DNA of 64,000 nt, from assembly GCF_947500985.1 (NCBI RefSeq), contig NZ_CANMTX010000002.1:310001-374000 (forward strand), given 5' to 3'. This stretch comes from an uncultured Maribacter sp. (GTDB lineage Bacteria; Bacteroidota; Bacteroidia; Flavobacteriales; Flavobacteriaceae). The notes below the pieces were generated by a model. It was not told the origin of the DNA, did not search any database, and saw only the letters and a program-made list of their open reading frames with translations. Positions within the stretch are counted from its first letter, which is position 1, and each line of letters opens with the position of its first letter. Both the position numbers and the translations under genes were made by a program. Shown here piece after piece: positions 1 to 64,000 of the stretch.

Positions 1-1
1 T

Positions 2-1084
2 TATTACCAGAACTACAATGCCAATATTCACCGTGGGGTGCATACACTTTCGCAAGAAGCAACCGATAAATATGAACAAGCTAGAATTAAGATCCAGAAG
101 CATTTTAATGCTGCTAAATCTTATGAAATCATATTCACATCGGGAACTACCCACAGTATCAACCTTGTTGCAAACGGATTCGCTTCTTTAATCAATAAAG
201 GAGATGAGGTTATCGTTTCTGCTATGGAGCATCATTCTAATATTGTGCCGTGGCAAATGTTATGCGAACGTACGGGTGCTATTTTAAAAGTAATTCCTAT
301 GAATCTAGAAGGGGAATTACGAATGGATGTTTATGAGGAACTTCTAAACGACAAAACGAAATTGGTTTTTTGCAACCATATTTCGAATGCCTTAGGTACT
401 ATTAATCCAATAGAAGAAATTATTGAAAAGGCTCATAAAGTAGGTGCTGCCGTATTAATTGATGGTGCACAGGCTGCTCCTCATTTAATAGCAGATGTTC
501 AAGCTTTAAATGTTGATTTTTATACTTGTTCTGCACATAAAATTTGTGGTCCAACAGGTGAAGGTATGTTATATGGCAAAGAAGAGTGGCTAAATAAATT
601 ACCACCGTATCAAGGTGGTGGCGAAATGATAGCAGAGGTTACTTTCGAAAAAACGACCTATGCCGATTTACCTCATAAATTCGAAGCTGGTACACCTAAT
701 ATCTGTGGTGGTATCGCTTTTGGTGCTGCATTAGATTATATGAATGCTATTGGCTTTGATGAAATTGCAAAGTATGAGCACGAATTGCTAGAATATGCTA
801 CGCAAGAATTACTGAAGATAGACGGACTCAAAATTTACGGTACGGCTAAAAATAAGACTTCTGTTATTTCATTTAATATAGAAGGTATTCACCCGTATGA
901 TATGGGTAGTATTTTAGATAAATTAGGGATTGCAGTGCGTACAGGACATCATTGTGCACAACCTATAATGGATTTCTTTAAAATTCCTGGAACGGTACGT
1001 GCTAGTTTTGCTTTCTATAATACCAAAGAAGAAGTAGATGTACTTGTCGCAGGTGTTTTGAGAGCTAAAAGTATGTTGTTGTAA
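2..1084 (+). CDS. sufS: Cysteine desulfurase SufS, 5'-truncated by window edge
   Basis: Class V PLP-dependent cysteine desulfurase that takes sulfur from L-cysteine for the SUF Fe-S assembly machinery. The reading frame is open from base 2 and reads YYQNYNANIHRGVHTLS, a typical SufS segment, so the true start lies outside the window. The PLP lysine is in SAHKICGP (codon 539-541) and the persulfide-forming cysteine in TGHHCAQP (codon 953-955). The C-terminus is complete. The SufE gene follows 73 bp downstream. Confident; only the N-terminal part is missing. Confidence 0.96.
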   Translation, partial: YYQNYNANIHRGVHTLSQEATDKYEQARIKIQKHFNAAKSYEIIFTSGTTHSINLVANGFASLINKGDEVIVSAMEHHSNIVPWQMLCERTGAILKVIPMNLEGELRMDVYEELLNDKTKLVFCNHISNALGTINPIEEIIEKAHKVGAAVLIDGAQAAPHLIADVQALNVDFYTCSAHKICGPTGEGMLYGKEEWLNKLPPYQGGGEMIAEVTFEKTTYADLPHKFEAGTPNICGGIAFGAALDYMNAIGFDEIAKYEHELLEYATQELLKIDGLKIYGTAKNKTSVISFNIEGIHPYDMGSILDKLGIAVRTGHHCAQPIMDFFKIPGTVRASFAFYNTKEEVDVLVAGVLRAKSMLL

Positions 1085-1111
1085 TACAAAGTTTAACAGG
1101 TAATGTTAAGG

Positions 1112-1143
1112 TTTGAAATCCTTCAATTGTTATCGTATTTTTG
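1112..1143 (+). promoter_or_regulatory. Flavobacterial-type promoter upstream of sufE
   Basis: TTTG at 1112-1115 and TATTTTTG at 1136-1143, 20 nt apart, match the Bacteroidetes -33 TTTG / -7 TAnnTTTG pattern. The sufE start lies 15 nt downstream. It could give sufE-DUF59-DUF2480 a transcription start independent of the upstream suf genes. Inferred from motif only. Confidence 0.5.
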
Positions 1144-1157
1144 CATAAAATAAAGCA

Positions 1158-1583
1158 ATGGAAATTAAAGAGATACAGGAAGAGATTATAGATGAATTTT
1201 CTATGTTCGATGATTGGATGCAGCGCTATGAGTACATGATCGATCTTGGCAAGTCACTTCCATTAATTAACGAAGAGTTTAAGACTGACGATAACATTAT
1301 TAAAGGTTGTCAAAGTAAGGTTTGGGTACATGCCGAATTAGAAGATAATAAATTGGTCTTCACTGCAGATAGTGATGCTATTATTACCAAGGGAATTATT
1401 GCCATTCTAATACGTGCATTTAGCAACCAAAAACCGCAGGATATTTTGGATGCCGATACGCAGTTTATTGATGAAATTGGGTTAAAAGAGCATTTATCGC
1501 CTACAAGGGCAAACGGTTTGGTAAGTATGATCAAACAATTAAAGTTATACGCAGTAGCGTATCAAACACAAATTGAAGACTAG
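1158..1583 (+). CDS. sufE: Cysteine desulfuration protein SufE
   Basis: 141-residue SufE family protein, sulfur acceptor and activator of SufS. The acceptor cysteine lies in the IKGCQSKVWV motif near residue 51, the conserved SufE cysteine loop, and the length is normal for the family. It follows sufS and is separated by 6 bp from the DUF59 gene, so co-transcription is likely. Confidence 0.95.
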   Translation: MEIKEIQEEIIDEFSMFDDWMQRYEYMIDLGKSLPLINEEFKTDDNIIKGCQSKVWVHAELEDNKLVFTADSDAIITKGIIAILIRAFSNQKPQDILDADTQFIDEIGLKEHLSPTRANGLVSMIKQLKLYAVAYQTQIED

Positions 1584-1589
1584 AAGATT

Positions 1590-1922
1590 ATGAGTGATGA
1601 AAATATAGCTGAAGACAGCGCAGAGTTAGGAGAGAAAATCGTTAAGATTTTAAAGAGCATATACGATCCAGAAATTCCTGTAGATATCTATGAACTTGGA
1701 TTAATCTATGATGTTTTGGTAAATGAAGATAATGAAGTTAAGATTTTAATGACACTTACATCTCCAAACTGTCCGGTTGCAGAAAGCTTGCCGGCAGAAG
1801 TAGAGGAAAAAGTAAAATCATTAGACGCTATTAAAGATGCTGAGGTTGAAATTACTTTTGATCCTCCTTGGACACAAGATTTAATGAGCGAAGAAGCAAA
1901 GTTAGAATTAGGACTTCTTTAA
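1590..1922 (+). CDS. DUF59/MIP18-family SUF accessory protein (SufT/YitW-like)
   Basis: 110-residue single-domain DUF59 protein. Family motifs seen are YDPEIPVDIYELGLIYDV, the cysteine in TSPNCPVAESLP, and the C-terminal FDPPWTQDLMSEEAK block. Family members assist Fe-S cluster carriage or insertion. Lies 6 bp after sufE and just before DUF2480, the usual Bacteroidetes suf order. The exact biochemical role is inferred from context. Confidence 0.9.
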   Translation: MSDENIAEDSAELGEKIVKILKSIYDPEIPVDIYELGLIYDVLVNEDNEVKILMTLTSPNCPVAESLPAEVEEKVKSLDAIKDAEVEITFDPPWTQDLMSEEAKLELGLL

Positions 1923-1958
1923 AAACAGAAGTTTCATTCCGATTCAAAATACGCCGGT

Positions 1959-2465
1959 ATGCAAGATGAAATCGTAAATAAAGTTGCCCAGAGTAAACTG
2001 ATTACTTTTAACCTAGAAGATCACTATCCGAAAGGGAATAGAGTAGTTTTAGATATTAAAGACTGGCTATATGAAGGTTTTATTCTAAAGGAAAAGGAAT
2101 TCAGAAGTTTTGTAGAAGCGCATGACTGGTCTCAATATGAGGGTGCTTATGTTGCTATGCAATGTTCTACAGATGCTATTGTACCCGGTTGGGCATATTT
2201 GCTATTAAGTGTAAAGCTTAGTGGTATAGCAAAAAAGGCAATTCAAGGTACTTTGGTAGATTTAGAAACCAGTATTTATCAGTCTATAATTGACAATATT
2301 GATGTTTCTGAATATCAAGATCAACTAATTATTATTAAAGGATGCAGTAAAAAACCTGTACCTGCTAACGCATATCTGTTTCTCGCAGAGCGTTTAAAAC
2401 CGGTTGCAAAGTCTATTATGTATGGTGAAGCTTGCTCTTCTGTGCCATTATATAAAAGAAAATAA
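1959..2465 (+). CDS. DUF2480 family protein
   Basis: 168-residue protein with the N-terminal block LEDHYPKGNRVVLDIKDWL and a C-terminal IIIKGCSKKPVPANAYLFLA segment with one conserved cysteine, recognised as DUF2480. The family is largely confined to Bacteroidetes and is usually found next to suf genes, so a role in Fe-S assembly is a fair guess. No signal peptide or membrane helix. Starts 36 bp after the DUF59 gene. Confidence 0.85.
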   Translation: MQDEIVNKVAQSKLITFNLEDHYPKGNRVVLDIKDWLYEGFILKEKEFRSFVEAHDWSQYEGAYVAMQCSTDAIVPGWAYLLLSVKLSGIAKKAIQGTLVDLETSIYQSIIDNIDVSEYQDQLIIIKGCSKKPVPANAYLFLAERLKPVAKSIMYGEACSSVPLYKRK

Positions 2466-2537
2466 CATAATCGTGCTAAAAGAAGTTCTCAAGTATTATT
2501 ACCTTTGCGCCACTATAAATTATAAACATTAATTATT

Positions 2538-3458
2538 ATGAAGAAAATTGTATTAACACTAGCCCTTGCATTTGTTGCAACTGTTGGTTTTTCTCAAACA
2601 GAAGAAGAACTAAAAGGTCAATTAGGTGCAGCGAAAGATTCTATTGCAGCTATTCAAGGAAGAGCTGACGCTATTCAAGGTGAAATAGATGCACTACCAG
2701 GTTGGAAAATTGGTGCATTCGGTACTATTGGTGCTAACTTAAGTAGCTTTAACAACTGGTACGGTCAAGGTACTCCAGATTTATCTTCTGGTAGCATTGG
2801 TGTAACAGTAAATGCTTTTGCTAATTTGAACGAAGAGAAGTTCTTTTGGAGAAACTCTGGTAACTTAAACTTAGCATGGGTAAAATTCGACGACAAGAAC
2901 GACGATACTGATGATGACAGTTTCAAAAATGGTACTGATGTATTTAACATCACGTCTCTTTACGGTAGAAAGCTTAATGAAAAATGGGCTATTTCTGGTT
3001 TAGCTGAGTACAGAACTACAATTCTAGATAACTTTAATGATCCAGGATACCTTGATTTAGGTGTTGGTGCTACTTGGACTCCTATTGCTGATTTAGTTGT
3101 TGTAATTCACCCATTAAACTACAACTTCGTATTTAGTAACGGTGATTCTGTATTTGAATCTTCTTTAGGTGCTAAAATCGTTGCTGATTATACAAAGCAA
3201 ATTGGTGCAATTAATTTTAAATCTAATCTTTCTATGTTTCAAAGCTATGAGAGCGGTGATCTTTCTAATACTACTTGGATCAACTCTTTTGGTTACACAT
3301 TATGGAATGGTATTGGTTTAGGTTTCGAATTTGGTTTACGTGATAACAAACAAGAAGCATTAAATTTCGCATTAACTGATACTCCTACTGAAACGTTTGA
3401 TACAGTTGATAACAAGTTACAGACGTATTTCTTATTTGGTCTTAACTACTCTTTGTAG
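2538..3458 (+). CDS. DUF3078 outer-membrane beta-barrel-like protein
   Basis: 306 residues with a clear Sec signal peptide (about 1-19, cut near GFSQ), a short coiled-coil-like stretch (22-52) and then alternating aromatic/polar beta strands ending in a terminal NYSL, as in outer-membrane barrels. Matches DUF3078 (GAFGTIGANLSSFNNW motif). Its own -7-like box TACCTTTG lies at 2500-2507. A strong terminator follows. Function unknown. Confidence 0.8.
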   Translation: MKKIVLTLALAFVATVGFSQTEEELKGQLGAAKDSIAAIQGRADAIQGEIDALPGWKIGAFGTIGANLSSFNNWYGQGTPDLSSGSIGVTVNAFANLNEEKFFWRNSGNLNLAWVKFDDKNDDTDDDSFKNGTDVFNITSLYGRKLNEKWAISGLAEYRTTILDNFNDPGYLDLGVGATWTPIADLVVVIHPLNYNFVFSNGDSVFESSLGAKIVADYTKQIGAINFKSNLSMFQSYESGDLSNTTWINSFGYTLWNGIGLGFEFGLRDNKQEALNFALTDTPTETFDTVDNKLQTYFLFGLNYSL

Positions 3459-3491
3459 TCTTAGATAGTATTTTAGAAAATAACATATAAT

Positions 3492-3521
3492 AAAAAAGCC
3501 CTCTATATAGAGGGCTTTTTT
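3492..3521. terminator. Rho-independent bidirectional terminator
   Basis: Perfect inverted repeat GCCCTCTAT / ATAGAGGGC at 3498-3515 with no unpaired loop bases, preceded by six A (3492-3497) and followed by six T (3516-3521). It ends the DUF3078 transcript and could also work on the minus strand. The rest of the gap to 3738 shows no gene. Confidence 0.9.
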
Positions 3522-3738
3522 CGGTTAAGTAATTATCGTAAAATTTGGGTTTTACTTTTTAGTTTTCATAAGTTAAATATCGATTTGGGGTCAAGACTTA
3601 TCTTAAGTACACTGTAAAATTAACTCATATGGTCTTGTTGCAAAGAATTTATGTTGTGAACTAAAGCCATATTGTGGTGAGATTTACCATCGGTTTAATT
3701 TCATCGATGAACTACATAAATTTGATTGTAATTGAAGT

Positions 3739-4950
3739 CTAATACTCGTCTAAATGCTCTGGGTATAGAAAATTATTATACGGAAAACGCGTAACGTGAA
3801 TATCTCTTACCTCGTCATAAACACGTTTTCTAAATTCATCTAGATTTTCTTTGTTTAGTGCTGAGATAAAAATGGCACGATCGCCCACTTTTTCCATCCA
3901 AGTTTGTTTCCAATCATTAATGGTAAAATGTTTTCCTGTGCGTTCGGTAATTAAATCATCATCATCTATGGTATCATGCTCGTACTGATCAATTTTATTG
4001 AAGACCATGATTATTTTCTTATCTGAACTTTTGATTTCAGATAATATATGGTTTACAGACTCTATATGCTCTTCAAACTGTGGGTGAGAGATGTCTACAA
4101 CATGTAATAGTAAATCTGCTTCGCGTACTTCATCTAAAGTGCTTTTAAAGCTTTCTACTAGCTGTGTAGGTAGTTTTCTGATGAATCCTACAGTATCACT
4201 TAATAAGAAGGGAAGATTGCCTATAACAACTTTTCTTACCGTAGTATCTAGTGTAGCAAATAATTTGTTCTCTGCGAATACATCACTTTTGCTAATTACA
4301 TTCATTAAGGTAGACTTACCAACATTCGTATAACCTACCAATGCAACTCTAACCAAAGCACCACGGTTACCCCTTTGGGTTTCCATTTGGCGATCTATCT
4401 TTAAAAGCTTCTTTTTTAATAGGGTAATACGGTCACGAACAATACGTCTATCTGTTTCAATTTCGGTTTCTCCAGGTCCGCGCATACCAATGCCACCTTT
4501 TTGGCGCTCAAGGTGTGTCCATAATCCTGTTAGTCTTGGCAATAAGTATTCATATTGCGCAAGTTCAACCTGTGTTCTGGCATAACTTGTTTGTGCACGC
4601 TGTGCAAATATGTCTAAGATCAAACTGGTACGATCAATAATCTTACAACGTAATTGTTTTTCAATATTACGTTGTTGACCAGGTGTAAGTTCATCATCGA
4701 AAATAACCGAGCCAATTTCATGCTCTTCAACATATTTTTCGATTTCTTCCATTTTCCCAGTTCCAATCATGGTTTTTGGGTTGGGTACGTCCATTCGTTG
4801 GGTAAAACGTTTGTATACTTCTCCACCAGCGGTATACGTTAGAAATTCTAGTTCATCTAAATATTCCTTAACCTTTTCCTCATTTTGATCTTTATTGATG
4901 ATACCAATAAGAACCGCTTTTTCATAATCTATACTCTTCTTTTCTATCAT
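3739..4950 (-). CDS. hflX: GTPase HflX
   Basis: 403-residue HflX, a ribosome-associated GTPase that splits stalled 70S ribosomes. Order: N-terminal HflX domain with GTGKMEEIE, the linker GGIGMRGPGETEIETDRR, coiled-coil, then the G domain with G1 GYTNVGKST, G3 DTVGFI and G4 NKID. Normal length for Bacteroidetes. Stand-alone, converging on the DUF3078 gene across the 3.5-kb terminator. Confidence 0.96.
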   Translation of the reverse strand: MIEKKSIDYEKAVLIGIINKDQNEEKVKEYLDELEFLTYTAGGEVYKRFTQRMDVPNPKTMIGTGKMEEIEKYVEEHEIGSVIFDDELTPGQQRNIEKQLRCKIIDRTSLILDIFAQRAQTSYARTQVELAQYEYLLPRLTGLWTHLERQKGGIGMRGPGETEIETDRRIVRDRITLLKKKLLKIDRQMETQRGNRGALVRVALVGYTNVGKSTLMNVISKSDVFAENKLFATLDTTVRKVVIGNLPFLLSDTVGFIRKLPTQLVESFKSTLDEVREADLLLHVVDISHPQFEEHIESVNHILSEIKSSDKKIIMVFNKIDQYEHDTIDDDDLITERTGKHFTINDWKQTWMEKVGDRAIFISALNKENLDEFRKRVYDEVRDIHVTRFPYNNFLYPEHLDEY

Positions 4951-5116
4951 AAATTCCGTAAAGTGTAAAATTAAGCATTTACCGATAAGCTATTTCGTAT
5001 TTTTATTGACTCGATAATCGAAATTATGGGCTCTGGAGCTTTCTAAGGAATATTAAATTAATTTTTCCCGAATGTCTCTTTGCTTCTCTAGAATTAGTTT
5101 CTCCTTAAAATAATAC

Positions 5117-6094
5117 ATGCGATTTCCATTCTTTAAAAAAAAGACAAAAAAACAGCGTTATACGATTGCATTCTACAATTTAGAGAATCTATTTGATCCA
5201 GAGCGTAATACCAAAATTTTAGACAAAGATTATACGCCTAATGGGGCAAAAAAATGGACTGTTGAGCGATATCAACGTAAACTAGATAAACTTGCAAAGA
5301 CTATTGTTAAAATAGGTGATGAAGACCACTCTTACCCACCTGCATTAATAGGTGTTGCCGAAGCTGAAAATAATAGTGTTTTTAAAGCATTGTTAGATAC
5401 CGATGCTATGGACGATTTGGATTATGGGTTTGTACACTATGATTCACCAGATGAACGAGGTATAGATACAGGTCTTATTTACCGAAAGCGTTTTTTTAAA
5501 GTATTACATTCAGAACCATTAACCTTATTGGTTGATAATGCTGGCGGAGTTAGAGATACAACCAGAGATATACTATATGTAAAGGGAGAATTAAATAAAG
5601 AATTGGTACATGTTTTTGTCAATCACTGGCCCTCTAGAAGAGATGGTGGTGTAGAGACAGAATACAAGAGGGTTATTGCTGCCAACGAAATAGTTCAGAA
5701 AATTAAAATAATAAGGGAAACTGAATTGGATCCCAATATTATTGTAATGGGCGATTTCAATGATGATCCCTCTTCAAAAAGTCTTCAAACGATGACAGAA
5801 GGGTCTGGTCTTTTTAATCCGTTTGAGATAATACATATACCCAATAGTAAAGGCTCGTCTGTATATGGTGGTAAATGGAATATGTTCGATCAAATATTGC
5901 TATCCAACTCTTTTTTCAATTATGAAAAAAATACACATAGTTTTGATAGTGCGGCAATCTTTGATCATAAGTCTTTAAAAGAAAAGAAGGGTAAATATAA
6001 AGGTACGCCTTACAGAACATTTGTGTCTGATCGTTATATGGGTGGTTATAGCGATCACTTTCCGGTTTATGCGCTGTTCACCTTTAATTCTTAA
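5117..6094 (+). CDS. Endonuclease/exonuclease/phosphatase (EEP) family protein
   Basis: 325 residues with EEP-fold metal-dependent hydrolase motifs in order: YNLENLF, AEAEN, HWPSRRDGG, VMGDFNDDP and YSDHFPVYALF, giving the Asn, Glu, Asp-Asn and Asp-His catalytic set. No signal peptide; the N-terminus is very basic (FFKKKTKKQR). Could be a DNA/RNA nuclease or a phosphodiesterase/phosphatase; sequence alone does not decide. Confidence 0.85.
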   Translation: MRFPFFKKKTKKQRYTIAFYNLENLFDPERNTKILDKDYTPNGAKKWTVERYQRKLDKLAKTIVKIGDEDHSYPPALIGVAEAENNSVFKALLDTDAMDDLDYGFVHYDSPDERGIDTGLIYRKRFFKVLHSEPLTLLVDNAGGVRDTTRDILYVKGELNKELVHVFVNHWPSRRDGGVETEYKRVIAANEIVQKIKIIRETELDPNIIVMGDFNDDPSSKSLQTMTEGSGLFNPFEIIHIPNSKGSSVYGGKWNMFDQILLSNSFFNYEKNTHSFDSAAIFDHKSLKEKKGKYKGTPYRTFVSDRYMGGYSDHFPVYALFTFNS

Positions 6095-6257
6095 AGTATC
6101 GTATATCGAAAGAAAAGTCTTACACATCATAAATTGATGTTTTCACAACAGGTTCAACATAATGTTTAAGTATTTCATCGAATAAAAGAGGTCATTCACC
6201 GAACCCTCCATTAGGTTTATATATTTGTAGTCCAAATCTTACAAAAACAATCTAAGG

Positions 6258-8456
6258 ATGAATACGTACAATACCACCTACCGTACATATAGTTTTTTAA
6301 TAATACTATTTTTTGTGTTCTCAGCAGTAAATAAAGTTAACGGTCAAACTTCTCAAGAACGTTTAAAAATTGCTGCTAATAATAAGAAGACTGAATTGGC
6401 AAATTTCAAGTCGAATTTGGTTTCTGAATATGCTCTTGAAAGAACTCACCTTAAAGAGGTAGCAAAACTGAACAATTGGAAAATCAAGGAAACCTTAGCA
6501 AACGGTAAAAAAATTGAATTGCAAGATATTGGTACAGATGGTAGTCCTTTATATTATGAAACCTATTCTGATTTGGCTGGGTTAGTTTCTAGAGCAAGTA
6601 CTTTGAATACAGATGGTTTAATGGGACTTCACTTAGATGGTGATGGAATGAAAGTTGGTGTTTGGGATGCTGGTGTTGCCTTAGAAAATCATATCGAATA
6701 TACATCTAGGGTTATTATTGGTGATGATAATGCCGAGGTTGGTACCCATGCTACGCACGTTACAGGAAGTATAATTTCTACGGGACTTAAAAGAGATGCT
6801 AAAGGTGTAGCCAATATGGCTCAGGTAATATCTCATGACTGGACAAGAGATAAAATTGAAGTAACCGAAGCTGCTGCTGACGGACTTCTACTTTCTAACC
6901 ACTCATACGGTATTAAAGCTGATCGCGTGCCAGACTGGTATTTTGGTGCTTACACTAAAGTAGCTCAAGATTGGGATAAGATTATGTACAATGCTCCTTA
7001 CTATTTAATGGTAACAGCGGCAGGTAATGCACAAAAGAGCAGAGATAACTTAGAACCAACATACGGTAAAACAGCTGATGGTTTTGATGTATTGTTAGGT
7101 TTTACCATTTCAAAAAATAATATTACTGTTGCTGGTGCAATTTCTAAGATTGACGGAAACGGAGATTTGAAAAATGCAGATGTTTGTAACTATAGTAGCT
7201 TCGGTCCGGTTGATGATGGTAGAATTAAGCCAGACATCGCTGGTAACGGTGGTGCTATTCTTTCTACAGATGCCGCTAGTAATACTAGCTATGAAACTTC
7301 TTCTGGTACTTCAATGGCTACACCAGGGGTTACCGGGTCATTATTATTATTACAACAGTACAACAAAGAATTATATGGTGAGTATATGAAAGCAGCGACC
7401 TTAAAAGGTTTGGCTTTACATACTGCAGATGATATTGACGATTTAGGTCCAGATTATAAAACGGGATGGGGCATTATGAATTCGAAAATTGCTGCTGAGG
7501 TATTGAACAATAAAGATTTTTCTAGTCATATTGCTGAAGAAACATTAGAAAACGGAAACTCATTTTCATTTGATGTAACAGCAGAAGAGAACGAAACATT
7601 AATCGCTTCAATCTCTTGGACAGATGTACAATCTAGTTTTATTAATTCTGGTGAAATTAACAATACAACTGCTACATTGGTAAATGACCTTGATATTAGA
7701 ATCACTAAAAACGGACAAACTTTTTTGCCTTGGAAATTGAATCCTGCCCAGGCTGCTAGCGCAGCAACGAAAGCAGATAATAAAGTTGATCCTTTTGAAA
7801 GAGTTGAAATACCTAATGCAAATGGCACCTATACGATTACCGTTACCCATAAAGGTGAACTTGTAAACGATATGCAAGATTTTTCATTGATTGTTTCAGG
7901 TGTTGCTATGACTACATGTTCTATAAATGCACCAGAAGTTGGTCTTGATGAAGCTGAAATGTCTACTATAAAATTAGCTTGGAATGCTTCAGAAGACGCA
8001 CTTTATGAAATTCAGTATAAAGAAGTTCACCAACAAGAATGGTCTACAGAGTATATTTCTGTAAATAACTTTAGCTGGAAGGGATTGTTAAGTGATACTA
8101 CCTATTCTTTTAGATTAAGAACGTTCTGCTCACAAAACATCGCTTCTGAATTTAGTAATGTGGCTACGTTTACTTTTAAAGGTGAAGAGACAGCGTTAGA
8201 AATCTTACATGCTTTAAATGAAGATTCTAATATTCCGTTTAGCGTTTATCCAAACCCTGCGGTAGACGAAATACAGTTGAATGTAAAAACGTCTGATACT
8301 ACTACCTATAGAATAATGAGTACAGGTGGTGTAGCATTGAAAATGGATAAAGCATCAGATGCTAGAATCAACGTTTCAGATTTACCTTCAGGTTTGTATA
8401 TATTACAAATTCAAGATTCGAATATCAACAAAAGCACGAAATTCTATAAGTACTAG
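6258..8456 (+). CDS. S8 family subtilisin-like protease with T9SS sorting tail
   Basis: 732 residues: signal peptide (about 1-30), prodomain, then a peptidase S8 domain with catalytic Asp137 (GVWDAGV), His164 (GTHATH) and Ser352 (GTSMATPG), and Asn257 as likely oxyanion residue. A beta-sandwich follows (about 425-550), then a fibronectin III-like domain (about 555-640) and a C-terminal type A T9SS domain starting at YPNPAVDE and ending GLYILQIQDSN...KFYKY. Predicted to be secreted through the type IX system. A -7-like box TATATTTG lies at 6220-6227. Probably extracellular protein degradation; substrate unknown. Confidence 0.93.
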   Translation: MNTYNTTYRTYSFLIILFFVFSAVNKVNGQTSQERLKIAANNKKTELANFKSNLVSEYALERTHLKEVAKLNNWKIKETLANGKKIELQDIGTDGSPLYYETYSDLAGLVSRASTLNTDGLMGLHLDGDGMKVGVWDAGVALENHIEYTSRVIIGDDNAEVGTHATHVTGSIISTGLKRDAKGVANMAQVISHDWTRDKIEVTEAAADGLLLSNHSYGIKADRVPDWYFGAYTKVAQDWDKIMYNAPYYLMVTAAGNAQKSRDNLEPTYGKTADGFDVLLGFTISKNNITVAGAISKIDGNGDLKNADVCNYSSFGPVDDGRIKPDIAGNGGAILSTDAASNTSYETSSGTSMATPGVTGSLLLLQQYNKELYGEYMKAATLKGLALHTADDIDDLGPDYKTGWGIMNSKIAAEVLNNKDFSSHIAEETLENGNSFSFDVTAEENETLIASISWTDVQSSFINSGEINNTTATLVNDLDIRITKNGQTFLPWKLNPAQAASAATKADNKVDPFERVEIPNANGTYTITVTHKGELVNDMQDFSLIVSGVAMTTCSINAPEVGLDEAEMSTIKLAWNASEDALYEIQYKEVHQQEWSTEYISVNNFSWKGLLSDTTYSFRLRTFCSQNIASEFSNVATFTFKGEETALEILHALNEDSNIPFSVYPNPAVDEIQLNVKTSDTTTYRIMSTGGVALKMDKASDARINVSDLPSGLYILQIQDSNINKSTKFYKY

Positions 8457-8460
8457 AACC

Positions 8461-8970
8461 CTATTTTATTCTTCTAGATTGTGTAGTAAATGAGAGTCCT
8501 TGTTGGCCAACGGTAGAATTCATAATACCTTCAAATAATGGCTCTGGGCAATCTTTTGGTGCTTGCCATTCAAAAATAAAGTTAGAACCGGTACCACCTT
8601 CAACATCCATTTCGTCAATAATAATTTCAGCCGTTTCTAAAGGAGCCAAATAAATAGGGTGGCTAAAGTAATTTCTTAATGAAACCCCATGCGTGTCAAA
8701 ATACTCAGCTTTAGAAAGGTAAATAGTATCGACATCACTTGTATTTCGTAAGCTCACCATAGCGGTTAAATTATGGGTCTTATGCTCAGAGCTACTATAG
8801 ATTTGAGAATAGATAGACAGGTAAGACTTACCAAACTCTAAAGAATCTTGAACCTTCATGGTAATTTTTCTCTTAGACCAGTTTTCAGGGTGTATAGAGC
8901 TTATTTCCTTTTCTTGTAAACAGCTAGCCAGTAATACAACTACAGAGAATAATAAGATGATTTTTTTCAT
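8461..8970 (-). CDS. DUF3124 domain lipoprotein
   Basis: 169 residues with a lipoprotein signal (lipobox VLLASC, Cys17) followed by a DUF3124 domain: YSQIYSSSEHKTHNLTAMVS, then SLRNTS and GGTGSNFIFEWQ. Cell-envelope protein of unknown function. Converges with the S8 protease, leaving only 4 bp between stop codons. Confidence 0.82.
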   Translation of the reverse strand: MKKIILLFSVVVLLASCLQEKEISSIHPENWSKRKITMKVQDSLEFGKSYLSIYSQIYSSSEHKTHNLTAMVSLRNTSDVDTIYLSKAEYFDTHGVSLRNYFSHPIYLAPLETAEIIIDEMDVEGGTGSNFIFEWQAPKDCPEPLFEGIMNSTVGQQGLSFTTQSRRIK

Positions 8971-9062
8971 AGATATGGCTCGTTTTAAACATATGTCGTT
9001 ACTAACAAAATTACATCATTAGTCCTGTTTTTATATGGATGGATGCTAATTTTAACGTGTTT

Positions 9063-9785
9063 CTATTCATTAGCTACTTTTTTGACTTCACTATCTTTTA
9101 GTAATTCTTGATTTCTTAATCTTAAATAGACCTGTGCAGTAGTCAATACGTCTAATTCGCAATAGGTAACAATACGGCTTAAATCGTTTTGCTCATAATA
9201 TACTACACGCACCATACTGCCATCTATATCTTCTTTTGGTGAAGGTATGCCCAGTACATGTGCCATAAGTTTTAACGAAGTAAAATGTTTGTAGTCACCA
9301 AATTTCCACAGCTCCATGGTGTCTATGTGCGGAACTTCCCATGGTTTTTTGCCAAATAAGTCTAGTTTTTGAGGTAGCGATATACCGTGAATAATCATTC
9401 TTCTAGCGATATACGGAAAGTCGAACTCTTTACCATTGTGCGCACAAAGTACGTTTTTAACGTGGTTAAAATGCTCATCTAGCAAACCTTTGAAATCTTG
9501 TAAAAGTGTAGCTTCTTCGCCATAAAAAGTGGTTATTCTAAAACTACGCACTTCTTTTTGAAACGTAAAATAACCTACAGATATACAAATAATTTTACCG
9601 AACTCTGCCCATATTCCGGCACGCTCGTAGAACTCTTCTGCAGTTACATTATCTTTTCTTTGGTATTGAGATTTTTGCGCCCACAATTCTTGTGTAGTTT
9701 CATCTAACTGGTCAAAAGAACTTTTTTCAGGTACGGTTTCTATATCTAAAAACAAGATATTTTCAAGATGTATTTTATCAGGCAT
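9063..9785 (-). CDS. Predicted 3'-5' exonuclease, PolB-like (DNA_pol_B_exo2)
   Basis: 240-residue DEDD-type exonuclease. ExoI motif FLDIETVPE near the start, ExoII in AHNGKEFDFPYIARR, ExoIII YCELDVLTTAQVYLR. The architecture matches the stand-alone predicted exonuclease related to the PolB proofreading domain, common in Bacteroidetes. Likely DNA repair or processing. Stand-alone on the minus strand. Confidence 0.88.
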   Translation of the reverse strand: MPDKIHLENILFLDIETVPEKSSFDQLDETTQELWAQKSQYQRKDNVTAEEFYERAGIWAEFGKIICISVGYFTFQKEVRSFRITTFYGEEATLLQDFKGLLDEHFNHVKNVLCAHNGKEFDFPYIARRMIIHGISLPQKLDLFGKKPWEVPHIDTMELWKFGDYKHFTSLKLMAHVLGIPSPKEDIDGSMVRVVYYEQNDLSRIVTYCELDVLTTAQVYLRLRNQELLKDSEVKKVANE

Positions 9786-9845
9786 AGAAAGGTAAGATAC
9801 TAATAAGTAGGAAATTATAACAATTTCGCTTTTGACTTACTTAAT

Positions 9846-9873
9846 GATATAGGAAATTTTAATTTCCTATATC
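9846..9873. repeat. Perfect 13-bp inverted repeat
   Basis: GATATAGGAAATT at 9846-9858, a TT spacer, and its exact complement at 9861-9873. Lies 60 bp upstream of the exonuclease start and downstream of the 9999-10574 gene on the same strand. No T-run follows on the minus strand, so it may be an operator or RNA-stabilising hairpin rather than a simple terminator. Confidence 0.6.
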
Positions 9874-9998
9874 TGATAAAACCAGACAATTTTAATTGAT
9901 GTTGTGAGGGATTTATTGTGTTTTAAATTTTTAAGCATATTAGGGTATACTTAGCTAGGTAATAAAGCACGTCATTCAGCAAATTAAAACTGAGACAA

Positions 9999-10574
9999 TT
10001 AACTATTCATACCGTGGTCATTGTTTTTTTGATAAAATCTATTGCCCAAAAATATAAATGGTATTATTAGTAGAAGGAAATACCAATTACCTGATGGCAT
10101 TTTTTGATTTACATTAAAATGATTTATTGCTTTTGAGGTTTTATACGTTTTTTTACTGATTGCTAATTTGTTGTAATTGACTTGATTGTCATAAACGTTA
10201 AACATAATTGTATTGGTAACTTCAAATAAATCACTACCGCTAAAAACTATTAAATAACTGTTTTGATTAGAATGGTCGTTGTTTTCTAACTCCTTATAAT
10301 TTTGAAATTGAAGTAGCTCTCCAGATTTATTTTTTAGAATGAGATTTGCTTTAATGTATTCTATAAAAGTATGCTCAAAATCTTTTTTGCTTGCCGTATT
10401 TTCAAGGGAAGGATTGTATGCTATCAGAGCATTTCTCATTGTCCAAGGGAATCCGGCTTTAATTTCAATGGTGTTCTCTTTCTGAGTAATTACGAAAAAG
10501 GCTTCATTTGTTTCATGTGCTACTACTAAACTACTGTACAGACATACAAAACAGCATATCAATATATTTTTCAT
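9999..10574 (-). CDS. Hypothetical secreted, C-terminally membrane-anchored protein
   Basis: 191 residues. Signal peptide about 1-19 (CCFVCLYSSLVVAHE), an exported region of about 140 residues, then one transmembrane helix near the end (WYFLLLIIPFIFLG) and a basic tail. It follows the YHYH lipoprotein with zero spacing (stop and start abut at 10574/10575), so the two are almost certainly co-translated. Looks like DUF6702-type exported proteins, but I do not claim that family firmly. Function unknown. Confidence 0.65.
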   Translation of the reverse strand: MKNILICCFVCLYSSLVVAHETNEAFFVITQKENTIEIKAGFPWTMRNALIAYNPSLENTASKKDFEHTFIEYIKANLILKNKSGELLQFQNYKELENNDHSNQNSYLIVFSGSDLFEVTNTIMFNVYDNQVNYNKLAISKKTYKTSKAINHFNVNQKMPSGNWYFLLLIIPFIFLGNRFYQKNNDHGMNS

Positions 10575-11540
10575 TTACGCACCAATTTTAAAATCATTAG
10601 AAGGTATTCCTTTAAAATATCTTGGGATGCTAGGGAATTCATCAGTAATTACATAATAATATGTTCCTAATGGGTATTCTGGCGTAACACCAGTTCTACC
10701 ATTGGCTTCATCTAAAGTCCCTAAACCTGTACTGTATTCATAATCATTAGAGTAAACTCCATTGTACGTATCGCAAGGTGCAGTTATTCCATCTCCTGTT
10801 CTATTGCCCGTTTTTAATTGGTAACTTGATGTCATTTCAATTATAGAAGATGAATTATCCGAAGCGTCTGTAAATGCATATTTATAGTAAATAGGAAATC
10901 CGTCTGCCGCATATCCAACTAAAGTCATTTGATCATTTGGAATATTTAAATTCTGTAAATAAAGGGTTGGTGAACCATGATAATGATATTTTCCTGTGGG
11001 TTGTACATGTGCATTGTTACAGTCTAAACCTAAGTTAACATTTAAAGCCTCTAAATTCCATTCCCAATTTACATTAGCACTCATAATTCCTTCGTGCGGG
11101 AAGGGTTCGGCAGCCACAGGATCTAATTCCACCCCATTTAATAAAACGCCAAAAGAATATTGCGGACCTACATTTGTACCTACGCCAGTTGTAGAAAGTA
11201 AAGGAGTAAAGTTTGAAGCAGCAGTTGGATTTAGAGTGATGTTATACGTTTCAGATTGTTCTGAAATAGCATTGGGATTTAGCGATCCAGGACCTCCACC
11301 AAAAATCCCCACCAAGTGTTCAGGAATACTATTTGCTGTGATTGTTCTTATACCACCTGACATGGACTCCTCAAATTCAGAATTAAAAGCCAAAGTTGTA
11401 TTGCAATCGCCTCTTGTATCGTCTAAGACTTGGTCTGAAAAACAAGTTGCTGTTGCTGTTGTTGTGTTTTGGTCATCACTACTACAGCTAATTATAGATG
11501 TAAAAGAAAAGATAACTGATACTGATTTCAGAAAATTCAT
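10575..11540 (-). CDS. YHYH domain lipoprotein
   Basis: 321 residues. N-terminal signal with lipobox-like SIISCSS (Cys19), a low-complexity Thr/Ala linker, then a YHYH domain carrying the name motif GKYHYHGSP (about 187-195) and the downstream GYAADGFPIYYKY block. The family occurs in marine bacteria and is often near extracellular or metal-related proteins; its biochemistry is unknown. Probably translated together with the membrane-anchored neighbour 9999-10574. Confidence 0.85.
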   Translation of the reverse strand: MNFLKSVSVIFSFTSIISCSSDDQNTTTATATCFSDQVLDDTRGDCNTTLAFNSEFEESMSGGIRTITANSIPEHLVGIFGGGPGSLNPNAISEQSETYNITLNPTAASNFTPLLSTTGVGTNVGPQYSFGVLLNGVELDPVAAEPFPHEGIMSANVNWEWNLEALNVNLGLDCNNAHVQPTGKYHYHGSPTLYLQNLNIPNDQMTLVGYAADGFPIYYKYAFTDASDNSSSIIEMTSSYQLKTGNRTGDGITAPCDTYNGVYSNDYEYSTGLGTLDEANGRTGVTPEYPLGTYYYVITDEFPSIPRYFKGIPSNDFKIGA

Positions 11541-11800
11541 GGGGAAATGGTAATAAGTTATTACTTAGACCTTCTATTTATTAAAAGGTTTAAGTATACT
11601 GGTATAGATTAAAATCTTAACCAACTATTAATTAAACGTAAATAAGTGCGTTAAAATATATTTTTAGAAGAAATATGGTAATCCACGAATAAATTTAAGT
11701 GTGACTTACGGTTCGGCTGATATTTTCTAAGGATACTACTAATCTAAAATTAGGTTTAATTAGTCACGAAGTGCTTTATAAAGATTATTACCTTATAATT

Positions 11801-11956
11801 AACGAACCGACCAACTGGTCTGTTTTTTATAATCAAAATGTCCGCAAAATTCTTGAGACAAAAGATAGCCTTCACTATTTTATCGATAAAATGCAAAAAG
11901 TAGGAAGTTAAATGAGTGTTTCAGGAGCCAAACAAACCAAGTGGTTTGTTTTTTGG
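11801..11956. repeat. Double-hairpin intergenic element, copy A
   Basis: Leftmost copy of the element bordering the island. First hairpin about 11805-11828 (aaccgaccaactggtctgtt), degenerate conserved middle with tatcgataaaatgcaaa (11880-11896), second hairpin 11930-11955 (aaacaaacca / tggtttgttt followed by T's). Both resemble Rho-independent terminators. The rest of the 11541-12178 gap has no supported gene. Confidence 0.75.
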
Positions 11957-12011
11957 TATTGAAAAGAGAGGTTAGAATGATCTATTTCTTACTATAAGTT
12001 ATGAATTTAAG

Positions 12012-12061
12012 AAGATTTGCGTTTTATGTTTCTGCTCGCAGACACGTAAAACGCAAATCTT
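12012..12061. terminator. Long hairpin downstream of the CPBP gene
   Basis: 18-nt arms, aagatttgcgttttatgt at 12012-12029 and its complement at 12044-12061 with one mismatch, around a 14-nt loop. It lies about 120 bp 3' of the CPBP protease gene (minus strand). No clear T-run on the minus strand, so it is either a weak terminator or a structured RNA. Confidence 0.5.
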
Positions 12062-12178
12062 TCATTATGAACCTATATCCGTTGTTGTTAGGGTTACTGT
12101 TTTATTTTTATGAAATAAGATGCACAGTGAATATCTAATCAAGGTAGGTGATGATGTAACTAGTGTTTCCAGTTATCA

Positions 12179-12841
12179 TTATGCCAATCCGTAGTAAATA
12201 CAAATCAACGATATGGTATCAAAAAAACCATGTACGGCAATTACAAACCATAAATCGTATTTGCGTAGGTAGAATATCAATGCTATGAGCCCTCCGACGG
12301 TACCTGCGACTATTTGTCCGGTAATTCCTTGGTAACTATGCATGAAGCCAAAAAAACAAGCCAACAAGACGATATTAAGAACAATACTGAATTTGCTTTC
12401 TCCAAAGAATTTTACAAACTGTCTCATGAAATAACCACGAAAAATAATTTCTTCTCCAAACCCAGCAGTAGCCCAAACTACTACTAAAGCAATTAAGCAA
12501 GCGGAAAGATTTCCTTCTAATTCTTTAAAACTAGAATAATCTATAGGAACTCCTGTGAGTTTTGTAATTCCAGGAACCAATAAAAAGACATAAAAAGTAA
12601 AGAGACCTAGTGCGACTAATGGCGCTTGTACGAAGATATTTTTGACTGTGAATTTTTCACGTTGAAAACCTAGCGCTGAAAATAGCTTTTTTTTGTATTC
12701 TATATAATTTGATAAGATGATTATTATAGAAACAACGATGTTTTCTATATAACTAAATTGTAGTGGTCCAAACCATATAAAGCAGATAACTGCAATGGTA
12801 ATTAATGGAATTACTATTTGGCGTAAGGTAACTTTGTTCAT
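12179..12841 (-). CDS. CPBP family intramembrane glutamic endopeptidase (CAAX/Abi type)
   Basis: 220-residue polytopic membrane protein with about six helices. Catalytic motifs of the CPBP/Abi family: EEIIFRGYF (Glu-Glu...Arg) near residue 130, and a His in FGFMHSYQG near residue 168, with a further His in VIAVHGFFDT. Bacterial members act in CAAX-like processing, bacteriocin immunity or signalling; the substrate here is unknown. First gene of the island after copy A. Confidence 0.88.
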   Translation of the reverse strand: MNKVTLRQIVIPLITIAVICFIWFGPLQFSYIENIVVSIIIILSNYIEYKKKLFSALGFQREKFTVKNIFVQAPLVALGLFTFYVFLLVPGITKLTGVPIDYSSFKELEGNLSACLIALVVVWATAGFGEEIIFRGYFMRQFVKFFGESKFSIVLNIVLLACFFGFMHSYQGITGQIVAGTVGGLIALIFYLRKYDLWFVIAVHGFFDTISLICIYYGLA

Positions 12842-12956
12842 TATTTTTGGTTTTTAAATTCTAAACGAATTAATGAACAAAAACGCTGAAACCCCTTTTA
12901 ATTATTGATGTTCTTACTGAGTGGTAGTAAATTAATTACTGAATAGTCGGTGTTTA

Positions 12957-13793
12957 TTATTGAAACCAATTCAAAAATTCTTTTCGCTTGTACCGACTGA
13001 TATTTATTTCTTTAATAGCATCATTTTCAATAGCTGCTTTTAATTGAATACGTAGTTTACCATTTTCAATTTTTTCTATTTCTTCTACAGCATCTTTGTG
13101 AACTATAATTTGCCGGTTGGCTCTATAAAACAATTGATTGTTTATTTTTTCTTCCAGCTCATTCAATATAAAATCGGTGCTTATTGTTGTGCCATCATTT
13201 TTAACAGCAAATACTATTTTATTTTCACTAAAAAAACATGCAATATTTTCATAAGCGAGTTTTGTGGTTTTTGCACCGCTTTCTATGGTTACAACAGCAT
13301 CTTTTATAGATGACTTATATAAATTGTAAATGTCTTGGGCATACGACAACCCTATAAGAATAAAACTCAATAGTAAGGTAATGAGTAAACCTATTAGTAA
13401 ATAATAGAACTCTATCTCTCCATCTACGACTAGACTAAAAATAAAATTTACAGGAATATACATGAGTGTAATATATCCTAAGGTTGAAGCCATAAACCAT
13501 ATAATAGCTGTGATTTCAACTTTTTTATAGAAATGCTTTTTCTTGTAATATTGAAAGTTAACCTCGGTTATGATGCCTATAAGAATACACAAAACAATAG
13601 ATGCCAAAAAACCTTCAATGGGGAATCTATAAGTATCACCATCAGGAAAACTTTCTGGTGTCGCTAAATGGTTTAGTACTAAAGAGAAAATAATCAATAC
13701 TACTACTTTCTTAAACCAACGCCCTGCAGAACCATTCATAAAAGTGTGCCAGTCGGTTTTTAGGGTGTTTTTGGTTGTTGGTACGGTGCTCAT
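12957..13793 (-). CDS. LytTR DNA-binding regulator with membrane N-terminus
   Basis: 278 residues: four predicted transmembrane helices (about 28-46, 63-82, 93-112, 124-150) followed by a cytoplasmic LytTR domain (about 178-278), with ENIACFFSENKIVFAV and FYRANRQIIVHKDAVEEIE typical of that fold. No response-regulator receiver domain, so it is probably a one-component membrane-tethered regulator. The adjacent CPBP protease (115 bp downstream) is a plausible partner or target. A perfect inverted repeat lies just upstream. Confidence 0.88.
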   Translation of the reverse strand: MSTVPTTKNTLKTDWHTFMNGSAGRWFKKVVVLIIFSLVLNHLATPESFPDGDTYRFPIEGFLASIVLCILIGIITEVNFQYYKKKHFYKKVEITAIIWFMASTLGYITLMYIPVNFIFSLVVDGEIEFYYLLIGLLITLLLSFILIGLSYAQDIYNLYKSSIKDAVVTIESGAKTTKLAYENIACFFSENKIVFAVKNDGTTISTDFILNELEEKINNQLFYRANRQIIVHKDAVEEIEKIENGKLRIQLKAAIENDAIKEINISRYKRKEFLNWFQ

Positions 13794-13807
13794 TAATTAG
13801 AAGCTCT
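13787..13807. repeat. 21-bp direct repeat, copy 1
   Basis: A 21-bp stretch beginning tgctcattaattagaag covers the start codon and leader of the LytTR gene. The identical 21 bp recur at 16664-16684, where no LytTR gene remains; weaker similarity extends on both sides. Confidence 0.8.
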
Positions 13808-13824
13808 ATTTTTTGGCAGTTAAC

Positions 13825-13854
13825 CTATTTTTATACCGTGTAGTATAAAAATAG
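13825..13854. promoter_or_regulatory. Perfect 12-bp inverted repeat between GNAT and LytTR genes
   Basis: CTATTTTTATAC at 13825-13836, 6-nt loop, exact complement at 13843-13854. It sits 32 bp before the LytTR start and 53 bp past the GNAT stop (both minus strand). Either an operator for the regulator or an A/T-rich terminator of the GNAT gene. Confidence 0.55.
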
Positions 13855-13906
13855 TAGTAGATTAATATGCGCTAACTTTTCAGTTAAACACAGGCTTTTA
13901 TAATAC

Positions 13907-14359
13907 TTACTTTATTCCATTATATACATTCGGGTTATGTTTCTCCATATAAAATTCAGGATGAGGTATTTCCGTAAACCCAAACTTTTTATAAAGCCAT
14001 TCAGCTGTATCAGTTAATAAAATCCAGCGTCTTAATCCTTGAAGATTGGGGTGTTCCATTATTTCGTTGATCAGCCATTTACTTAATCCCTTTCCTCTAT
14101 GTTCTTTTAGAATATAAACATCTCCTAAATATGCAATAGTTGAATAGTCAGAAATTATTATAGCAAAGCCAATTTGTTGGTCTTTGTAATAAAGACCAAA
14201 ATTTAAAGAATTTTCAATAGATGTTTTTAAAGTATTGAGTGGAATTCCGTTAGCCCAATCAGTTTGGTTTGCAAGAAATTTGTGAATGCTCGAGATATGT
14301 AATTTATTCCTGTCAGTTGAAATGGTGTACTCATTTCTATGTGTCTCTCTAATTTCCAA
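13907..14359 (-). CDS. GNAT family N-acetyltransferase
   Basis: 150 residues. GNAT acetyl-CoA loop LKEHRGKGLSKWLINEIM (R-x-x-G-x-G variant, about 82-99) preceded by strand AYLGDVYIL, and the family-typical C-terminal WLYKKFGFTE. Small-molecule or protein acetyltransferase; substrate unknown. Stand-alone cargo gene, with an attC-like spacer 34 bp upstream of its start. Confidence 0.87.
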   Translation of the reverse strand: MEIRETHRNEYTISTDRNKLHISSIHKFLANQTDWANGIPLNTLKTSIENSLNFGLYYKDQQIGFAIIISDYSTIAYLGDVYILKEHRGKGLSKWLINEIMEHPNLQGLRRWILLTDTAEWLYKKFGFTEIPHPEFYMEKHNPNVYNGIK

Positions 14360-14392
14360 TTCAGTTTTCTTAATTAATACCTCCTTCTACAC

Positions 14393-14520
14393 ACGAAGCT
14401 AAAGCTTTTTGTTTTAATTTTTTTCTAACGCGAAAATGTCAAAGGTTTAGAGACATATTAAATATATACAGACCTTTGGTTTTGCCCTAAAGTTTGTTTT
14501 ATGTTTAGGTATTGTTATAG
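14393..14520 (-). repeat. attC-like imperfect palindromic spacer, J1
   Basis: Spacer between GNAT and the DUF4259 gene. It shares with J2-J4 and J7 the block atatacagacctttggtttt, then an aaag...atgtttagg segment, and ends attgttatagcc at the 3' edge of the next minus-strand gene. One of a family of spacers placed 3' of single genes in the island. Confidence 0.6.
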
Positions 14521-15391
14521 CCAGTTCTTTATCCATGGCTTTTTAGTCCATTTGCTCAAACTGACACTTGTTTTAACTTTTCCATTTATTTTTTTTTTGT
14601 CCGCAACCATTGAAAAAAGGACAGACCACGGATAAGTACTTGTTCCAATTTTTTCAGAGTTATATTCTTCGAAAATTTTCAATTGTCCAATAACCTCAAT
14701 TTCAGGATTATCTCTTTTGAACGATAAGGCTGAAAATCCGCCAATATGATGTCTGTCCACTAAATTTTCGTGTATTTGATTGTTTTGTACGCTGACTTCT
14801 TGCGAGCGAGTACTATAAACTCTGCCATTCTTAAAATCCTCTAATGTGGGTTTGGTCGCCTTGTCAATTGTCGTAATTGCAATTTCGTTTGCCCCGACTT
14901 CGGTCGATTTTTCATCTGTCAACACAAATGCTCCGCCATAATTTCCGTTGTTCATTTTGTACACTAAACAATCTCCTTTGTAAAAGATAGAATTGTAGAG
15001 TTTCTTCTTCAACCGTTTTTCGAGGTTTTACTTTTTCAGTTTTGATTTTTTCAAGAAACTTGGTTAATACTTGTTCTCTTTTTTTTATGTCCGATTGTGT
15101 GCTGTCTAGTTCTTGCCATATTTCAATGTCCATTCCAGAATTGACAATCTTTTCAACCTTGGAAAAAATTTCTTTGTCCAATTCCTTACACTCCCATTGT
15201 CCGTTGGCAATAGCGAACCAAAAATTTGATGAGTCTTCTCTTGTACTTATTGTTTCTTTATTATCAGCAATCAATTTTTTGGTAATTTCTGGTATAGAAA
15301 CTCCATCATTGTACAGGTCGATAAATTCTCTATAAATGTCCGAATAAGTATCATTAGAACTTATTCCTGTTCCCCAAGTTCCCATTTGCAA
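14515..15391 (-). pseudogene. DUF4259-Imm26 protein gene broken by a one-base frameshift
   Basis: Two overlapping frames form one gene. The first (start 15391) encodes a DUF4259-like N-terminal domain, MGTWGTGISSNDTYSDIY..., with FWFAIANGQWECK; it leaves the family reading after KPRKTV near 15010. The second frame continues KKKLYNSIFYKGDCLVYKM and NGNYGGAFVLT, an Imm26-like domain, to the stop at 14515. A single-base gain or loss in ggttgaagaagaaac (about 15000-15012) explains both. The intact protein would have about 292 residues. Imm26 domains are known from polymorphic-toxin immunity, but no toxin is adjacent. A sequencing error is not excluded. Confidence 0.75.
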
Positions 15392-15544
15392 TTTTTTTTA
15401 GAATTGGCAATATCGGTCTAGTGTATGATTTCGTTGCGAGTTTAAGCAAAAAGTTAGCAAATGAATTACAGATAGAAACACCTCGTGGTCTTTCGTAAGT
15501 AAGCCTTAATTAGCAATAAATTATTTAAACTATTGGCACCAGTT

Positions 15545-16387
15545 TTAATTACATAACTTTTCAAGTTTCTCAAAGTCTTCATCAGCTTCGAAATGCTTAT
15601 TCTTTTCAAGGTCTAACTTAAGTGCTTTCTTAAAATCTTTACAAGCATCTTTTTCTTCATCAAGTTCCAAATAAATACCAGCTCGATTGAAAAGTCCTAT
15701 ATCATAGCTTTTTTTCAACTTCAAAGCTAAATTGATTTTTGATAATGCTTCTTTTGGTTTCTCAATTTCTCTATAAAGACTTGCCCAATTGTTATAAAGA
15801 ATGTGAAGGTTTGGCTGGTTTGGAAATTCAGTCACTATCTTTTTATAATCCGCTAATGCTTCATTATACAATTCTAAATTAGTTTTTATATTTATCAGAT
15901 TCGCTAATGATTTGAAATCTTTTGGTGTTATTTCTAATTGTAATTCTAAATCTGTTTTGGCATTTTCATATTTCTCTAACCTTATATTTGCATAAGCTCT
16001 ATCAAAGTAAATATCAGAGAAAGAAGGTTTTTTTTCAATTACTTTTGAATAGTCAGATATAGCCATTTCAAACTTTCCATTATCCATATAGGTCTTAGCT
16101 CTCGAATAACGGACACTTAAATTATCAGGATTTAAATCTAATGATTTAGAATAATCAAGAATTGCGAGGTCATATTCTTTTCTCATACGATAAACATTTC
16201 CTCTGTTTGAATATGGTCCTGGGGAATCTGGATAAAGTTTTATTGCTTTTTCAAAAATTGAGAATGCGTTGTCTATTTTTCCTTTTTTCGCAAGTACAAT
16301 TCCTTTTGAGTTAAGTTCTTCCGCTGTTTGAGAAATTAGATTTTGAGTTGTAATCAATAGAATTGATATTACTAAAAATTTCTTCAT
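15545..16387 (-). CDS. Secreted/periplasmic TPR-repeat protein
   Basis: 280 residues: signal peptide (about 1-19, cut near QNLISQ), then about seven tandem tetratricopeptide repeats, for example AFSIFEKAIKLYPDSPGPYS and AILDYSKSLDLNPDNLSVRY. It ends in a Glu/Lys-rich helix. A protein-interaction scaffold of unknown partner. Stand-alone cargo gene; copy B of the double-hairpin element lies upstream of its start. Confidence 0.85.
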   Translation of the reverse strand: MKKFLVISILLITTQNLISQTAEELNSKGIVLAKKGKIDNAFSIFEKAIKLYPDSPGPYSNRGNVYRMRKEYDLAILDYSKSLDLNPDNLSVRYSRAKTYMDNGKFEMAISDYSKVIEKKPSFSDIYFDRAYANIRLEKYENAKTDLELQLEITPKDFKSLANLINIKTNLELYNEALADYKKIVTEFPNQPNLHILYNNWASLYREIEKPKEALSKINLALKLKKSYDIGLFNRAGIYLELDEEKDACKDFKKALKLDLEKNKHFEADEDFEKLEKLCN

Positions 16388-16484
16388 TCTGTTTTTTCTA
16401 ATTGGTCCTAACCTTCATATAAACTGACCACGGTACGTTTATTTCCTGTTTTGGTGGTTAAAGACTATTTAGCGAATATACTAT

Positions 16485-16700
16485 TTAAGAATAAACCTAC
16501 AATTTACATGTTTAATTCTATTTCGAAAATCTATAATTGCTATAAATTTTAAAAGATTAACTAGTCATTATTTGAACTCAAAAGAGAATTGCCTTAAAAA
16601 TAAAGAACCTACCAAGTAGTGTGTTTTCACTAGTAAAATGAGTGTTTTAGGTCGCTGTTTTGATGCTCATTAATTAGAAGCTCTTTTTTTGATAGCTGAA
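16485..16700. repeat. Double-hairpin intergenic element, degenerate copy B
   Basis: Matches the outer part of copies E and F (taagaataaacctacaattt at about 16488) and the first hairpin in decayed form (ctaccaagtagtgtg, about 16610). The second hairpin is lost. It runs into the 21-bp repeat shared with the LytTR leader (16664-16684). No gene is supported between 16388 and 16870. Confidence 0.6.
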
Positions 16701-16813
16701 GTATGTTTATAGTAGCTATTTTGCCTCAGTGTTTTGTTAGAACAGATGGTATGAAAGATTGTAAATCGTTATTTATAACATCATTAAGATGCAATAATGC
16801 TTTCTAATTATAA

Positions 16814-16853
16814 ATCTTCAAACCAACGGTAAAAACACCGTTGATTTGAAGAT
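16814..16853 (-). terminator. Hairpin terminator of the oleate hydratase gene
   Basis: 17-nt arms, atcttcaaaccaacggt at 16814-16830 and complement at 16837-16853 with one mismatch, around a 6-nt loop. It lies 18 bp past the oleate hydratase stop on the minus strand, followed there by an A/T-rich run. Placement fits a terminator. Confidence 0.65.
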
Positions 16854-16870
16854 AGAAAAAGTTTAAGTGG

Positions 16871-18481
16871 TTAACCTAAAATTGCTTTTGCATTTTTTAA
16901 GTTGTCCCATATATGATGTTGACCAAAGTACATTTTAGGAGGCTCAATAGACGGGTCTATTAATTGGTTAATAGCTAATATAGCCCCACGAACACTATAT
17001 TCAGTCGTAAAAACTATACCGTCTGGTATTTCTACAAATTGCCCTAACAACGCAAAATTTTGCGAGCCTTTAGGTACAACATGTGGTCTATCACCTTCGG
17101 TTCTAGGTAAAAACTGAGAGATGCCGTAGGGTAGTCTACAAGGTACACAGTAAGATGTTTCTAGAAGTTCGGTTTTTTCGTTCTCGTCTAGATCGCCCCA
17201 TAAATGTCCTAAAAGCTCTTCTAAAATTTCTTTTCCAGTACATTCGTACATTGGTTTTTTTACAAATTGACCAATATTATCCCCACCTAATGCAGAAACC
17301 CAAATTACACAAGTATCTGCCGCTTGACCGGGGAAAAAAGGTTGACGATAGGTATGTACGTGCAATATCCATGGAGATTGTGTTAGAGGTAAGGGACTTT
17401 GTACTCCCATTGGTCGTTCAACTAACCATTGAAATTTTCTTTCAAAAAGGTTTCCTCTAAAAGTTACCGTAAAGTGCATCATTCTAGAAAGTGAAACGTC
17501 ACGTAAATAACGGTCTGGTCTGCCTAGGTCTGCTTGTTTAGATACTATGTTTTGCCATAATTCGTAAGCTTCGCCTGGTTTTTTAACCGGTGTTGTAGAT
17601 ACAGGCTCATCATGAGAACCATAAGAGTAGTTTGATACAATTGAGCCAATTGTCAAGAATGCTTTGTCTTCTGGTCTAACCTCTATTGCATCTAAGGTCT
17701 TACCTTCTGCATTTCTTAAATGTAGGCGTTCTACCCAACGTTTACCATCACTTTCTTTGAAGTCTACATCAGTAATGCTAGTATTATAATGTATTTTAAC
17801 TCCTTTCTTTGTGATGAGTTTAATGGCAGGTAATACGAAAGAGTGGTAGTTTGTGTAACGTGTACGTTCTAAAGAGGTCATTTTCTCCATATCAGACATA
17901 CGGTGGTAGAATAGTTTCAAGTAACGTTTCATCTCTATCGCAGAGTGCCATGGCTGAAAAGCAAATAGCGCACGCCACATGTACCAGTAATTACTTTTGA
18001 AAAAATCTTCACTGAAATAGTCGGTGATTTTAGCGTCTGCCGGAATCTTTGATTCTGGTATCTCTATTAATCTAGCCATTTCAAGTGCTTCTCTTGTACC
18101 TAATCCAAGGTCGTGTCCAGAATCTTTCTCGCCGTTTGCATGTAGTAGTCTAACCACAGTGTTCATATTGCATTCTGCAGCATTACGTTCATAGTCGTCC
18201 AAACAAGACCCAAGTTCGTCATAAGGTATTAATGACCACAGTTCTTTTGTGCAACAATATACCTTGTCTTCGTACATACGACTTCCACGCATAAGGTAAA
18301 CAGGCTTGCCGTCGATCATTTTAACAGATGCATCCATTGATCCTCCAACTAAATCAGTTTCTGGGTTTTTTTCAAAAATGTGAATATTTTCTGGGTTAAA
18401 ACCGGCTTTCTGAATTAAGTAGACAGCAACTGATAAAGAACTTAATCCTAAGCCATTTAAATAAATATTAGAATCCTTCAT
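16871..18481 (-). CDS. ohyA: Oleate hydratase (FAD-dependent fatty acid hydratase)
   Basis: 536-residue member of the myosin-cross-reactive-antigen/oleate hydratase family, which adds water to the cis-9 double bond of unsaturated fatty acids. Seen: N-terminal Rossmann stretch LNGLGLSSLSVAVYLI, FAD-binding GGSMD near 46-50, the RGSRMYE motif (65-71), and family blocks through FTTEYSVRGAILAINQL at the C-terminus. It is shorter than classic OhyA enzymes because the N-terminal extension is absent. At the position of the catalytic Glu in the usual RGGRE motif this protein has Met69, as I recall for the monomeric Rhodococcus-type enzymes. Alone between element copies B and C. Confidence 0.9.
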   Translation of the reverse strand: MKDSNIYLNGLGLSSLSVAVYLIQKAGFNPENIHIFEKNPETDLVGGSMDASVKMIDGKPVYLMRGSRMYEDKVYCCTKELWSLIPYDELGSCLDDYERNAAECNMNTVVRLLHANGEKDSGHDLGLGTREALEMARLIEIPESKIPADAKITDYFSEDFFKSNYWYMWRALFAFQPWHSAIEMKRYLKLFYHRMSDMEKMTSLERTRYTNYHSFVLPAIKLITKKGVKIHYNTSITDVDFKESDGKRWVERLHLRNAEGKTLDAIEVRPEDKAFLTIGSIVSNYSYGSHDEPVSTTPVKKPGEAYELWQNIVSKQADLGRPDRYLRDVSLSRMMHFTVTFRGNLFERKFQWLVERPMGVQSPLPLTQSPWILHVHTYRQPFFPGQAADTCVIWVSALGGDNIGQFVKKPMYECTGKEILEELLGHLWGDLDENEKTELLETSYCVPCRLPYGISQFLPRTEGDRPHVVPKGSQNFALLGQFVEIPDGIVFTTEYSVRGAILAINQLIDPSIEPPKMYFGQHHIWDNLKNAKAILG

Positions 18482-18945
18482 AATTTAAAATTTTGTTGAT
18501 TAAAGTGTTACTATGTTTAAGAGTAAGTGGTAGTTTAAATTTCGATTGTTTTGCAACTAATCTTGTATGAACAAACCCGACCTTAAAGAAATTTGTATGG
18601 TTTTCTGAAAAACACAGAATCAAACAATTAATTAGATCCCTAGTCGTATTACCGTACTTTATTTTATACAAAATTAGTTTTAGTTCAAAGGATAAAGAAT
18701 GACTTAAGTCAGTGTAGTGTAATAAGTATATGTATGTAGAAATTTGCCTGTTTGTTTTAGCAGAACACCAGCCCTATGTTTTTTACAGCTTAGTTTGATT
18801 TCTATTGAAATAGGTGATTTTAATTATTAATTAGAAAGAACAAAAGAGAGCATTTTTTGCTATTCGGTAAGTATATTTTGTTTGTAAAAGAGACGTGTAA
18901 ACGCTGTATTATAAGCCAATAATAGAATTCAGAACCTAATTACCT
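18482..18945. other. Intergenic region upstream of oleate hydratase
   Basis: No supported gene; the only minus-strand frame (18468-18671) overlaps the ohyA start and has no family-like content. At about 18753-18790 a fragment with gcagaacaccagccctatg and ttttttacag resembles the J7 spacer at about 29644-29672, so a decayed attC-like spacer may remain here. Confidence 0.4.
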
Positions 18946-19130
18946 TAAAAATAAAAAACCGACCAAGTAGTCGGTTTTTTACTTATAGAATGTGTTTATA
19001 ATTGTTGATTGTAACGACAGTAATCGCAATTGTATCGATTAAAGGCAAAGATTACGAAGGTAAATAGGCGTTTGGAGCACTAAACAAACCAAGTAGTTTG
19101 TTTTTTGGTTACACAAACGCGCTGTTTTAG
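18946..19130. repeat. Double-hairpin intergenic element, copy C
   Basis: First hairpin 18955-18980 (accgac, loop caagta, gtcggt, then six T). Conserved middle with taatcgcaattgtatcgat (19021-19039). Second hairpin 19083-19106 (aaacaaac, caagta, gtttgttt, T-run). After it only gctgttttag remains of the ogt-side flank, then similarity ends. Separates the oleate hydratase and 604-residue lipoprotein modules. Confidence 0.85.
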
Positions 19131-19287
19131 AGTTGTTATTGGTGTTTTTTATTAGAATTAGCTAAATAAAAAGTTTAATACTCCCATATAATAAATAAGG
19201 GTAAGTAAATATGGTTCGGTTATAATATACCTATACCCAAATAGGGTATAGGTGTGTCATTTTATTTGTTGTACAGCAAATTCTCAA

Positions 19288-21102
19288 TTAAAGTTGAATT
19301 ATTTCGACCCCTGTATTTATAGAATTTTCAGAAGATTTACTTAAGGAAATTATTCTCTCACCATCTCGTATTATAAAAATTGGAAATCCTTTTGTCAAAA
19401 TTTCATCGTCTCTGGTTAAAGAGGGGTAATGTCCTATTTGAATTGACTTTCTATTACTTGTTGCGGCATAAATGATTGTACCATCATCACTAAATGCAAA
19501 ATCTGAAAATTGCAAGGATCCGTGTTGAAGCTGCCCCTTGTATTCCATAGAAGTATTTGCTAAATATACCGCGCCATCTTTTGATGTTATTGAATAAGTT
19601 CCATCATCGGAAACTCTAAAAATTCTTGGATTTAAGGGAAAATCACTATGATATTGGTCATCTTGATGTATTTCTATTTCACCAGTACTTCCAATTTTGA
19701 AATATTCCATGTCTACAGGACTAACACTTGTCGTAATTGAAATTATCTCATTCTTACCAGGAATCATTCTTAACCTATCTCTTTCATGATCTCCATTACC
19801 GTCAATATGTATTCCACTATCTCTTGAGTAGGTACGTACAGGTTGCTCCCACCAAGGCGAAGGTTCTACAGAGGCTATTACATGCCCTAGACCGTTTACT
19901 ACAACGCTTGCAGTTTTTAATCCTGTGTTTATAGATGTGGTTTCACTTAAATCATCTGCACTGTAAACATAAATCCATCCGTCATCACTAGGTGCATAAA
20001 TCTCAACACCAAAGCCATTGTCTCCAATATCACAATAACCTATAGTTCCTTGAAGATTTGTTTCACTGACTACTTCTAAATTTAGGTAATCAAATTTTAT
20101 CAATTTCTGACCGGCTTGGTCTATTAGGTAGATGTAATCTTCTGTTGGATGCTTTAGCATATCATATGCCTCAAAATTGAATATGTGTCCGCTTGGTGTA
20201 TCAACTGTTTCTTGATTGCTCTTTCTAGAATTATTCACATTATTTGTTACTTTAATAAAGTAACATACTTGAAATTCTAATGGAGGAAATTCGTCGGTAA
20301 AGTTTAAAGTTCCCTTTTCAGAAACGGTTCCTACTAAAATTTGATTTTGTTCAGAACAATTTCCGTCCGTTCTATAGATTTCATATTTTAAAAAGTCTGA
20401 ATTTGAGTATTCTGTCCATTCTAAAAGAACTTTCCCTTCATTTTTAATGGGCTCTAATAATGTTATTGCACTTGGAGACAGGGTACTTATTTCAATTGAT
20501 GCGCTTGAACTATAGCCATCAGAATCTTCTGCTGTTATTGTAATTTGATGTGTACCTCTAGATAGTGTGTTTGTTGTAAATATGACATTTCCATTCATAT
20601 CTGGAGAATTGGTGTTCAATTCTCCATCTAAACTACTTTCCCAAACAATTTTTAAGTCTTGGTAAGAGGTTTCATCATCAAAAACATCTGCACTGAATGT
20701 AATTTCTTCTCCTTCTGAAAATTCGGCATATGTTTCAGGCAAGATTATTTGTATTGATGGAGCAAGTCCTTCATTTATTCCTGGTATTATATTAATAGTG
20801 GTTTCTGATAATTCACTTGTCTGTATGTTGACTACAGATTTACCGGTCCCTATATTCTCTAAACTTGCAAATATCTCATAACTACCCTTTTCTAAATCAG
20901 TTAGTAGCACACTGCCAAAATCATCTGTAGTTCCCTTCTTTGATGGAGGGTTGGTATATACCTCTGCATTACCAACAGGTTGGTTACCGTTTAAAACTAC
21001 AATGACATTTAAATCTCCCGTCGTAGTTGCTTCATTTTCGTCTTTACTACAACCTATAATTCCAATTACGAATATTAGAAATAGAATGCTTATTTTTTTC
21101 AT
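19288..21102 (-). CDS. Multi-domain surface lipoprotein
   Basis: 604 residues with lipobox GIIGCSK (Cys18). Domains by eye: carboxypeptidase-regulatory-like beta sandwich (about 28-105, GNAEVYTNPPSKKGTTDD), an Ig/cadherin-like domain (about 113-207), a fibronectin III-like domain (about 210-305), then a long beta-propeller-like region (310-604) with repeated strands such as DYIYLIDQAGQKLIKFD and GWIYVYSADDLSET. Looks like an exposed binding or adhesion protein; ligand unknown. Alone between element copies C and D. Confidence 0.75.
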   Translation of the reverse strand: MKKISILFLIFVIGIIGCSKDENEATTTGDLNVIVVLNGNQPVGNAEVYTNPPSKKGTTDDFGSVLLTDLEKGSYEIFASLENIGTGKSVVNIQTSELSETTINIIPGINEGLAPSIQIILPETYAEFSEGEEITFSADVFDDETSYQDLKIVWESSLDGELNTNSPDMNGNVIFTTNTLSRGTHQITITAEDSDGYSSSASIEISTLSPSAITLLEPIKNEGKVLLEWTEYSNSDFLKYEIYRTDGNCSEQNQILVGTVSEKGTLNFTDEFPPLEFQVCYFIKVTNNVNNSRKSNQETVDTPSGHIFNFEAYDMLKHPTEDYIYLIDQAGQKLIKFDYLNLEVVSETNLQGTIGYCDIGDNGFGVEIYAPSDDGWIYVYSADDLSETTSINTGLKTASVVVNGLGHVIASVEPSPWWEQPVRTYSRDSGIHIDGNGDHERDRLRMIPGKNEIISITTSVSPVDMEYFKIGSTGEIEIHQDDQYHSDFPLNPRIFRVSDDGTYSITSKDGAVYLANTSMEYKGQLQHGSLQFSDFAFSDDGTIIYAATSNRKSIQIGHYPSLTRDDEILTKGFPIFIIRDGERIISLSKSSENSINTGVEIIQL

Positions 21103-21289
21103 GTATTAGCTTTTGATCGGGTTTTATTTGGTAGAACGTATTTATTATAGAATAGTTGTATCGTTTATTGGTTAACTTAATAAGTACTTTCCAAATTAAA
21201 GATTTGTGTTTTTTCTAAGATGTAGACGAGAATAATTAACTGCGTTGAACTATTGTAATTAGTAGTCTTATTCAATAGAAATGGTTAAA

Positions 21290-21525
21290 ACACAAACCGA
21301 CCAGTTAGTCTGTTTTTTACTGCTGAAATCTGTAGTAAATCATTGAAAATAGCGACAGCAATCGCAATTGTATCGACAAAAAGCAAAGTATATGAAGGTA
21401 AATAGGCGTTTGGAGCACTAAACAAACCAAGTAGTTTGTTTTTTGGTTGGATAAACGAGTTGTTTTAGAACAAACTTTGCTGTTTAAACGAACTCTTATG
21501 GTTCAACAACCACTGTTTTCAGTAG
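21290..21525. repeat. Double-hairpin intergenic element, copy D, with ogt 3' remnant
   Basis: First hairpin 21294-21318 (aaccgaccagttagtctgtt, imperfect), conserved gacagcaatcgcaattgtat (about 21353-21372), second hairpin 21420-21446 (aaacaaac, caagta, gtttgttt, T-run). It then continues into a copy of the ogt 3' end up to about 21520. It abuts the stop codon of the next lipoprotein gene at 21528. Confidence 0.88.
21465..21520 (-). pseudogene. Duplicated 3' end of ogt (remnant)
   Basis: Read on the minus strand this encodes KQWLLNHKSSFKQQSLF and a stop, against KQWLLNHESPFKQQSLF in the true ogt at 32633. By hand alignment about 50 of 55 nt are identical. No other part of ogt is present. Confidence 0.85.
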
Positions 21526-21527
21526 AT

Positions 21528-22148
21528 TTAGTTTGCCATATCAAGGTTATTAGCATAGTTTTCTTTCCAATCTTCAATGTTTGAATAACTTTCTAACGGC
21601 CACATCTCAGAATAATTTAGTTCTAGTTGTTGAACATATTCTATAGTATTGTTTGAGCAGTTAAGCATAGATAATTTACCTATTAATTTATTGGCATTTA
21701 GTTTTCCCGAAAATGAAAAAATATGTACATCAGATTGTTGCCAATCCTTAAAACCTTTACTTTCTTTAGTCCATGCCTCAATGTATAGGCTATCATTAGT
21801 AGCCAAAGAGCCGCTTGTTATGACGCCACTTCTATCAGGTTCAAGGCTGCTTTCATAGACGTTGAAAAAACCTAGTATTTGCTCTTCTAATTTCCATAGC
21901 TTTAATGAGTAACCATAAGTATGGTCATTTGTATTCACAATATTTTCATACAAACCAATTAGCTCTACTGGTGCATTAGTATTACCCATTGTGTCAAAAG
22001 TAGTTTTACAAGCGCTATTTTCTAGTTTTCTTGTAATTGGGTTTTCTTGAATTAGGGTTTCATTTACTTCTTTTTTATCAATATTTTCTCTGCATGAATT
22101 TAATATCAATAAAAGCATTAAAGCTTGGAGTAGTAATAAATGTTTCAT
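21528..22148 (-). CDS. Hypothetical lipoprotein
   Basis: 206 residues. Lipoprotein signal with lipobox ILNSCRE (Cys19). The mature part is mostly beta (GLYENIVNTNDHTYGYSLKLWK, GKLNANKLIGKLSMLNC), suggesting a small barrel or lipocalin-like fold; not assigned to a family. First gene after the ogt remnant of copy D. Confidence 0.7.
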   Translation of the reverse strand: MKHLLLLQALMLLLILNSCRENIDKKEVNETLIQENPITRKLENSACKTTFDTMGNTNAPVELIGLYENIVNTNDHTYGYSLKLWKLEEQILGFFNVYESSLEPDRSGVITSGSLATNDSLYIEAWTKESKGFKDWQQSDVHIFSFSGKLNANKLIGKLSMLNCSNNTIEYVQQLELNYSEMWPLESYSNIEDWKENYANNLDMAN

Positions 22149-22285
22149 GGTTTTAAAAGGTAGTTAATTACTAGATATATCACAGAAAATATTGAGCGGT
22201 TGAGCTCGTATGTTTGGTTCTTAGTTTGAATGTACTATAATTATATAAACAAAGGAGAGACATATAGAGGTTGGGCTAGATACAA

Positions 22286-22410
22286 ACTTATTGTTTAGTT
22301 TTATTTTTTCTGGTCCAAAGCTAAATCCATAAGATTTAGCGACTTTATAAATATACATAGACCTTTCGTTTTTGCCCCAAAGTCCGCATTATGTTTAGGC
22401 ATTCTAAGTT
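22286..22410 (-). repeat. attC-like imperfect palindromic spacer, J2
   Basis: Contains a perfect small stem GCTAAATC / GATTTAGC around cataa (about 22320-22340), then aaatatacatagacctttcg, ccaaagtccgcattatg and a terminal gtttaggcattc. Same design as J3 and J4. Lies 3' of the EcsC gene on the minus strand. The remaining gap 22149-22476 has no gene; a caaaagaa triplication occurs near 22438-22461. Confidence 0.65.
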
Positions 22411-22476
22411 AGTAATCTGTTATCTTTTATAGTTTAACAAAAGAACAAAAGAACAAAAGAGCAGAGTAAGGTTATA

Positions 22477-23310
22477 TTAGATTTTTGAATATGCCTTCCT
22501 CACAGCATTTTCACCATATTTACGCTCCAACCTTCTTAGTGTAAAGTGTGAAGTAGCCATTTTCTGAAAATGATTGATAAAAATAAAGTTCATAGAACCG
22601 CCACCTAGTGCTCCGGCAATTGGAACAGCTTGTGCCATAAACTTCTCGCTAATTAATACACTAAATCTCGCTGCTATTTGGGTGATGAATTTATTCATAG
22701 CACTAGAACCAAAAACAACTGAACTATTTGCAGCAGTCTTAATAGCCGCTTGTAAGCTAGCGGAAGTAAGATTCTTTAAAGTTGATGACAAAGCAGCGCG
22801 TGCTACATAATAGCTTGTATCCATACCATCATCATCTTTTGACTTGCCTCCTAACGCAAATACTTCCATACATTGCATTTGCCCTTCAAGGGAATAAATA
22901 TCCTCACCCTGGCTTCTAGCTATATCCATAATACTGCGTAAAATGTACTTTGTGGTAATGGTCATTTCAGAAGCGAATATGGCTGTTCCTATGCCAGTAG
23001 TAGAACCAAAAAAACCACCAACTGTTCCTGAGCCAATAACTATAGCTTTATACGTAATACTAGAAGGTTCTTTTAACTGTTTGTTTTTAGAAATGGTAAG
23101 GAGATTAGCCTTTAATAATCCCAACAATATTTTTTCTGTAGATTTTTGAAGGATATTTAACGCTTTTTCAGGAATAAATCTAGCCCCTGTTTCTAAAGAG
23201 TTTCCTATAATATTAACTCCTTTTATACCCCAACCTATATGCTCCATTGAAGCTTTACACTTTTTAATGGTTTCAAGGTCTTCTCTAGAAAGGGCATTTT
23301 TGACGAGCAT
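22477..23310 (-). CDS. EcsC family protein
   Basis: 277 residues resembling EcsC-domain proteins: a helical, Ala/Gly-rich core with GSGTVGGFFGSTTGIGTAIFASE (split by eye into two hydrophobic helices) and a conserved QMQCMEVFALGG segment, ending in VPIAGALGGGSMNFIFINHF. Original EcsC is linked to the Ecs ABC transporter of Bacillus, but no transporter is adjacent here. Probably membrane-associated. A 59-residue lipoprotein gene lies 11 bp upstream. Confidence 0.8.
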   Translation of the reverse strand: MLVKNALSREDLETIKKCKASMEHIGWGIKGVNIIGNSLETGARFIPEKALNILQKSTEKILLGLLKANLLTISKNKQLKEPSSITYKAIVIGSGTVGGFFGSTTGIGTAIFASEMTITTKYILRSIMDIARSQGEDIYSLEGQMQCMEVFALGGKSKDDDGMDTSYYVARAALSSTLKNLTSASLQAAIKTAANSSVVFGSSAMNKFITQIAARFSVLISEKFMAQAVPIAGALGGGSMNFIFINHFQKMATSHFTLRRLERKYGENAVRKAYSKI

Positions 23311-23321
23311 ATTATTTATCG

Positions 23322-23501
23322 TTAATTTGAACTTAGGGGTGTTGACATGTTAAAAGCTCTTACCTCTCCTTCAGGTACGCAAACAGGTCCATTTTGACCT
23401 GGTAATTCTATATACCCTTCTTCACAAGGTAGCGAGTCAGTTTCGCAACCTAAGAACGCCACTCCAAAAATAGCTATCAATAAAATTCTTTTTAATATCA
23501 T
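23322..23501 (-). CDS. Small lipoprotein, 59 residues
   Basis: ATG at 23499-23501, stop TAA at 23322-23324. Typical lipoprotein signal MILKRILLIAIFGVAFLGC (lipobox AFLGC, Cys19), then a Cys/Pro/Glu-rich tail with TDSLPCEEGYIELPGQNGP and one more Cys. Lies 11 bp upstream of EcsC, so probably the same transcript. The clear signal peptide makes it a likely real gene despite its size. Confidence 0.75.
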   Translation of the reverse strand: MILKRILLIAIFGVAFLGCETDSLPCEEGYIELPGQNGPVCVPEGEVRAFNMSTPLSSN

Positions 23502-23519
23502 TCTTTATTTGCAGTTTGA

Positions 23520-23650
23520 TAACGCTTAAGCTAAAGCTTATTGTTTAGGTTTATTTTTTCTTGTCCAAAGCTAAATCCATAAGAATTAGCGGCATTATAA
23601 ATATACACAAGCCTTTTTGTTTCGCATTAAAGTCTCATTTCGTTTAGGTT
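23520..23650 (-). repeat. attC-like imperfect palindromic spacer, J3
   Basis: Outer arms ataacgcttaagctaaagc and a diverged complement ending cgtttagg; central stem gctaaatc / gaattagc; then the shared aaatatacacaagcc block. Fills the gap between the small lipoprotein start and the stop of the LamG gene. Confidence 0.68.
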
Positions 23651-23655
23651 TTTAG

Positions 23656-24399
23656 TCATTCTTGGAAGAGCTGCTGCACTTCTTCTTTTTCTAATAATCG
23701 ATTGTATATATAAATGTCATCAATGGCTCCATTAAATCCACTTAAATTGGAACTTGTTAAACTTTGCTTTCCTATTTTAAAAGGTGCGCCAGTTCCAAGT
23801 GCGGCTGATTCAGAACCTAATTGTAGTGTTGTATCTACAATTCCATTAATATATATTGAGGTCATTCTATTCTCGTAAGATACTATTATATGAGTCCATT
23901 CATCTATGGGTATATTGTTTGAAGACTCCAAGATATTGTTAAATACGTTCCATCGTATTTTGCCGTTTGAAGGGTTTAGTCCAAGATAAAATCGACCATC
24001 TGCCGACGGTTGCGGTCCCGTAAAATACTGATTTAAAATGGTGTCCCAATCTAATTGGTTTCCATTGGGTTTTATCCAAACAGATATTGAAATAGAAGAA
24101 TCATAGTCGAGTTCTAAGTTTTCAACATTACCAAAGTCGATATGTCCTTCATCTTCACTAAATATCATTGCTTTATTTTCAATCCCGTTTCTATTTTCCG
24201 TCGGATTCAATATTCCGAAAATTTCTCCATCAGTTAAATTTCCAGTTGAATCAGATGTATTATTGTCAAGTAATATTTTTGCAATTAATTCATTTGATAA
24301 AGTAGATGTAATCATTGGCTCATTTTCATCGTTGTCAGTACATCCTGCCAATAAAGATATCATTGAAATTGCGAAGATTTTTATTGTTTTTTTTCTCAT
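23656..24399 (-). CDS. LamG (concanavalin-like) lipoprotein
   Basis: 247 residues. Lipobox LLAGCTD (Cys20); linker to about residue 60; then a LamG/Laminin_G_3 beta-sandwich with the family pattern SISVWIKPNG, WTHIIVSYENRMTSIYINGI and the closing GAIDDIYIYNRLLEKEEVQQL. Surface-attached, probably carbohydrate- or protein-binding. A second LamG gene occurs at 28430-29275. Confidence 0.88.
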   Translation of the reverse strand: MRKKTIKIFAISMISLLAGCTDNDENEPMITSTLSNELIAKILLDNNTSDSTGNLTDGEIFGILNPTENRNGIENKAMIFSEDEGHIDFGNVENLELDYDSSISISVWIKPNGNQLDWDTILNQYFTGPQPSADGRFYLGLNPSNGKIRWNVFNNILESSNNIPIDEWTHIIVSYENRMTSIYINGIVDTTLQLGSESAALGTGAPFKIGKQSLTSSNLSGFNGAIDDIYIYNRLLEKEEVQQLFQE

Positions 24400-24414
24400 A
24401 ATTGGGTTTAATTA

Positions 24415-24552
24415 AGCAAAACGCTTCGGCTAAAGCTTTTGGTTTCGCTTCTTCTTTTTTTGTTTAAAGCTAAATCTATAAGATTTAGCGACCTCATAAA
24501 TATATACAGACCTTTCGGTTTTGCCTTAAAGTCGGACTTACGTTTGGGTTGT
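24415..24552 (-). repeat. attC-like imperfect palindromic spacer, J4
   Basis: aaacgcttcggctaaagctt on the left and cggacttacgtttgggttg on the right form a bulged dyad; central perfect stem gctaaatc / gatttagc with loop tataa (about 24469-24489); shared block aaatatatacagacctttcg. Right edge tgttgcca overlaps the 3' end of the next gene, and its complement ttggcaac recurs just upstream of that gene at 25117-25124. Confidence 0.7.
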
Positions 24553-25122
24553 GTTGCCAATTGTTATTTTTTTTAGTCCAGTCTGGGTAAGTATAAAATC
24601 TTCAAACCATTTTAAGTCATCCTGAACGTATTTTTCACTTTCATCATGAAAACGAAGGATATGGTGAAGACCATTATTATTATCTATAATGAACAAATTC
24701 CCTTCATACGTTTCGTTATCCAAAAGTTTATTGGTAACCCTTATTTCCATTATCGTACCCTCATCAAGTTTATAGTCCTCTAAAGGAGTTCTCACAATAA
24801 TTTTATTTTCTTTAAATATTTTAGGAAATGTATTGGCAAGTTTTTTTCTTTTATATTTCCGTAAATTAGAAACTCCAATTCCGATTAAAAAAAGAGCAGC
24901 CCCAGACATCTGAAAAATACCAATTCTGAGGTTTTTAATATTGATTATAAAGAAAATAATAATTCCAATCCCAATTAAAACCGGAACGACTCCAAGTCCA
25001 AAATAATCTACTATATCTCTTTTGGCCTTTCCAATAATTATTTCACCATTTTCTTTCGAAAAAGAGATTTTGTGTCGGTTAAGTTTTGATTCTAAGATTG
25101 AGAGATTCATAATTGTTGGCAA
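24538..25122 (-). CDS. Hypothetical membrane protein with two helices
   Basis: 194 residues: short cytoplasmic N-terminus, two adjacent transmembrane helices (about 38-60 and 67-88, VVPVLIGIGIIIFFIINI and MSGAALFLIGIGV), then a 100-residue soluble domain (NTFPKIFKENKIIVRTPLEDY..., DDLKWFEDFIL). Not assigned to a family. Stand-alone unit between spacers J4 and J5. The next possible start, MNLSILESK, lies 9 bases inside. Confidence 0.6.
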   Translation of the reverse strand: MPTIMNLSILESKLNRHKISFSKENGEIIIGKAKRDIVDYFGLGVVPVLIGIGIIIFFIINIKNLRIGIFQMSGAALFLIGIGVSNLRKYKRKKLANTFPKIFKENKIIVRTPLEDYKLDEGTIMEIRVTNKLLDNETYEGNLFIIDNNNGLHHILRFHDESEKYVQDDLKWFEDFILTQTGLKKITIGNTTQT

Positions 25123-25272
25123 CGGTATTGTATATGAATTGTAGCGTGCAAACTATCTTTTAATTATCGGTTGAGCACAAGCTAGATTTTTAAATTTAAC
25201 GAATTTCCAAATGTGCCTTAACTTCGTTTAAGCAACTCATTAGCTATGAGTTATATACGTTGTCGCTATTAG
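25112..25272 (-). repeat. attC-like imperfect palindromic spacer, J5
   Basis: Left arm ttggcaacggtattgtatat through gtagcg pairs imperfectly, with bulges, with the right arm tagctatgagttatatacg ending gttgtcgc. Between them lies A/T-rich sequence with gagcacaagctagat. The long arms, asymmetric bulges and GTTG-type ends resemble integron attC sites. It fills the gap between the two-helix protein and the DoxX gene. Confidence 0.65.
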
Positions 25273-25275
25273 TTT

Positions 25276-25851
25276 TTATTCCGCAATCCAATTCAATAAC
25301 ATTTTAAACGGCATTGTAAGAATAGCAAAAACAAAATCCATTAAAAAACCAACGATTGGAAGGATTAAAAATATCCACCATTTGTATCTAAATTTTGTCG
25401 TAATTCCGCTCGTTAAATTTTTCCAAGCAATAATAACTTTGTCTCTGTAATAATATAAAATTAATAAATCAGCTAAAATCATTCCACCAATTCTAATGGG
25501 TAGTGCAAAACCTTGAACACCTGTTGTAAAAGCTATGTCTATAATTAATATCTGAGCCAAGATTGATAAAACTAATAAAGCCCCAATCAATACTGTTCTG
25601 TTAAATATCAGTAGTATTCCGCCTATAATTTCCAAAATTCCAGTTGCAACATTGAAAAAAGTACTTCTTCCAAATAGATGCCAAGCAACATAAAAACTAT
25701 CAATATCCTTAATAGGATGTTCCAATATTGATGGGTCGTAAACTCCAAACTGGCTTAGAGTTAATTTACTCCAACCATATTTAATCATATAGAAAACCAA
25801 ATACCAGCGTAACGCTAATATTCCAAATTCAATTATCTTCTCTTTTGTCAA
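25276..25851 (-). CDS. DoxX-like membrane protein
   Basis: 191 residues, about five transmembrane helices. DoxX-like features: ALRWYLVFYMIKYGWSKL near the N-terminus, GILEIIGGILLIFNRT, and IRIGGMILADLLILYYY. Relatives take part in respiratory or redox functions, but assignments are loose. Stand-alone cargo unit between spacers J5 and J6. Confidence 0.75.
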   Translation of the reverse strand: MTKEKIIEFGILALRWYLVFYMIKYGWSKLTLSQFGVYDPSILEHPIKDIDSFYVAWHLFGRSTFFNVATGILEIIGGILLIFNRTVLIGALLVLSILAQILIIDIAFTTGVQGFALPIRIGGMILADLLILYYYRDKVIIAWKNLTSGITTKFRYKWWIFLILPIVGFLMDFVFAILTMPFKMLLNWIAE

Positions 25852-25865
25852 TTGGATGATGATTT

Positions 25866-25946
25866 TTTCTAATTAATGGCAATGTTCTGTGTATGGTGCG
25901 TATCCCGAAGGGTATGCATAATACACCTTGTTGTACTTAGTTTTTA
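25866..25946 (-). repeat. Compact hairpin spacer, J6
   Basis: 18-nt arm gtgtatggtgcgtatccc at 25889-25906 pairs with gggtatgcataatacac at 25910-25926 around a gaa loop. Outside it are ggcaatgttc on the left and cttgttgtac on the right, again weakly complementary. The same kind of spacer as J5 but shorter. Could also act as terminator for DoxX. Confidence 0.6.
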
Positions 25947-27191
25947 TTATTTACAGAATAGATTATAATATAAATGATGTATTTCAACGTATTTATAGTC
26001 ATCAATAGGTAAAGTATGTTTGGAAATAAAATGAGAATCGTTTATTTTTTTGAACCCTGATTGGTAACTGTGATGCGACTTGATAATCGATTCAGCATCT
26101 TCAATAACTTTAGTGAAATCTTTATTTTCCGAGAAAGTGATCATTATACCATAATTATGTCTCCATGATAAGTAACCCAATAATTGGTCAATTGTATCGT
26201 GATATAATTTTTCCCCTCCATAATATTTACACTCAGAAACGAGAATGTTTCCTTTATCAATATTTAAGTATATGTCCGATTTGCCTTTGTTATTAAAAGT
26301 TTCACCTGTCGCTTTTCATTCAAAAACTGAATTTAAATTCGCTAGGAGTAAATCCCTAAGGTTTTCTTCACCAAGTTTTTCATAAGTCTTTGGGGTTTTT
26401 TCGAATTGCAAACATTGATTGTTCATCAGTTGAATAATATCAACTACTTTTTCATGGTCAAGCTGATAGTCTTCTTCAGGAGTTTTAGGTTTAATTTTCT
26501 TTATAAATGGTTTTGTATTAACCTTGATCTTTTTAACAGTTTCAGAATCCTTTCGTGCAAGTGGAATTTGAGTTAATTTCATGATGTTTGATAATCTAGA
26601 CTTATCGCTATCCAATTTCTGTTTTCGTTGTTCAATAAACTGAGATAAATTTTGCTCCAGTTTTATATTTTCAGATTTTATTTCAGAATTCTTAGAACTT
26701 AAAATTCCTTGAATATCTCCTTTAATGCTCTTAATTTGTTGAGCGATTTGTTCATCACCAAGATTCTTACCATATCCTTTAATTTCAATATTAATTACCA
26801 CATATGAACCTTTAATATTTATGTCAGGTTTTGGAGACATTGATATTGAATTAGTCCTTAAACTTAATACTTGCTGTACATTACTATTTGGGACGATAGG
26901 TAATTTAACAATAATGTTTTCTGACTCTACTTTTAAATCTCCTTCTTGTTGATATCCAAACTCTCTTTCATGCGCATAAATTGTTTTTATCGATTTATCA
27001 TGACTCAATACCTCTTCCTTTGAATCATCAAATTCAATTGGTTGTAATGACTGACCCAAGTAATATTTTACTAAATCTTCAGTAGGATTAGCAATTATAT
27101 AATCATCCTGTTCCTGCGCAATTTTAATCTTGAGACTGTCAAACAGTTCAGAGTAATATTGTTGGTATGTTTTATCTCTTAATCTATTCAT
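25947..27191 (-). pseudogene. PD-(D/E)XK nuclease-like gene interrupted by an in-frame TGA
   Basis: One continuous frame of 415 codons broken by a single TGA at 26316-26318. The N-terminal 291 residues (start 27191) contain a beta-rich part and a charged helical segment. Immediately after the TGA the same frame continues KATGETFNNKGKSDIYLNID, then LVSECKYYGG and TIDQLLGYLSW to the stop at 25947, a PD-(D/E)XK core (Asp in KSDIY, Glu-x-Lys in SECKYY). Related proteins usually have a glycine-type residue at the interruption, so a GGA-to-TGA change is the simplest cause. Truncation removes the whole catalytic domain. An internal ATG (26180) cannot restore the Asp/Glu/Lys residues. Confidence 0.85.
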
Positions 27192-27206
27192 GGTTTAATT
27201 AAGTAC

Positions 27207-27626
27207 AAAAATTGTGTATGTGAATAAATTCACATTTTCCCCAATTTTAAGGAATATACATAATAGTTAATATTTCAGTATATTAAATATACCACTAAAG
27301 AATAAACCTACAATTAACATATTACATTCCATTACGGAAAACCATAATCACCATAAATTATTTAAGTCCGCTTAAGAAATGACTAAAAACAACGAACCGA
27401 CTAAGTAGTCGGTTTTTTACTTGTAGAATGCATTTATAAATGTTGATAGTAACGACAGCAATCGCAATTGTATCGATAAAATGCAAAGCTTATAAAGTTA
27501 AATAGATGTTTTAGGTACTAAACAAACCAAGTGGTTTGTTTTTTAGTTGGGTAAAGCAGCTGTTTTAGAACAAATTTGCTGTTTAAACGAACTCTTATGG
27601 TTCAATAACCACTGTTTGCTGTGCAG
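27207..27626. repeat. Double-hairpin intergenic element, full copy E, with ogt 3' remnant
   Basis: Longest internal copy, alignable with copy F over about 420 nt. Outer part with aagaataaacctacaattaa (about 27299), attccattacgg and accataatcacc; first hairpin 27395-27418 (accgac, taagta, gtcggt, T-run); conserved gacagcaatcgcaattgtat; second hairpin 27520-27545; then the ogt 3' remnant. No gene lies in 27192-27689. Confidence 0.9.
27565..27617 (-). pseudogene. Duplicated 3' end of ogt (remnant)
   Basis: Same segment as at 21465-21520. One base is deleted (caaatttg instead of caaactttg), which shifts the frame near the end. It shares the substitutions of the 21.5-kb remnant (tttaaacgaactcttatgg), so the two remnants are closer to each other than to ogt. 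Confidence 0.82.
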
Positions 27627-27689
27627 TTTTATAATCCTTAATACAAATTATTAGATGACTTCATAGTTTTAAAAAGGAACAAACATGTA

Positions 27690-28274
27690 CTAGTCTTCAG
27701 TGAGAGTTTTAAAACCTTCCATCACATAGATTAACTTACGTTTATCTTCGAATCCCGGATATTCTTCATCTGTGAACATTGATGGTAAAAAACTCTTATA
27801 TTCTGTGTAATTTTCGCCTTGGTATAAACCGAAAGTATAGGTTTGTCCACCACTTATGGCGTTTTTCCATGAGTTAGCTTTTTCTCCTAAGGTCGCTAAT
27901 TGACTTTGATCTATATTGAATTTTCCTTCGCTAACACAGAGATTCAAAAATGCCCAATACGCTGAATACTTTTTTTTCTTAACACGTATTCTCTTTATTT
28001 TGGTGGAAGCCATTGGTTGGGCGGACTCATTAATTCTATAGCGCCTTACCTTACCGTTTTTGAAGTAAACGATATAATTTGATTCTGGTTCTATATGTGG
28101 CAGTATAGAGTAGGCGAGGCGGACCACCAATGCTTCTGCATCTTTCAAGCCAAATAAATCAACATACCTGTTTACTTCTTCTGCATTCGTTTTAAAGTCG
28201 ATTTTTGGTATTTCAGGTGCTTGCGAAAAGGCTAGAATGGGTATAATGTTTAGTAGGAGTAGGAGGTTTTTCAT
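27690..28274 (-). CDS. Hypothetical secreted protein
   Basis: 194 residues with a signal peptide (about 1-17, ends AFSQ). Mature part: IDFKTNAEEVNRYVDLFGL, a strongly basic loop KIKRIRVKKKKYSAYW near 92-107 and an aromatic C-terminal half. Not recognised. It may form a unit with the LamG gene 155 bp upstream, but spacing does not prove it. Confidence 0.6.
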   Translation of the reverse strand: MKNLLLLLNIIPILAFSQAPEIPKIDFKTNAEEVNRYVDLFGLKDAEALVVRLAYSILPHIEPESNYIVYFKNGKVRRYRINESAQPMASTKIKRIRVKKKKYSAYWAFLNLCVSEGKFNIDQSQLATLGEKANSWKNAISGGQTYTFGLYQGENYTEYKSFLPSMFTDEEYPGFEDKRKLIYVMEGFKTLTED

Positions 28275-28429
28275 TTGGTTGGTATTCTATAATATTGAGC
28301 TAATTTTATTTGTTTTTCAGCTCAGTTCTTTGTTGTGCTTAGTGTTTTTAATCCAGTTCTAAACCCATAGAATGAGAGTAAAACAACTATATATAGTGAG
28401 AAAACAATTAATTGTTCTTATGTATAGCT

Positions 28430-29275
28430 TTACTCGAATAAAGATTTTATTCCATTTTTAAGCTTGTAAATAGATTTTACTTCATTAGCATCTAGAGTCT
28501 TATCAAAAGCGGTAAGCTCATCCATTAATCCAACATAACTTAAACCTAGCATGATTTTTGCGTTTTCCTCTTCCCATGTAAATGGATCGTTAACATCTTT
28601 TACAGCACCTTTGAGCTGACCATCTACATATAATTTGCATATAGATTTATTTGTGTTTACTTCGGAATAAGTAATGACAACATGTGTCCATTTTCCTGAC
28701 TTAAAAGGTGGGTTTATGACTCTAACGAGTCGTTTTTCTAACTCAGCATCATTAATTTTATTTTCCTTTTTTCGTATATCTAAATCTCCCAAAACACCTA
28801 ATCTAAATTGTCGTGGTTTATCATCTTTGGTGAAATCCACCCACAAAGCAGCGTCGTCGTATCTAACATCTGTAAGGTTTATTGGGTCGCAATAGCCTGG
28901 TTCTAGGTCCGTGTCAGGATCCAATTGCAGCCAAAACGAAAAGGAACCACTCCATGATTCAGAACTGTAACCCAAATTTTTATAACCGCTAAAATATATG
29001 GCAGTTGTGTTTTTCTTTTTAAAATGAAGAGCATCTCCCGTAAGGCCTTTGTTTTTGGCTAAAACAACATTAGGATTATGTAAGCCAGGTTTGGCATCAT
29101 TTGTTTTTTTATAGTTCTCAGCTGTGTAAATTAGTGAATCTCCGACAGATATATCTGCTGTTGTTTTTCCATTAAAAGAACTGTAAAAAAGGATATGATC
29201 TTTTAATTGCTTGTTTTGTGAAAAAGTAATACTTGTAATAAAAAAAAGAAGTAATGAGAATTTAGAAAAAAACAT
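28430..29275 (-). CDS. Secreted LamG-domain protein
   Basis: 281 residues. Signal peptide (about 1-19, cut near TFSQN), then one concanavalin-like LamG domain over most of the length: HILFYSSFNGKTTADIS, GSFSFWLQLDPDT, WTHVVITYSEVNTNKSICKL, YVDGQLKGAV, and GLMDELTAFDKTLDANEV at the end. No lipobox cysteine, so periplasmic or exported. Related in domain to 23656-24399 but not a close copy. Confidence 0.85.
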   Translation of the reverse strand: MFFSKFSLLLFFITSITFSQNKQLKDHILFYSSFNGKTTADISVGDSLIYTAENYKKTNDAKPGLHNPNVVLAKNKGLTGDALHFKKKNTTAIYFSGYKNLGYSSESWSGSFSFWLQLDPDTDLEPGYCDPINLTDVRYDDAALWVDFTKDDKPRQFRLGVLGDLDIRKKENKINDAELEKRLVRVINPPFKSGKWTHVVITYSEVNTNKSICKLYVDGQLKGAVKDVNDPFTWEEENAKIMLGLSYVGLMDELTAFDKTLDANEVKSIYKLKNGIKSLFE

Positions 29276-29589
29276 ATTTTTTGATTTTAATTATTATAAG
29301 TCTTTAATTAAAGATATCCTTACGGGTTATATAATAAAAAGGCTGGTCTTTGATTTAGTATTGTTGTCGTTTTTTGTTTTAATTATTTTAAATTTAATTG
29401 GTTTACTAATACCTCATCATTTATATATTTATATTCAATACTTATTGTTTTAGTTAATACATATTTCAGGACGGGTTAGCATTAAGCACAACGTTTAGTA
29501 TAAGAAACGTAGGGCAGTTAATAAGCACTTTCGTTTCAGTTAATTACTTAGCTAAATATAAATATTTTGCTTTTATCTTTTCTATTATA

Positions 29590-29690
29590 AACGCCAAATT
29601 TTATTTTTAGCGGACTTAGTTAATATTCACAGACCTTTCGGTTTAGCACAAGCGCCCTATGTTTTTTATACATTGTTATGCCCTGGCTTT
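29590..29690 (-). repeat. attC-like spacer, J7, at the 3' side of the RloC-like gene
   Basis: Contains tttagcggacttagttaat, cacagacctttcggttt and agcgccctatg, and ends tatacattgttatgccc at 29667-29683. The exact complement of attgttatgccc lies at 32270-32281, just upstream of the ATPase gene, so that gene is enclosed by inverted ends. The rest of the 29276-29589 gap is A/T-rich with no supported gene. Confidence 0.68.
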
Positions 29691-29693
29691 TTT

Positions 29694-32246
29694 TTAGTTC
29701 ATAATGTTTTCAATAACAGAAACCATAGTTGTAAATTCTTCAAGTTCTATCGGGTTTTCATTATTCTCAGTTCCATTGTGCATTTCTCCTCCAGATGCTC
29801 TGCCGTGAATATTTTCGAGTTTGTCAATTGTTTCATTATCATTCTTTAGCTTTCTGAGTTCTGCCCAAGCTATTCGACTATTTTTATTACTATATTTTGT
29901 TGGTAGTTGATTATTAAATACGACTTCATCTATTACACATTCAACGGTTTTTCTTAATAAACTAGCTGTTTTCATTTCTTCTTCAAACGGAGAGTTTTGC
30001 AACAATCTTTTAATTTCCGATAAATGCTCTTTTGCCTTGTTAGATTTATAGTTTCTTAAAACCCCCTTTATATTTTGACCTTCACTATTGACTTGATATA
30101 CTCTTATATGTTTCCCTTTAGATTTATTACAGTCTGAATCTATAGTTTTACATATATGGTTTTCTTTTGAAGTTTCAAATGCATCAAGGAATAAGCGATT
30201 ATGATTAAATAAAATTACTTGATTTTCTAAATTCAATAATCTTTGAGCGAATTTTCCAGCTATTCTATGGTCAAGACTATTGACCGGGTCATCAAGTATT
30301 ATTGGGTTTTTACTTTTTTGAATTTTTGCTTCCGCAATAAATAATGCTAATACAACTGCCTTTTGTTCTCCCTCACTTAATATAGTTTTAATATCGTTAC
30401 TTTTCGAAAGCATTAATTTAGTACTTGAAGTTCCTTTACCGCCTTGAGCATTCTCTATTTTTACTTTTAAATTATTATAACCAAGAAAACTTAACTCTTC
30501 TTTAAAACTCTCTTTAAGAGTTTCTGTTAATAGTTGACTATGTGCTTGTTTGGATAGCTCTGTAATACTTCTAGTGTTAATTTTTGAGGCTTTTTTTCTT
30601 ATTTTATTTTCTAAAATATCGGCTTCAAACCATTTTTTAACGTTCTCTTTCTGTTTACTTATAGATTCGTTTTCTTGAAGTTTTTTTAATGAGGTTTCTA
30701 ATTTTTCAATCCTACTTACTTTTTTAGTGTTATCATCCGATAACGTATCAATTTCTTTTTTTATCGATACGGAAATAGAATTTAGTTTGCTAGTGATAAT
30801 TTCAATAGTAGGTAAGTCGTTTTCGGGTTTGAAATTTCCAATCTTAATTTGTTCGATTAATTTCTCTCTCTCTATAGTGAATTGAGTATTTGTCTTTATA
30901 ATTACACTGTAAAACGATTCATTATCTCCTTCAAGTTTGTTTTTTTCTAAAATATCTTGAATATTCTTTTTAATTATCAATGATGTAGAGAAAGCTTCAA
31001 TATTCTTTTTTAGTTGATTTATTGATTTTATAGAATTATTTAATTTTTGTTCAGATTCATCTTTTAAATAATTGCCATAAGCTCTAATTAATCCCGTTGC
31101 ATTATCGTCTCGTAAAGTTTGACGACAATAAATACATACTTTATCACTATCTTCTACTTTTGATGTATATTTTTCGCCAGATTTAATAAATTCTTTCCAT
31201 TCAGAATTATCACTATTTGGGATTGTCGATAAAATTTCAAATTGTTTTTTAGCTAATTCGTTAGCTTCCTTGTGTTTTGTTATTGATTCTAATTCAATTT
31301 TAATATTACCACGAAATTCAGATAATTTTTTGTGAGTATTTTCTATATATGTTTTAATGCTCTCAATATCTGATTTATCACTCTGTTTAAGTTTGATTTT
31401 ATCTTGAATATTTATTTGTTTTAAATCTTCAATTTCTTTTTTCACTTTGATTAGATTATCAGTACTTTCTGCTGTAAAATCAAATAAATTTTCAATCTGT
31501 GTTTTTATTGAATCAGAAATTTGATTATTTTCAAATGAAGTCTTTATTTCATTTTGAAAATATTTCAGCTCTAGTGTTGGTTTTTCTAATCTTTTCTTGT
31601 TAGCATTATCATTCAGTTGTCTTTTAAATTTATCAATTAAAACTACCAAGCTTGAAAAGAGATTTAACCCTAATGGTTGTATTAAAGTGCTGTCAGCTTT
31701 TCGAGTTTCTAATAAACCGTTGAGATATGAAGAGTCAAAAACTTTACATTTGTTTAAGATGTCAAGTGAGCGAGTATTTCCATTCCAGTTTATTGTTTGA
31801 ATTGATTTGTTCTTTTCTTTAAAAGAGATATTTACATCAATTGTTATTGGGTTGTCTAAATATATGTTAGAAGAAACTTTCTTCTTTTGATTTCCACCTA
31901 CAATTTCATTCAAAACCTTAAAGTAACTACTTTTTCCTGCTCCATTTAATCCATACAGTATAGTAACATCATTGTGGAACTTAATAGTTTGAGATTGCTT
32001 TAAAGCATTTACACCTTCATTATGTTCTAATGATATTATGCGAACTTCCTCACTAGAATTATTATCATTGATATTAGGCTCATTAATGGTTAAAGTTGAG
32101 CCATTTGTTAAATTACAATATACTTCTTGTTTTTTATCATCAGAAATATTCCCATTAGATTCAATGACTTCATAAATTAAGAACTTTAACCAATCAGGTT
32201 GTGATTCAGCAAATTCCTTTAAATATTCTTTCGCATTAATTTTCAT
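29694..32246 (-). CDS. RloC-like AAA/SMC-type ATPase with zinc hook (AAA_13), probable RNase
   Basis: 850 residues. ABC-type ATPase split by a long coiled coil: Walker A GLNGAGKSS (99-107), zinc hook Cys371-x-x-Cys374 (CIYC) between coiled coils, ABC signature LSEGEQKA (623-630), Walker B with PIILDDPVNSLDH (648-660) and the NH switch at 681-682. The C-terminal 120 residues hold Arg816-x6-His823 (RASGGEMH), which fits the R-x4-6-H motif of HEPN ribonucleases. The layout matches RloC, an anticodon nuclease that responds to DNA damage or phage. No restriction-modification genes are adjacent, as is common for RloC. Function inferred, not proven. Confidence 0.82.
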   Translation of the reverse strand: MKINAKEYLKEFAESQPDWLKFLIYEVIESNGNISDDKKQEVYCNLTNGSTLTINEPNINDNNSSEEVRIISLEHNEGVNALKQSQTIKFHNDVTILYGLNGAGKSSYFKVLNEIVGGNQKKKVSSNIYLDNPITIDVNISFKEKNKSIQTINWNGNTRSLDILNKCKVFDSSYLNGLLETRKADSTLIQPLGLNLFSSLVVLIDKFKRQLNDNANKKRLEKPTLELKYFQNEIKTSFENNQISDSIKTQIENLFDFTAESTDNLIKVKKEIEDLKQINIQDKIKLKQSDKSDIESIKTYIENTHKKLSEFRGNIKIELESITKHKEANELAKKQFEILSTIPNSDNSEWKEFIKSGEKYTSKVEDSDKVCIYCRQTLRDDNATGLIRAYGNYLKDESEQKLNNSIKSINQLKKNIEAFSTSLIIKKNIQDILEKNKLEGDNESFYSVIIKTNTQFTIEREKLIEQIKIGNFKPENDLPTIEIITSKLNSISVSIKKEIDTLSDDNTKKVSRIEKLETSLKKLQENESISKQKENVKKWFEADILENKIRKKASKINTRSITELSKQAHSQLLTETLKESFKEELSFLGYNNLKVKIENAQGGKGTSSTKLMLSKSNDIKTILSEGEQKAVVLALFIAEAKIQKSKNPIILDDPVNSLDHRIAGKFAQRLLNLENQVILFNHNRLFLDAFETSKENHICKTIDSDCNKSKGKHIRVYQVNSEGQNIKGVLRNYKSNKAKEHLSEIKRLLQNSPFEEEMKTASLLRKTVECVIDEVVFNNQLPTKYSNKNSRIAWAELRKLKNDNETIDKLENIHGRASGGEMHNGTENNENPIELEEFTTMVSVIENIMN

Positions 32247-32462
32247 AAATATGTTCTAGGTTTTTGCTTGGGCATAACAATTGTATATGTGTACAATTGC
32301 ACATATTCTCCAATATAGAGGAATATATGTAATTGTTAATTTATCAGTATACTAATATACTACTAAAGAATAAACCTACAATTATCATCTTATATTCCAT
32401 TACGGGAAACCATAATCACCATTAATTATTTAAGTCTGCTTAAGAAATGACTAAAAACAACG

Positions 32463-32488
32463 AACCGACCAAGTAGTCGGTTTTTTAC
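32463..32488. terminator. Terminator hairpin 1 of copy F
   Basis: aaccgac, loop caagta, gtcggtt followed by T's. Works best on the plus strand by its T-run, but A's on the other side allow minus-strand use as well. Confidence 0.8.
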
Positions 32489-32588
32489 TTATAGCATGTG
32501 TTTATAATTGTTGATAGCAACGACAGCAATCGCAATTGTATCGATAAAATGCAAAGATTACGAAGGTAAAATGATGTTTTAAGCATAG

Positions 32589-32612
32589 AACAAACCAAGT
32601 AGTTTGTTTTTT
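32589..32612. terminator. Terminator hairpin 2 of copy F (ogt terminator)
   Basis: aacaaac, loop caagta, gtttgtt then T's. Lies 21 bp past the ogt stop codon. It shares the core accaagtagt with hairpin 1, suggesting that one arose from the other. Confidence 0.8.
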
Positions 32613-32632
32613 GGTGAAATAAGTGAGCTGTT

Positions 32633-33109
32633 TTAGAACAAACTTTGCTGCTTAAAGGGACTCTCATGGTTCAATAACCACTGTTTTCTATGCAATCCGC
32701 CAGCGTAACCGGTAAGTGAACCATCGGTACCAATAACTCTATGGCAAGGCACTACGATCCATAACGGATTTCGGGCATTTGCGGAGGCGGCAGCTCTGGT
32801 GGCATTGGGGTCTCCTAATAATTTTGCTAGCTCTAAATAAGACTTCGATTTTCCGTAAGGTATGTTCTGCAACTCTACCCAAACCTTCTTTTGAAACTCG
32901 GTTCCTTCAGGATTTAGTTTTAGATCAAACTGGGTTCTTGCCCCTTCAAAATATTCGTTCAGTTGATAAACGGCATCTTCTAAAGATTCAGGGATTACAT
33001 CGGTAAGTGGCTCATCAGAATTTAAAACGGTAACAGCCGAGAGTCCGTCAGCATCGCCAATAATTTTGGCAACGCCTAGGGGTGTATGTATGTAAGCAAC
33101 ATCGGACAT
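32633..33109 (-). CDS. ogt: Methylated-DNA-[protein]-cysteine S-methyltransferase
   Basis: 158 residues; repairs O6-alkylguanine by transferring the alkyl group to its own cysteine. N-terminal small domain, then the HTH/active-site domain with KVWVELQNIPYGKSKSY, the acceptor Cys in IVVPCHRVIG, and GYAGGLHRKQWLLNHE at the end. Normal length. Its last 55 nt and downstream sequence are repeated at 21.5 and 27.6 kb, so this gene marks the right edge of the island. A CBS-domain gene lies 15 bp upstream. Confidence 0.95.
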   Translation of the reverse strand: MSDVAYIHTPLGVAKIIGDADGLSAVTVLNSDEPLTDVIPESLEDAVYQLNEYFEGARTQFDLKLNPEGTEFQKKVWVELQNIPYGKSKSYLELAKLLGDPNATRAAASANARNPLWIVVPCHRVIGTDGSLTGYAGGLHRKQWLLNHESPFKQQSLF

Positions 33110-33124
33110 GGTATTACGTAATGT

Positions 33125-34249
33125 TTATTCGTCTGGTGACGTAGGCTTTTCAATCACTCCCGTTGCTTGAGCGCGTTTTTCCCAATTTTTACGAGCAAGA
33201 CTCTGCAAATCGGCAACATTGTCGCTCTCATCCATTATTTCGAGCCCAAGAAGGGTTTCAATAACATCTTCCATAGTTACAATACCACTTACAGAACCGT
33301 ATTCATCTACAACAAGTGCAATTGCTTCACGTTTTGCAATGAATATTTCAAATAAGGTGGGTATTGGTGTACTTCTACGGGTTACTAAAATTTCGCGTTT
33401 AATATCTTTCAGCGGAATGTCTCCGTTCTGGTTGATCATTTCTTCCAAAACATTATCCTTTAAAACAAAACCGGTAATATTATCCATATTATCGGTATAC
33501 ACAGGAATTCTAGAAAAACGTAATTTAGGGTTATCAGCAAAGAAATTAGCAATCGTTTTCTCGTCAGATGCTACTTTCATTACCGCTCTAGGCGTCATAA
33601 TATCTTTCACCAATACTTCATCGAACTTCAATAAGTTTTTAATAATCGTAGATTCAGACTTCTCAAAAACACCTTCTTCATGTGCCATATCGGTCATCGC
33701 ATGAAAATCTTCGCGACTTAATACACTACCATGGTGTTTGCCACCGCCTACCATTTTGGTAAACAAACGTAGCAACCATAACAGACCCGTATACTTTAAG
33801 CCCAAAACCATAATATTTAAAGCCTTGGTAGAGAAATTAGCCAATTGTTTCCAGTACGTAGCACCAATAGTTTTTGGTATAATCTCTGACGCTACCAAAA
33901 TAAGAATGGTCATAATGGTAGAAACCACACCGACCATTAAATCTTCGGTAAAGGTGATGCCTAAAAATGATTTGGTTTCGCTACCGTATAATTCAGCATA
34001 GGCAACTTTCGCTTGCACACCCACCAAAATTGCACCAACGGTGTGGGCAATAGTATTTATAGTTAAAATGGCGATTAACGGTTGGTCAACATCTTTTTTA
34101 AGTATCTCTAGTTTTTTGGCATAGGCATGACCTTCGTTCATTTTTACATTAATGAATGTTGGCGTTATGCTCAATAATACTGCTTCTAATATAGAACACA
34201 GAAAAGAGAAGAAAATAGAAATGAATGCGTAAAAAAGTAGTAAGCCCAT
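33125..34249 (-). CDS. CNNM/CBS-domain membrane protein (hemolysin/TlyC-like)
   Basis: 374 residues. N-terminal CNNM (DUF21) transmembrane domain with about four helices (FYAFISIFFSFLCSILEA..., STIMTILILVASEIIPKTIG), then a pair of CBS domains (about 205-335; VKDIMTPRAVM, AIALVVDEYGSVSGIVTMEDV). The CorC/HlyC C-terminal domain is absent. Relatives are implicated in Mg2+/Co2+ handling. Fifteen bp upstream of ogt, so probably one transcript. Confidence 0.9.
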   Translation of the reverse strand: MGLLLFYAFISIFFSFLCSILEAVLLSITPTFINVKMNEGHAYAKKLEILKKDVDQPLIAILTINTIAHTVGAILVGVQAKVAYAELYGSETKSFLGITFTEDLMVGVVSTIMTILILVASEIIPKTIGATYWKQLANFSTKALNIMVLGLKYTGLLWLLRLFTKMVGGGKHHGSVLSREDFHAMTDMAHEEGVFEKSESTIIKNLLKFDEVLVKDIMTPRAVMKVASDEKTIANFFADNPKLRFSRIPVYTDNMDNITGFVLKDNVLEEMINQNGDIPLKDIKREILVTRRSTPIPTLFEIFIAKREAIALVVDEYGSVSGIVTMEDVIETLLGLEIMDESDNVADLQSLARKNWEKRAQATGVIEKPTSPDE

Positions 34250-34286
34250 AGGGTTGTTTTATGAATCGAAGATATTAATAAAAATG

Positions 34287-35630
34287 CTAAGGTTGGTGCT
34301 GTTTTGCGTTATCAAATGCCTGATAAAATATTTGTTGGATGGATGATCGGATATTTAAGTTGTAAATATTGCGATTTTCTCTCGTAGGATACACTCTATT
34401 TGACAGAAATATATACACTAATTTGTTTTCAGGATCTGCCCAGACGAAAGTGCCGGTAAAGCCACTATGCCCAAAGCTAGATGCGCCAACTTCTGGTGCA
34501 GGGTAGGCATCGGCAATTTTGAAGGTATTATTTTCTAAGTAAGGTTTGTCAAAACCTAAACCTCTTCTATTATCGTTCTCTGGATATTGAACTTTTGAAA
34601 ATTCTTTAATCGTCTTTTCAGAGATGTATTGCTTACCGGCATAAAGGCCGTTTTGAACAAACATCTGCATAATAATCGCCAAATCATCTGCAGTACCAAA
34701 CAGACCTGCATTACCAGAAATACCACCCAGTAAAGAGGCGTTTTCATCATGTACCCAACCTTGGGTTAGCGTATGTCTGTACATAGTATCTACTTCTGTA
34801 GGGACTATTTTGTTTGTAAAATTTTTGGTGCTCGGCAGAAAACCGAAGGTTTTCATACCAAGTGGTTTGTAAAATTCCTGCTCCATATAATCTGCATATG
34901 GAACACCAGTAATTTGCGTAATGAGCTCAGGAAAAATTAGAAATGTGAGTCCGGAATATTTGTATTTTTTATCTGCAGAAACTTCAGAATGATTTATGAT
35001 TCTGTACATTTTTCGGTTAAATCTATTTTTTACATAGATACCTTCATAGGCTTCTTTGCTAAATCTGTTATTCGGTTTACTACGGATGAATCTCTTTTTA
35101 AACCGACCGTTATTTTTTAAGGTTTTAATTAAGAATACAATGTAAGGTTCTAAACCGGCTTGATGTGCTAAAATCCCGCGAAGCGTAATGTTTGCTTTGT
35201 CTTTATGACTTCTCCAAGGTTTCCAATAGGTGCTAAAAGGAACATCTAAATTAAGCTTGCCTTCATCAACTAATTTCATAATTGCAGGTAGCGGACCTAA
35301 AATTTTGGTGACCGAAGCCAAATCATAAATGTCATTTAATGCTACCGGCTGAATACTATCATACGTGTGAAAGCCATAAGCCTCATGAAAAATAATATTA
35401 CCTTCTTTCGCGATTAACACCTGAGCACCCGGGAATGCGTTATTTTTTATACCAGTTGTTACAATACTATCTACTTTACGATATACATAAGCGGAATCTA
35501 GCTCGTAAGAAGCCAAAGAAGATGCTTGCAAACTAGAACCCACCGGAAGCAAAAGAGTTTTGTTAGTTGTCTCTTGTGAAACAGCCAAACCACTAATTAA
35601 ACCAAATAGTATAAAAGATATTTTATTCAT
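34287..35630 (-). CDS. Serine hydrolase, class C beta-lactamase family
   Basis: 447 residues with signal peptide (about 1-18). Beta-lactamase/DD-peptidase fold: SxxK in LASVTKILG (Ser nucleophile near 104), a Tyr motif YKYSGLTFLIF, and GHSGFTGTFVWADP near the C-terminus in place of KTG. Probably a periplasmic esterase or peptidase acting on cell-wall material; not evidence for antibiotic resistance by itself. Lies 22 bp downstream of hemB on the same strand. Confidence 0.88.
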   Translation of the reverse strand: MNKISFILFGLISGLAVSQETTNKTLLLPVGSSLQASSLASYELDSAYVYRKVDSIVTTGIKNNAFPGAQVLIAKEGNIIFHEAYGFHTYDSIQPVALNDIYDLASVTKILGPLPAIMKLVDEGKLNLDVPFSTYWKPWRSHKDKANITLRGILAHQAGLEPYIVFLIKTLKNNGRFKKRFIRSKPNNRFSKEAYEGIYVKNRFNRKMYRIINHSEVSADKKYKYSGLTFLIFPELITQITGVPYADYMEQEFYKPLGMKTFGFLPSTKNFTNKIVPTEVDTMYRHTLTQGWVHDENASLLGGISGNAGLFGTADDLAIIMQMFVQNGLYAGKQYISEKTIKEFSKVQYPENDNRRGLGFDKPYLENNTFKIADAYPAPEVGASSFGHSGFTGTFVWADPENKLVYIFLSNRVYPTRENRNIYNLNIRSSIQQIFYQAFDNAKQHQP

Positions 35631-35652
35631 GAATAGTAATTCTGTTGATTGA

Positions 35653-36642
35653 CTATCCTAATAATTTTACGGCATCTTTAGCGAAATAGCTGGCAATGAT
35701 ATTTGCACCTGCGCGTTTTATTGCAGTCAGCTGTTCCATCATTACGGCATCATGATCTAACCACCCTTTTTCAGCGGCAGCTTTTACCATGGCATACTCC
35801 CCGGAAACTTGATAAACGGCAACTGGCACATCTACCTCATTTTTTATTTCACGTACAATATCTAGATAGCACAATCCTGGTTTTACCATAACGATATCCG
35901 CACCTTCATCAATATCCATTTGAGTCTCACGAATAGCTTCAAATCTATTCGCATAATCCATTTGGTAGCTCTTTTTATCCTTAGGTACATTTTTAATATC
36001 TACCGGAGCAGAATCTAATGCATCTCTAAACGGACCGTAAAAAGCACTGGCATATTTGGCACTATAGGCCATAATACCGGTGTTTAAATATCCCTCATCT
36101 TCCAAAGCCTCACGAATGCTAAGAATACGACCGTCCATCATGTCGCTAGGCGCAACAAAATCGGCACCTGCATTGGCATGAGAAACACTCATTTCGGTCA
36201 AGAGCTCTACACTTTCGTCATTAAGAATTTGTCCGTCAGCAACAATACCATCATGACCATAAGAAGAATAGGGGTCAAGGGCAACATCTGTCATGACTAA
36301 CATTTCTGGACATGCATTTTTTACCGTTTTAATGGCCAGTTGCATTAATCCGTTTTCATTCAACGCTTCAGAACCTTTATTATCCTTTAAGTTATCTGGC
36401 ACTTTTACAAAAAGAAGCACCGAGCGTAAACCCATTTTCCAAAGTTCTTTAACCTCTTTGGTTAAATTGTCTAGACTAAGGCGGTAGTAATTGGGCATAG
36501 AAGGTATTTCTTCTTTAATGCCTTTGCCCTCAACAACGAACAACGGTACTAAAAAATCACTTGGCGAAATAATGGTTTCACGAACCAAACTTCTAATGGC
36601 TTCATTGCTACGTAATCTTCTTGGGCGTATAAGTGGGTACAT
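35653..36642 (-). CDS. hemB: Porphobilinogen synthase (delta-aminolevulinate dehydratase)
   Basis: 329 residues; condenses two 5-aminolevulinate molecules to porphobilinogen. The Schiff-base lysines are in MAYSAKYASAFYGPFR and IVMVKPGLCYLD. The metal-site region reads DVALDPYSSYGHDG, the Asp-type (Mg-using) version without the zinc cysteines. Length normal. Just downstream of a small basic protein gene (18 bp) and separated from the other heme genes by 7 kb. Confidence 0.97.
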   Translation of the reverse strand: MYPLIRPRRLRSNEAIRSLVRETIISPSDFLVPLFVVEGKGIKEEIPSMPNYYRLSLDNLTKEVKELWKMGLRSVLLFVKVPDNLKDNKGSEALNENGLMQLAIKTVKNACPEMLVMTDVALDPYSSYGHDGIVADGQILNDESVELLTEMSVSHANAGADFVAPSDMMDGRILSIREALEDEGYLNTGIMAYSAKYASAFYGPFRDALDSAPVDIKNVPKDKKSYQMDYANRFEAIRETQMDIDEGADIVMVKPGLCYLDIVREIKNEVDVPVAVYQVSGEYAMVKAAAEKGWLDHDAVMMEQLTAIKRAGANIIASYFAKDAVKLLG

Positions 36643-36660
36643 AATGCTATATTTTATTGC

Positions 36661-36810
36661 TTATTCAGATTCCTGACTTTTTCTAATGATTTCTTTCAAG
36701 CGTTCTTTTCTTAACGCGGCTTCTTTTTTCAATTTGTTCTTCTTTCGATCCATTAGCTTGGTATGCTTTGCTTTGTTCACCGTATTTTTAGCCTTGCCTT
36801 TTTTTGCCAT
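36661..36810 (-). CDS. Small basic coiled protein, 49 residues
   Basis: ATG at 36808-36810, stop at 36661-36663. Starts MAKKGKAKNTVNKAKHTKLM and continues as one Lys/Arg/Glu-rich helix (LKKEAALRKERLKEIIRKS). Eighteen bp upstream of hemB, so likely co-transcribed. Composition suggests RNA or ribosome association, but I know no function. Confidence 0.65.
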   Translation of the reverse strand: MAKKGKAKNTVNKAKHTKLMDRKKNKLKKEAALRKERLKEIIRKSQESE

Positions 36811-36851
36811 ACCTGAATATTTATATTCAAACGCTTTATCGCTTTTCCGCT

Positions 36852-36869
36852 GTAAAGTCTAGACTTTAC
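36852..36869. promoter_or_regulatory. Perfect 18-bp palindrome upstream of the hemB transcript
   Basis: GTAAAGTCTAGACTTTAC is its own complement, 42 bp upstream of the small gene preceding hemB. The symmetric site without a loop suits a dimeric DNA-binding regulator better than a terminator. Not matched to a known operator. Confidence 0.5.
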
Positions 36870-37327
36870 GTAATCAAAACATATGTATCTTGAAGTTATA
36901 CAAAAATAGGGGAATTTGAATAATAGCTATTGCCGATAGTACTTATTTTTATGGGGGTAGCCGCTAAATGTTTCTTGATACAAAAGTTCAAGGAAATTTT
37001 ATTACACAAATATACCTAACGTTACTAGCAACAGTAGTTTTAGAAGGTTTTCTAGATTGTATAAAAGAAGAGCACTTATAGGTTATAGCGCCACTTGGTT
37101 TAGTTTTTTTATAAAGTTAAGATGATACTATTAAAATGCCCTTTTTCCAATTTAGATGACTTTATTTTTTAATTGATTTGAATTCGACCGAGAATAAGAA
37201 TAATTACCGCTATTTTATAGGTGAAATTATAGGATGTAAATAAATTTCTTACCTCCTGATGTAACTTTTTCAAAATTTTAGACACGTATTAGACATCTGA
37301 ATACTAACCTTGAAAACCGATTTAACT
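36870..37327. other. Intergenic region, no gene seen
   Basis: About 460 A/T-rich bases between divergent transcripts (hemB side and ABC transporter side). No frame with protein-like content. It must hold the promoters for both directions, but I could not pick a convincing -33/-7 pair. Confidence 0.5.
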
Positions 37328-38203
37328 ATGCTTTCGATTACAAATTTGAATAAAACGTATCCGAATGGAACGCAAGCCTTAAACAATGTTAATTTGGAAA
37401 TTGGCACCGGAATGTTTGGTTTACTCGGTCCTAATGGGGCAGGCAAGTCCTCTTTAATGAGAACTATTGCCACCTTACAACAAGCTGATAGTGGTAATAT
37501 TAAATTCAACGATATTGACGTTTTCGCACAACCAGATGAGCTTAGAAAGGTATTGGGTTATTTACCTCAAGATTTTGGAGTATACCCAAAGGTATCTGCA
37601 GAGATGATGCTAAATCATATTGCAAAAATAAAAGGTATTCAAAGTAAAACAGATCGTAAAGCATATGTTGCCGATTTATTGAACAAAGTAAATCTCTACA
37701 AGTTCCGTAAGCGTAACCTAGGCGATTACTCTGGTGGTATGAGACAACGGTTTGGTATAGCACAGGCATTAATTGGTAATCCTAAACTGATTATTGTAGA
37801 TGAACCAACAGCTGGTCTTGATCCTTTAGAACGTAATCGTTTTCATAATTTATTAAGTGAACTAGGAGAAGATGCTGTGGTTATCTTGTCTACGCATATT
37901 GTTGATGATGTTATTAATTTATGTACCAACATGGCAGTGTTTAATGAAGGTAAGGTAGTTGTTCAAGGGCATCCTTTAGAATTATCCAATACCTTAAATG
38001 ATAAAGTGTACCGTAAAAATATTTCTAAAGAGGAAACTGAATTGTACCAATCAGAATACAATGTTTTGTCTACTTATTTACGTAGTGGTAATCTGTATAT
38101 AAATGTGTTCGCAGAAGATGTACCTGGTGAAGGATTTGAGCTAGTTGCCAATAATTTAGAGGACTTTTATTTCTATAGTATTAACCAACCACAAACTGTT
38201 TAA
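37328..38203 (+). CDS. ABC transporter ATP-binding protein
   Basis: 291 residues from the ATG at 37328 (MLSITNLNKTYPNG); an upstream TTG at 37310 is in frame but adds only six residues unlike the family. Walker A GPNGAGKSS, Q-loop YLPQDFG, signature DYSGGMRQR, Walker B LIIVDEPTAGLDP and H-loop STHIV are all present. The next gene starts 1 bp after its stop and encodes the permease, so they form one exporter unit. Confidence 0.94.
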   Translation: MLSITNLNKTYPNGTQALNNVNLEIGTGMFGLLGPNGAGKSSLMRTIATLQQADSGNIKFNDIDVFAQPDELRKVLGYLPQDFGVYPKVSAEMMLNHIAKIKGIQSKTDRKAYVADLLNKVNLYKFRKRNLGDYSGGMRQRFGIAQALIGNPKLIIVDEPTAGLDPLERNRFHNLLSELGEDAVVILSTHIVDDVINLCTNMAVFNEGKVVVQGHPLELSNTLNDKVYRKNISKEETELYQSEYNVLSTYLRSGNLYINVFAEDVPGEGFELVANNLEDFYFYSINQPQTV

Positions 38204-38204
38204 T

Positions 38205-41200
38205 ATGAAAGAAATATTCTTATTTGAGCTAAAGTATAGGCTTAGACGACCGGTCACTTATATCTACATATTTATCATGTTTTTAATACCCTTGCTTCTT
38301 GGGGTATTTTCAGAATCTGCTACTGCGGAATTCACCAATAGCCCTAGTGCTATTGTAGGAGTCCTTGGTGGTTTAAGTACTATAGCGTTATTCTTTTATG
38401 CCGCTATTATGGGTGTGCCCGTGTTTAGGGATGAGGAGCATAAAACTGCCCAGACCTATTTTACTTTTCCTGTTTCCGAAAAGAATTACATAATGGGTCG
38501 TTTTTGGGGTAGTTTTACAATTGTTACCATAATGAACATTGCAGCGATGTTTGGCGCTATGTTCGGTTTTGTACTTGGTGCCTTGTTAGATAGGCCAGAC
38601 TATGGTACGTATACCGATTTTAACTTTTGGTCGTACTTCTTTCCATTTTTATACTTATTGGTTTTTAATTCTTTTTTTATTGGTAGTCTTTTCTTTTGTT
38701 TAATGACATTTTTTAAGAGAATGCCAATTTTATATTTAGGAGGTATTGTAATATTAATAGCTTCCATATTATCCGGACAGTTGTTATCTAGCTTAGATAC
38801 CGAATGGCTTAGTATCTATGTTGATCCTTTTGGGGAATCTGCTTATGGGTATTTGACCAAATACTGGTCTGTAGACGAGTTAAATACCAACCAATTGGCT
38901 TTAACGGGTAAGTTTATGTTAAATCGTCTATTATGGCTGATTTTGGGAATATTAATATTTGTCTTTACACTTTTTAAATTTTCATATAAAGGATTCTTAT
39001 CCTCCAAGAAAAAGAAGAATGTAAAAGAAGATAATGATTTAATAGCATCTTCAGAAACAATTAGTGTTGTTCAAGAATTTAGTAAAAAAGCGCAAAGGCA
39101 AAATTTATGGTCTTTAAGTAAAATAGAATTTTTATCTATCGTTAAAGAACCTGTATTTCTTGTCTTAATTATTATAGGGGTTATAGTAGCTGGGTTTATA
39201 ACATATCAAAATAATCAATATAATGGTACGCCGTCATTACCGCTTACTAGGTTTATGGTTGCATATGTTTCCGCTGGAATAGCATTATTTTCTACAATAA
39301 TTCTAATTATTTATTCTGGTGAAGCAGTTCATCGTACAAGAAGTAATAAGACTTTTGAATTTTATGATGCGCTACCGGTAAGTAATACTACACTATATCT
39401 TTCAAAGATTATTTCGCTTATTGGTGTTGCCGTATTGCTAACTCTTATTAATATACTGGTTGGTATTATGTATCAAACAGGTAATGGCTATTTTGATTAT
39501 GAATTGGGTATGTACCTTACCTATAATTTTACGTCTCTATTTCCTTTATATGTTGCTACATTGTTATTGGCATTTTTTGTTCATGTGCTAGTAAACAATA
39601 AATTTTTAGGTCATTTTATTGTCATTATAGTTTATGTGGGAATACCAATTTTGGTGAGTTTAGTGCTGAAAACAGATAACCCACTTTTAGCTTTTGGAGA
39701 GACTACACCCGGTTTTATAAGTGATTTAAATGGATTTGGACATTACTTAACTGGTCAATTTTGGTTGAACTTATATTGGGTTCTTTTTACAGGTACATTG
39801 GCTGCTATTGGTAGTGTATTCTGGAGTAGAGGGTTTTATTCTTCAGCAAAAGAGCGTTTAAAATTAGCTAAAAGTAGATTTAAGGGTAAAACGGTTGCAT
39901 ATACCTTATTTTTCTTATTTGCTTTTATTTCTGTAGGTGCTTATAGCTTTTACAATATAAAAGTTCTGAACCATATGGAAGATAGCGATTCTAGTGAGAA
40001 GCTTTCTGCAGATGCTGAAAAGGCATATGGTAAGTATATAGATAAGCCCCATATTCAAGTTATCGATTTAAAAGCTGATATAGATATTTATACAGATACA
40101 CGTGGTGTAGATGCAAAGGGTGTGTTTACAGTTGTTAATCCTTCAGAAGAGCCAATAGATACCGTTTTAATGGAAATTAAGTTTCCTACTTATGATACCA
40201 AGATTACAAAGGTGGTTTATAATGACCAAGAGTTAAAACCATTTTTAAGCGATTCATTGTATCGTTTGTTCATTTACAAGCTACCAGAACCTTTACAGCC
40301 GAAAGACACTGCTAATTTGGTTATTGAAACTAAGGCAAGAACACATGGGTTTGCTATGGATAGGGAAACTGCAGTTTTGAATAATGGTTCTTTCTTTAAT
40401 GATGCTATTTTTCCAAGTTTTCATTATGATATTGCTTTGACAGAGAATGGTGCTCGTGAAAAATACGGTTTAGAGAAATTAGACTTTCTTTATCCGCCAA
40501 GAACAGATAGCATTGCTTTGAAAAAGAACTTATTTAATGAGGATAGCAATTATATGGATTTTGAAGCTACAATTAGTACTTCAAAAGGGCAAACTGCTGT
40601 TGCGCCAGGTGTATTGGTTGAAACATGGGATAAGGATGATAGAAGCTATTTTAATTACAAATTGGAAGATAAATCTGATTACTTCTTCAATTTTGTTTCT
40701 GCAACTTATGATATTGAAAAAGATGTTTGGATTGCACCTAGTGGAAAGAAAGTGACTATTGAAGTGTATCACTCTCCGAAACACAAGAAAAACTTAGCTT
40801 CATTTATAAAAGGGGTTAAAGTTTCGTTGGATTATAATTCTAAAAATTTTTATGAATATCCATATTCTGTAATTAGGATAATTGAGTTTCCGGCGCACAC
40901 GACATTTGCACAATCTTTTGCGACAACGATACCTTACTCAGAAGATTTTGGCTTCGTAGCAGATTTTTCTAACGAAGGAGATTTTAATTATGCTTTCAGG
41001 GTAACAGCTCATGAAATTGCACACCAATGGTGGGGTCATATCGTTACGCCAAGTAAAACAAGAGGTGCAAACATTATTTCAGAAACTTTAGCGGAGTATG
41101 TTTCGTTAATGGCTTTAAAGCATGAATATGGTGAAAATGGTATAAAAGGATTTTTAAAACCTTCTTTAGATACCTATTTGTCTAGAAGGTCATTCAGTTT

Positions 41201-41807
41201 TAAACCAGAACGTTCGTTAATGGATGTCGAAACTGGTCAGCACATTTGGTACCAAAAAGGATCCATGATTATGTATGATTTGCAAGATGTCATTGGAGAA
41301 GAAGTTATAAATGCGGGACTTAAAAAATTCTTGAATGAATACAAGTATTTTGAAAAAGGGGTTTATGCCACTTCTGAAGATTTCTATAAAGCGATTTATA
41401 ATGTTACTCCAGATTCATTAAAATATAAGGTCGATGATGGTTTTAAAGAGATAGTTCTTTATGAAAATCGTGTGATGGATGCTAAAACCAAAAAGCTAGA
41501 CAATGGCAAATGGGAAACAACATTCACGGTAAATTCTAAGAAAATTTATTATGATGATACGGGTAAAGAGAAATTGATTGATGATAAGAAGAACCTGGTA
41601 GATGTTGGGCTCTTTGGCGAAGATATTACCGGTGATGATGGGGTAACTATCAAGAACCCATTTTACTTTGAATTAAAGTGGCTTTCTGCAGGTGATAATA
41701 CATTTACTATCGTTACTGATGAAAAACCTTTAAAAGCAGGTATTGATCCGTATAACAAGTTAATTGATCGTAATTCTGATGATAATTTAGAGTCAGTAGA
41801 AGAGTAG
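38205..41807 (+). CDS. ABC-2 permease fused to M1 family aminopeptidase
   Basis: 1,200 residues. Two ABC-2-type permease halves (about 1-270 and 305-590), each with about six transmembrane helices, followed by a large extracytoplasmic M1 metallopeptidase part (about 620-1190). Zinc motif HEIAHQWWGH at 936-945 with the distal Glu in SETLAEY. Such fusions are typical of Bacteroidetes and pair with the preceding ATPase. It may export a peptide and trim it, or be driven by ATP to act on envelope peptides; substrate unknown. Confidence 0.92.
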   Translation: MKEIFLFELKYRLRRPVTYIYIFIMFLIPLLLGVFSESATAEFTNSPSAIVGVLGGLSTIALFFYAAIMGVPVFRDEEHKTAQTYFTFPVSEKNYIMGRFWGSFTIVTIMNIAAMFGAMFGFVLGALLDRPDYGTYTDFNFWSYFFPFLYLLVFNSFFIGSLFFCLMTFFKRMPILYLGGIVILIASILSGQLLSSLDTEWLSIYVDPFGESAYGYLTKYWSVDELNTNQLALTGKFMLNRLLWLILGILIFVFTLFKFSYKGFLSSKKKKNVKEDNDLIASSETISVVQEFSKKAQRQNLWSLSKIEFLSIVKEPVFLVLIIIGVIVAGFITYQNNQYNGTPSLPLTRFMVAYVSAGIALFSTIILIIYSGEAVHRTRSNKTFEFYDALPVSNTTLYLSKIISLIGVAVLLTLINILVGIMYQTGNGYFDYELGMYLTYNFTSLFPLYVATLLLAFFVHVLVNNKFLGHFIVIIVYVGIPILVSLVLKTDNPLLAFGETTPGFISDLNGFGHYLTGQFWLNLYWVLFTGTLAAIGSVFWSRGFYSSAKERLKLAKSRFKGKTVAYTLFFLFAFISVGAYSFYNIKVLNHMEDSDSSEKLSADAEKAYGKYIDKPHIQVIDLKADIDIYTDTRGVDAKGVFTVVNPSEEPIDTVLMEIKFPTYDTKITKVVYNDQELKPFLSDSLYRLFIYKLPEPLQPKDTANLVIETKARTHGFAMDRETAVLNNGSFFNDAIFPSFHYDIALTENGAREKYGLEKLDFLYPPRTDSIALKKNLFNEDSNYMDFEATISTSKGQTAVAPGVLVETWDKDDRSYFNYKLEDKSDYFFNFVSATYDIEKDVWIAPSGKKVTIEVYHSPKHKKNLASFIKGVKVSLDYNSKNFYEYPYSVIRIIEFPAHTTFAQSFATTIPYSEDFGFVADFSNEGDFNYAFRVTAHEIAHQWWGHIVTPSKTRGANIISETLAEYVSLMALKHEYGENGIKGFLKPSLDTYLSRRSFSFKPERSLMDVETGQHIWYQKGSMIMYDLQDVIGEEVINAGLKKFLNEYKYFEKGVYATSEDFYKAIYNVTPDSLKYKVDDGFKEIVLYENRVMDAKTKKLDNGKWETTFTVNSKKIYYDDTGKEKLIDDKKNLVDVGLFGEDITGDDGVTIKNPFYFELKWLSAGDNTFTIVTDEKPLKAGIDPYNKLIDRNSDDNLESVEE

Positions 41808-41993
41808 TTTTTTCAATTTAGTTAGTGAACTCATCTTGACTTTTTGTTTGGAACCGAGAATTATGGCTTTTGTGCCGTAAGGAAGTCATTTTTTACTTGC
41901 ATAGCTATAGCTACGGAACTCAAAAATGACAAAATTAGGGTGCAAAATGTATAATTCGTAGGTAAAAGAAAAAGTTAAGAAGAGTTCAGTTAT

Positions 41994-42036
41994 ACCTGTT
42001 CGTTATTGGCAATTGCCATAAAACGGACAGGTTTTT
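41994..42036. terminator. Terminator between convergent genes
   Basis: acctgttcgtt at 41994-42004 pairs with aacggacaggt at 42021-42031 (one G-T type mismatch), an inner palindrome attggcaattgccat fills the loop, and a T-run follows at 42032-42036. It ends the permease-peptidase transcript on the plus strand. Confidence 0.85.
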
Positions 42037-42091
42037 ACTTTTAGAGGGCTTTGGTAAGCGGCTGTATTAGTTAAATAGATTGTTACAGAAT

Positions 42092-42880
42092 CTAAATTTC
42101 TATCTCACCTACTAAATAACAAACCCCATTACCCGATATTTTTACGCGGCCACCAAGATATTCGCATTGTATATCGCCACCACGTTCAGATAGTTGTTTT
42201 GCAGTTAGTGTTTTCTTATTCAATTTCTCTGACCAATAGGGTGTAAGTGTTGTATGTGCTGAGCCGGTTACTGGATCTTCAGGAATGCCACATTGCGGAG
42301 CAAAAAAACGAGATACAAAATCTACATTGTTACCTTTTGCCGTAACAATGACTCCTCTACAATCTAATTCATTTAATAAATGAAAATTAGGAGCAATTGC
42401 TTCTATTTCAGCCTGAGATTTATAAATAAGCATGTAGTCAGTTTTGCCTTTATAGGTTTCTAAAGGTTGTTTTCCTATTGCTTTTGTGATGTTAGTTTGT
42501 TCTGAAACAGGCGTTACATCATCTGTAGGGAAATCCATAATTAACAGTCCCGATTCACTTTTTTGAACTAATAACTCTCCACTTCTTGGAGAAATAAACC
42601 GAAGAGTATTTTCATTGTAACCATAATGATTAAATATGACAAAGGCGGTAGCAAGGGTAGCGTGTCCACAAAGATCAACTTCTATCTCTGGGGTAAACCA
42701 CCGTAACTCATAATGGTCATTATTCTTCACCGCAAAAGCTGTTTCAGCCAAATTATTCTCAGCGGCTATTTGTTGCATTAAATCGGTTTCTAACCAACTT
42801 TCAAGAATACAAACCGCTGCCGGATTTCCGCCAAATAGTTTAGAGGTAAACGCATCTATTTGATAAATTTTTTGCTTCAT
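42092..42880 (-). CDS. PhzF family isomerase
   Basis: 262 residues, PhzF fold (two similar halves, diaminopimelate-epimerase-like). Family motifs: QIDAFTSKLFGGNPAAVCIL, catalytic Glu in NLAETAF, DLCGHATLATAFV and PEDPVTGSAHTTL. Despite the name, most members are not phenazine enzymes; isomerase or epimerase of unknown substrate. Upstream at 42895-42907 is a perfect CTCGATAATCGAG palindrome. Confidence 0.92.
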   Translation of the reverse strand: MKQKIYQIDAFTSKLFGGNPAAVCILESWLETDLMQQIAAENNLAETAFAVKNNDHYELRWFTPEIEVDLCGHATLATAFVIFNHYGYNENTLRFISPRSGELLVQKSESGLLIMDFPTDDVTPVSEQTNITKAIGKQPLETYKGKTDYMLIYKSQAEIEAIAPNFHLLNELDCRGVIVTAKGNNVDFVSRFFAPQCGIPEDPVTGSAHTTLTPYWSEKLNKKTLTAKQLSERGGDIQCEYLGGRVKISGNGVCYLVGEIEI

Positions 42881-42985
42881 GAAATATAGATTTACTCGAT
42901 AATCGAGATTATACTGCTTCGAGGCTTGACTGTAAAATTACAGTTATTCTAAAACGAATGCATCGAGCGATTGCTTTGCTGTTGT

Positions 42986-43930
42986 TTATTCAATCCCTAA
43001 TTTACGACTTATCTCATCGGCTTTTTGAATCCACTTTTTAGGAGCATCAAAACGATAGCCTACATAAAACTCAAGAAAACTTATAGAATCATCTAAAATG
43101 AAGTTCTCATCTGAAGTGTGACTTAATAGTTGTGTATTAATATTTACACCACTAAAGAAATTTTCAGAATTATAGCCGCCAGTCATTCTAAAAATGAGTT
43201 GTGCCAAACCATTAAACGAGGTATTTCCGTCTGTACTAGAATAGTTAAAGCCCAATCCGCCAGTTGCACCAGCAGAAACGAGGTAATTTTCATCGAAAAC
43301 CCAGTTGTAATAATACCCAGGACCAATAGCAACCTTCAAAGATTTCTCCAATTGATTATCTAGTATGGGGTCTTCTAATCTAAACTTGGTGTAGTAGTAA
43401 GATATGCTTGGAATAAAGCTACCTACACTTTGTTTTTGCCATTCATTTTGAAACCCAATAGCACGAAACGAAAAATCTGGATTGAAAATATAGCTAGATG
43501 TTCCACCTATTTTAAAGGTTCTTAAATCATCGATAGGCAAGGTTAAATCAGCAGTTCTAACAAAGAATCCTTTTTGCTTATAAATGTCTAAGGTCTGCAT
43601 ATATTGACCAAAAAACGTGCGTATGTTGAAAGTGATTAATTTAGAATCTCCATTGTCTTTATTTTCCGATAGGAAGTTGGGTGCATACCCAAAATCAACT
43701 TCTAGAAAACGAAATAGAACAGAGAGACCTAAATAACTTTTGTCGTTGGGTATAAACTCTGTTTTAGCGCGTGTTATCTTGTCTCTAAGCGTAAAACTAT
43801 TCGAAGTGGTCTGTAAAGACAGCCTAACGGTTACTTTATCAGGAAAGGCTTCTTTGTAGTGTGAATTTTGCGCAATACCTAATTGTGTAAAGCATAGCAT
43901 GCTCCAAAAAAGAATGATTCTTACACCCAT
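42986..43930 (-). CDS. DUF4421 outer-membrane beta-barrel-like protein
   Basis: 314 residues, signal peptide (about 1-20, ends GIAQN). DUF4421 pattern: KVTVRLSLQTTSNSFTLRD, FIPNDKSYLGLSVLFRFLEV and DFGYAPNF, then repeated beta strands and ISFLEFYVGYRF. Likely outer membrane. Its start overlaps the hemF stop by 10 bp, so it is translationally coupled to heme synthesis genes, though its job is unknown. Confidence 0.8.
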   Translation of the reverse strand: MGVRIILFWSMLCFTQLGIAQNSHYKEAFPDKVTVRLSLQTTSNSFTLRDKITRAKTEFIPNDKSYLGLSVLFRFLEVDFGYAPNFLSENKDNGDSKLITFNIRTFFGQYMQTLDIYKQKGFFVRTADLTLPIDDLRTFKIGGTSSYIFNPDFSFRAIGFQNEWQKQSVGSFIPSISYYYTKFRLEDPILDNQLEKSLKVAIGPGYYYNWVFDENYLVSAGATGGLGFNYSSTDGNTSFNGLAQLIFRMTGGYNSENFFSGVNINTQLLSHTSDENFILDDSISFLEFYVGYRFDAPKKWIQKADEISRKLGIE

Positions 43931-44823
43931 TCTTTTGGTTTCATCAATATAGCTATTAACCGTTCTTCTTCGCTACCTTTTTCTGGTTGATGGTCATAAA
44001 CCCATTGTACATGTGGTGGAAGACTCATTAATATACTTTCAATTCTTCCGTTTGTCTTTAAACCGAATAAAGTTCCCTTGTCATGAACTAGATTAAATTC
44101 TACATATCGTCCTCTTCTAATCTCTTGCCAGTCCCTTTGTTCCTTAGTGTATTCTAAATCCTTTCTTTTTATAACAATCGGTACATAACAATCTAAAAAG
44201 CTATTGCCTACTTCGGTTACGAAGTTGTACCAGTCTTGCATATCCATTTCTGGTGTTTCCTTACAATAGTCAAAAAATAAACCGCCTAGTCCGCGAGCTT
44301 CGTTTCTATGGGTGTTCCAAAAATACTCATCGCAACGTTTTTTATAGGTGTCGTAGAATGTAGGATTATGTTTATCGCAAGCTGTTTTGCAAACTTCATG
44401 AAAATGAACGGCATCTTCGTCAAATAAGTAATATGGAGTCAAGTCTTGACCGCCACCAAACCATTGATCTACAATTTCGCCGTCCTTGCCATACATTTCA
44501 AAATAACGCCAATTGGCATGAACTGTAGGTACCATCGGATTCTTTGGATGTAATACTAAACTTAATCCGCAGGCAAAAAAATTAGCATCTTCTACTCCAA
44601 AATATGCCTTCATACTATCCGGAAGCTCGCCATGTACTCCGGATATGTTTACGCCACCTTTTTCAAAAACTGCTCCGTTTTCAATAACTCTTGTACGACC
44701 ACCACCACCTTCTGGGCGTACCCAAATGTCTTCTTTAAAAGTAGCTGTACCGTCTACTTCCTCTAATTTAGAAGTAATCGTATCTTGAAGTTGTTCTATG
44801 TAAGCGTAAAATTTATCTTTCAT
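43921..44823 (-). CDS. hemF: Coproporphyrinogen III oxidase, oxygen-dependent
   Basis: 300 residues from ATG at 44821-44823 (MKDKFYAY); a start four codons earlier at 44835 is possible. HemF motifs EDIWVRPEGGGGRTRV, GLSLVLHPKNPMVPTVHANWRYFEM, WFGGGQDLTPYY and RRGRYVEFNLVHDKGT are all present. Converts coproporphyrinogen III to protoporphyrinogen IX with O2. The start overlaps the end of the upstream GNAT gene; part of the heme operon. Confidence 0.96.
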   Translation of the reverse strand: MKDKFYAYIEQLQDTITSKLEEVDGTATFKEDIWVRPEGGGGRTRVIENGAVFEKGGVNISGVHGELPDSMKAYFGVEDANFFACGLSLVLHPKNPMVPTVHANWRYFEMYGKDGEIVDQWFGGGQDLTPYYLFDEDAVHFHEVCKTACDKHNPTFYDTYKKRCDEYFWNTHRNEARGLGGLFFDYCKETPEMDMQDWYNFVTEVGNSFLDCYVPIVIKRKDLEYTKEQRDWQEIRRGRYVEFNLVHDKGTLFGLKTNGRIESILMSLPPHVQWVYDHQPEKGSEEERLIAILMKPKEWV

Positions 44824-45355
44824 TCTGTAAAACATAAAGTTCCATATCTAACGGTTCTTCGTTAGGCGGAGTGTGTTCTTTTAATAGTGTTTCTTTCCAA
44901 AGATAACCACAATTTTCTGCTACCTTAATACTGCCAAGGTTCGTTTTATGAGCTATGATTCTGAGTAGCTGTAAATGTTGTTCGCTGAAACCCCATTCTG
45001 AAATGGATTTAACAGCGGTAGAAGTAATACCTTTATTTTGGTGTGTGTAGTCAATACAATAAGCAATTTCTGCTTCTTTTTCGGCTCGTTTTAGTTCTTT
45101 AAGATAAACTAAACCGATAATCTTTCTGTGTTCTGATTCTTTTAAGGTAAACAGATACTCTTTACCGGATAGAAAATCTGATGCTTTCTCAAGAACAAAA
45201 ATATTGGATAAGGTGGGATTAAGATTTGCAGCTACCGTTTTAGGAAAGTATCTTTTTATATGGTCTGCATTGGCAGATATAAAATCGCACAAACGCCATC
45301 CATCTCTCTCTGAAATCGGATTTATTTCGAAATCTTGAAATTGAAATGAATTCAT
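44813..45355 (-). CDS. GNAT family acetyltransferase (RimJ/RimL type)
   Basis: 180 residues. RimJ/L-like features: N-terminal FEINPISERDGWRLCDFI, the acetyl-CoA region AEIAYCIDYTHQNKGITSTAV and LQLLRIIAHKTNLGSIKVAE followed by NCGY. Lies inside the heme operon between hemE and hemF and overlaps the hemF start. Likely a protein N-acetyltransferase; its link to heme is positional only. Confidence 0.88.
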   Translation of the reverse strand: MNSFQFQDFEINPISERDGWRLCDFISANADHIKRYFPKTVAANLNPTLSNIFVLEKASDFLSGKEYLFTLKESEHRKIIGLVYLKELKRAEKEAEIAYCIDYTHQNKGITSTAVKSISEWGFSEQHLQLLRIIAHKTNLGSIKVAENCGYLWKETLLKEHTPPNEEPLDMELYVLQNER

Positions 45356-45403
45356 TATGCGATTATTATATCGGCTACTTTAATTCTCTTTAACCTGTTA
45401 GGG

Positions 45404-46435
45404 TTAATCTTGCTTGTATTCTTTTACAGCATCTATAAATGCCTTGGCATTTTCAACAGGAACATTTGGTAGAATACCATGGCCTAAATTAACCACGTAA
45501 CTGTCTTTACCAAATTCATTAATCATTTGGTGTACCATCTTCTTGATTTCAGAAGGCGGAGATAACAAACGAGATGGATCAAAGTTACCTTGAAGGGTAA
45601 TTTTGCCACCACTTAAATAACGGGCATTTCTAGCAGAACAGGTCCAGTCGACACCTAATGCAGAAGCGCCTGATTTTGCCATATCACCTAGTGCGAACCA
45701 ACATCCTTTTCCAAATACAATAACCGGAGCTTCATCTTTTAAAGCATCGATTATTTGCTGAATGTATTGCCATGAGAATTCTTGATAATCGGTAGGTGAT
45801 AACATGCCACCCCAAGAATCAAATACTTGAACCGCATCTACGCCTGCAGCAACTTTTGCTTTAAGGTATGCAATGGTTGTATCTGTAATTTTCTGAAGTA
45901 ATTCGTGTGCAACAACGGGTTGCGTAAAGCATAACTCTTTAGCCTTATCAAACGTTTTGCTTCCTTGACCTTGTACACAGTAGCATAAAATCGTCCAAGG
46001 CGAACCTGCAAAACCGATTAACGGAACTTCGTCATTCAGTTTTTCTTTTGTCGCTTTAATGGCTTCCATTACATAACCCAATGTTTCATGAACATCTGGT
46101 ACAATAACACTATCTAAATCTTTTTGATTACGAATTGGGTTCGGTAAATACGGACCAAAATTCGGCTTCATCTCCACATGAATGTTCATTGCCTGTGGGA
46201 TTACCAAAATATCACTAAACAATATAGCGGCATCCATACCGTATCTACGAATAGGTTGAACCGTAATTTCTGATGCTAATTCTGGAGTCTGACATCTGGT
46301 AAAGAAATCATATTTTTCTTTGATGGCCATGAATTCAGGTAAATATCTACCCGCTTGACGCATCATCCATACTGGTGGTCTTTCTACCGTTTCACCTTTT
46401 AAGGCTTTTAGAAATAAGTCGTTTTTTAAGCTCAT
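45404..46435 (-). CDS. hemE: Uroporphyrinogen decarboxylase
   Basis: 343 residues, normal length. Signature [16 protein letters not shown] near the N-terminus, [14 protein letters not shown] with the catalytic Asp, and C-terminal [15 protein letters not shown]. Removes four carboxyl groups to give coproporphyrinogen III. Downstream of the four-helix-bundle insertion in the operon. Confidence 0.97.
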
Positions 46436-46446
46436 ATTCTTGTAAT

Positions 46447-46867
46447 AGCTTTTAGCTGCTAGCCCTTGGCTTTTAGCTATTTTTTATTTTACTAATTAGA
46501 CTATTAATCATTTTAGATTCTATTGAAATCAATTCAAAAATGGATTTCAACTCTTTACTATCTAAAAATTTCAATTCTTCTGATATTACTAATTTAGTTT
46601 CCACTTCAAAAAGAGAACCTAGCGCAATCTCTAAAAATCGTTTAAATTCAACTTCACTATTTCTGCTGCATCCTTCAGCAATATTAGAAGGAACTGAAAC
46701 AGCAGCTCTTGAAAGTTGACTTTTAAGTCCGAATTTTTCTTCGCTTGGCAATTTTTGAACTAAACTATAAACATGCTTAACTATGGTGATTCCATTTTTC
46801 CATATTTCAAGCTTTTTAAAGTCTCTCATAATTTATTAAAAAAGCCAAAGGCTAGCAGCCAAAAGCT
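46447..46867. mobile_element. IVS-type unit: four-helix-bundle gene within 27-bp inverted repeats
   Basis: Left end 46447-46473 begins agcttttagctgctagccc and right end 46841-46867 is its complement at 25 of 27 positions. The left repeat reaches the stop codon of the enclosed gene. Total about 421 bp, sitting exactly between hemE and hemCD. Inverted-repeat-bounded genes of this family are known as intervening sequences of 23S rRNA genes; here the unit is in a protein operon. No transposase. Confidence 0.75.
46473..46829 (-). CDS. Four helix bundle protein (23S rRNA IVS/S23-like)
   Basis: 118 residues. Family motifs: [18 protein letters not shown] at the start, then [21 protein letters not shown] (shown in two parts by domain: [16 protein letters not shown]) and [18 protein letters not shown]. 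Relatives are encoded in IVS of 23S rRNA genes and as free units in Bacteroidetes; biochemical role unclear. Enclosed by 27-bp inverted repeats, interrupting the heme operon. Confidence 0.88.
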
Positions 46868-46879
46868 AAAGGCGATTTA

Positions 46880-48460
46880 TTAATCTTTATAATCCGCATT
46901 CACCAATTCAATAACACTTTCTACAGTAGGTATTTTGGCAACTTTAACTTCTTTGAAATGTTCTCTTGCTACTTTTGCAGTGGTTTCACCAATACAATAT
47001 GCTACTCTATCTGTAGAATTCTCTTTTAAATAGCTTTCTACGTTCGACGGACTAAAAAATAGAATCCCTTTTGCGCTTGCAGGTATTGCTTTGCCAGAAA
47101 GTTTAGTTCTGTAAGCTTCTATGGCGTTTACCTCAATATTGTTTTCTTCTAAAATACTTGGTAGTTCTTCTAAACTTAGATTACCATGAAAATAGGTGAC
47201 TTCAGTACCATCTATAAATTCAACTAAATGTTTCGCTAAATCTTTTGCATTATTTTCATAATGTGTCACTTTACCGAAAGTATTTTTTATTAATCTACGT
47301 GTTTTTCTACCAACACAATAGATATTTTCAAAATCTAACTCAGCAACATCTCTACTTGCTAATACTGCTTCTACCGCATTTTTACTGGTGAAAACAACAT
47401 TTTTATGTGGCTGTTTCAAAATAATGGGAGAAATACGATTTGGATTTATTTTTATAAAATCATCTGAATCGGCATTAATCGATATGTTTAGCATTAATTG
47501 TTGTGGCGGAGTCAGTTTCTTAGTGGAGAAAACATTGACCTCTAACCCGGCGTTTGCCAGTTCGGTCATTAATCGTTTACCACCTCTGGCCAAAATACTT
47601 TTAGCACAGTCGATACCCAGATTTTGATGCTTACCAAGTGGCGCCGTCAATTCTGCTTCCAGTTTTTTACTTCCATCAACATTTAATAGTACCCCTTTAA
47701 GCGTAACAATATTTTCTTTGTTGATATATGATAATGCTCCGATTGGTGCACTACAACCACCTTCTAATTCTCTAAGAAATTCTCTTTCTAAACTTACACA
47801 GGTATCCGTTTCTTCATGGTTTAGTTGTGCGCATGCTTCACGAATTTCTTCATCTTCTTCCATAGCAACTACCATGATAGCACCTTGTGCTGGGGCAGGT
47901 AACATCCAAGTAAGTCCGATTGTATTTTCTGGTTCTAAACCAATGCGTTCTAATCCGGCAGCAGCGAAAATTGCACCGTTCCATTCATTTTCGTACAGTT
48001 TTTCTAAACGTCTATTGACATTCCCTCTTAAATCTACAACCGTATGTGTTGGGTATCTATTTAGCCATTGTGCTTGTCTACGCAAGCTACCTGTAGCAAT
48101 TACACCATCGCGAGAACCTAAGAATTCTTCATTGTCTTTAAACGCTAAGATGTCCATGTAATTACCACGCTTTAAAACTGCAGCTTTTACAATACCTTCT
48201 GGCAAGGCGGTAGGTACATCTTTCATAGAATGTACGGCAATATCAATATCACCATTGATCATGGCAACATCTAATGTTTTGGTAAACACTCCCGTAATTC
48301 CTAATTCATAAAGAGGTTTATCTAAAATTAGGTCTCCTGTAGATTTTACAGGGACTAATTTTACTTTATGACCTAATGCTTGAAGTTGACTTTTAACGGT
48401 ATTCGCTTGCCATAGCGCTAATTCACTATCGCGTGTTCCTAATCGTATTACTTTACTCAT
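46880..48460 (-). CDS. hemC-hemD: Fused hydroxymethylbilane synthase / uroporphyrinogen-III synthase
   Basis: 526 residues. HemC part (about 1-305): RLGTRDSELALWQA, IAVHSMKDVPT, SLRRQAQW and the dipyrromethane cofactor Cys236 in LEGGCSAPIG. HemD part (about 310-526): two weakly conserved halves, with VVFTSKNAVEAVLA and GILFFSPSNVESYL. The fusion makes two successive enzymes of tetrapyrrole synthesis from one gene. Its start overlaps the hemA stop by 4 bp (ATGA). Confidence 0.95.
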   Translation of the reverse strand: MSKVIRLGTRDSELALWQANTVKSQLQALGHKVKLVPVKSTGDLILDKPLYELGITGVFTKTLDVAMINGDIDIAVHSMKDVPTALPEGIVKAAVLKRGNYMDILAFKDNEEFLGSRDGVIATGSLRRQAQWLNRYPTHTVVDLRGNVNRRLEKLYENEWNGAIFAAAGLERIGLEPENTIGLTWMLPAPAQGAIMVVAMEEDEEIREACAQLNHEETDTCVSLEREFLRELEGGCSAPIGALSYINKENIVTLKGVLLNVDGSKKLEAELTAPLGKHQNLGIDCAKSILARGGKRLMTELANAGLEVNVFSTKKLTPPQQLMLNISINADSDDFIKINPNRISPIILKQPHKNVVFTSKNAVEAVLASRDVAELDFENIYCVGRKTRRLIKNTFGKVTHYENNAKDLAKHLVEFIDGTEVTYFHGNLSLEELPSILEENNIEVNAIEAYRTKLSGKAIPASAKGILFFSPSNVESYLKENSTDRVAYCIGETTAKVAREHFKEVKVAKIPTVESVIELVNADYKD

Positions 48461-49713
48461 TGTTCGTCCAATTCTAATTGAAATACTTTTTGGATAAATT
48501 CTAAACTTGAATTGGAATCTACCGTGTCATCTTTGAGATGATTTGCAAATTGTTTGGTTATTTTTTGAATGATGCGATTGGTTACCACATCTGCTTGGTG
48601 CGAATTAAAATCGACCGTTTTTTTAGATTGGTAGTCTAACTCTTCGTCCTTAATAGTTTTCAATTTCTGCTTTAGCGCCTTAATTACTGGGGCAAATTTT
48701 CTAGTTTCTAACCATTGGTTAAAATCATTTTTTACCTCTTCGTTTATAGCCTCTGCATCTGGTATAAATTGTTTTCTACGCTCTAAGGTTTCATCGGTCA
48801 TTTGAGATAAATGATCTAAATGAATTACCGTAACATTGTCCATTTGTGAAATAGAATCATCTACGTTCTTTGGAACGGAAAGATCTAATATCAATAATGG
48901 TTTGTTCGTATAGATTAATTCTTTGGTAATCGTAGGTTTTTGTGCACCTGTTGCGACTACCAAAATATCTGAAGTTCTTATTTCTGTTTGTAAATCGCCA
49001 TAATCTTTTACCTTAAGGTTGAACTTGCCTGCTATTTGCTCAGCTTTATCTTTAGTTCTATTGATTAAGGTGATATGCGGATTTTTAGTGTGCTTTATTA
49101 AATTCTCGCACGTATTACGACCAATTTTTCCGGTTCCGAATAAAAGAATATTCTTGTCGGTAACATTTTCAACATTACGCATAATATATTGTACAGATGC
49201 GAATGCTACAGAGGTTGCGCCAGAAGAAATTTCAGTTTCATTCTTAATACGCTTGCTCGCCTGTATAATGCTATTACAAAGTCTTTCGATAAACGGATTG
49301 GCAATACCCAATTCTTTTGAACGCTTAAAACTTTGCTTTAATTGACTGATAATTTCAAAATCACCAAGTATCTGGCTATCTAATCCTGTACCTACTCGGA
49401 ACAGGTGATTAATAGCTTCTTTATTTTTATACACATATGCTACTTCTTGAAATGCCTCAACGGTTCCGTTAGAGTGGTCGCATAATAATTTTATCAGTTG
49501 AAATGGATGTTGCGCAAAACCATGTAACTCTGTACGGTTACATGTTGATGTTGCCAATAACCCGTCAATACCCTGATTTTTAGCTTCTATTAAAAGTGAT
49601 TTTACAGCCACTTCGTCTAAACTAAATTTACCACGAGCCTCAGCATCAGCCTTTTTGTAATTAAGACCAATGGTATAAAAAGAATTATGTTTAGAAATAT
49701 TATAGTCCTTCAT
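48457..49713 (-). CDS. hemA: Glutamyl-tRNA reductase
   Basis: 418 residues from ATG at 49711-49713 (MKDYNISKHNSFYTIGLNYK). The open frame runs 72 codons further upstream, but that part is not family-like and crosses the divergent regulator's start, so I reject it. Catalytic Cys58 in LLATSTCNRTELHGF, NADPH domain with LLFGTGKIG, and C-terminal dimerisation helix. First enzyme of the C5 heme route and first gene of the operon. Confidence 0.95.
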   Translation of the reverse strand: MKDYNISKHNSFYTIGLNYKKADAEARGKFSLDEVAVKSLLIEAKNQGIDGLLATSTCNRTELHGFAQHPFQLIKLLCDHSNGTVEAFQEVAYVYKNKEAINHLFRVGTGLDSQILGDFEIISQLKQSFKRSKELGIANPFIERLCNSIIQASKRIKNETEISSGATSVAFASVQYIMRNVENVTDKNILLFGTGKIGRNTCENLIKHTKNPHITLINRTKDKAEQIAGKFNLKVKDYGDLQTEIRTSDILVVATGAQKPTITKELIYTNKPLLILDLSVPKNVDDSISQMDNVTVIHLDHLSQMTDETLERRKQFIPDAEAINEEVKNDFNQWLETRKFAPVIKALKQKLKTIKDEELDYQSKKTVDFNSHQADVVTNRIIQKITKQFANHLKDDTVDSNSSLEFIQKVFQLELDEQ

Positions 49714-49905
49714 AAAGCGGATACAAAAATATGAGCATCCATTCAATAAAAACAACGCTAGCGGTACAATTAGTATCGTCTGCCGAATTTTTGGGCAAAA
49801 TATGATAAATATCAGTTTATTAGCCATAATTTTATGGTGGTTTGAATGAATACGGACTATTTTATTTAGATGCTTTCTAAATAGATATAAATTTGATTTA
49901 AGAAA

Positions 49906-50796
49906 ATGGATGGAAAAAGTAACGCTCAAGGGTCATACGATGAGGTTTTAATTGAAGAAGGATTTTATGTGCTCAAATTTCAGAACGAAGAAGATCACGT
50001 AGTGCATTATACCCGTGAAATCAATAAACGATTTATTCAAATTCATTTTTGTTTAAGGGGTAGTGGTAGCTATAACTTTAATCAAGGTAATTATAGTTTA
50101 GATGTCAAAGAAGAGAATTCTTTGTTGCTGTATAACACGCAGTTAGACTTGCCTTTGAATTTAAGTCTTAGTGCAAAATCATCGTTGGTTTCTGTTGTTA
50201 TGACCCTACGAAAATTTCATTCTTTATTCACTGCAGAGGCAGATTATATTCCGTTTTTAAGTTCAGATAACAAGGAGAAAAAGTACTATTCTCAAGAACC
50301 ATTTTCACCTTCGATAGCAGTTATTTTGAGTCAGATTGTGAACTATAATTTACATCCTTCTATAAAATCGCTTTATGTAAAAGGTAAAATTTACGAGTTG
50401 ATAGCCTTGTACTTTAATAGAAGCCCCAATGCAGATATTGAACAATGCCCATATTTAGCAGATGAGGAAAATGTGAAAAAGATTAAAAAAGCTAAAGAAA
50501 TCATATTAGCTAACATGGCAGAGCCACCAACTTTGGCTGAGCTGTCAAGTGAAATCGGTTTGAGTTTAAAACGCCTGAAAGAAGGGTTTAAGCAAATTTA
50601 TGGTGATTCGGTCTACAGCTTTTTATTTGATCATAAAATGGAATATGCCAAGCGTCTTTTAGAAACCGGTCAGTATAATGTCAATGAAATCGGACTAAAA
50701 GTAGGGTATAGTACTTCTAGTCACTTCATAGCTGCCTTTAAGAAGAAGTATAATACAACACCTAAAAAATACTTATTGGCGTTAGCGGGTAGTTAG
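49906..50796 (+). CDS. AraC family transcriptional regulator
   Basis: 296 residues. N-terminal cupin-like ligand domain (HVVHYTREINKRFIQIHFCLRG), C-terminal AraC double HTH (about 195-293: PTLAELSSEIGLSLKRLKEG and YNVNEIGLKVGYSTSSHFIA, ending FKKKYNTTPKKYL). Divergent from hemA with 192 bp between the start codons, so heme-operon control is plausible but unproven. Confidence 0.93.
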   Translation: MDGKSNAQGSYDEVLIEEGFYVLKFQNEEDHVVHYTREINKRFIQIHFCLRGSGSYNFNQGNYSLDVKEENSLLLYNTQLDLPLNLSLSAKSSLVSVVMTLRKFHSLFTAEADYIPFLSSDNKEKKYYSQEPFSPSIAVILSQIVNYNLHPSIKSLYVKGKIYELIALYFNRSPNADIEQCPYLADEENVKKIKKAKEIILANMAEPPTLAELSSEIGLSLKRLKEGFKQIYGDSVYSFLFDHKMEYAKRLLETGQYNVNEIGLKVGYSTSSHFIAAFKKKYNTTPKKYLLALAGS

Positions 50797-50800
50797 GAGG

Positions 50801-51643
50801 TTAGAGTGGTCTTGCCACCATAATACCCGTGTTACTCTTTATGCCTTTTAGATAATCTGCTAACGGTAATTTAGAAACTTCAACTTCCATTGATCCGGTC
50901 GATGCATGTAGTAAGTGAATTCTACCATCTTTTTCGCGCGTAGCAATACCGGTATGTGTAACATCTAATCCGTTTATAGAAGTGGCAAGTGCTATGATAT
51001 CTCCCGATTGAATTAAATGCTCGTTCTCGGCAATTTCGTCTTGTGCCAATACACAAATAGCCTGACTGTTTAAATAGTTTTCAGAAGCTTTAATTTTTGA
51101 GTAATTCATGTCATCAGCCAAAAACGGATACAAATCTCTATGGGTACTCATGAAATTAATATCCTTCTTGATTTCTGCACCACCAATTTCACCAGTGATA
51201 TCTTTTAAAAGTCCTTTCTTGGCATTATTGGCAATCCATTCAGAAAAGTAATGTAAACGCGATGCGTAGCCATCAAGTTCGCCATCTTTGTATCTAATAA
51301 CTTCTAAGTTTTTAGCGAATGCATCAAATGAATGATCTTCTTGTCTTAACAGCCTAGAAAGGTCCAATACATTCTCAACGAATGTGGTACAATCTAACCC
51401 ATGAAGATTTACGACCAATGTTTCTGTATCTCCAATTTCAAGTGTCTTTGCTACATAAGGAGTCTTCATAAACGTTTTACCAATGCTTACCATGGTTTCA
51501 CCGAAATTACCCTGAAACATTCCGTCGATTTCTGCTAGCTTATTTTCAACAGCTGCCTTGTCTTTTGGTGAGCAGGTGATTTGTTGTGAGAAGATAGTTG
51601 CTACGCATCCAAAGAAAAAAAGGAATAGAAATGTATGTTTCAT
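50801..51643 (-). CDS. DUF1460 family NlpC/P60-like amidase
   Basis: 280 residues with signal peptide (about 1-19). DUF1460 proteins are cell-wall amidases/endopeptidases with a Cys-His pair: Cys85 in HGLDCTTFVENVL and His in DVTHTGIATREKDGRIHLLHAS. Probably acts on peptidoglycan in the periplasm. Converges with the AraC gene (4 bp apart); 9 bp downstream of the mechanosensitive channel gene. Confidence 0.87.
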   Translation of the reverse strand: MKHTFLFLFFFGCVATIFSQQITCSPKDKAAVENKLAEIDGMFQGNFGETMVSIGKTFMKTPYVAKTLEIGDTETLVVNLHGLDCTTFVENVLDLSRLLRQEDHSFDAFAKNLEVIRYKDGELDGYASRLHYFSEWIANNAKKGLLKDITGEIGGAEIKKDINFMSTHRDLYPFLADDMNYSKIKASENYLNSQAICVLAQDEIAENEHLIQSGDIIALATSINGLDVTHTGIATREKDGRIHLLHASTGSMEVEVSKLPLADYLKGIKSNTGIMVARPL

Positions 51644-51652
51644 AAAGCTAAA

Positions 51653-52723
51653 TTATGAATTGTTGTGTTCATCGAAAGACTTTTCCAACAAAACCCTATT
51701 TCTTGCGATACTCTCTGGGTAGTTCTGTTGTAAAAATATAATTAATTTTTCACGAACAAGTACACGCAAATCCCAAGCGGTAGGGGAATCTTTTGCGCTC
51801 ATAAGGGCTCTAATTTCTACTGAATTTTGTTTGCTCTCCGTTACTTGAAGTACATTAACCTCTTTGTCCCAGAGGTCTGTGCTTTCTAGGATTTTGGTCA
51901 ATTCTTCTCGTAAGGCATCAAAAGACACGTTGTAATCGGTATAAAGAAAAACAGTCCCTAAAATATCAGATGAAGTCTTGGTCCAGTTTTGAAAAGGTTT
52001 TTCAATGAAATAGGGCGTGGGTACAATCAGCCTTCTTTTATCCCAGATCTTGACCACTACGTATGTTAGCGTTATTTCTTCGATTCGACCCCATTCTCCT
52101 TCAACAATTACTACATCATCTATTTTAATAGGTTGTGCAATAGCAATTTGAATACCTGCCAAAACGGTACCTATCATTTTTTGCGCAGAAAAACCAATAA
52201 TAATACCTGCTACACCTGCAGAGGCAAAAATACTGACACCTAATTCGCGAATACTTTCAAAACTCATAAGAACAGCACCAGCCGCTAATATGATTATGGT
52301 AATCATAAAAATGCGTTCTAGAATATTGAACTGTGTATATATTTGACGTGCTTTTAAGTTGTTTTCAACATTGACATCATAATTATTGACAATAACGGTT
52401 TTTGCTATTTTCAATAAGTTCAGTAATAGCCAGGTTACCGAAATTATTAAGAGAATAGTACTTGTTTTTTTAAACCAATATTCGTGAGGCTCAACTTGTA
52501 ATAATGTACGTAATGACTGTGAACGAATTAATATGGAGAGAAATATGAACAGTATAGGGCGGCTAATTTTTTTAAACGCGCCATTCGGTAATAGGTATTT
52601 GGGATCCTTGCCATACTTCTTAATGAAATAGGAAACGATCCAATAGGCAATAAGAATACCTAAGGTAGAAGCTATAAAAAAGTAAAGAGCGCTTATGGGT
52701 ACGGTATCAAAAAAAGTATTCAT
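51653..52723 (-). CDS. MscS family mechanosensitive ion channel
   Basis: 356 residues: about four transmembrane helices (first near 12-32, others 54-70, 82-100, 133-153), the pore helix GVSIFASAGVAGIIIGFSAQKMIG (split: SIFASAGVAGIIIGFSAQ), then the beta domain with DDVVIVEGEWGRIEEITLTY and a cytoplasmic alpha/beta end. Protects against osmotic shock. Probably co-transcribed with the DUF1460 gene. Confidence 0.92.
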   Translation of the reverse strand: MNTFFDTVPISALYFFIASTLGILIAYWIVSYFIKKYGKDPKYLLPNGAFKKISRPILFIFLSILIRSQSLRTLLQVEPHEYWFKKTSTILLIISVTWLLLNLLKIAKTVIVNNYDVNVENNLKARQIYTQFNILERIFMITIIILAAGAVLMSFESIRELGVSIFASAGVAGIIIGFSAQKMIGTVLAGIQIAIAQPIKIDDVVIVEGEWGRIEEITLTYVVVKIWDKRRLIVPTPYFIEKPFQNWTKTSSDILGTVFLYTDYNVSFDALREELTKILESTDLWDKEVNVLQVTESKQNSVEIRALMSAKDSPTAWDLRVLVREKLIIFLQQNYPESIARNRVLLEKSFDEHNNS

Positions 52724-52900
52724 AAAAAATTCTTTTATAGTTTTTGACGAATTACAACTTACTAAAATTAAACAGCACTAAAAATTATTTGATCAGTTAT
52801 TAGATTGCTTTATGAGAGTATAGAAAAAGTATTGCCCAAAATTAAATTATCATCGATTTGCATGTGTTATTTTTGCAATCGAATAACAAACACATACGCT

Positions 52901-53944
52901 ATGAAAGGAGTATTATTGGTCAATTTGGGTTCTCCAGAAAGTCCTACTGCAAAAGATGTTAAGCCCTATTTAGATGAATTTTTAATGGATGAGCGTGTAA
53001 TTGATGCTCCTAAATGGTTAAGAACTATTCTGGTAAGAGGAATAATTTTGCAGACTAGACCTAAAAAATCTGCTGAGGCGTATGCTAAAATATGGTGGGA
53101 AGAAGGTTCTCCGTTAGTGGTTATATCAGAGCGTTTCTCCAATAAATTAAAAACACAGACCGAAATGCCAGTGGCTTTAGGTATGCGTTATGGTACCATG
53201 TCTATTAAAAAGGCAATGCAAGAATTGAAAGATAAGGGAGTTGATGATGTTCTTTTAGTTCCGCTTTATCCGCATTATGCAATGTCTAGTTTTGAGACGG
53301 TTGTTGTAAAAGTGTTAGAAGAGCAAAAAGCAGGCTTCCCTGAAATGAAAATTACTACGTTACCTGCTTTTTATAAGCATCCGGAGTTTATTAAAGCACT
53401 CTCAGAAAGTATAAAAGATGGGCTAGAAGGTTTTGACTACGACCATATTTTGTTTTCATACCACGGTATTCCTGAACGTCATATTCGTAAAAGTGACCCT
53501 ACTAGTTTTCATTGTAAGATTGACGGTACATGCTGTAACGTAAATTCTGTTGCACATAATACATGTTACAGACACCAAGTTTATGATACTACCGAAATGG
53601 TAAAGGCATATTTAGGATTAAAAGAAGAGCAAGTGAGTTCTTCGTTTCAATCGAGATTAGCTGGTGATCCATGGTTAAAGCCTTATACCGATTATGAATT
53701 TGAGCGTTTAGCGAAAGAAGGCAAGAAAAAGTTAGCTGTTATTACTCCTGCATTTGTGAGTGATTGTTTAGAAACATTGGAAGAAATTGCAATGGAAGGT
53801 AAAGAGCAGTTTATGGAAGCCGGTGGTGAAGATTACAAGCATATTCCATGTATGAACGATAATGACACTTGGGTGAAGGTAATGGCGAAGTGGGTTAATG
53901 ATTGGCAAACTACTGATAAGTTAGATGTAGCGCCAAGTACATAA
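52901..53944 (+). CDS. hemH: Ferrochelatase with internal cysteine cluster
   Basis: 347 residues from ATG at 52901 (MKGVLLVNLGSPESP); the frame is open 32 codons upstream but that leader is not family-like. Metal-site His188 in LFSYHGIPERH. Cys205, Cys211, Cys212 and Cys222 form an internal CxxxxxCC...C group like that proposed to hold a [2Fe-2S] cluster in some bacterial ferrochelatases. Inserts Fe2+ into protoporphyrin IX. A TATTTTTG box at 52868-52875 may be the -7 element. Confidence 0.95.
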   Translation: MKGVLLVNLGSPESPTAKDVKPYLDEFLMDERVIDAPKWLRTILVRGIILQTRPKKSAEAYAKIWWEEGSPLVVISERFSNKLKTQTEMPVALGMRYGTMSIKKAMQELKDKGVDDVLLVPLYPHYAMSSFETVVVKVLEEQKAGFPEMKITTLPAFYKHPEFIKALSESIKDGLEGFDYDHILFSYHGIPERHIRKSDPTSFHCKIDGTCCNVNSVAHNTCYRHQVYDTTEMVKAYLGLKEEQVSSSFQSRLAGDPWLKPYTDYEFERLAKEGKKKLAVITPAFVSDCLETLEEIAMEGKEQFMEAGGEDYKHIPCMNDNDTWVKVMAKWVNDWQTTDKLDVAPST

Positions 53945-53972
53945 AAATTATAATTCTTAGAAAATCACTGCT

Positions 53973-54746
53973 ATGAAAATCGAAGAAATAGAATTTATTC
54001 TAGAACCATTAAGAGAGCAATTAAGAAGCCATGAGCTTTACAATGAATTGAAGTCTTTGTCTGATATTCAAATATTCATGGAGAGCCATGTGTATGCAGT
54101 GTGGGACTTCATGTCTTTATTGAAAGCGCTTCAAATTAATCTAACATGTACGACATTACCTTGGAAACCAGTTTCTAATACAAATACCGCACGGTTTATT
54201 AATGAGATTGTTTTAGAGGAAGAAACAGATGTTAATGAGTTGGGTGTTTTAAAAAGTCATTACGAAATGTATTTGGACGCTATGGTTGAAGTAGGTGCAG
54301 ATACTACTAAAATATCTGAGTTTCTTAATGGGGTCAAAACCTTAGATAGTATTCTTGAAGTTATTGAAAATTCAGATTTAAACATTGCAGTTAAATCTTT
54401 TTTGAATTTTACTTTTGAAACTATTAATTCGCAACAACCACATAAAATTGCCGCGGCTTTTACTTTTGGTAGAGAAGAATTGATACCTGATATGTTCCTA
54501 AAAATTGTTGACCAAGCGGGTAAAGATGCGTACCCTAAATTGGAATACTATTTAAGAAGGCATATTGAGTTAGATGGAGATGACCACGGTCCGCTATCGC
54601 TAAAAATGATTCAAGAATTATGCGGAGATGATGAGACTAAATGGCATGATGTATTAGAATATTCTGAAAAAGCTTTGCAACAACGCATCAATTTATGGAA
54701 CCATATTGCCACAGCAATTCAACAAAATAAAGAGATTACGGTTTAA
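53973..54746 (+). CDS. DUF3050 family protein
   Basis: 257 residues, all-helical, recognised as DUF3050 by IFMESHVYAVWDFMSLLKAL and LEYYLRRHIELDGDDHGPLS. The fold resembles heme-oxygenase/TenA-like bundles, with His residues in ESHVYAVWDF and RRHIELDGDDHG that could bind metal. It starts 29 bp after hemH, which makes a heme- or iron-related role attractive but unproven. Confidence 0.82.
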   Translation: MKIEEIEFILEPLREQLRSHELYNELKSLSDIQIFMESHVYAVWDFMSLLKALQINLTCTTLPWKPVSNTNTARFINEIVLEEETDVNELGVLKSHYEMYLDAMVEVGADTTKISEFLNGVKTLDSILEVIENSDLNIAVKSFLNFTFETINSQQPHKIAAAFTFGREELIPDMFLKIVDQAGKDAYPKLEYYLRRHIELDGDDHGPLSLKMIQELCGDDETKWHDVLEYSEKALQQRINLWNHIATAIQQNKEITV

Positions 54747-54786
54747 CATTTTGATCTAGGCATATAATTAATTAAAAACCACACTA

Positions 54787-56163
54787 ATGGCAAACGTTTC
54801 CGCAGAACAATTGGGCACGGAATCTATATCAAGTTTGCTTATTAAACAAGCTTTGCCTGCTAGTATTGGTATTCTTGTAATGTCGCTAAATGTTCTGGTC
54901 GATTCCATTTTTGTTGGTAATTGGATTGGCTCAATTGCCATTGCGGCAATTAACGTGGTGTTGCCTATTTCCTTTTTTATAGGTGCTTTGGGTATGGCTA
55001 TCGGTATTGGTGGTGCCAGTATTATTTCGCGTGCATTAGGTGCTGATAATAAAGAAAAGGCACTGCGAACATTTGGTAACCAAATTTCGTTTACCATACT
55101 AATCACTGTAATTATGGTGGCAGTGGGGCTAACTTATGTAGATACCCTAATACCTGCATTTGGTGGTAAAGGCTCCATTTTCGAGCTTGCTAAAATCTAC
55201 TATGTTATCGTATTATATGGTGTGCCATTTTTAGCACTTAATATGATGGGCAATACTGTAATTAGGGCAGAAGGCAAGCCTAAGTTTGCCATGATAGCGA
55301 TGATTATTCCGTCAATTGGGAATTTGATCTTAGATTATTTACTGATTAATGTTTTAGATTATGGTATGGAAGGTGCTGCCTGGGCAACAACGATCAGTTA
55401 CTTTTTATGTTTTAGTTATATTCTATACTTTTTTCTTTCTAAAAATTCCGAATTAAAACTGAATGCACAGTATTTCAGTATCGACTTTTCGATTTTAAAG
55501 GAGATAAGTTCGCTTGGTGTCGTGACCTTATCTAGACAGGCAGTAGTAAGTATCATTTACTTGCTTATGAACAATATTCTTTTTGATTTAGGGGGTGAAG
55601 CAATGGTGGCTGTTTACGCTATAATAGGTAGAATGTTGATGTTTGCGCTTTTTCCCGTATTCGGTGTTACACAAGGTTTTTTGCCTATTGCAGGGTTTAA
55701 TTATGGTGCTCAAAAGTATGATAGGGTAAAGGAGTCTATTTATACCGCCATAAAATTTGCTGCAATGCTAGCTACTATAGTTTTCACGGGACTCATGATT
55801 TTCCCTGCAGAAATCGCGGGACTCTTTTTAAGTGATAAACCAAATATGAGTGCGCTAGAACTTACTACGAATGCATTTGTTATGGAGAATACACCATCTG
55901 CCATGCGATGGGTATTTGCAGCTACTCCTATTATAGCACTTCAGTTAATTGGTGCCGCTTATTTTCAGGCGATTGGTAAGGCTGTACCAGCTTTGCTGTT
56001 GACATTAAGTAGGCAAGGCTTTTTCTTTATTCCCTTAATTTTAATACTACCTAATTACCTAGGGGAATTGGGAGTGTGGATTTCCTTCCCCATTGCAGAT
56101 GTTCTGGCAACTATTGTTACTGGGTATTACTTGAGAAAAGAAATCAAAAAAAATTTGGTTTAA
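54787..56163 (+). CDS. MATE family efflux transporter
   Basis: 458 residues with 12 predicted transmembrane helices in two similar halves (LIKQALPASIGILVMSLNVL and LGVVTLSRQAVVSIIYLL begin each half; SIFVGNWIGSIAIAAINV follows the first). Exports cations, drugs or metabolites by Na+ or H+ exchange; substrate unknown. Lies 40 bp downstream of DUF3050. Confidence 0.92.
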   Translation: MANVSAEQLGTESISSLLIKQALPASIGILVMSLNVLVDSIFVGNWIGSIAIAAINVVLPISFFIGALGMAIGIGGASIISRALGADNKEKALRTFGNQISFTILITVIMVAVGLTYVDTLIPAFGGKGSIFELAKIYYVIVLYGVPFLALNMMGNTVIRAEGKPKFAMIAMIIPSIGNLILDYLLINVLDYGMEGAAWATTISYFLCFSYILYFFLSKNSELKLNAQYFSIDFSILKEISSLGVVTLSRQAVVSIIYLLMNNILFDLGGEAMVAVYAIIGRMLMFALFPVFGVTQGFLPIAGFNYGAQKYDRVKESIYTAIKFAAMLATIVFTGLMIFPAEIAGLFLSDKPNMSALELTTNAFVMENTPSAMRWVFAATPIIALQLIGAAYFQAIGKAVPALLLTLSRQGFFFIPLILILPNYLGELGVWISFPIADVLATIVTGYYLRKEIKKNLV

Positions 56164-56232
56164 TCTTTTTAAAAACCAAACCTAAGAAAACCTTTTCCGT
56201 AAGTAGCTTTAGAAACACTAAAGAATACTGTT

Positions 56233-56379
56233 ATGAATTTTATCTTATCACAATTAATTGCCGTTGCTATATTTCTATTAGCATGGAAACTTAAAGAATT
56301 GATAAACAATAAAATTACCTATTTGAAACTGCTTAAAGAAAATGATTCTAAGTTTGTAAAATATGACCAATCAGCTTAA
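56233..56379 (+). CDS. Small membrane protein, 48 residues
   Basis: ATG at 56233-56235, stop at 56377-56379. One transmembrane helix at the start (LSQLIAVAIFLLAW) followed by a Lys-rich cytoplasmic tail (KLKELINNKITYLKLLKEN). The sharp amphipathic pattern suggests a real gene, but there is no family and no clear ribosome site. Confidence 0.45.
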   Translation: MNFILSQLIAVAIFLLAWKLKELINNKITYLKLLKENDSKFVKYDQSA

Positions 56380-56591
56380 ATCTGATTGTCTTTATGAAAT
56401 TCTATCGAACCTGATTAAGTATCGATAGAAAGTAGTTTTTTGTTTTTGCTTTTGATAATTAATGATTGAAAAGATAGTTAGATCGATAATTTGATAAATG
56501 TACTTCTTAAGCACTCCCAATAAAATCTTAAAATCAACATTTTTATAACTATTTGTTTAATTTTAGGAAAGACTAATATCAAACTATCAAA

Positions 56592-59500
56592 ATGAAAAAG
56601 CACCTTACCAATGCTGGCATTATCATGCTGGCATGTTTTCTATTGCCATTATCCTTACTATCTCAAAGAAGGAGTAAATCTCAAAACAACGCACCGACGT
56701 ATCCAGAAGAATTATACTCTAGTTTAGAGTATCGTTCCATAGGACCGTTTCGTGGTGGGCGTTCTGCCGCAGTAACAGGTGTGCCTGGTGAGCCTAATTT
56801 ATTTTATTTCGGCGCAGCTGGTGGTGGAGTATGGAAAACCTTAGATGGTGGGCGTACTTGGGACAATATTTCTGATGGATATTTCGGAGGAAGTATTGGT
56901 GCTGTTGAGGTTGCTAAAAGCGACCCGAACGTAATATACGTTGGTGGAGGCGAAAAAACATTAAGAGGTAATGTATCTTCTGGCTACGGAGTTTGGAAAA
57001 CAGAAGATGGTGGTAAAACATGGGCTTCTGCAGGTTTAGAGAAAAGTAGACATGTGCCTAGACTTAGTGTGCATCCTACAGATTATAATACTGTTTACGC
57101 TGCCGTACTTGGGGATATTTATAAACCAACTAAAGACCGTGGAATTTATAAAAGTACCGACGGAGGCAAGAATTGGAAACAGGTGCTTTTTGTAAATGAA
57201 CAAGCAGGTGCAGTTGATTTAACTTTTGATCCTAATAATCCTAGAATTTTATATGCATCTACATGGCATGCGCAACGTACGCCTTATAGTTTAATTAGTG
57301 GTGGCGACGGTTCTGCACTTTGGAAGAGTATGGATAGTGGTGAAACGTGGACAGAGATTTCTAAAAACGAAGGTTTTCCAAAAGATACCTTGGGTATTAT
57401 CGGCGTAGCTGTTTCTCCAAAAAATTCTGAAAAAGTTTGGGCTATAGTAGAAAATAAAGAAAAGGGCGGTCTGTACCGTTCAGAAGATGGTGGTAAAACA
57501 TGGTCTTTGGTAAATGAAGAACGTAAAATTCGCCAACGTGCTTGGTATTACACAAGAGTGTTTGCCGATACACAAGATGAAGATGTAGTGTATGTGTTGA
57601 ACGTAAATTATCATAAGTCTACAGACGGTGGTAAATCTTTTAATACATTCAATGCACCTCATGGCGATCATCATGATCTGTGGATATCTCCAGAAGATTC
57701 GCAACGTATGATTATTGGTGATGATGGTGGTGCCCAAATTTCTTATGATGGTGGCGAAACATGGACTACGTATTACAACCAGCCTACAGCTCAATTTTAC
57801 CGTGTAACGACCGATAATGCATTTCCGTATAGAATATACGTTGCGCAACAAGACAATTCAACCTTACGTATAGATCATAGAAGTGATGGTCGTACTATTG
57901 ATGAAAGTAATTGGGAACCAACTGCTGGTGGTGAATCTGCGTGGATCGCTGTTGATCCTAAAAATGATGATATTGTTTATGGTGGTAGTTATGACGGATT
58001 TTTAACGCGTGTTAATCACAAGAAGAAAACTGTAAGAGGTATAAACGTTTGGCCAGACAACCCAATGGGTGCTGGTGCAGAAGCAATGAAATATCGTTTT
58101 CAGTGGAATTTCCCTATTCTATTCAGTAGACATAATCCTAAGAAATTATACACCTTTTCTAACTATGTACATGTTTCAGAAAACGAAGGTCAAAGCTGGA
58201 AAGTACTAAGTGGAGATTTAACTAGAAACGATCCAACAAAATTAGGTTCTAGTGGTGGACCAATAACTCAGGATAATACGAGTGTTGAGTACTATTGTAC
58301 CATTTTTACCGCAAATGAGAGTCCGTTAAAAGAAGGGATTCTTTGGGTAGGTAGTGATGACGGATTAATTCATATTTCTAAAGATTCTGGTGCAACTTGG
58401 GAGAATGTTACTCCGCCAAATATGCCAGAGTGGAATATGATTAATAGTATTGATCCTTCTAATTTTGATGAAGGTACCTGTTATGTAGCCGCAACTAGAT
58501 ATAAGTTAGGTGATTTTCAACCATACTTATACAAAACAACAGATTACGGTAAAACCTGGACAAAAATAACGAACGGTATCCCGTCAGAACATTTTACAAG
58601 AGTAGTTCGTGAAGATCCTAAAAAGAAAGGTTTGTTATATGCAGGTACAGAAACAGGTATGTATGTTTCTTTTAATGACGGAGCTAGTTGGTCTCCTTTT
58701 CAAATGAATTTACCAATTGTACCTATTACCGATTTAACCATTAAAGATGATAATTTAATTGTGGCTACTCAAGGGCGTAGTCTGTGGATTATTGATGACT
58801 TAACCGTGTTGCATCAGTTAGATGAAAGTAAAAAGAATGCGAATACCATTTTGTTCAAACCAAAAGATTCTTATCGTACAAAAGGTAGGGCAACTAAAAA
58901 GCCTTCTAAAACATCAGGTCAAAATTTAGAGAATGGTGTAATCACTCATTTTCTAATGAAAAACTATTCTGAGAAAGATTCGGTTCAGTTAACGTATACA
59001 AGTATGGCTGGTGATACATTGGCAAATTATAGTACTTCTGCAAAGAAAAAAGACAAGAAGTTAGAAGTAAAGAAAGGCGGTAATACTTTTGTTTGGGATA
59101 CTCGTGGTAAAGGAGCTGAGAAACTAGAAGGAATGATTTTCTGGTGGGCAAGTTTTGACGGTGCTAAAGCAGTACCTGGTGATTATAAAGTCCATTTGAA
59201 TGTGAATGGAACTAATAGCAGCGAAACATTTACCATTTTGCCAGATCTAAGAGCAGAAAGTTCAGTAGCTCAAATGCAAGAGCAGTTTAATTTTATTACT
59301 GATATCAATACAACCATCGAAAATGCGCATCAATCTATAAAGAAGATTAGAAATGTTACCAAGCAACTGAATTCATTTACTGAGCAGTATAAAGATGATG
59401 ACAGAACTAAAGATTTGGTCGAAAAGGCAAAAGCCATGAAAGACAAACTTAGCGAAGTAGAAAAAGCATTGTATCAAACTCAAAACAGAAGTGGTCAAGA

Positions 59501-59735
59501 TCCATTGAACTTCCCTATTAAATTGACCAATAAATTGGGTCATTTAAATAGTTTGGTTTCCATTGGTGATTTTCCTCCAACAGAGCAAGATGTTGCTGTT
59601 AAGAACGAATTGACAACTAAAATCAATAAAGAGCTGGAAATTTTTAATAACGTAATCTCGTCAGAACTTCAAGAGTTTAATAAAGGTTTTAACGAGCTTA
59701 AATTGAATTACCTGTTCATTGACGATAGTAAGTAA
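56592..59735 (+). CDS. BNR/sortilin (VPS10)-like secreted protein, first of tandem pair
   Basis: 1,047 residues with signal peptide (about 1-24). Two beta-propeller-like regions built from Asp-box/BNR repeats of the pattern S-x-D-G-G-x-T-W (for example [22 protein letters not shown]), starting with [15 protein letters not shown]. The C-terminal 300 residues hold a beta domain and a long helical segment. Such proteins are often named glycosyl hydrolase or sortilin-like; enzymatic activity is not shown. Paralogue of the gene at 59905. Confidence 0.88.
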   Translation: MKKHLTNAGIIMLACFLLPLSLLSQRRSKSQNNAPTYPEELYSSLEYRSIGPFRGGRSAAVTGVPGEPNLFYFGAAGGGVWKTLDGGRTWDNISDGYFGGSIGAVEVAKSDPNVIYVGGGEKTLRGNVSSGYGVWKTEDGGKTWASAGLEKSRHVPRLSVHPTDYNTVYAAVLGDIYKPTKDRGIYKSTDGGKNWKQVLFVNEQAGAVDLTFDPNNPRILYASTWHAQRTPYSLISGGDGSALWKSMDSGETWTEISKNEGFPKDTLGIIGVAVSPKNSEKVWAIVENKEKGGLYRSEDGGKTWSLVNEERKIRQRAWYYTRVFADTQDEDVVYVLNVNYHKSTDGGKSFNTFNAPHGDHHDLWISPEDSQRMIIGDDGGAQISYDGGETWTTYYNQPTAQFYRVTTDNAFPYRIYVAQQDNSTLRIDHRSDGRTIDESNWEPTAGGESAWIAVDPKNDDIVYGGSYDGFLTRVNHKKKTVRGINVWPDNPMGAGAEAMKYRFQWNFPILFSRHNPKKLYTFSNYVHVSENEGQSWKVLSGDLTRNDPTKLGSSGGPITQDNTSVEYYCTIFTANESPLKEGILWVGSDDGLIHISKDSGATWENVTPPNMPEWNMINSIDPSNFDEGTCYVAATRYKLGDFQPYLYKTTDYGKTWTKITNGIPSEHFTRVVREDPKKKGLLYAGTETGMYVSFNDGASWSPFQMNLPIVPITDLTIKDDNLIVATQGRSLWIIDDLTVLHQLDESKKNANTILFKPKDSYRTKGRATKKPSKTSGQNLENGVITHFLMKNYSEKDSVQLTYTSMAGDTLANYSTSAKKKDKKLEVKKGGNTFVWDTRGKGAEKLEGMIFWWASFDGAKAVPGDYKVHLNVNGTNSSETFTILPDLRAESSVAQMQEQFNFITDINTTIENAHQSIKKIRNVTKQLNSFTEQYKDDDRTKDLVEKAKAMKDKLSEVEKALYQTQNRSGQDPLNFPIKLTNKLGHLNSLVSIGDFPPTEQDVAVKNELTTKINKELEIFNNVISSELQEFNKGFNELKLNYLFIDDSK

Positions 59736-59746
59736 AAACAGAATTT

Positions 59747-59869
59747 TGTCATTTCGAGTGAATATTTGAAGTTTGAAAAAATTAGTATCGAGAAACCTTT
59801 TATGTACCAAAGGTTCTCGATACAGTTTTTATTTACGTTTTATTCCAAGAAAATCCACTCGAACTGACA
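59747..59869. repeat. Nested inverted repeat (REP-like) between the BNR genes
   Basis: Outer arms tgtcatttcgagtg (59747-59760) and cactcgaactgaca (59856-59869), complementary at 13 of 14. Inner arms tatcgagaaaccttt (59786-59800) and aaaggttctcgata (59809-59822) with one bulge, followed by cagttttt, so the inner part can act as terminator. The core motifs gtcatttcgag and tttctcgata are familiar as dispersed repeats in flavobacterial genomes. Confidence 0.75.
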
Positions 59870-59904
59870 ATATAAATATCTAAAGAACATTCAAACTAAC
59901 TATC

Positions 59905-62900
59905 ATGAAAAAACAACTAGTCTTGTTTATGGCGGTAATTGCAACTACCATAACTTTTGCGCAGACAGCCAATGATTATTTTAAACCTTTAAAATTTAGA
60001 AATATTGGTCCGTTTAGAGGTGGACGTTCGGTAACTGCTACGGGAGTTATTGGTGATCCCATGACGTATTATATGGGTACAACCGGTGGCGGAGTTTGGA
60101 AAACAGAATCTGCTGGCCAACGTTGGGAGAATATTTCAGATGGGTTTTTTGAATTAGGGTCGGTTGGCGCAGTTTCTGTGTCTGCGTCCAATCCGAATAT
60201 CGTTTATGTAGGTATGGGAGAACATGCACCACGTGGTGTAATGACATCTTACGGAGACGGAGTATATAAGTCTACTGATGCGGGTAAAACTTGGAAGAAA
60301 ATGGGACTTGAAAAAACCCAGCATATTTCACGAATTATCATCCATCCAACAAATCCTGATATCGTTTATGTTGCTGCGCAAGGTGCACTTTTCGAAGGTA
60401 ATGCCGAACGTGGTATTTATAAATCAATTGATGGCGGTAAAACATGGACAAACACTTTGTTCGTAAACAATCTTACCGGTGCTTCTGAACTTTCTATGGA
60501 TGCTAGCTATCCTGAAATTATGTATGCTGCCATGTGGGAACATCAACGTAAACCGAATATGGTGGTTAGTGGTGGTGTCGGTAGTGGATTATATAAATCT
60601 ACCGATGCAGGAGATACTTGGAAAAAAATTCATGAAGGTCTACCAGAGGAGAAAGGAAAAATGGCGATAGCTGTGAGTCCGTCGAATTCCAACAAAGTAT
60701 ATGCATTAATTGAAAGTGATTCAGATGCCGATAAGGGTGGCTTATTCGTTTCTAACGATGCAGGAGAATCTTGGACAATGGTTAGTGGTGATAATAGATT
60801 AGTACAACGGGCTTGGTATTATATTGAGGTTTTTGTGGATCCTAATGATGAAGACACAGTATATGTTTTAAGTGCACCAGCGCTACGCTCAGAAGATGGT
60901 GGTAAAACATGGGAGAATGTTGAGGTTGCCCATGGCGATACGCATGATTTATGGATAAACCCAAACAATTCTAAAAATATGGTTTTAGCAGATGATGGTG
61001 GTGCTTCAGTATCTTTTGATTATGCTAAAACATGGTCTACACAAAGCAATATGCCTACTGCACAGTTTTATCGTATTAGTGTAGATAATCTATTTCCTTA
61101 TAATATTTATGGTGGTCAGCAAGATAATAGGTCTGTTAAAATAGCTAGCTTATCTGCAGGTAGTCGTAGTATTACGACTAGAGATTGGACAGATTCTGCG
61201 GGTGGTGAAAGTGCCTTTTTAGCATTTGATCCTGATAATCCACGTTATGTAATGGGTGGTCAATATTTGGGTACTGTTGAAATAATGGATATGGAGTCTA
61301 AAGCGGCAACTCAAATTATGCAAGCGCCTATTCAATATTTAGGTCGCGAAGCTAGAGATATGAGATACTTGTTTAATTGGAACGCACCGATTATAGCTTC
61401 TACACATGAACAGGGCACCTTTTATCACGGAGCGCAATATGTATTTAGAACCCGAGATATGGGTCTAACTTGGGATAAAATTTCTGATGACCTTACTCGA
61501 GATATCGATGCAAAACAAGGCAATGGTGGTGGACCATATACGAACGAAGCAGTAGGGGCCGAGAATTATGGTACGCTGGCTTACATATTAGAATCTCCGC
61601 ATGAAAAGGGATACATCTGGACAGGTAGTGATGACGGATTAGTCCACTTAACTAAAAATGGTGGCGAAACTTGGGAAAATGTAACCCCTAAAGGATTAAA
61701 AGAATGTTTGATCAATGCAATTGAGGTTTCTCCGCATGATCCAGCAACTGCTTACATTGCTACAACAAGATATAAATTTAATGATTACACACCTGGTTTC
61801 TACAAAACAACCGATTACGGTAAAACTTGGACGGCCATAAACTCCGGAATTCCTTATGGAGCTTTTACGCGCGTAGTTCGTGAAGATGAGTTTAAGAAAG
61901 ACTTGCTATATGCGGGCACAGAAAAGGGAATCTATGCATCTTGGAATGGTGGTAAATCTTGGGAACCTTTTCAATTGAATTTACCAAAGACTCCAATTAC
62001 AGATTTAAAAATGCATAAAGGCGATATGGTAGTGGCTACTTCTGGTCGTTCGTTCTGGATTCTTGATGATGTTGTTGCTCTTGGTCAATATCAACCTTCT
62101 AAAACGGGACTCCAAATTTTGAAGCCTAAAGACGCCTACAATGGTTCTTGGGGGAGTCCGTTGAGTGGTAATTCTGATAAATTTACCGGTAGTGATACTT
62201 TTGAAGGTATTAACCCTGCTAACGGAGTAGTACTATATTATGAGCTACCTAAATTAAAAGATAGTACTGCAATTACCTTAGAGATTTCAGATGCTAAAGG
62301 AAAGGTAATCAGGATAATTAGTTCAGAAAAAGATCCAACCTACAAGCCACATAATGGAGGTGGTGCACCACCAGCACCAGTATTGAATAAAAAAGAAGGG
62401 TTAAATCGCTTTGTTTGGGATATGAAAAACGCGATAATGCCGGGTATACCTGGCGTATATATTGAAGCTGGTTTTAGCGGACATAAAGTGTCTCCTGGTA
62501 CGTATACTTTTAAATTAAAAGTAGATGGACAAACAGTTTCTACTACAGGTACAATTAATGAAGTGCCAACCTATGAAACAAAGCCAGGACAATACGAAGA
62601 ATATGATGCTTTTATGACGATTGCAGAAGCAGAGTTGACTGAAATGCACAATATGGTAAATCAGTTATATGCAGCTCAAAACGATTTAGCTGAAGTCTTG
62701 AAAAAGGTAACCGATCCTACGGCTAAAGCTGCTGGTGAAAAGCTATTGGCAGAAATGAAAGCATGGGATGGTGATATGGTACAACGTAAATCACAAGCGT
62801 ATGATGATGTAGAAAATTTTACTAACAAGTTTTCTGCAGAATATATATTTATGATTAACCAGACGAATAGTGGTATTCCAAGATTGAACAAGGCGAGTAA

Positions 62901-63030
62901 AGACCGAAAGACTGAATTAGACGTACAATGGGTAGGTTTAAAAGCAAAAGGAAAGCAATTCATCAACACGGCTATACCTGCTTACAATAAGACTTTGTGG
63001 GAATCAGGAGTTGGTGCCATAAAATTATAA
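59905..63030 (+). CDS. BNR/sortilin (VPS10)-like secreted protein, second of tandem pair
   Basis: 1,041 residues with signal peptide (about 1-20, ends TFAQ). Same build as the preceding gene: [15 protein letters not shown] start, many Asp-box repeats ([23 protein letters not shown]), shared blocks such as THDLWINP and [17 protein letters not shown], and a C-terminal helical part. The pair arose by tandem duplication. The Gly/Pro-rich loop near [11 protein letters not shown] is absent from the first copy. Confidence 0.88.
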
Positions 63031-63141
63031 AATAAGTTCTATCCGCTTTTACTAACTTTGGGCTTGTTTAAGACTAGAATTGAGAATTGAGTTTTGTACT
63101 TGAACTTGTTTCTTGCTCTTGAACTTGTTTTTATAAGCCTT

Positions 63142-63693
63142 ATGACAGAATATTACAACTATATAAAATCCCTGCATCTCATCTTCGTAATAACGTGGTT
63201 TGCAGGGCTTTTTTATATTCCAAGATTGTTCATTTATCATATAGAAGCCAACCAAAAGTCATCACCTGAAAAAGAAATTCTTTCTAAACAATTGAAGTTG
63301 ATGACCAAAAGGTTGTGGTATATCATCACTTGGCCATCCGCTGTATTGGCGGTGTTTTTTGCTATCTGGTTGCTTGTTATTTACCCTGGTTGGTTGTCAC
63401 AACCGTGGATGCACATAAAACTTGGTTTCGTATTGTTACTGATTATATATCACCTTAAAAACCATCAAATTTTCAAAAAATTTCAACGTGATGATATTCA
63501 ATATACTTCTAAATTCATGCGTATATGGAATGAAGGTGCTACGCTGATTCTATTCGCTATTGTGTTTTTAGTGATTTTGAAAAGCTCCTTTAATTGGATT
63601 TTTGGAGTGGTAGGTATTGTAGTTTTAGGTATACTTTTAATGCTAGGAATAAAGCTATACAAGAGAATTCGAAATAAAAATCCGGAAGCATAA
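63142..63693 (+). CDS. hemJ: Protoporphyrinogen IX oxidase HemJ / CopD-family protein
   Basis: 183 residues from ATG at 63142 (MTEYYNYIKSLH); the frame opens 16 codons earlier without family similarity. About four or five transmembrane helices. HemJ-like His in IKSLHLIFVITWFAGLFYIP and in WMHIKLGFVLLLIIYH, with RLW and a Lys-rich C-terminus. Oxidises protoporphyrinogen IX before HemH. The assignment fits the heme gene set here, which otherwise lacks this step. Confidence 0.88.
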   Translation: MTEYYNYIKSLHLIFVITWFAGLFYIPRLFIYHIEANQKSSPEKEILSKQLKLMTKRLWYIITWPSAVLAVFFAIWLLVIYPGWLSQPWMHIKLGFVLLLIIYHLKNHQIFKKFQRDDIQYTSKFMRIWNEGATLILFAIVFLVILKSSFNWIFGVVGIVVLGILLMLGIKLYKRIRNKNPEA

Positions 63694-63732
63694 CTACTTG
63701 AAAATTAAAGTTTAATTCTAATTTTTCAGAAT

Positions 63733-64000
63733 TTAAGATATAAGTGATTTTCTAGCATTTTGTGCTGCAGTTTTAGCTTTTGGAAGAACTAGCTTAAAAG
63801 TAGCTCCTTTTCCTTCCCCTTCTGATTCTGCTATGATGGTGCCGCCATGCGAATTGGCAATTTGTTTTACCATATAGAGCCCCAAACCTGTACCTTTTAC
63901 ATTATCATGAAAACGTTCGAAAGGGGTGAATAGTTTTTTTAGAGCTCCCTCATTCATTCCTGATCCATTATCAATGACCATAAAGCTGTTTGTGTCACCA
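63733..64000 (-). CDS. Sensor histidine kinase, C-terminal part only
   Basis: The frame is open through the window end, so the N-terminal sensor and phosphoacceptor parts are outside. The visible HATPase_c domain has the G1 box IDNGSGM, F box LFTPFERF, and G2 box GTGLGLYMVKQI followed by SHGGTI. Complete C-terminus. Signal and partner regulator unknown. Confidence 0.9.
   Translation of the reverse strand, partial: GDTNSFMVIDNGSGMNEGALKKLFTPFERFHDNVKGTGLGLYMVKQIANSHGGTIIAESEGEGKGATFKLVLPKAKTAAQNARKSLIS

Follow-up and report, generated by a model that had tools for sequence, protein, structure and literature searches.

The window, the whole 64,000-nucleotide stretch analysed from an uncultured Maribacter sp., contains the gene ogt and, on its 3' side, an island in which copies of a repeated element (element A, whose first copy is the ogt leader itself) are interleaved with an unrelated second repeat family, the attC-type sites. 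From ogt to the next conserved gene there are 19 open reading frames (ORFs) of 100 aa or more, and all 19 run in the ogt orientation. As a sequence-only reading had stated for integrases, a recombinase is absent from the island, at least among its 17 scanned ORFs of at least 120 aa; an Rfam scan of the island returned two sub-threshold chance matches only.

The ogt leader and its copies

32633..33109 (−): ogt, the anchor gene; methylated-DNA–cysteine methyltransferase, 158 aa (PF01035/PF02870)
32276..32632 (−): ogt leader, the first copy of element A; contains two palindromes, a middle that is conserved, a putative promoter for cassettes and an attI-like site
32589..32608 (−): leader palindrome 1
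32463..32482 (−): leader palindrome 2, terminator-like
32352..32381 (−): putative cassette promoter TTG-N19-TATATTAG, kept across element A copies
32276..32306 (−): attI-like site at ogt, 31 bp
27287..27626 (−): element A copy 2; carries a 62-nt piece of ogt, its attI decayed and lacking the G^TT
21272..21523 (−): element A copy 3; 56-nt ogt fragment
18930..19148 (−): element A copy 4, without ogt fragment
16476..16645 (−): element A copy 5, 3' part alone; behind it lies a decayed attI whose palindrome is of a different type
11788..11982 (−): final copy of element A, adjoining the flank; promoter, attI and ogt fragment all absent

Within the window, repeat matches comprise positions 32355-32694 at ogt and five more copies on the same strand, at the five places (about 11.8, 16.5, 18.95, 21.3 and 27.2 kb) where the sequence-only reading had put diverged copies. 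On the ogt side the element extends about 190 nt beyond the second palindrome, into the attI-like site that ends at 32276; this is the only intact attI of the window, and the conserved TTG-N19-TATATTAG motif upstream of it would act as a promoter for cassettes. Searches of the organism's own 4.25-Mb genome with either the ogt-adjacent copy or the 11.7-12.1 kb copy each returned five copies, all within the island, with the partial 16.5-kb copy missed by both; the 11.7-12.1 kb query additionally gave one local inverted match. Two of the five internal copies retain a piece of ogt, 55 of 61 aligned nucleotides being identical at 27.6 kb and 51 of 56 at 21.5 kb (50 of 55 in the earlier count by hand), and a credible fragment is absent from the other three. 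The element together with its ogt fragment is not scattered through genomes, a pattern that would have spoken against growth of the island at ogt: the off-locus matches, in genomes G014 and G034, lack the ogt part.

A strong ogt match is present in 34 of 36 congeneric genomes, this one counted, and a 35th has a weak paralogue match only. The distance from ogt to the next conserved gene is 129 nt in genome G016 and 683 nt in G019, and spans 6.9-32.2 kb in 13 genomes, this one included, whose modules differ between congeners; repeated addition of modules on the 3' side of ogt, as proposed from the sequence, is borne out by these different modules and near-empty sites in other species. Across the 13 islands, 186 of 195 ORFs of at least 100 aa lie on the ogt strand.

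Cassettes, attC-type sites and attI-like sites

29492..32277 (−): cassette 1; start TTATGCCC, attC R'' box GGGCATAAC, start complementary to own attC
29694-32246 (−): cassette 1 gene; PDC-S06 candidate defence ATPase, 850 aa (PADLOC, 1074 bits)
29492..29683 (−): attC of cassette 1 (attC profile E 9.9e-34), member of the covarying alignment
28332..29491 (−): cassette 2; LamG-like gene 28430-29275, start GTTGTGCTTA, own R'' TAAGCACAAC
25947..27191 (−): candidate defence gene of PDC-S54 type, divided between two ORFs
25112-25198: attC half site
24429..25122 (−): cassette; gene 24538-25122, attC 24429-24565, complementarity 5/6, contiguous
23527..23651 (−): attC (partial), from the attC profile
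22284..22403 (−): attC (partial) behind an EcsC-like gene, from the attC profile
14382..14526 (−): attC (partial), from the attC profile

The island thus carries five attC-type sites, four of them partial, and one half site. Twenty-eight sites, chosen by the analyst from 81 full-length ones, share a fold in which 95.0% of cells are paired as against 76.3% after shuffling (none of 500 shuffles as high), 16 of 23 pairs have changes on both sides (0/500 shuffles) and covariation reaches 0.450 versus 0.112 (0/500). Slid out of register, the fold pairs 32.6-43.9%, and further pair types give a weak shuffle measure (17/500). Like those of integrons, the sites are folded imperfect inverted repeats with R'' and R' boxes. 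An attC profile gave 145 matches (three counted twice), spread over 38 of 52 sequences and without exception on the array strand, a count to be read with the profile having been seeded from the same loci on which it was scored and with related species being non-independent samples; they sit in ogt islands, in recombinase arrays and at other attI loci.

The start of a cassette also tends to be complementary to the R'' box of its own attC: 56 of 84 adjacent pairs have at least four contiguous complementary nucleotides of six, versus 4.0% among the remaining pairings. At the ogt attI, the first cassette, with its PDC-S06 candidate defence gene, follows this rule, and in cassette 2, whose attC the profile does not recognise, start and own R'' are complementary at 10 of 10 positions. 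The rule fails in 28 of the 84 pairs and holds in only 21 of 38 within the ogt-locus set; missed sites and decay are the likely reason for the failing pairs.

The 31-bp site that closes the ogt-adjacent repeat is 29/31 identical to a site directly behind a recombinase gene that heads another array of the same genome; a cut at its G^TT would fall between 32278 and 32277. A pattern set from these two sites, with two two-base (degenerate) positions, has three matches in the 4.25-Mb genome at up to three mismatches and none in the controls; the third (three mismatches) lies behind another gene and is followed by a first cassette complementary at 6/6. Across the genus, 21 of 36 genomes have matches, again with none in the controls, and similar attI-like sites lie behind at least five other genes. 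The six scorable ogt-adjacent attIs all hold a first cassette with 6/6 complementarity. Leader copies with an attI also occur behind genes inside islands, and among the five scorable attIs of internal or unplaced copies two are 6/6 complementary (G008 5649, G027 7699) and three fail (G031 10617 and two on a G014 contig, of unproven place). Family-wide the genus pattern is nearly absent (4 of 199 genomes, two of these in the same genus), and by these counts the attI palindrome is lineage-specific.

Two stretches shared between pairs of arrays start at a GTT or some 10 nt after it: 84.9% identity over 562 nt between G027 and L131, and 91.9% over 372 nt between G012 and L131. The longest between-array stretches (for example 97.5% over 1334 nt) were ruled out as common cassettes: they are units encoding IS110-family transposases or group II intron reverse transcriptases, the former identified in the two proteins tested from these loci (L124 and L129), the latter in the L123/G025 pair.

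The 375-aa recombinase and competing explanations

The recombinase that heads the other array is a 375-aa tyrosine recombinase, encoded on another contig together with its own attI. An attI adjoining the recombinase gene and occupied by cassettes is found at loci including L106 and L139. The protein, nearest to XerA, has an additional N-terminal region (about 107 aa) and lacks the family-specific insertion of IntI-type integrases: against IntI4 (2a3v), query residues 274-300 face residues 174-243. Its match to TIGR02249 totals 209 bits in two pieces, below the curated integron-integrase cut-off of 265, which is exceeded in none of the 36 genomes. A profile search at E<=1e-10 gave no solved relative for the N-terminal 105 residues (best stretches start at residue 106 or later), and a single-sequence structure model was poor (mean pLDDT 38.7).

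Of the 198 genera sampled from one family, 34 carry the 375-aa recombinase. In other genera an automatic search placed a palindrome, followed 3-6 nt on by G^TT, behind the recombinase in 15 of 20 loci; at 22 recombinase loci, chosen from 80 named ones and checked for palindrome and attC, the attI-like palindromes with a G^TT that the automatic search picked up came mostly from close relatives, L163, L164 and L166 among them, and attC matches occur at three.

The attI match, attC covariation, end complementarity, species-variable content and attI-like sites behind other genes, all observed at the level of sequence, make it probable that the ogt island is an array of cassettes belonging to an integron-like system whose attI sites are dispersed. 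The 375-aa recombinase, encoded at its other locus, would most likely act in trans, opening the ogt attI at G^TT and inserting circular cassettes that each consist of a gene and a folded attC; helper dependence had been suggested from the window, and this integron-type protein is the likely helper. New cassettes would enter beside ogt, behind the leader with its terminator-like palindromes and putative promoter. Some cassettes may carry, where an attC would be expected, a terminal copy of the ogt leader, with the 3' end of ogt, the palindromes, the promoter and the attI; such attI-type cassettes, together with homologous exchange between leader copies, could yield the repeats with ogt remnants. 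The broader proposition, that an Xer-type recombinase without the IntI insertion uses folded attC sites and serves several attI docking sites behind different genes of one chromosome, the docking site itself being mobile through copies that take its promoter and part of the adjacent gene into cassettes, we regard as somewhat more likely than not.

Among the alternatives, the one that survives best, and is still rather unlikely, is a relic integron, whose own recombinase beside ogt was lost, leaving the island as a fossil array (CALIN) that now changes through homologous recombination alone. In genome G001 the gene directly behind ogt encodes a different recombinase, of 275 aa, and an array comes after it; the internal attIs of the window are decayed; and the 375-aa recombinase is missing at E<=1e-60 in 5 of the 16 genomes that have the element beyond the ogt coding end (G014, G027, G031, G032 and G035), so that arrays persist without it. 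However, the ogt attI is intact and nearly identical to that of the resident recombinase, several attI-like sites lie directly behind unrelated genes, and every scorable ogt-adjacent attI holds a fully end-complementary first cassette. The G001 protein was rejected as a helper of all islands, its matches elsewhere being mostly members of the different 375-aa family, as was the recombinase of the G025 island, which adjoins an IS91-type transposase; among the matches listed, PF00589 occurs at the ogt loci of G025 and G001 only.

Accretion of tyrosine-integrase islands at the coding end of ogt, with a crossover inside the gene and the 3' end carried by the element restoring it, has a parallel in SCC or CIME accretion. 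The sequence-only reading considered a piece of the target gene duplicated at each insertion, which the analysis does not support. Accretion would account for the finding that, of 18 internal copies compared, 10 carry ogt fragments of 54-63 nt whose left edges are alike (a further one has 85 nt) and for the sequence of about 90 nt that precedes the fragment in three unrelated-looking modules. This conserved right end ('RE') was considered as an arm of a phage-type att site and rejected, since it precedes the fragment in three module types only and is therefore not general. Against accretion, the ends of species-to-species alignments of the ogt leader cluster outside ogt: 14 ends from 12 sequences (two being contig ends) lie 0 to 5 nt behind the attI's GTT, about 360 nt downstream of ogt, and a second cluster (12 ends, 8 sequences) lies about 75 nt earlier, just before the attI. 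Contigs G010:C34 and G022:C76 stop at the attI. Moreover, ogt sequence is missing from many copies, including three of the five internal ones in the window, and neither a crossover in the target coding end nor an element-borne recombinase was found, the window having none among its scanned ORFs and that of the G025 island lying beside the transposase. We consider accretion very improbable; the coding end of ogt is best read as a passenger rather than the insertion point.

Equally improbable is plain homologous recombination with tandem duplication between leader copies, without site-specific recombination today, into which the grouping of some internal copies (G025_23991; G000_8375 and 16853) with the ogt-adjacent copy of the same genome would fit, but which leaves attC covariation, end complementarity and attI-like sites at unrelated loci unexplained.

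Relation to known systems and significance

Read as an array with dispersed attI sites, the system shares with integrons a covarying imperfect attC stem with near-invariant mismatched bases, a presumed cut at G^TT, cassette starts complementary to their own R'' box, an attI beside the recombinase gene and one-directional cassettes. Unlike integrons, it has an XerA-like recombinase with a long N-terminal extension and without the IntI insertion, an attI that is a lineage-specific palindrome behind the recombinase gene and, for part of the genus, genomes with several attI-like sites, most of them without a recombinase. The insertion is described as essential for integron function, yet not fully conserved in the IntI subgroup (PMC8138268); folded-attC recognition by a recombinase without it is accordingly a testable question.

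CALINs are defined as attC clusters without an integrase (PMC9024848), and the ogt array resembles them in having at least two attC sites and no recombinase gene nearby; it differs in its own attI, intact and occupied, which lies outside the CALIN definition, and in its repeated leader copies. In the attI-type or delta-attI cassettes described for class 1 and 2 integrons, attI-derived sequence replaces the attC, and such cassettes excise and insert (PMC12901181). A comparable replacement is proposed here, whereas the copied piece reaches about 420 nt, includes palindromes, a putative promoter and part of ogt, and recurs in arrays across a genus. The same source mentions attG insertions, cassettes at chromosomal places away from the integrase (PMC12901181); by contrast, the chromosomal sites here are long, conserved and attI-like, and lie behind the same gene in several species.

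Integrons are described as a single platform together with their own integrase. Arrays without one have been proposed to be degraded integrons (PMC9024848); since several gene ends here have an intact attI that is occupied by cassettes and has no recombinase beside it, such arrays may instead be live satellites. IntegronFinder 2.0 is reported to have found one complete integron in Bacteroidetes species proper, in Salinibacter ruber (PMC9024848). As the recombinase occurs in 34 of the 198 sampled genera, a gene-capture system with candidate defence genes may have been overlooked.

In summary, one bacterium seems to gather mobile genes, candidate anti-virus genes among them, at several places simultaneously; if this is true, the arrays at ogt, at the recombinase and at other genes would share one cassette pool, each with its own point of expression.

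Leader copies and their junctions at ogt

The sequence-only reading had traced the island to repeated module addition at the 3' end of ogt, and both of its observations on the repeat were borne out: the window has one copy beside ogt and five more, every one in the ogt orientation, and ogt remnants are present inside copies (55/61 and 51/56 identical nt). With two copies as queries against the whole 4.25-Mb genome, five copies each were recovered, all within the ogt island. Interleaved with this repeat is a second family, which sits behind stop codons and is of attC type.

Anchor features of the window
32633..33109, minus strand: ogt
32276..32632, minus strand: leader beside ogt, ending in an attI-like site

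The leader consists of ogt-downstream DNA, a promoter-like stretch and the attI, and its first part is partly common to array-less relatives (to profile position 254 in G019 and 232 in G001, G005 and G015; G numbers denote genomes of the genus, with G000 the source, C their contigs and L individual loci). Two leader palindromes, at 32463-32482 and 32589-32608, have a common centre, ACTACTTGGT, and could double as operators besides terminators. When the G000 leader is aligned with other islands, 14 alignment ends, from 12 sequences, coincide with the second T of GTT (window 32276) or lie at most 5 nt behind it, two of them (G010, G022) being uninformative because the contigs end there; other stretches common to islands likewise end at GTT. 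A further group of 12 ends, in 8 sequences, is found some 75 nt before this, where the promoter-like block stops; past that point, DNA of G004 and G025, the two read, continues into an attI with a different type of palindrome. It was this pattern of ends that pointed to attI and attC sites. The contigs G010:C34 and G022:C76 stop exactly at the GTT of the ogt attI, and that of L161 one base behind the GTT of the recombinase attI, possibly reflecting several alternative cassettes following in the sequenced culture.

ogt has a strong match in 34 of 36 genomes, G000 included, and a 35th contains a weak paralogue match only. As expected from the sequence alone, other species carry different modules or a near-empty site: among the 17 genomes with both flanks in the examined DNA, the ogt-to-flank stretch is 129 nt in G016, 683 nt in G019, about 1.5 kb in G005 and G015 (one opposite-strand ORF each) and 6.9 to 32.2 kb in the other 13. 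Greedy calling of ORFs from 100 aa upward gave 195 in these 13 islands (two flank-adjacent genes in G000 and in G025 among them), and 186 of the 195 run in the ogt direction. The islands contain 34 further element matches, counting partial ones, with at least one in 11 of the islands, and modules common to species are shuffled, so that one gene has different neighbours by species. G001 (L105, oriented locus 3497-4324) carries a tyrosine recombinase of another kind, of 275 aa, immediately 3' of ogt. Between the genes that follow it there are repeats of up to ~430 nt, with 91-94% identity in the longest pairs, which makes this a second recombinase-plus-array at the same gene.

A recombinase and several attI-like sites

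The same genome has, on contig C9, a 375-aa tyrosine recombinase at the head of a gene array that runs mostly in one direction, with ~200-nt repeats between genes. Directly 3' of the recombinase stop codon, the DNA is identical to the end of the ogt leader at 29 of 31 nt. A 31-bp pattern built from these two sites, with up to 3 mismatches allowed, matches three times in G000 (ogt, recombinase and, with 3 mismatches, behind a 254-aa gene) and in 21 of 36 genomes, with control counts of 0 in both searches. We read the whole as a dispersed integron, in which the recombinase would act in trans on several attI sites.

attI-like sites by preceding gene (20 loci, 22 sites; gene names read off translations)
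Recombinase: G034, G008, G011, G010
SDR gene: G027, G035, G031
ABC-F gene: G027, G008, G014
246-254-aa gene: G000, G034, G016
CBS/channel-like gene: G013, G009, G023
Transaldolase: G011
Aldo/keto-reductase-like gene: G007
ogt-type platform (leader) copies without ogt: G034, three sites
No gene ending before it on its strand: G008, L126

A palindrome like ACGTATATTATGCGCATAATATGCGT lies before the SDR-locus attI (L122, L124, L125) and resembles one upstream of recombinase genes (L106-L110), perhaps as a common operator. Platform copies without ogt sequence (G014:C7, C10; G034:C2, C6, C18) come after an apparent C-terminal remnant of a transposase (IAYNLKKYLKF), and an IS may also mobilise the platform.

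The recombinase scores 225 bits against NF040815 (XerA / 'integron integrase'; cut-off 220) and, in two pieces, 209 bits against the integron-integrase model (cut-off 265), a threshold passed by none of the genomes of the genus. Compared with IntI4, it lacks ~43 residues of the IntI insertion region; its first 107 residues match no Pfam domain. The catalytic set of the tyrosine-recombinase family (Arg, Lys, His-x-x-Arg, His, Tyr) does not vary among 25 sequences. The nearest named relative of the recombinase (75%) is from an uncultured Maribacter, and the family naming used here is based on such named relatives. Matches at E<=1e-60 occur in 27/36 genomes of the genus, only 21 being near full length with at least 55% identity, and at E<=1e-80 in 35/199 genomes and 34/198 genera of the family. 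Against the dispersed-integron reading, 5 of 16 genomes with the element have no 375-aa recombinase at E<=1e-60, including the one-contig genome G027.

At 20 chosen recombinase loci elsewhere in the family, an automatic search found palindrome arms of at least 8 with G^TT, the inferred cut, 3-6 nt behind in 15; such arms occur in 3.7% of shuffles. Another inverted repeat was chosen at L142 and the arms are shorter at L141, L144, L154 and L158, and by eye all five have an imperfect palindrome before GTT. The palindrome sequence varies between genera, and 14 of the 20 loci have attC-type matches, some short and one on the opposite strand. Bacteroidota are listed among integron-bearing phyla in PMC8618304; the titles and starts of abstracts searched in one open-access library describe neither an integron in Flavobacteriaceae nor several attI sites for one integrase.

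attC sites and cassette ends

A profile seeded with seven repeats from these same loci, the array strand being set beforehand from ogt, attI or recombinase, gave 145 matches (142 once a doubly counted stretch is removed) that all lie on the array strand and come from 38 of 52 sequences. The 28 sites aligned, a choice out of 81 full-length ones, include just one from the window. Strong covariation in their outer stem surrounds two A.C mismatches, with columns 27/188 invariant and columns 22/193 conserved in 27 of the 28.

By the rule known from classical integrons, a cassette begins with the reverse complement of the R'' box in its own attC. With positions taken from the profile, independently of complementarity, 56 of 84 adjacent pairs have at least 4 contiguous complementary nt of 6, versus 4.0% of all other pairings (means 4.85 and 2.06), orthologous arrays not being independent samples. 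By start type, the rule holds in 19/24 cases for attI and 37/60 for attC; the ogt-locus set gives 21/38 (counting G001 and one G014 contig whose place is unproven), and all six scorable ogt-adjacent attIs (G000, G012, G025, G027, G034, G035) are complementary at 6/6 nt. Cassettes 1 and 2 of the window obey the rule, the first pairing TTATGCCC with GGGCATAAC and the second GTTGTGCTTA with TAAGCACAAC. A blind island scan for complementary 10-mers is weak alone because it yields 11 pairs versus 5.4 in shuffles; both ends are intergenic in two pairs, of which only that of cassette 2 starts at an attC end. Counting against the dispersed-integron reading, one third of pairs miss the rule, it fails at 3/5 scorable internal or unplaced attIs, and the internal attIs of the window are decayed.

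Cargo and exchange between arrays

The first cassette of the island encodes PDC-S06 (1074 bits), and a PDC-S54 gene is split into two ORFs (window 25947-27191), both candidate defence families; other cargo comprises oleate hydratase-like, LytTR, CAAX protease-like, EcsC, GNAT, DoxX, TPR and LamG proteins. The longest stretches common to arrays begin or stop inside attC sites and encode IS110-family transposases or group II intron reverse transcriptases (four proteins tested), in copies common to ogt islands and other arrays; elements of both types use attC sites in classical integrons. Two shorter stretches (G027 and G012, each with L131) look like true cassettes.

IS110-family or group II intron units in or beside attC
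L124, 3134-4057
L129, 7321-8328
L123, 8680-9990
L074, 19060-19779

In a comparison of 18 internal leader copies with ogt, 54-63 nt of the end of the gene remain in 10 and 85 nt in one; two have a 21-nt alignment only and five no credible one. Some cassettes here probably end in a leader copy; mobile attI-type cassettes occur in integrons of classes 1 and 2 (PMC12901181). In a tree of 54 repeat copies, read by grouping alone without branch supports, internal copies of one module cluster across species (e.g. G004/G035, G000/G027), 7 of 10 last copies form a single group, and no fewer than three internal copies cluster with the copy at ogt in their genome. To us this suggests that cassettes travel with their leader copy, with some exchange within genomes.
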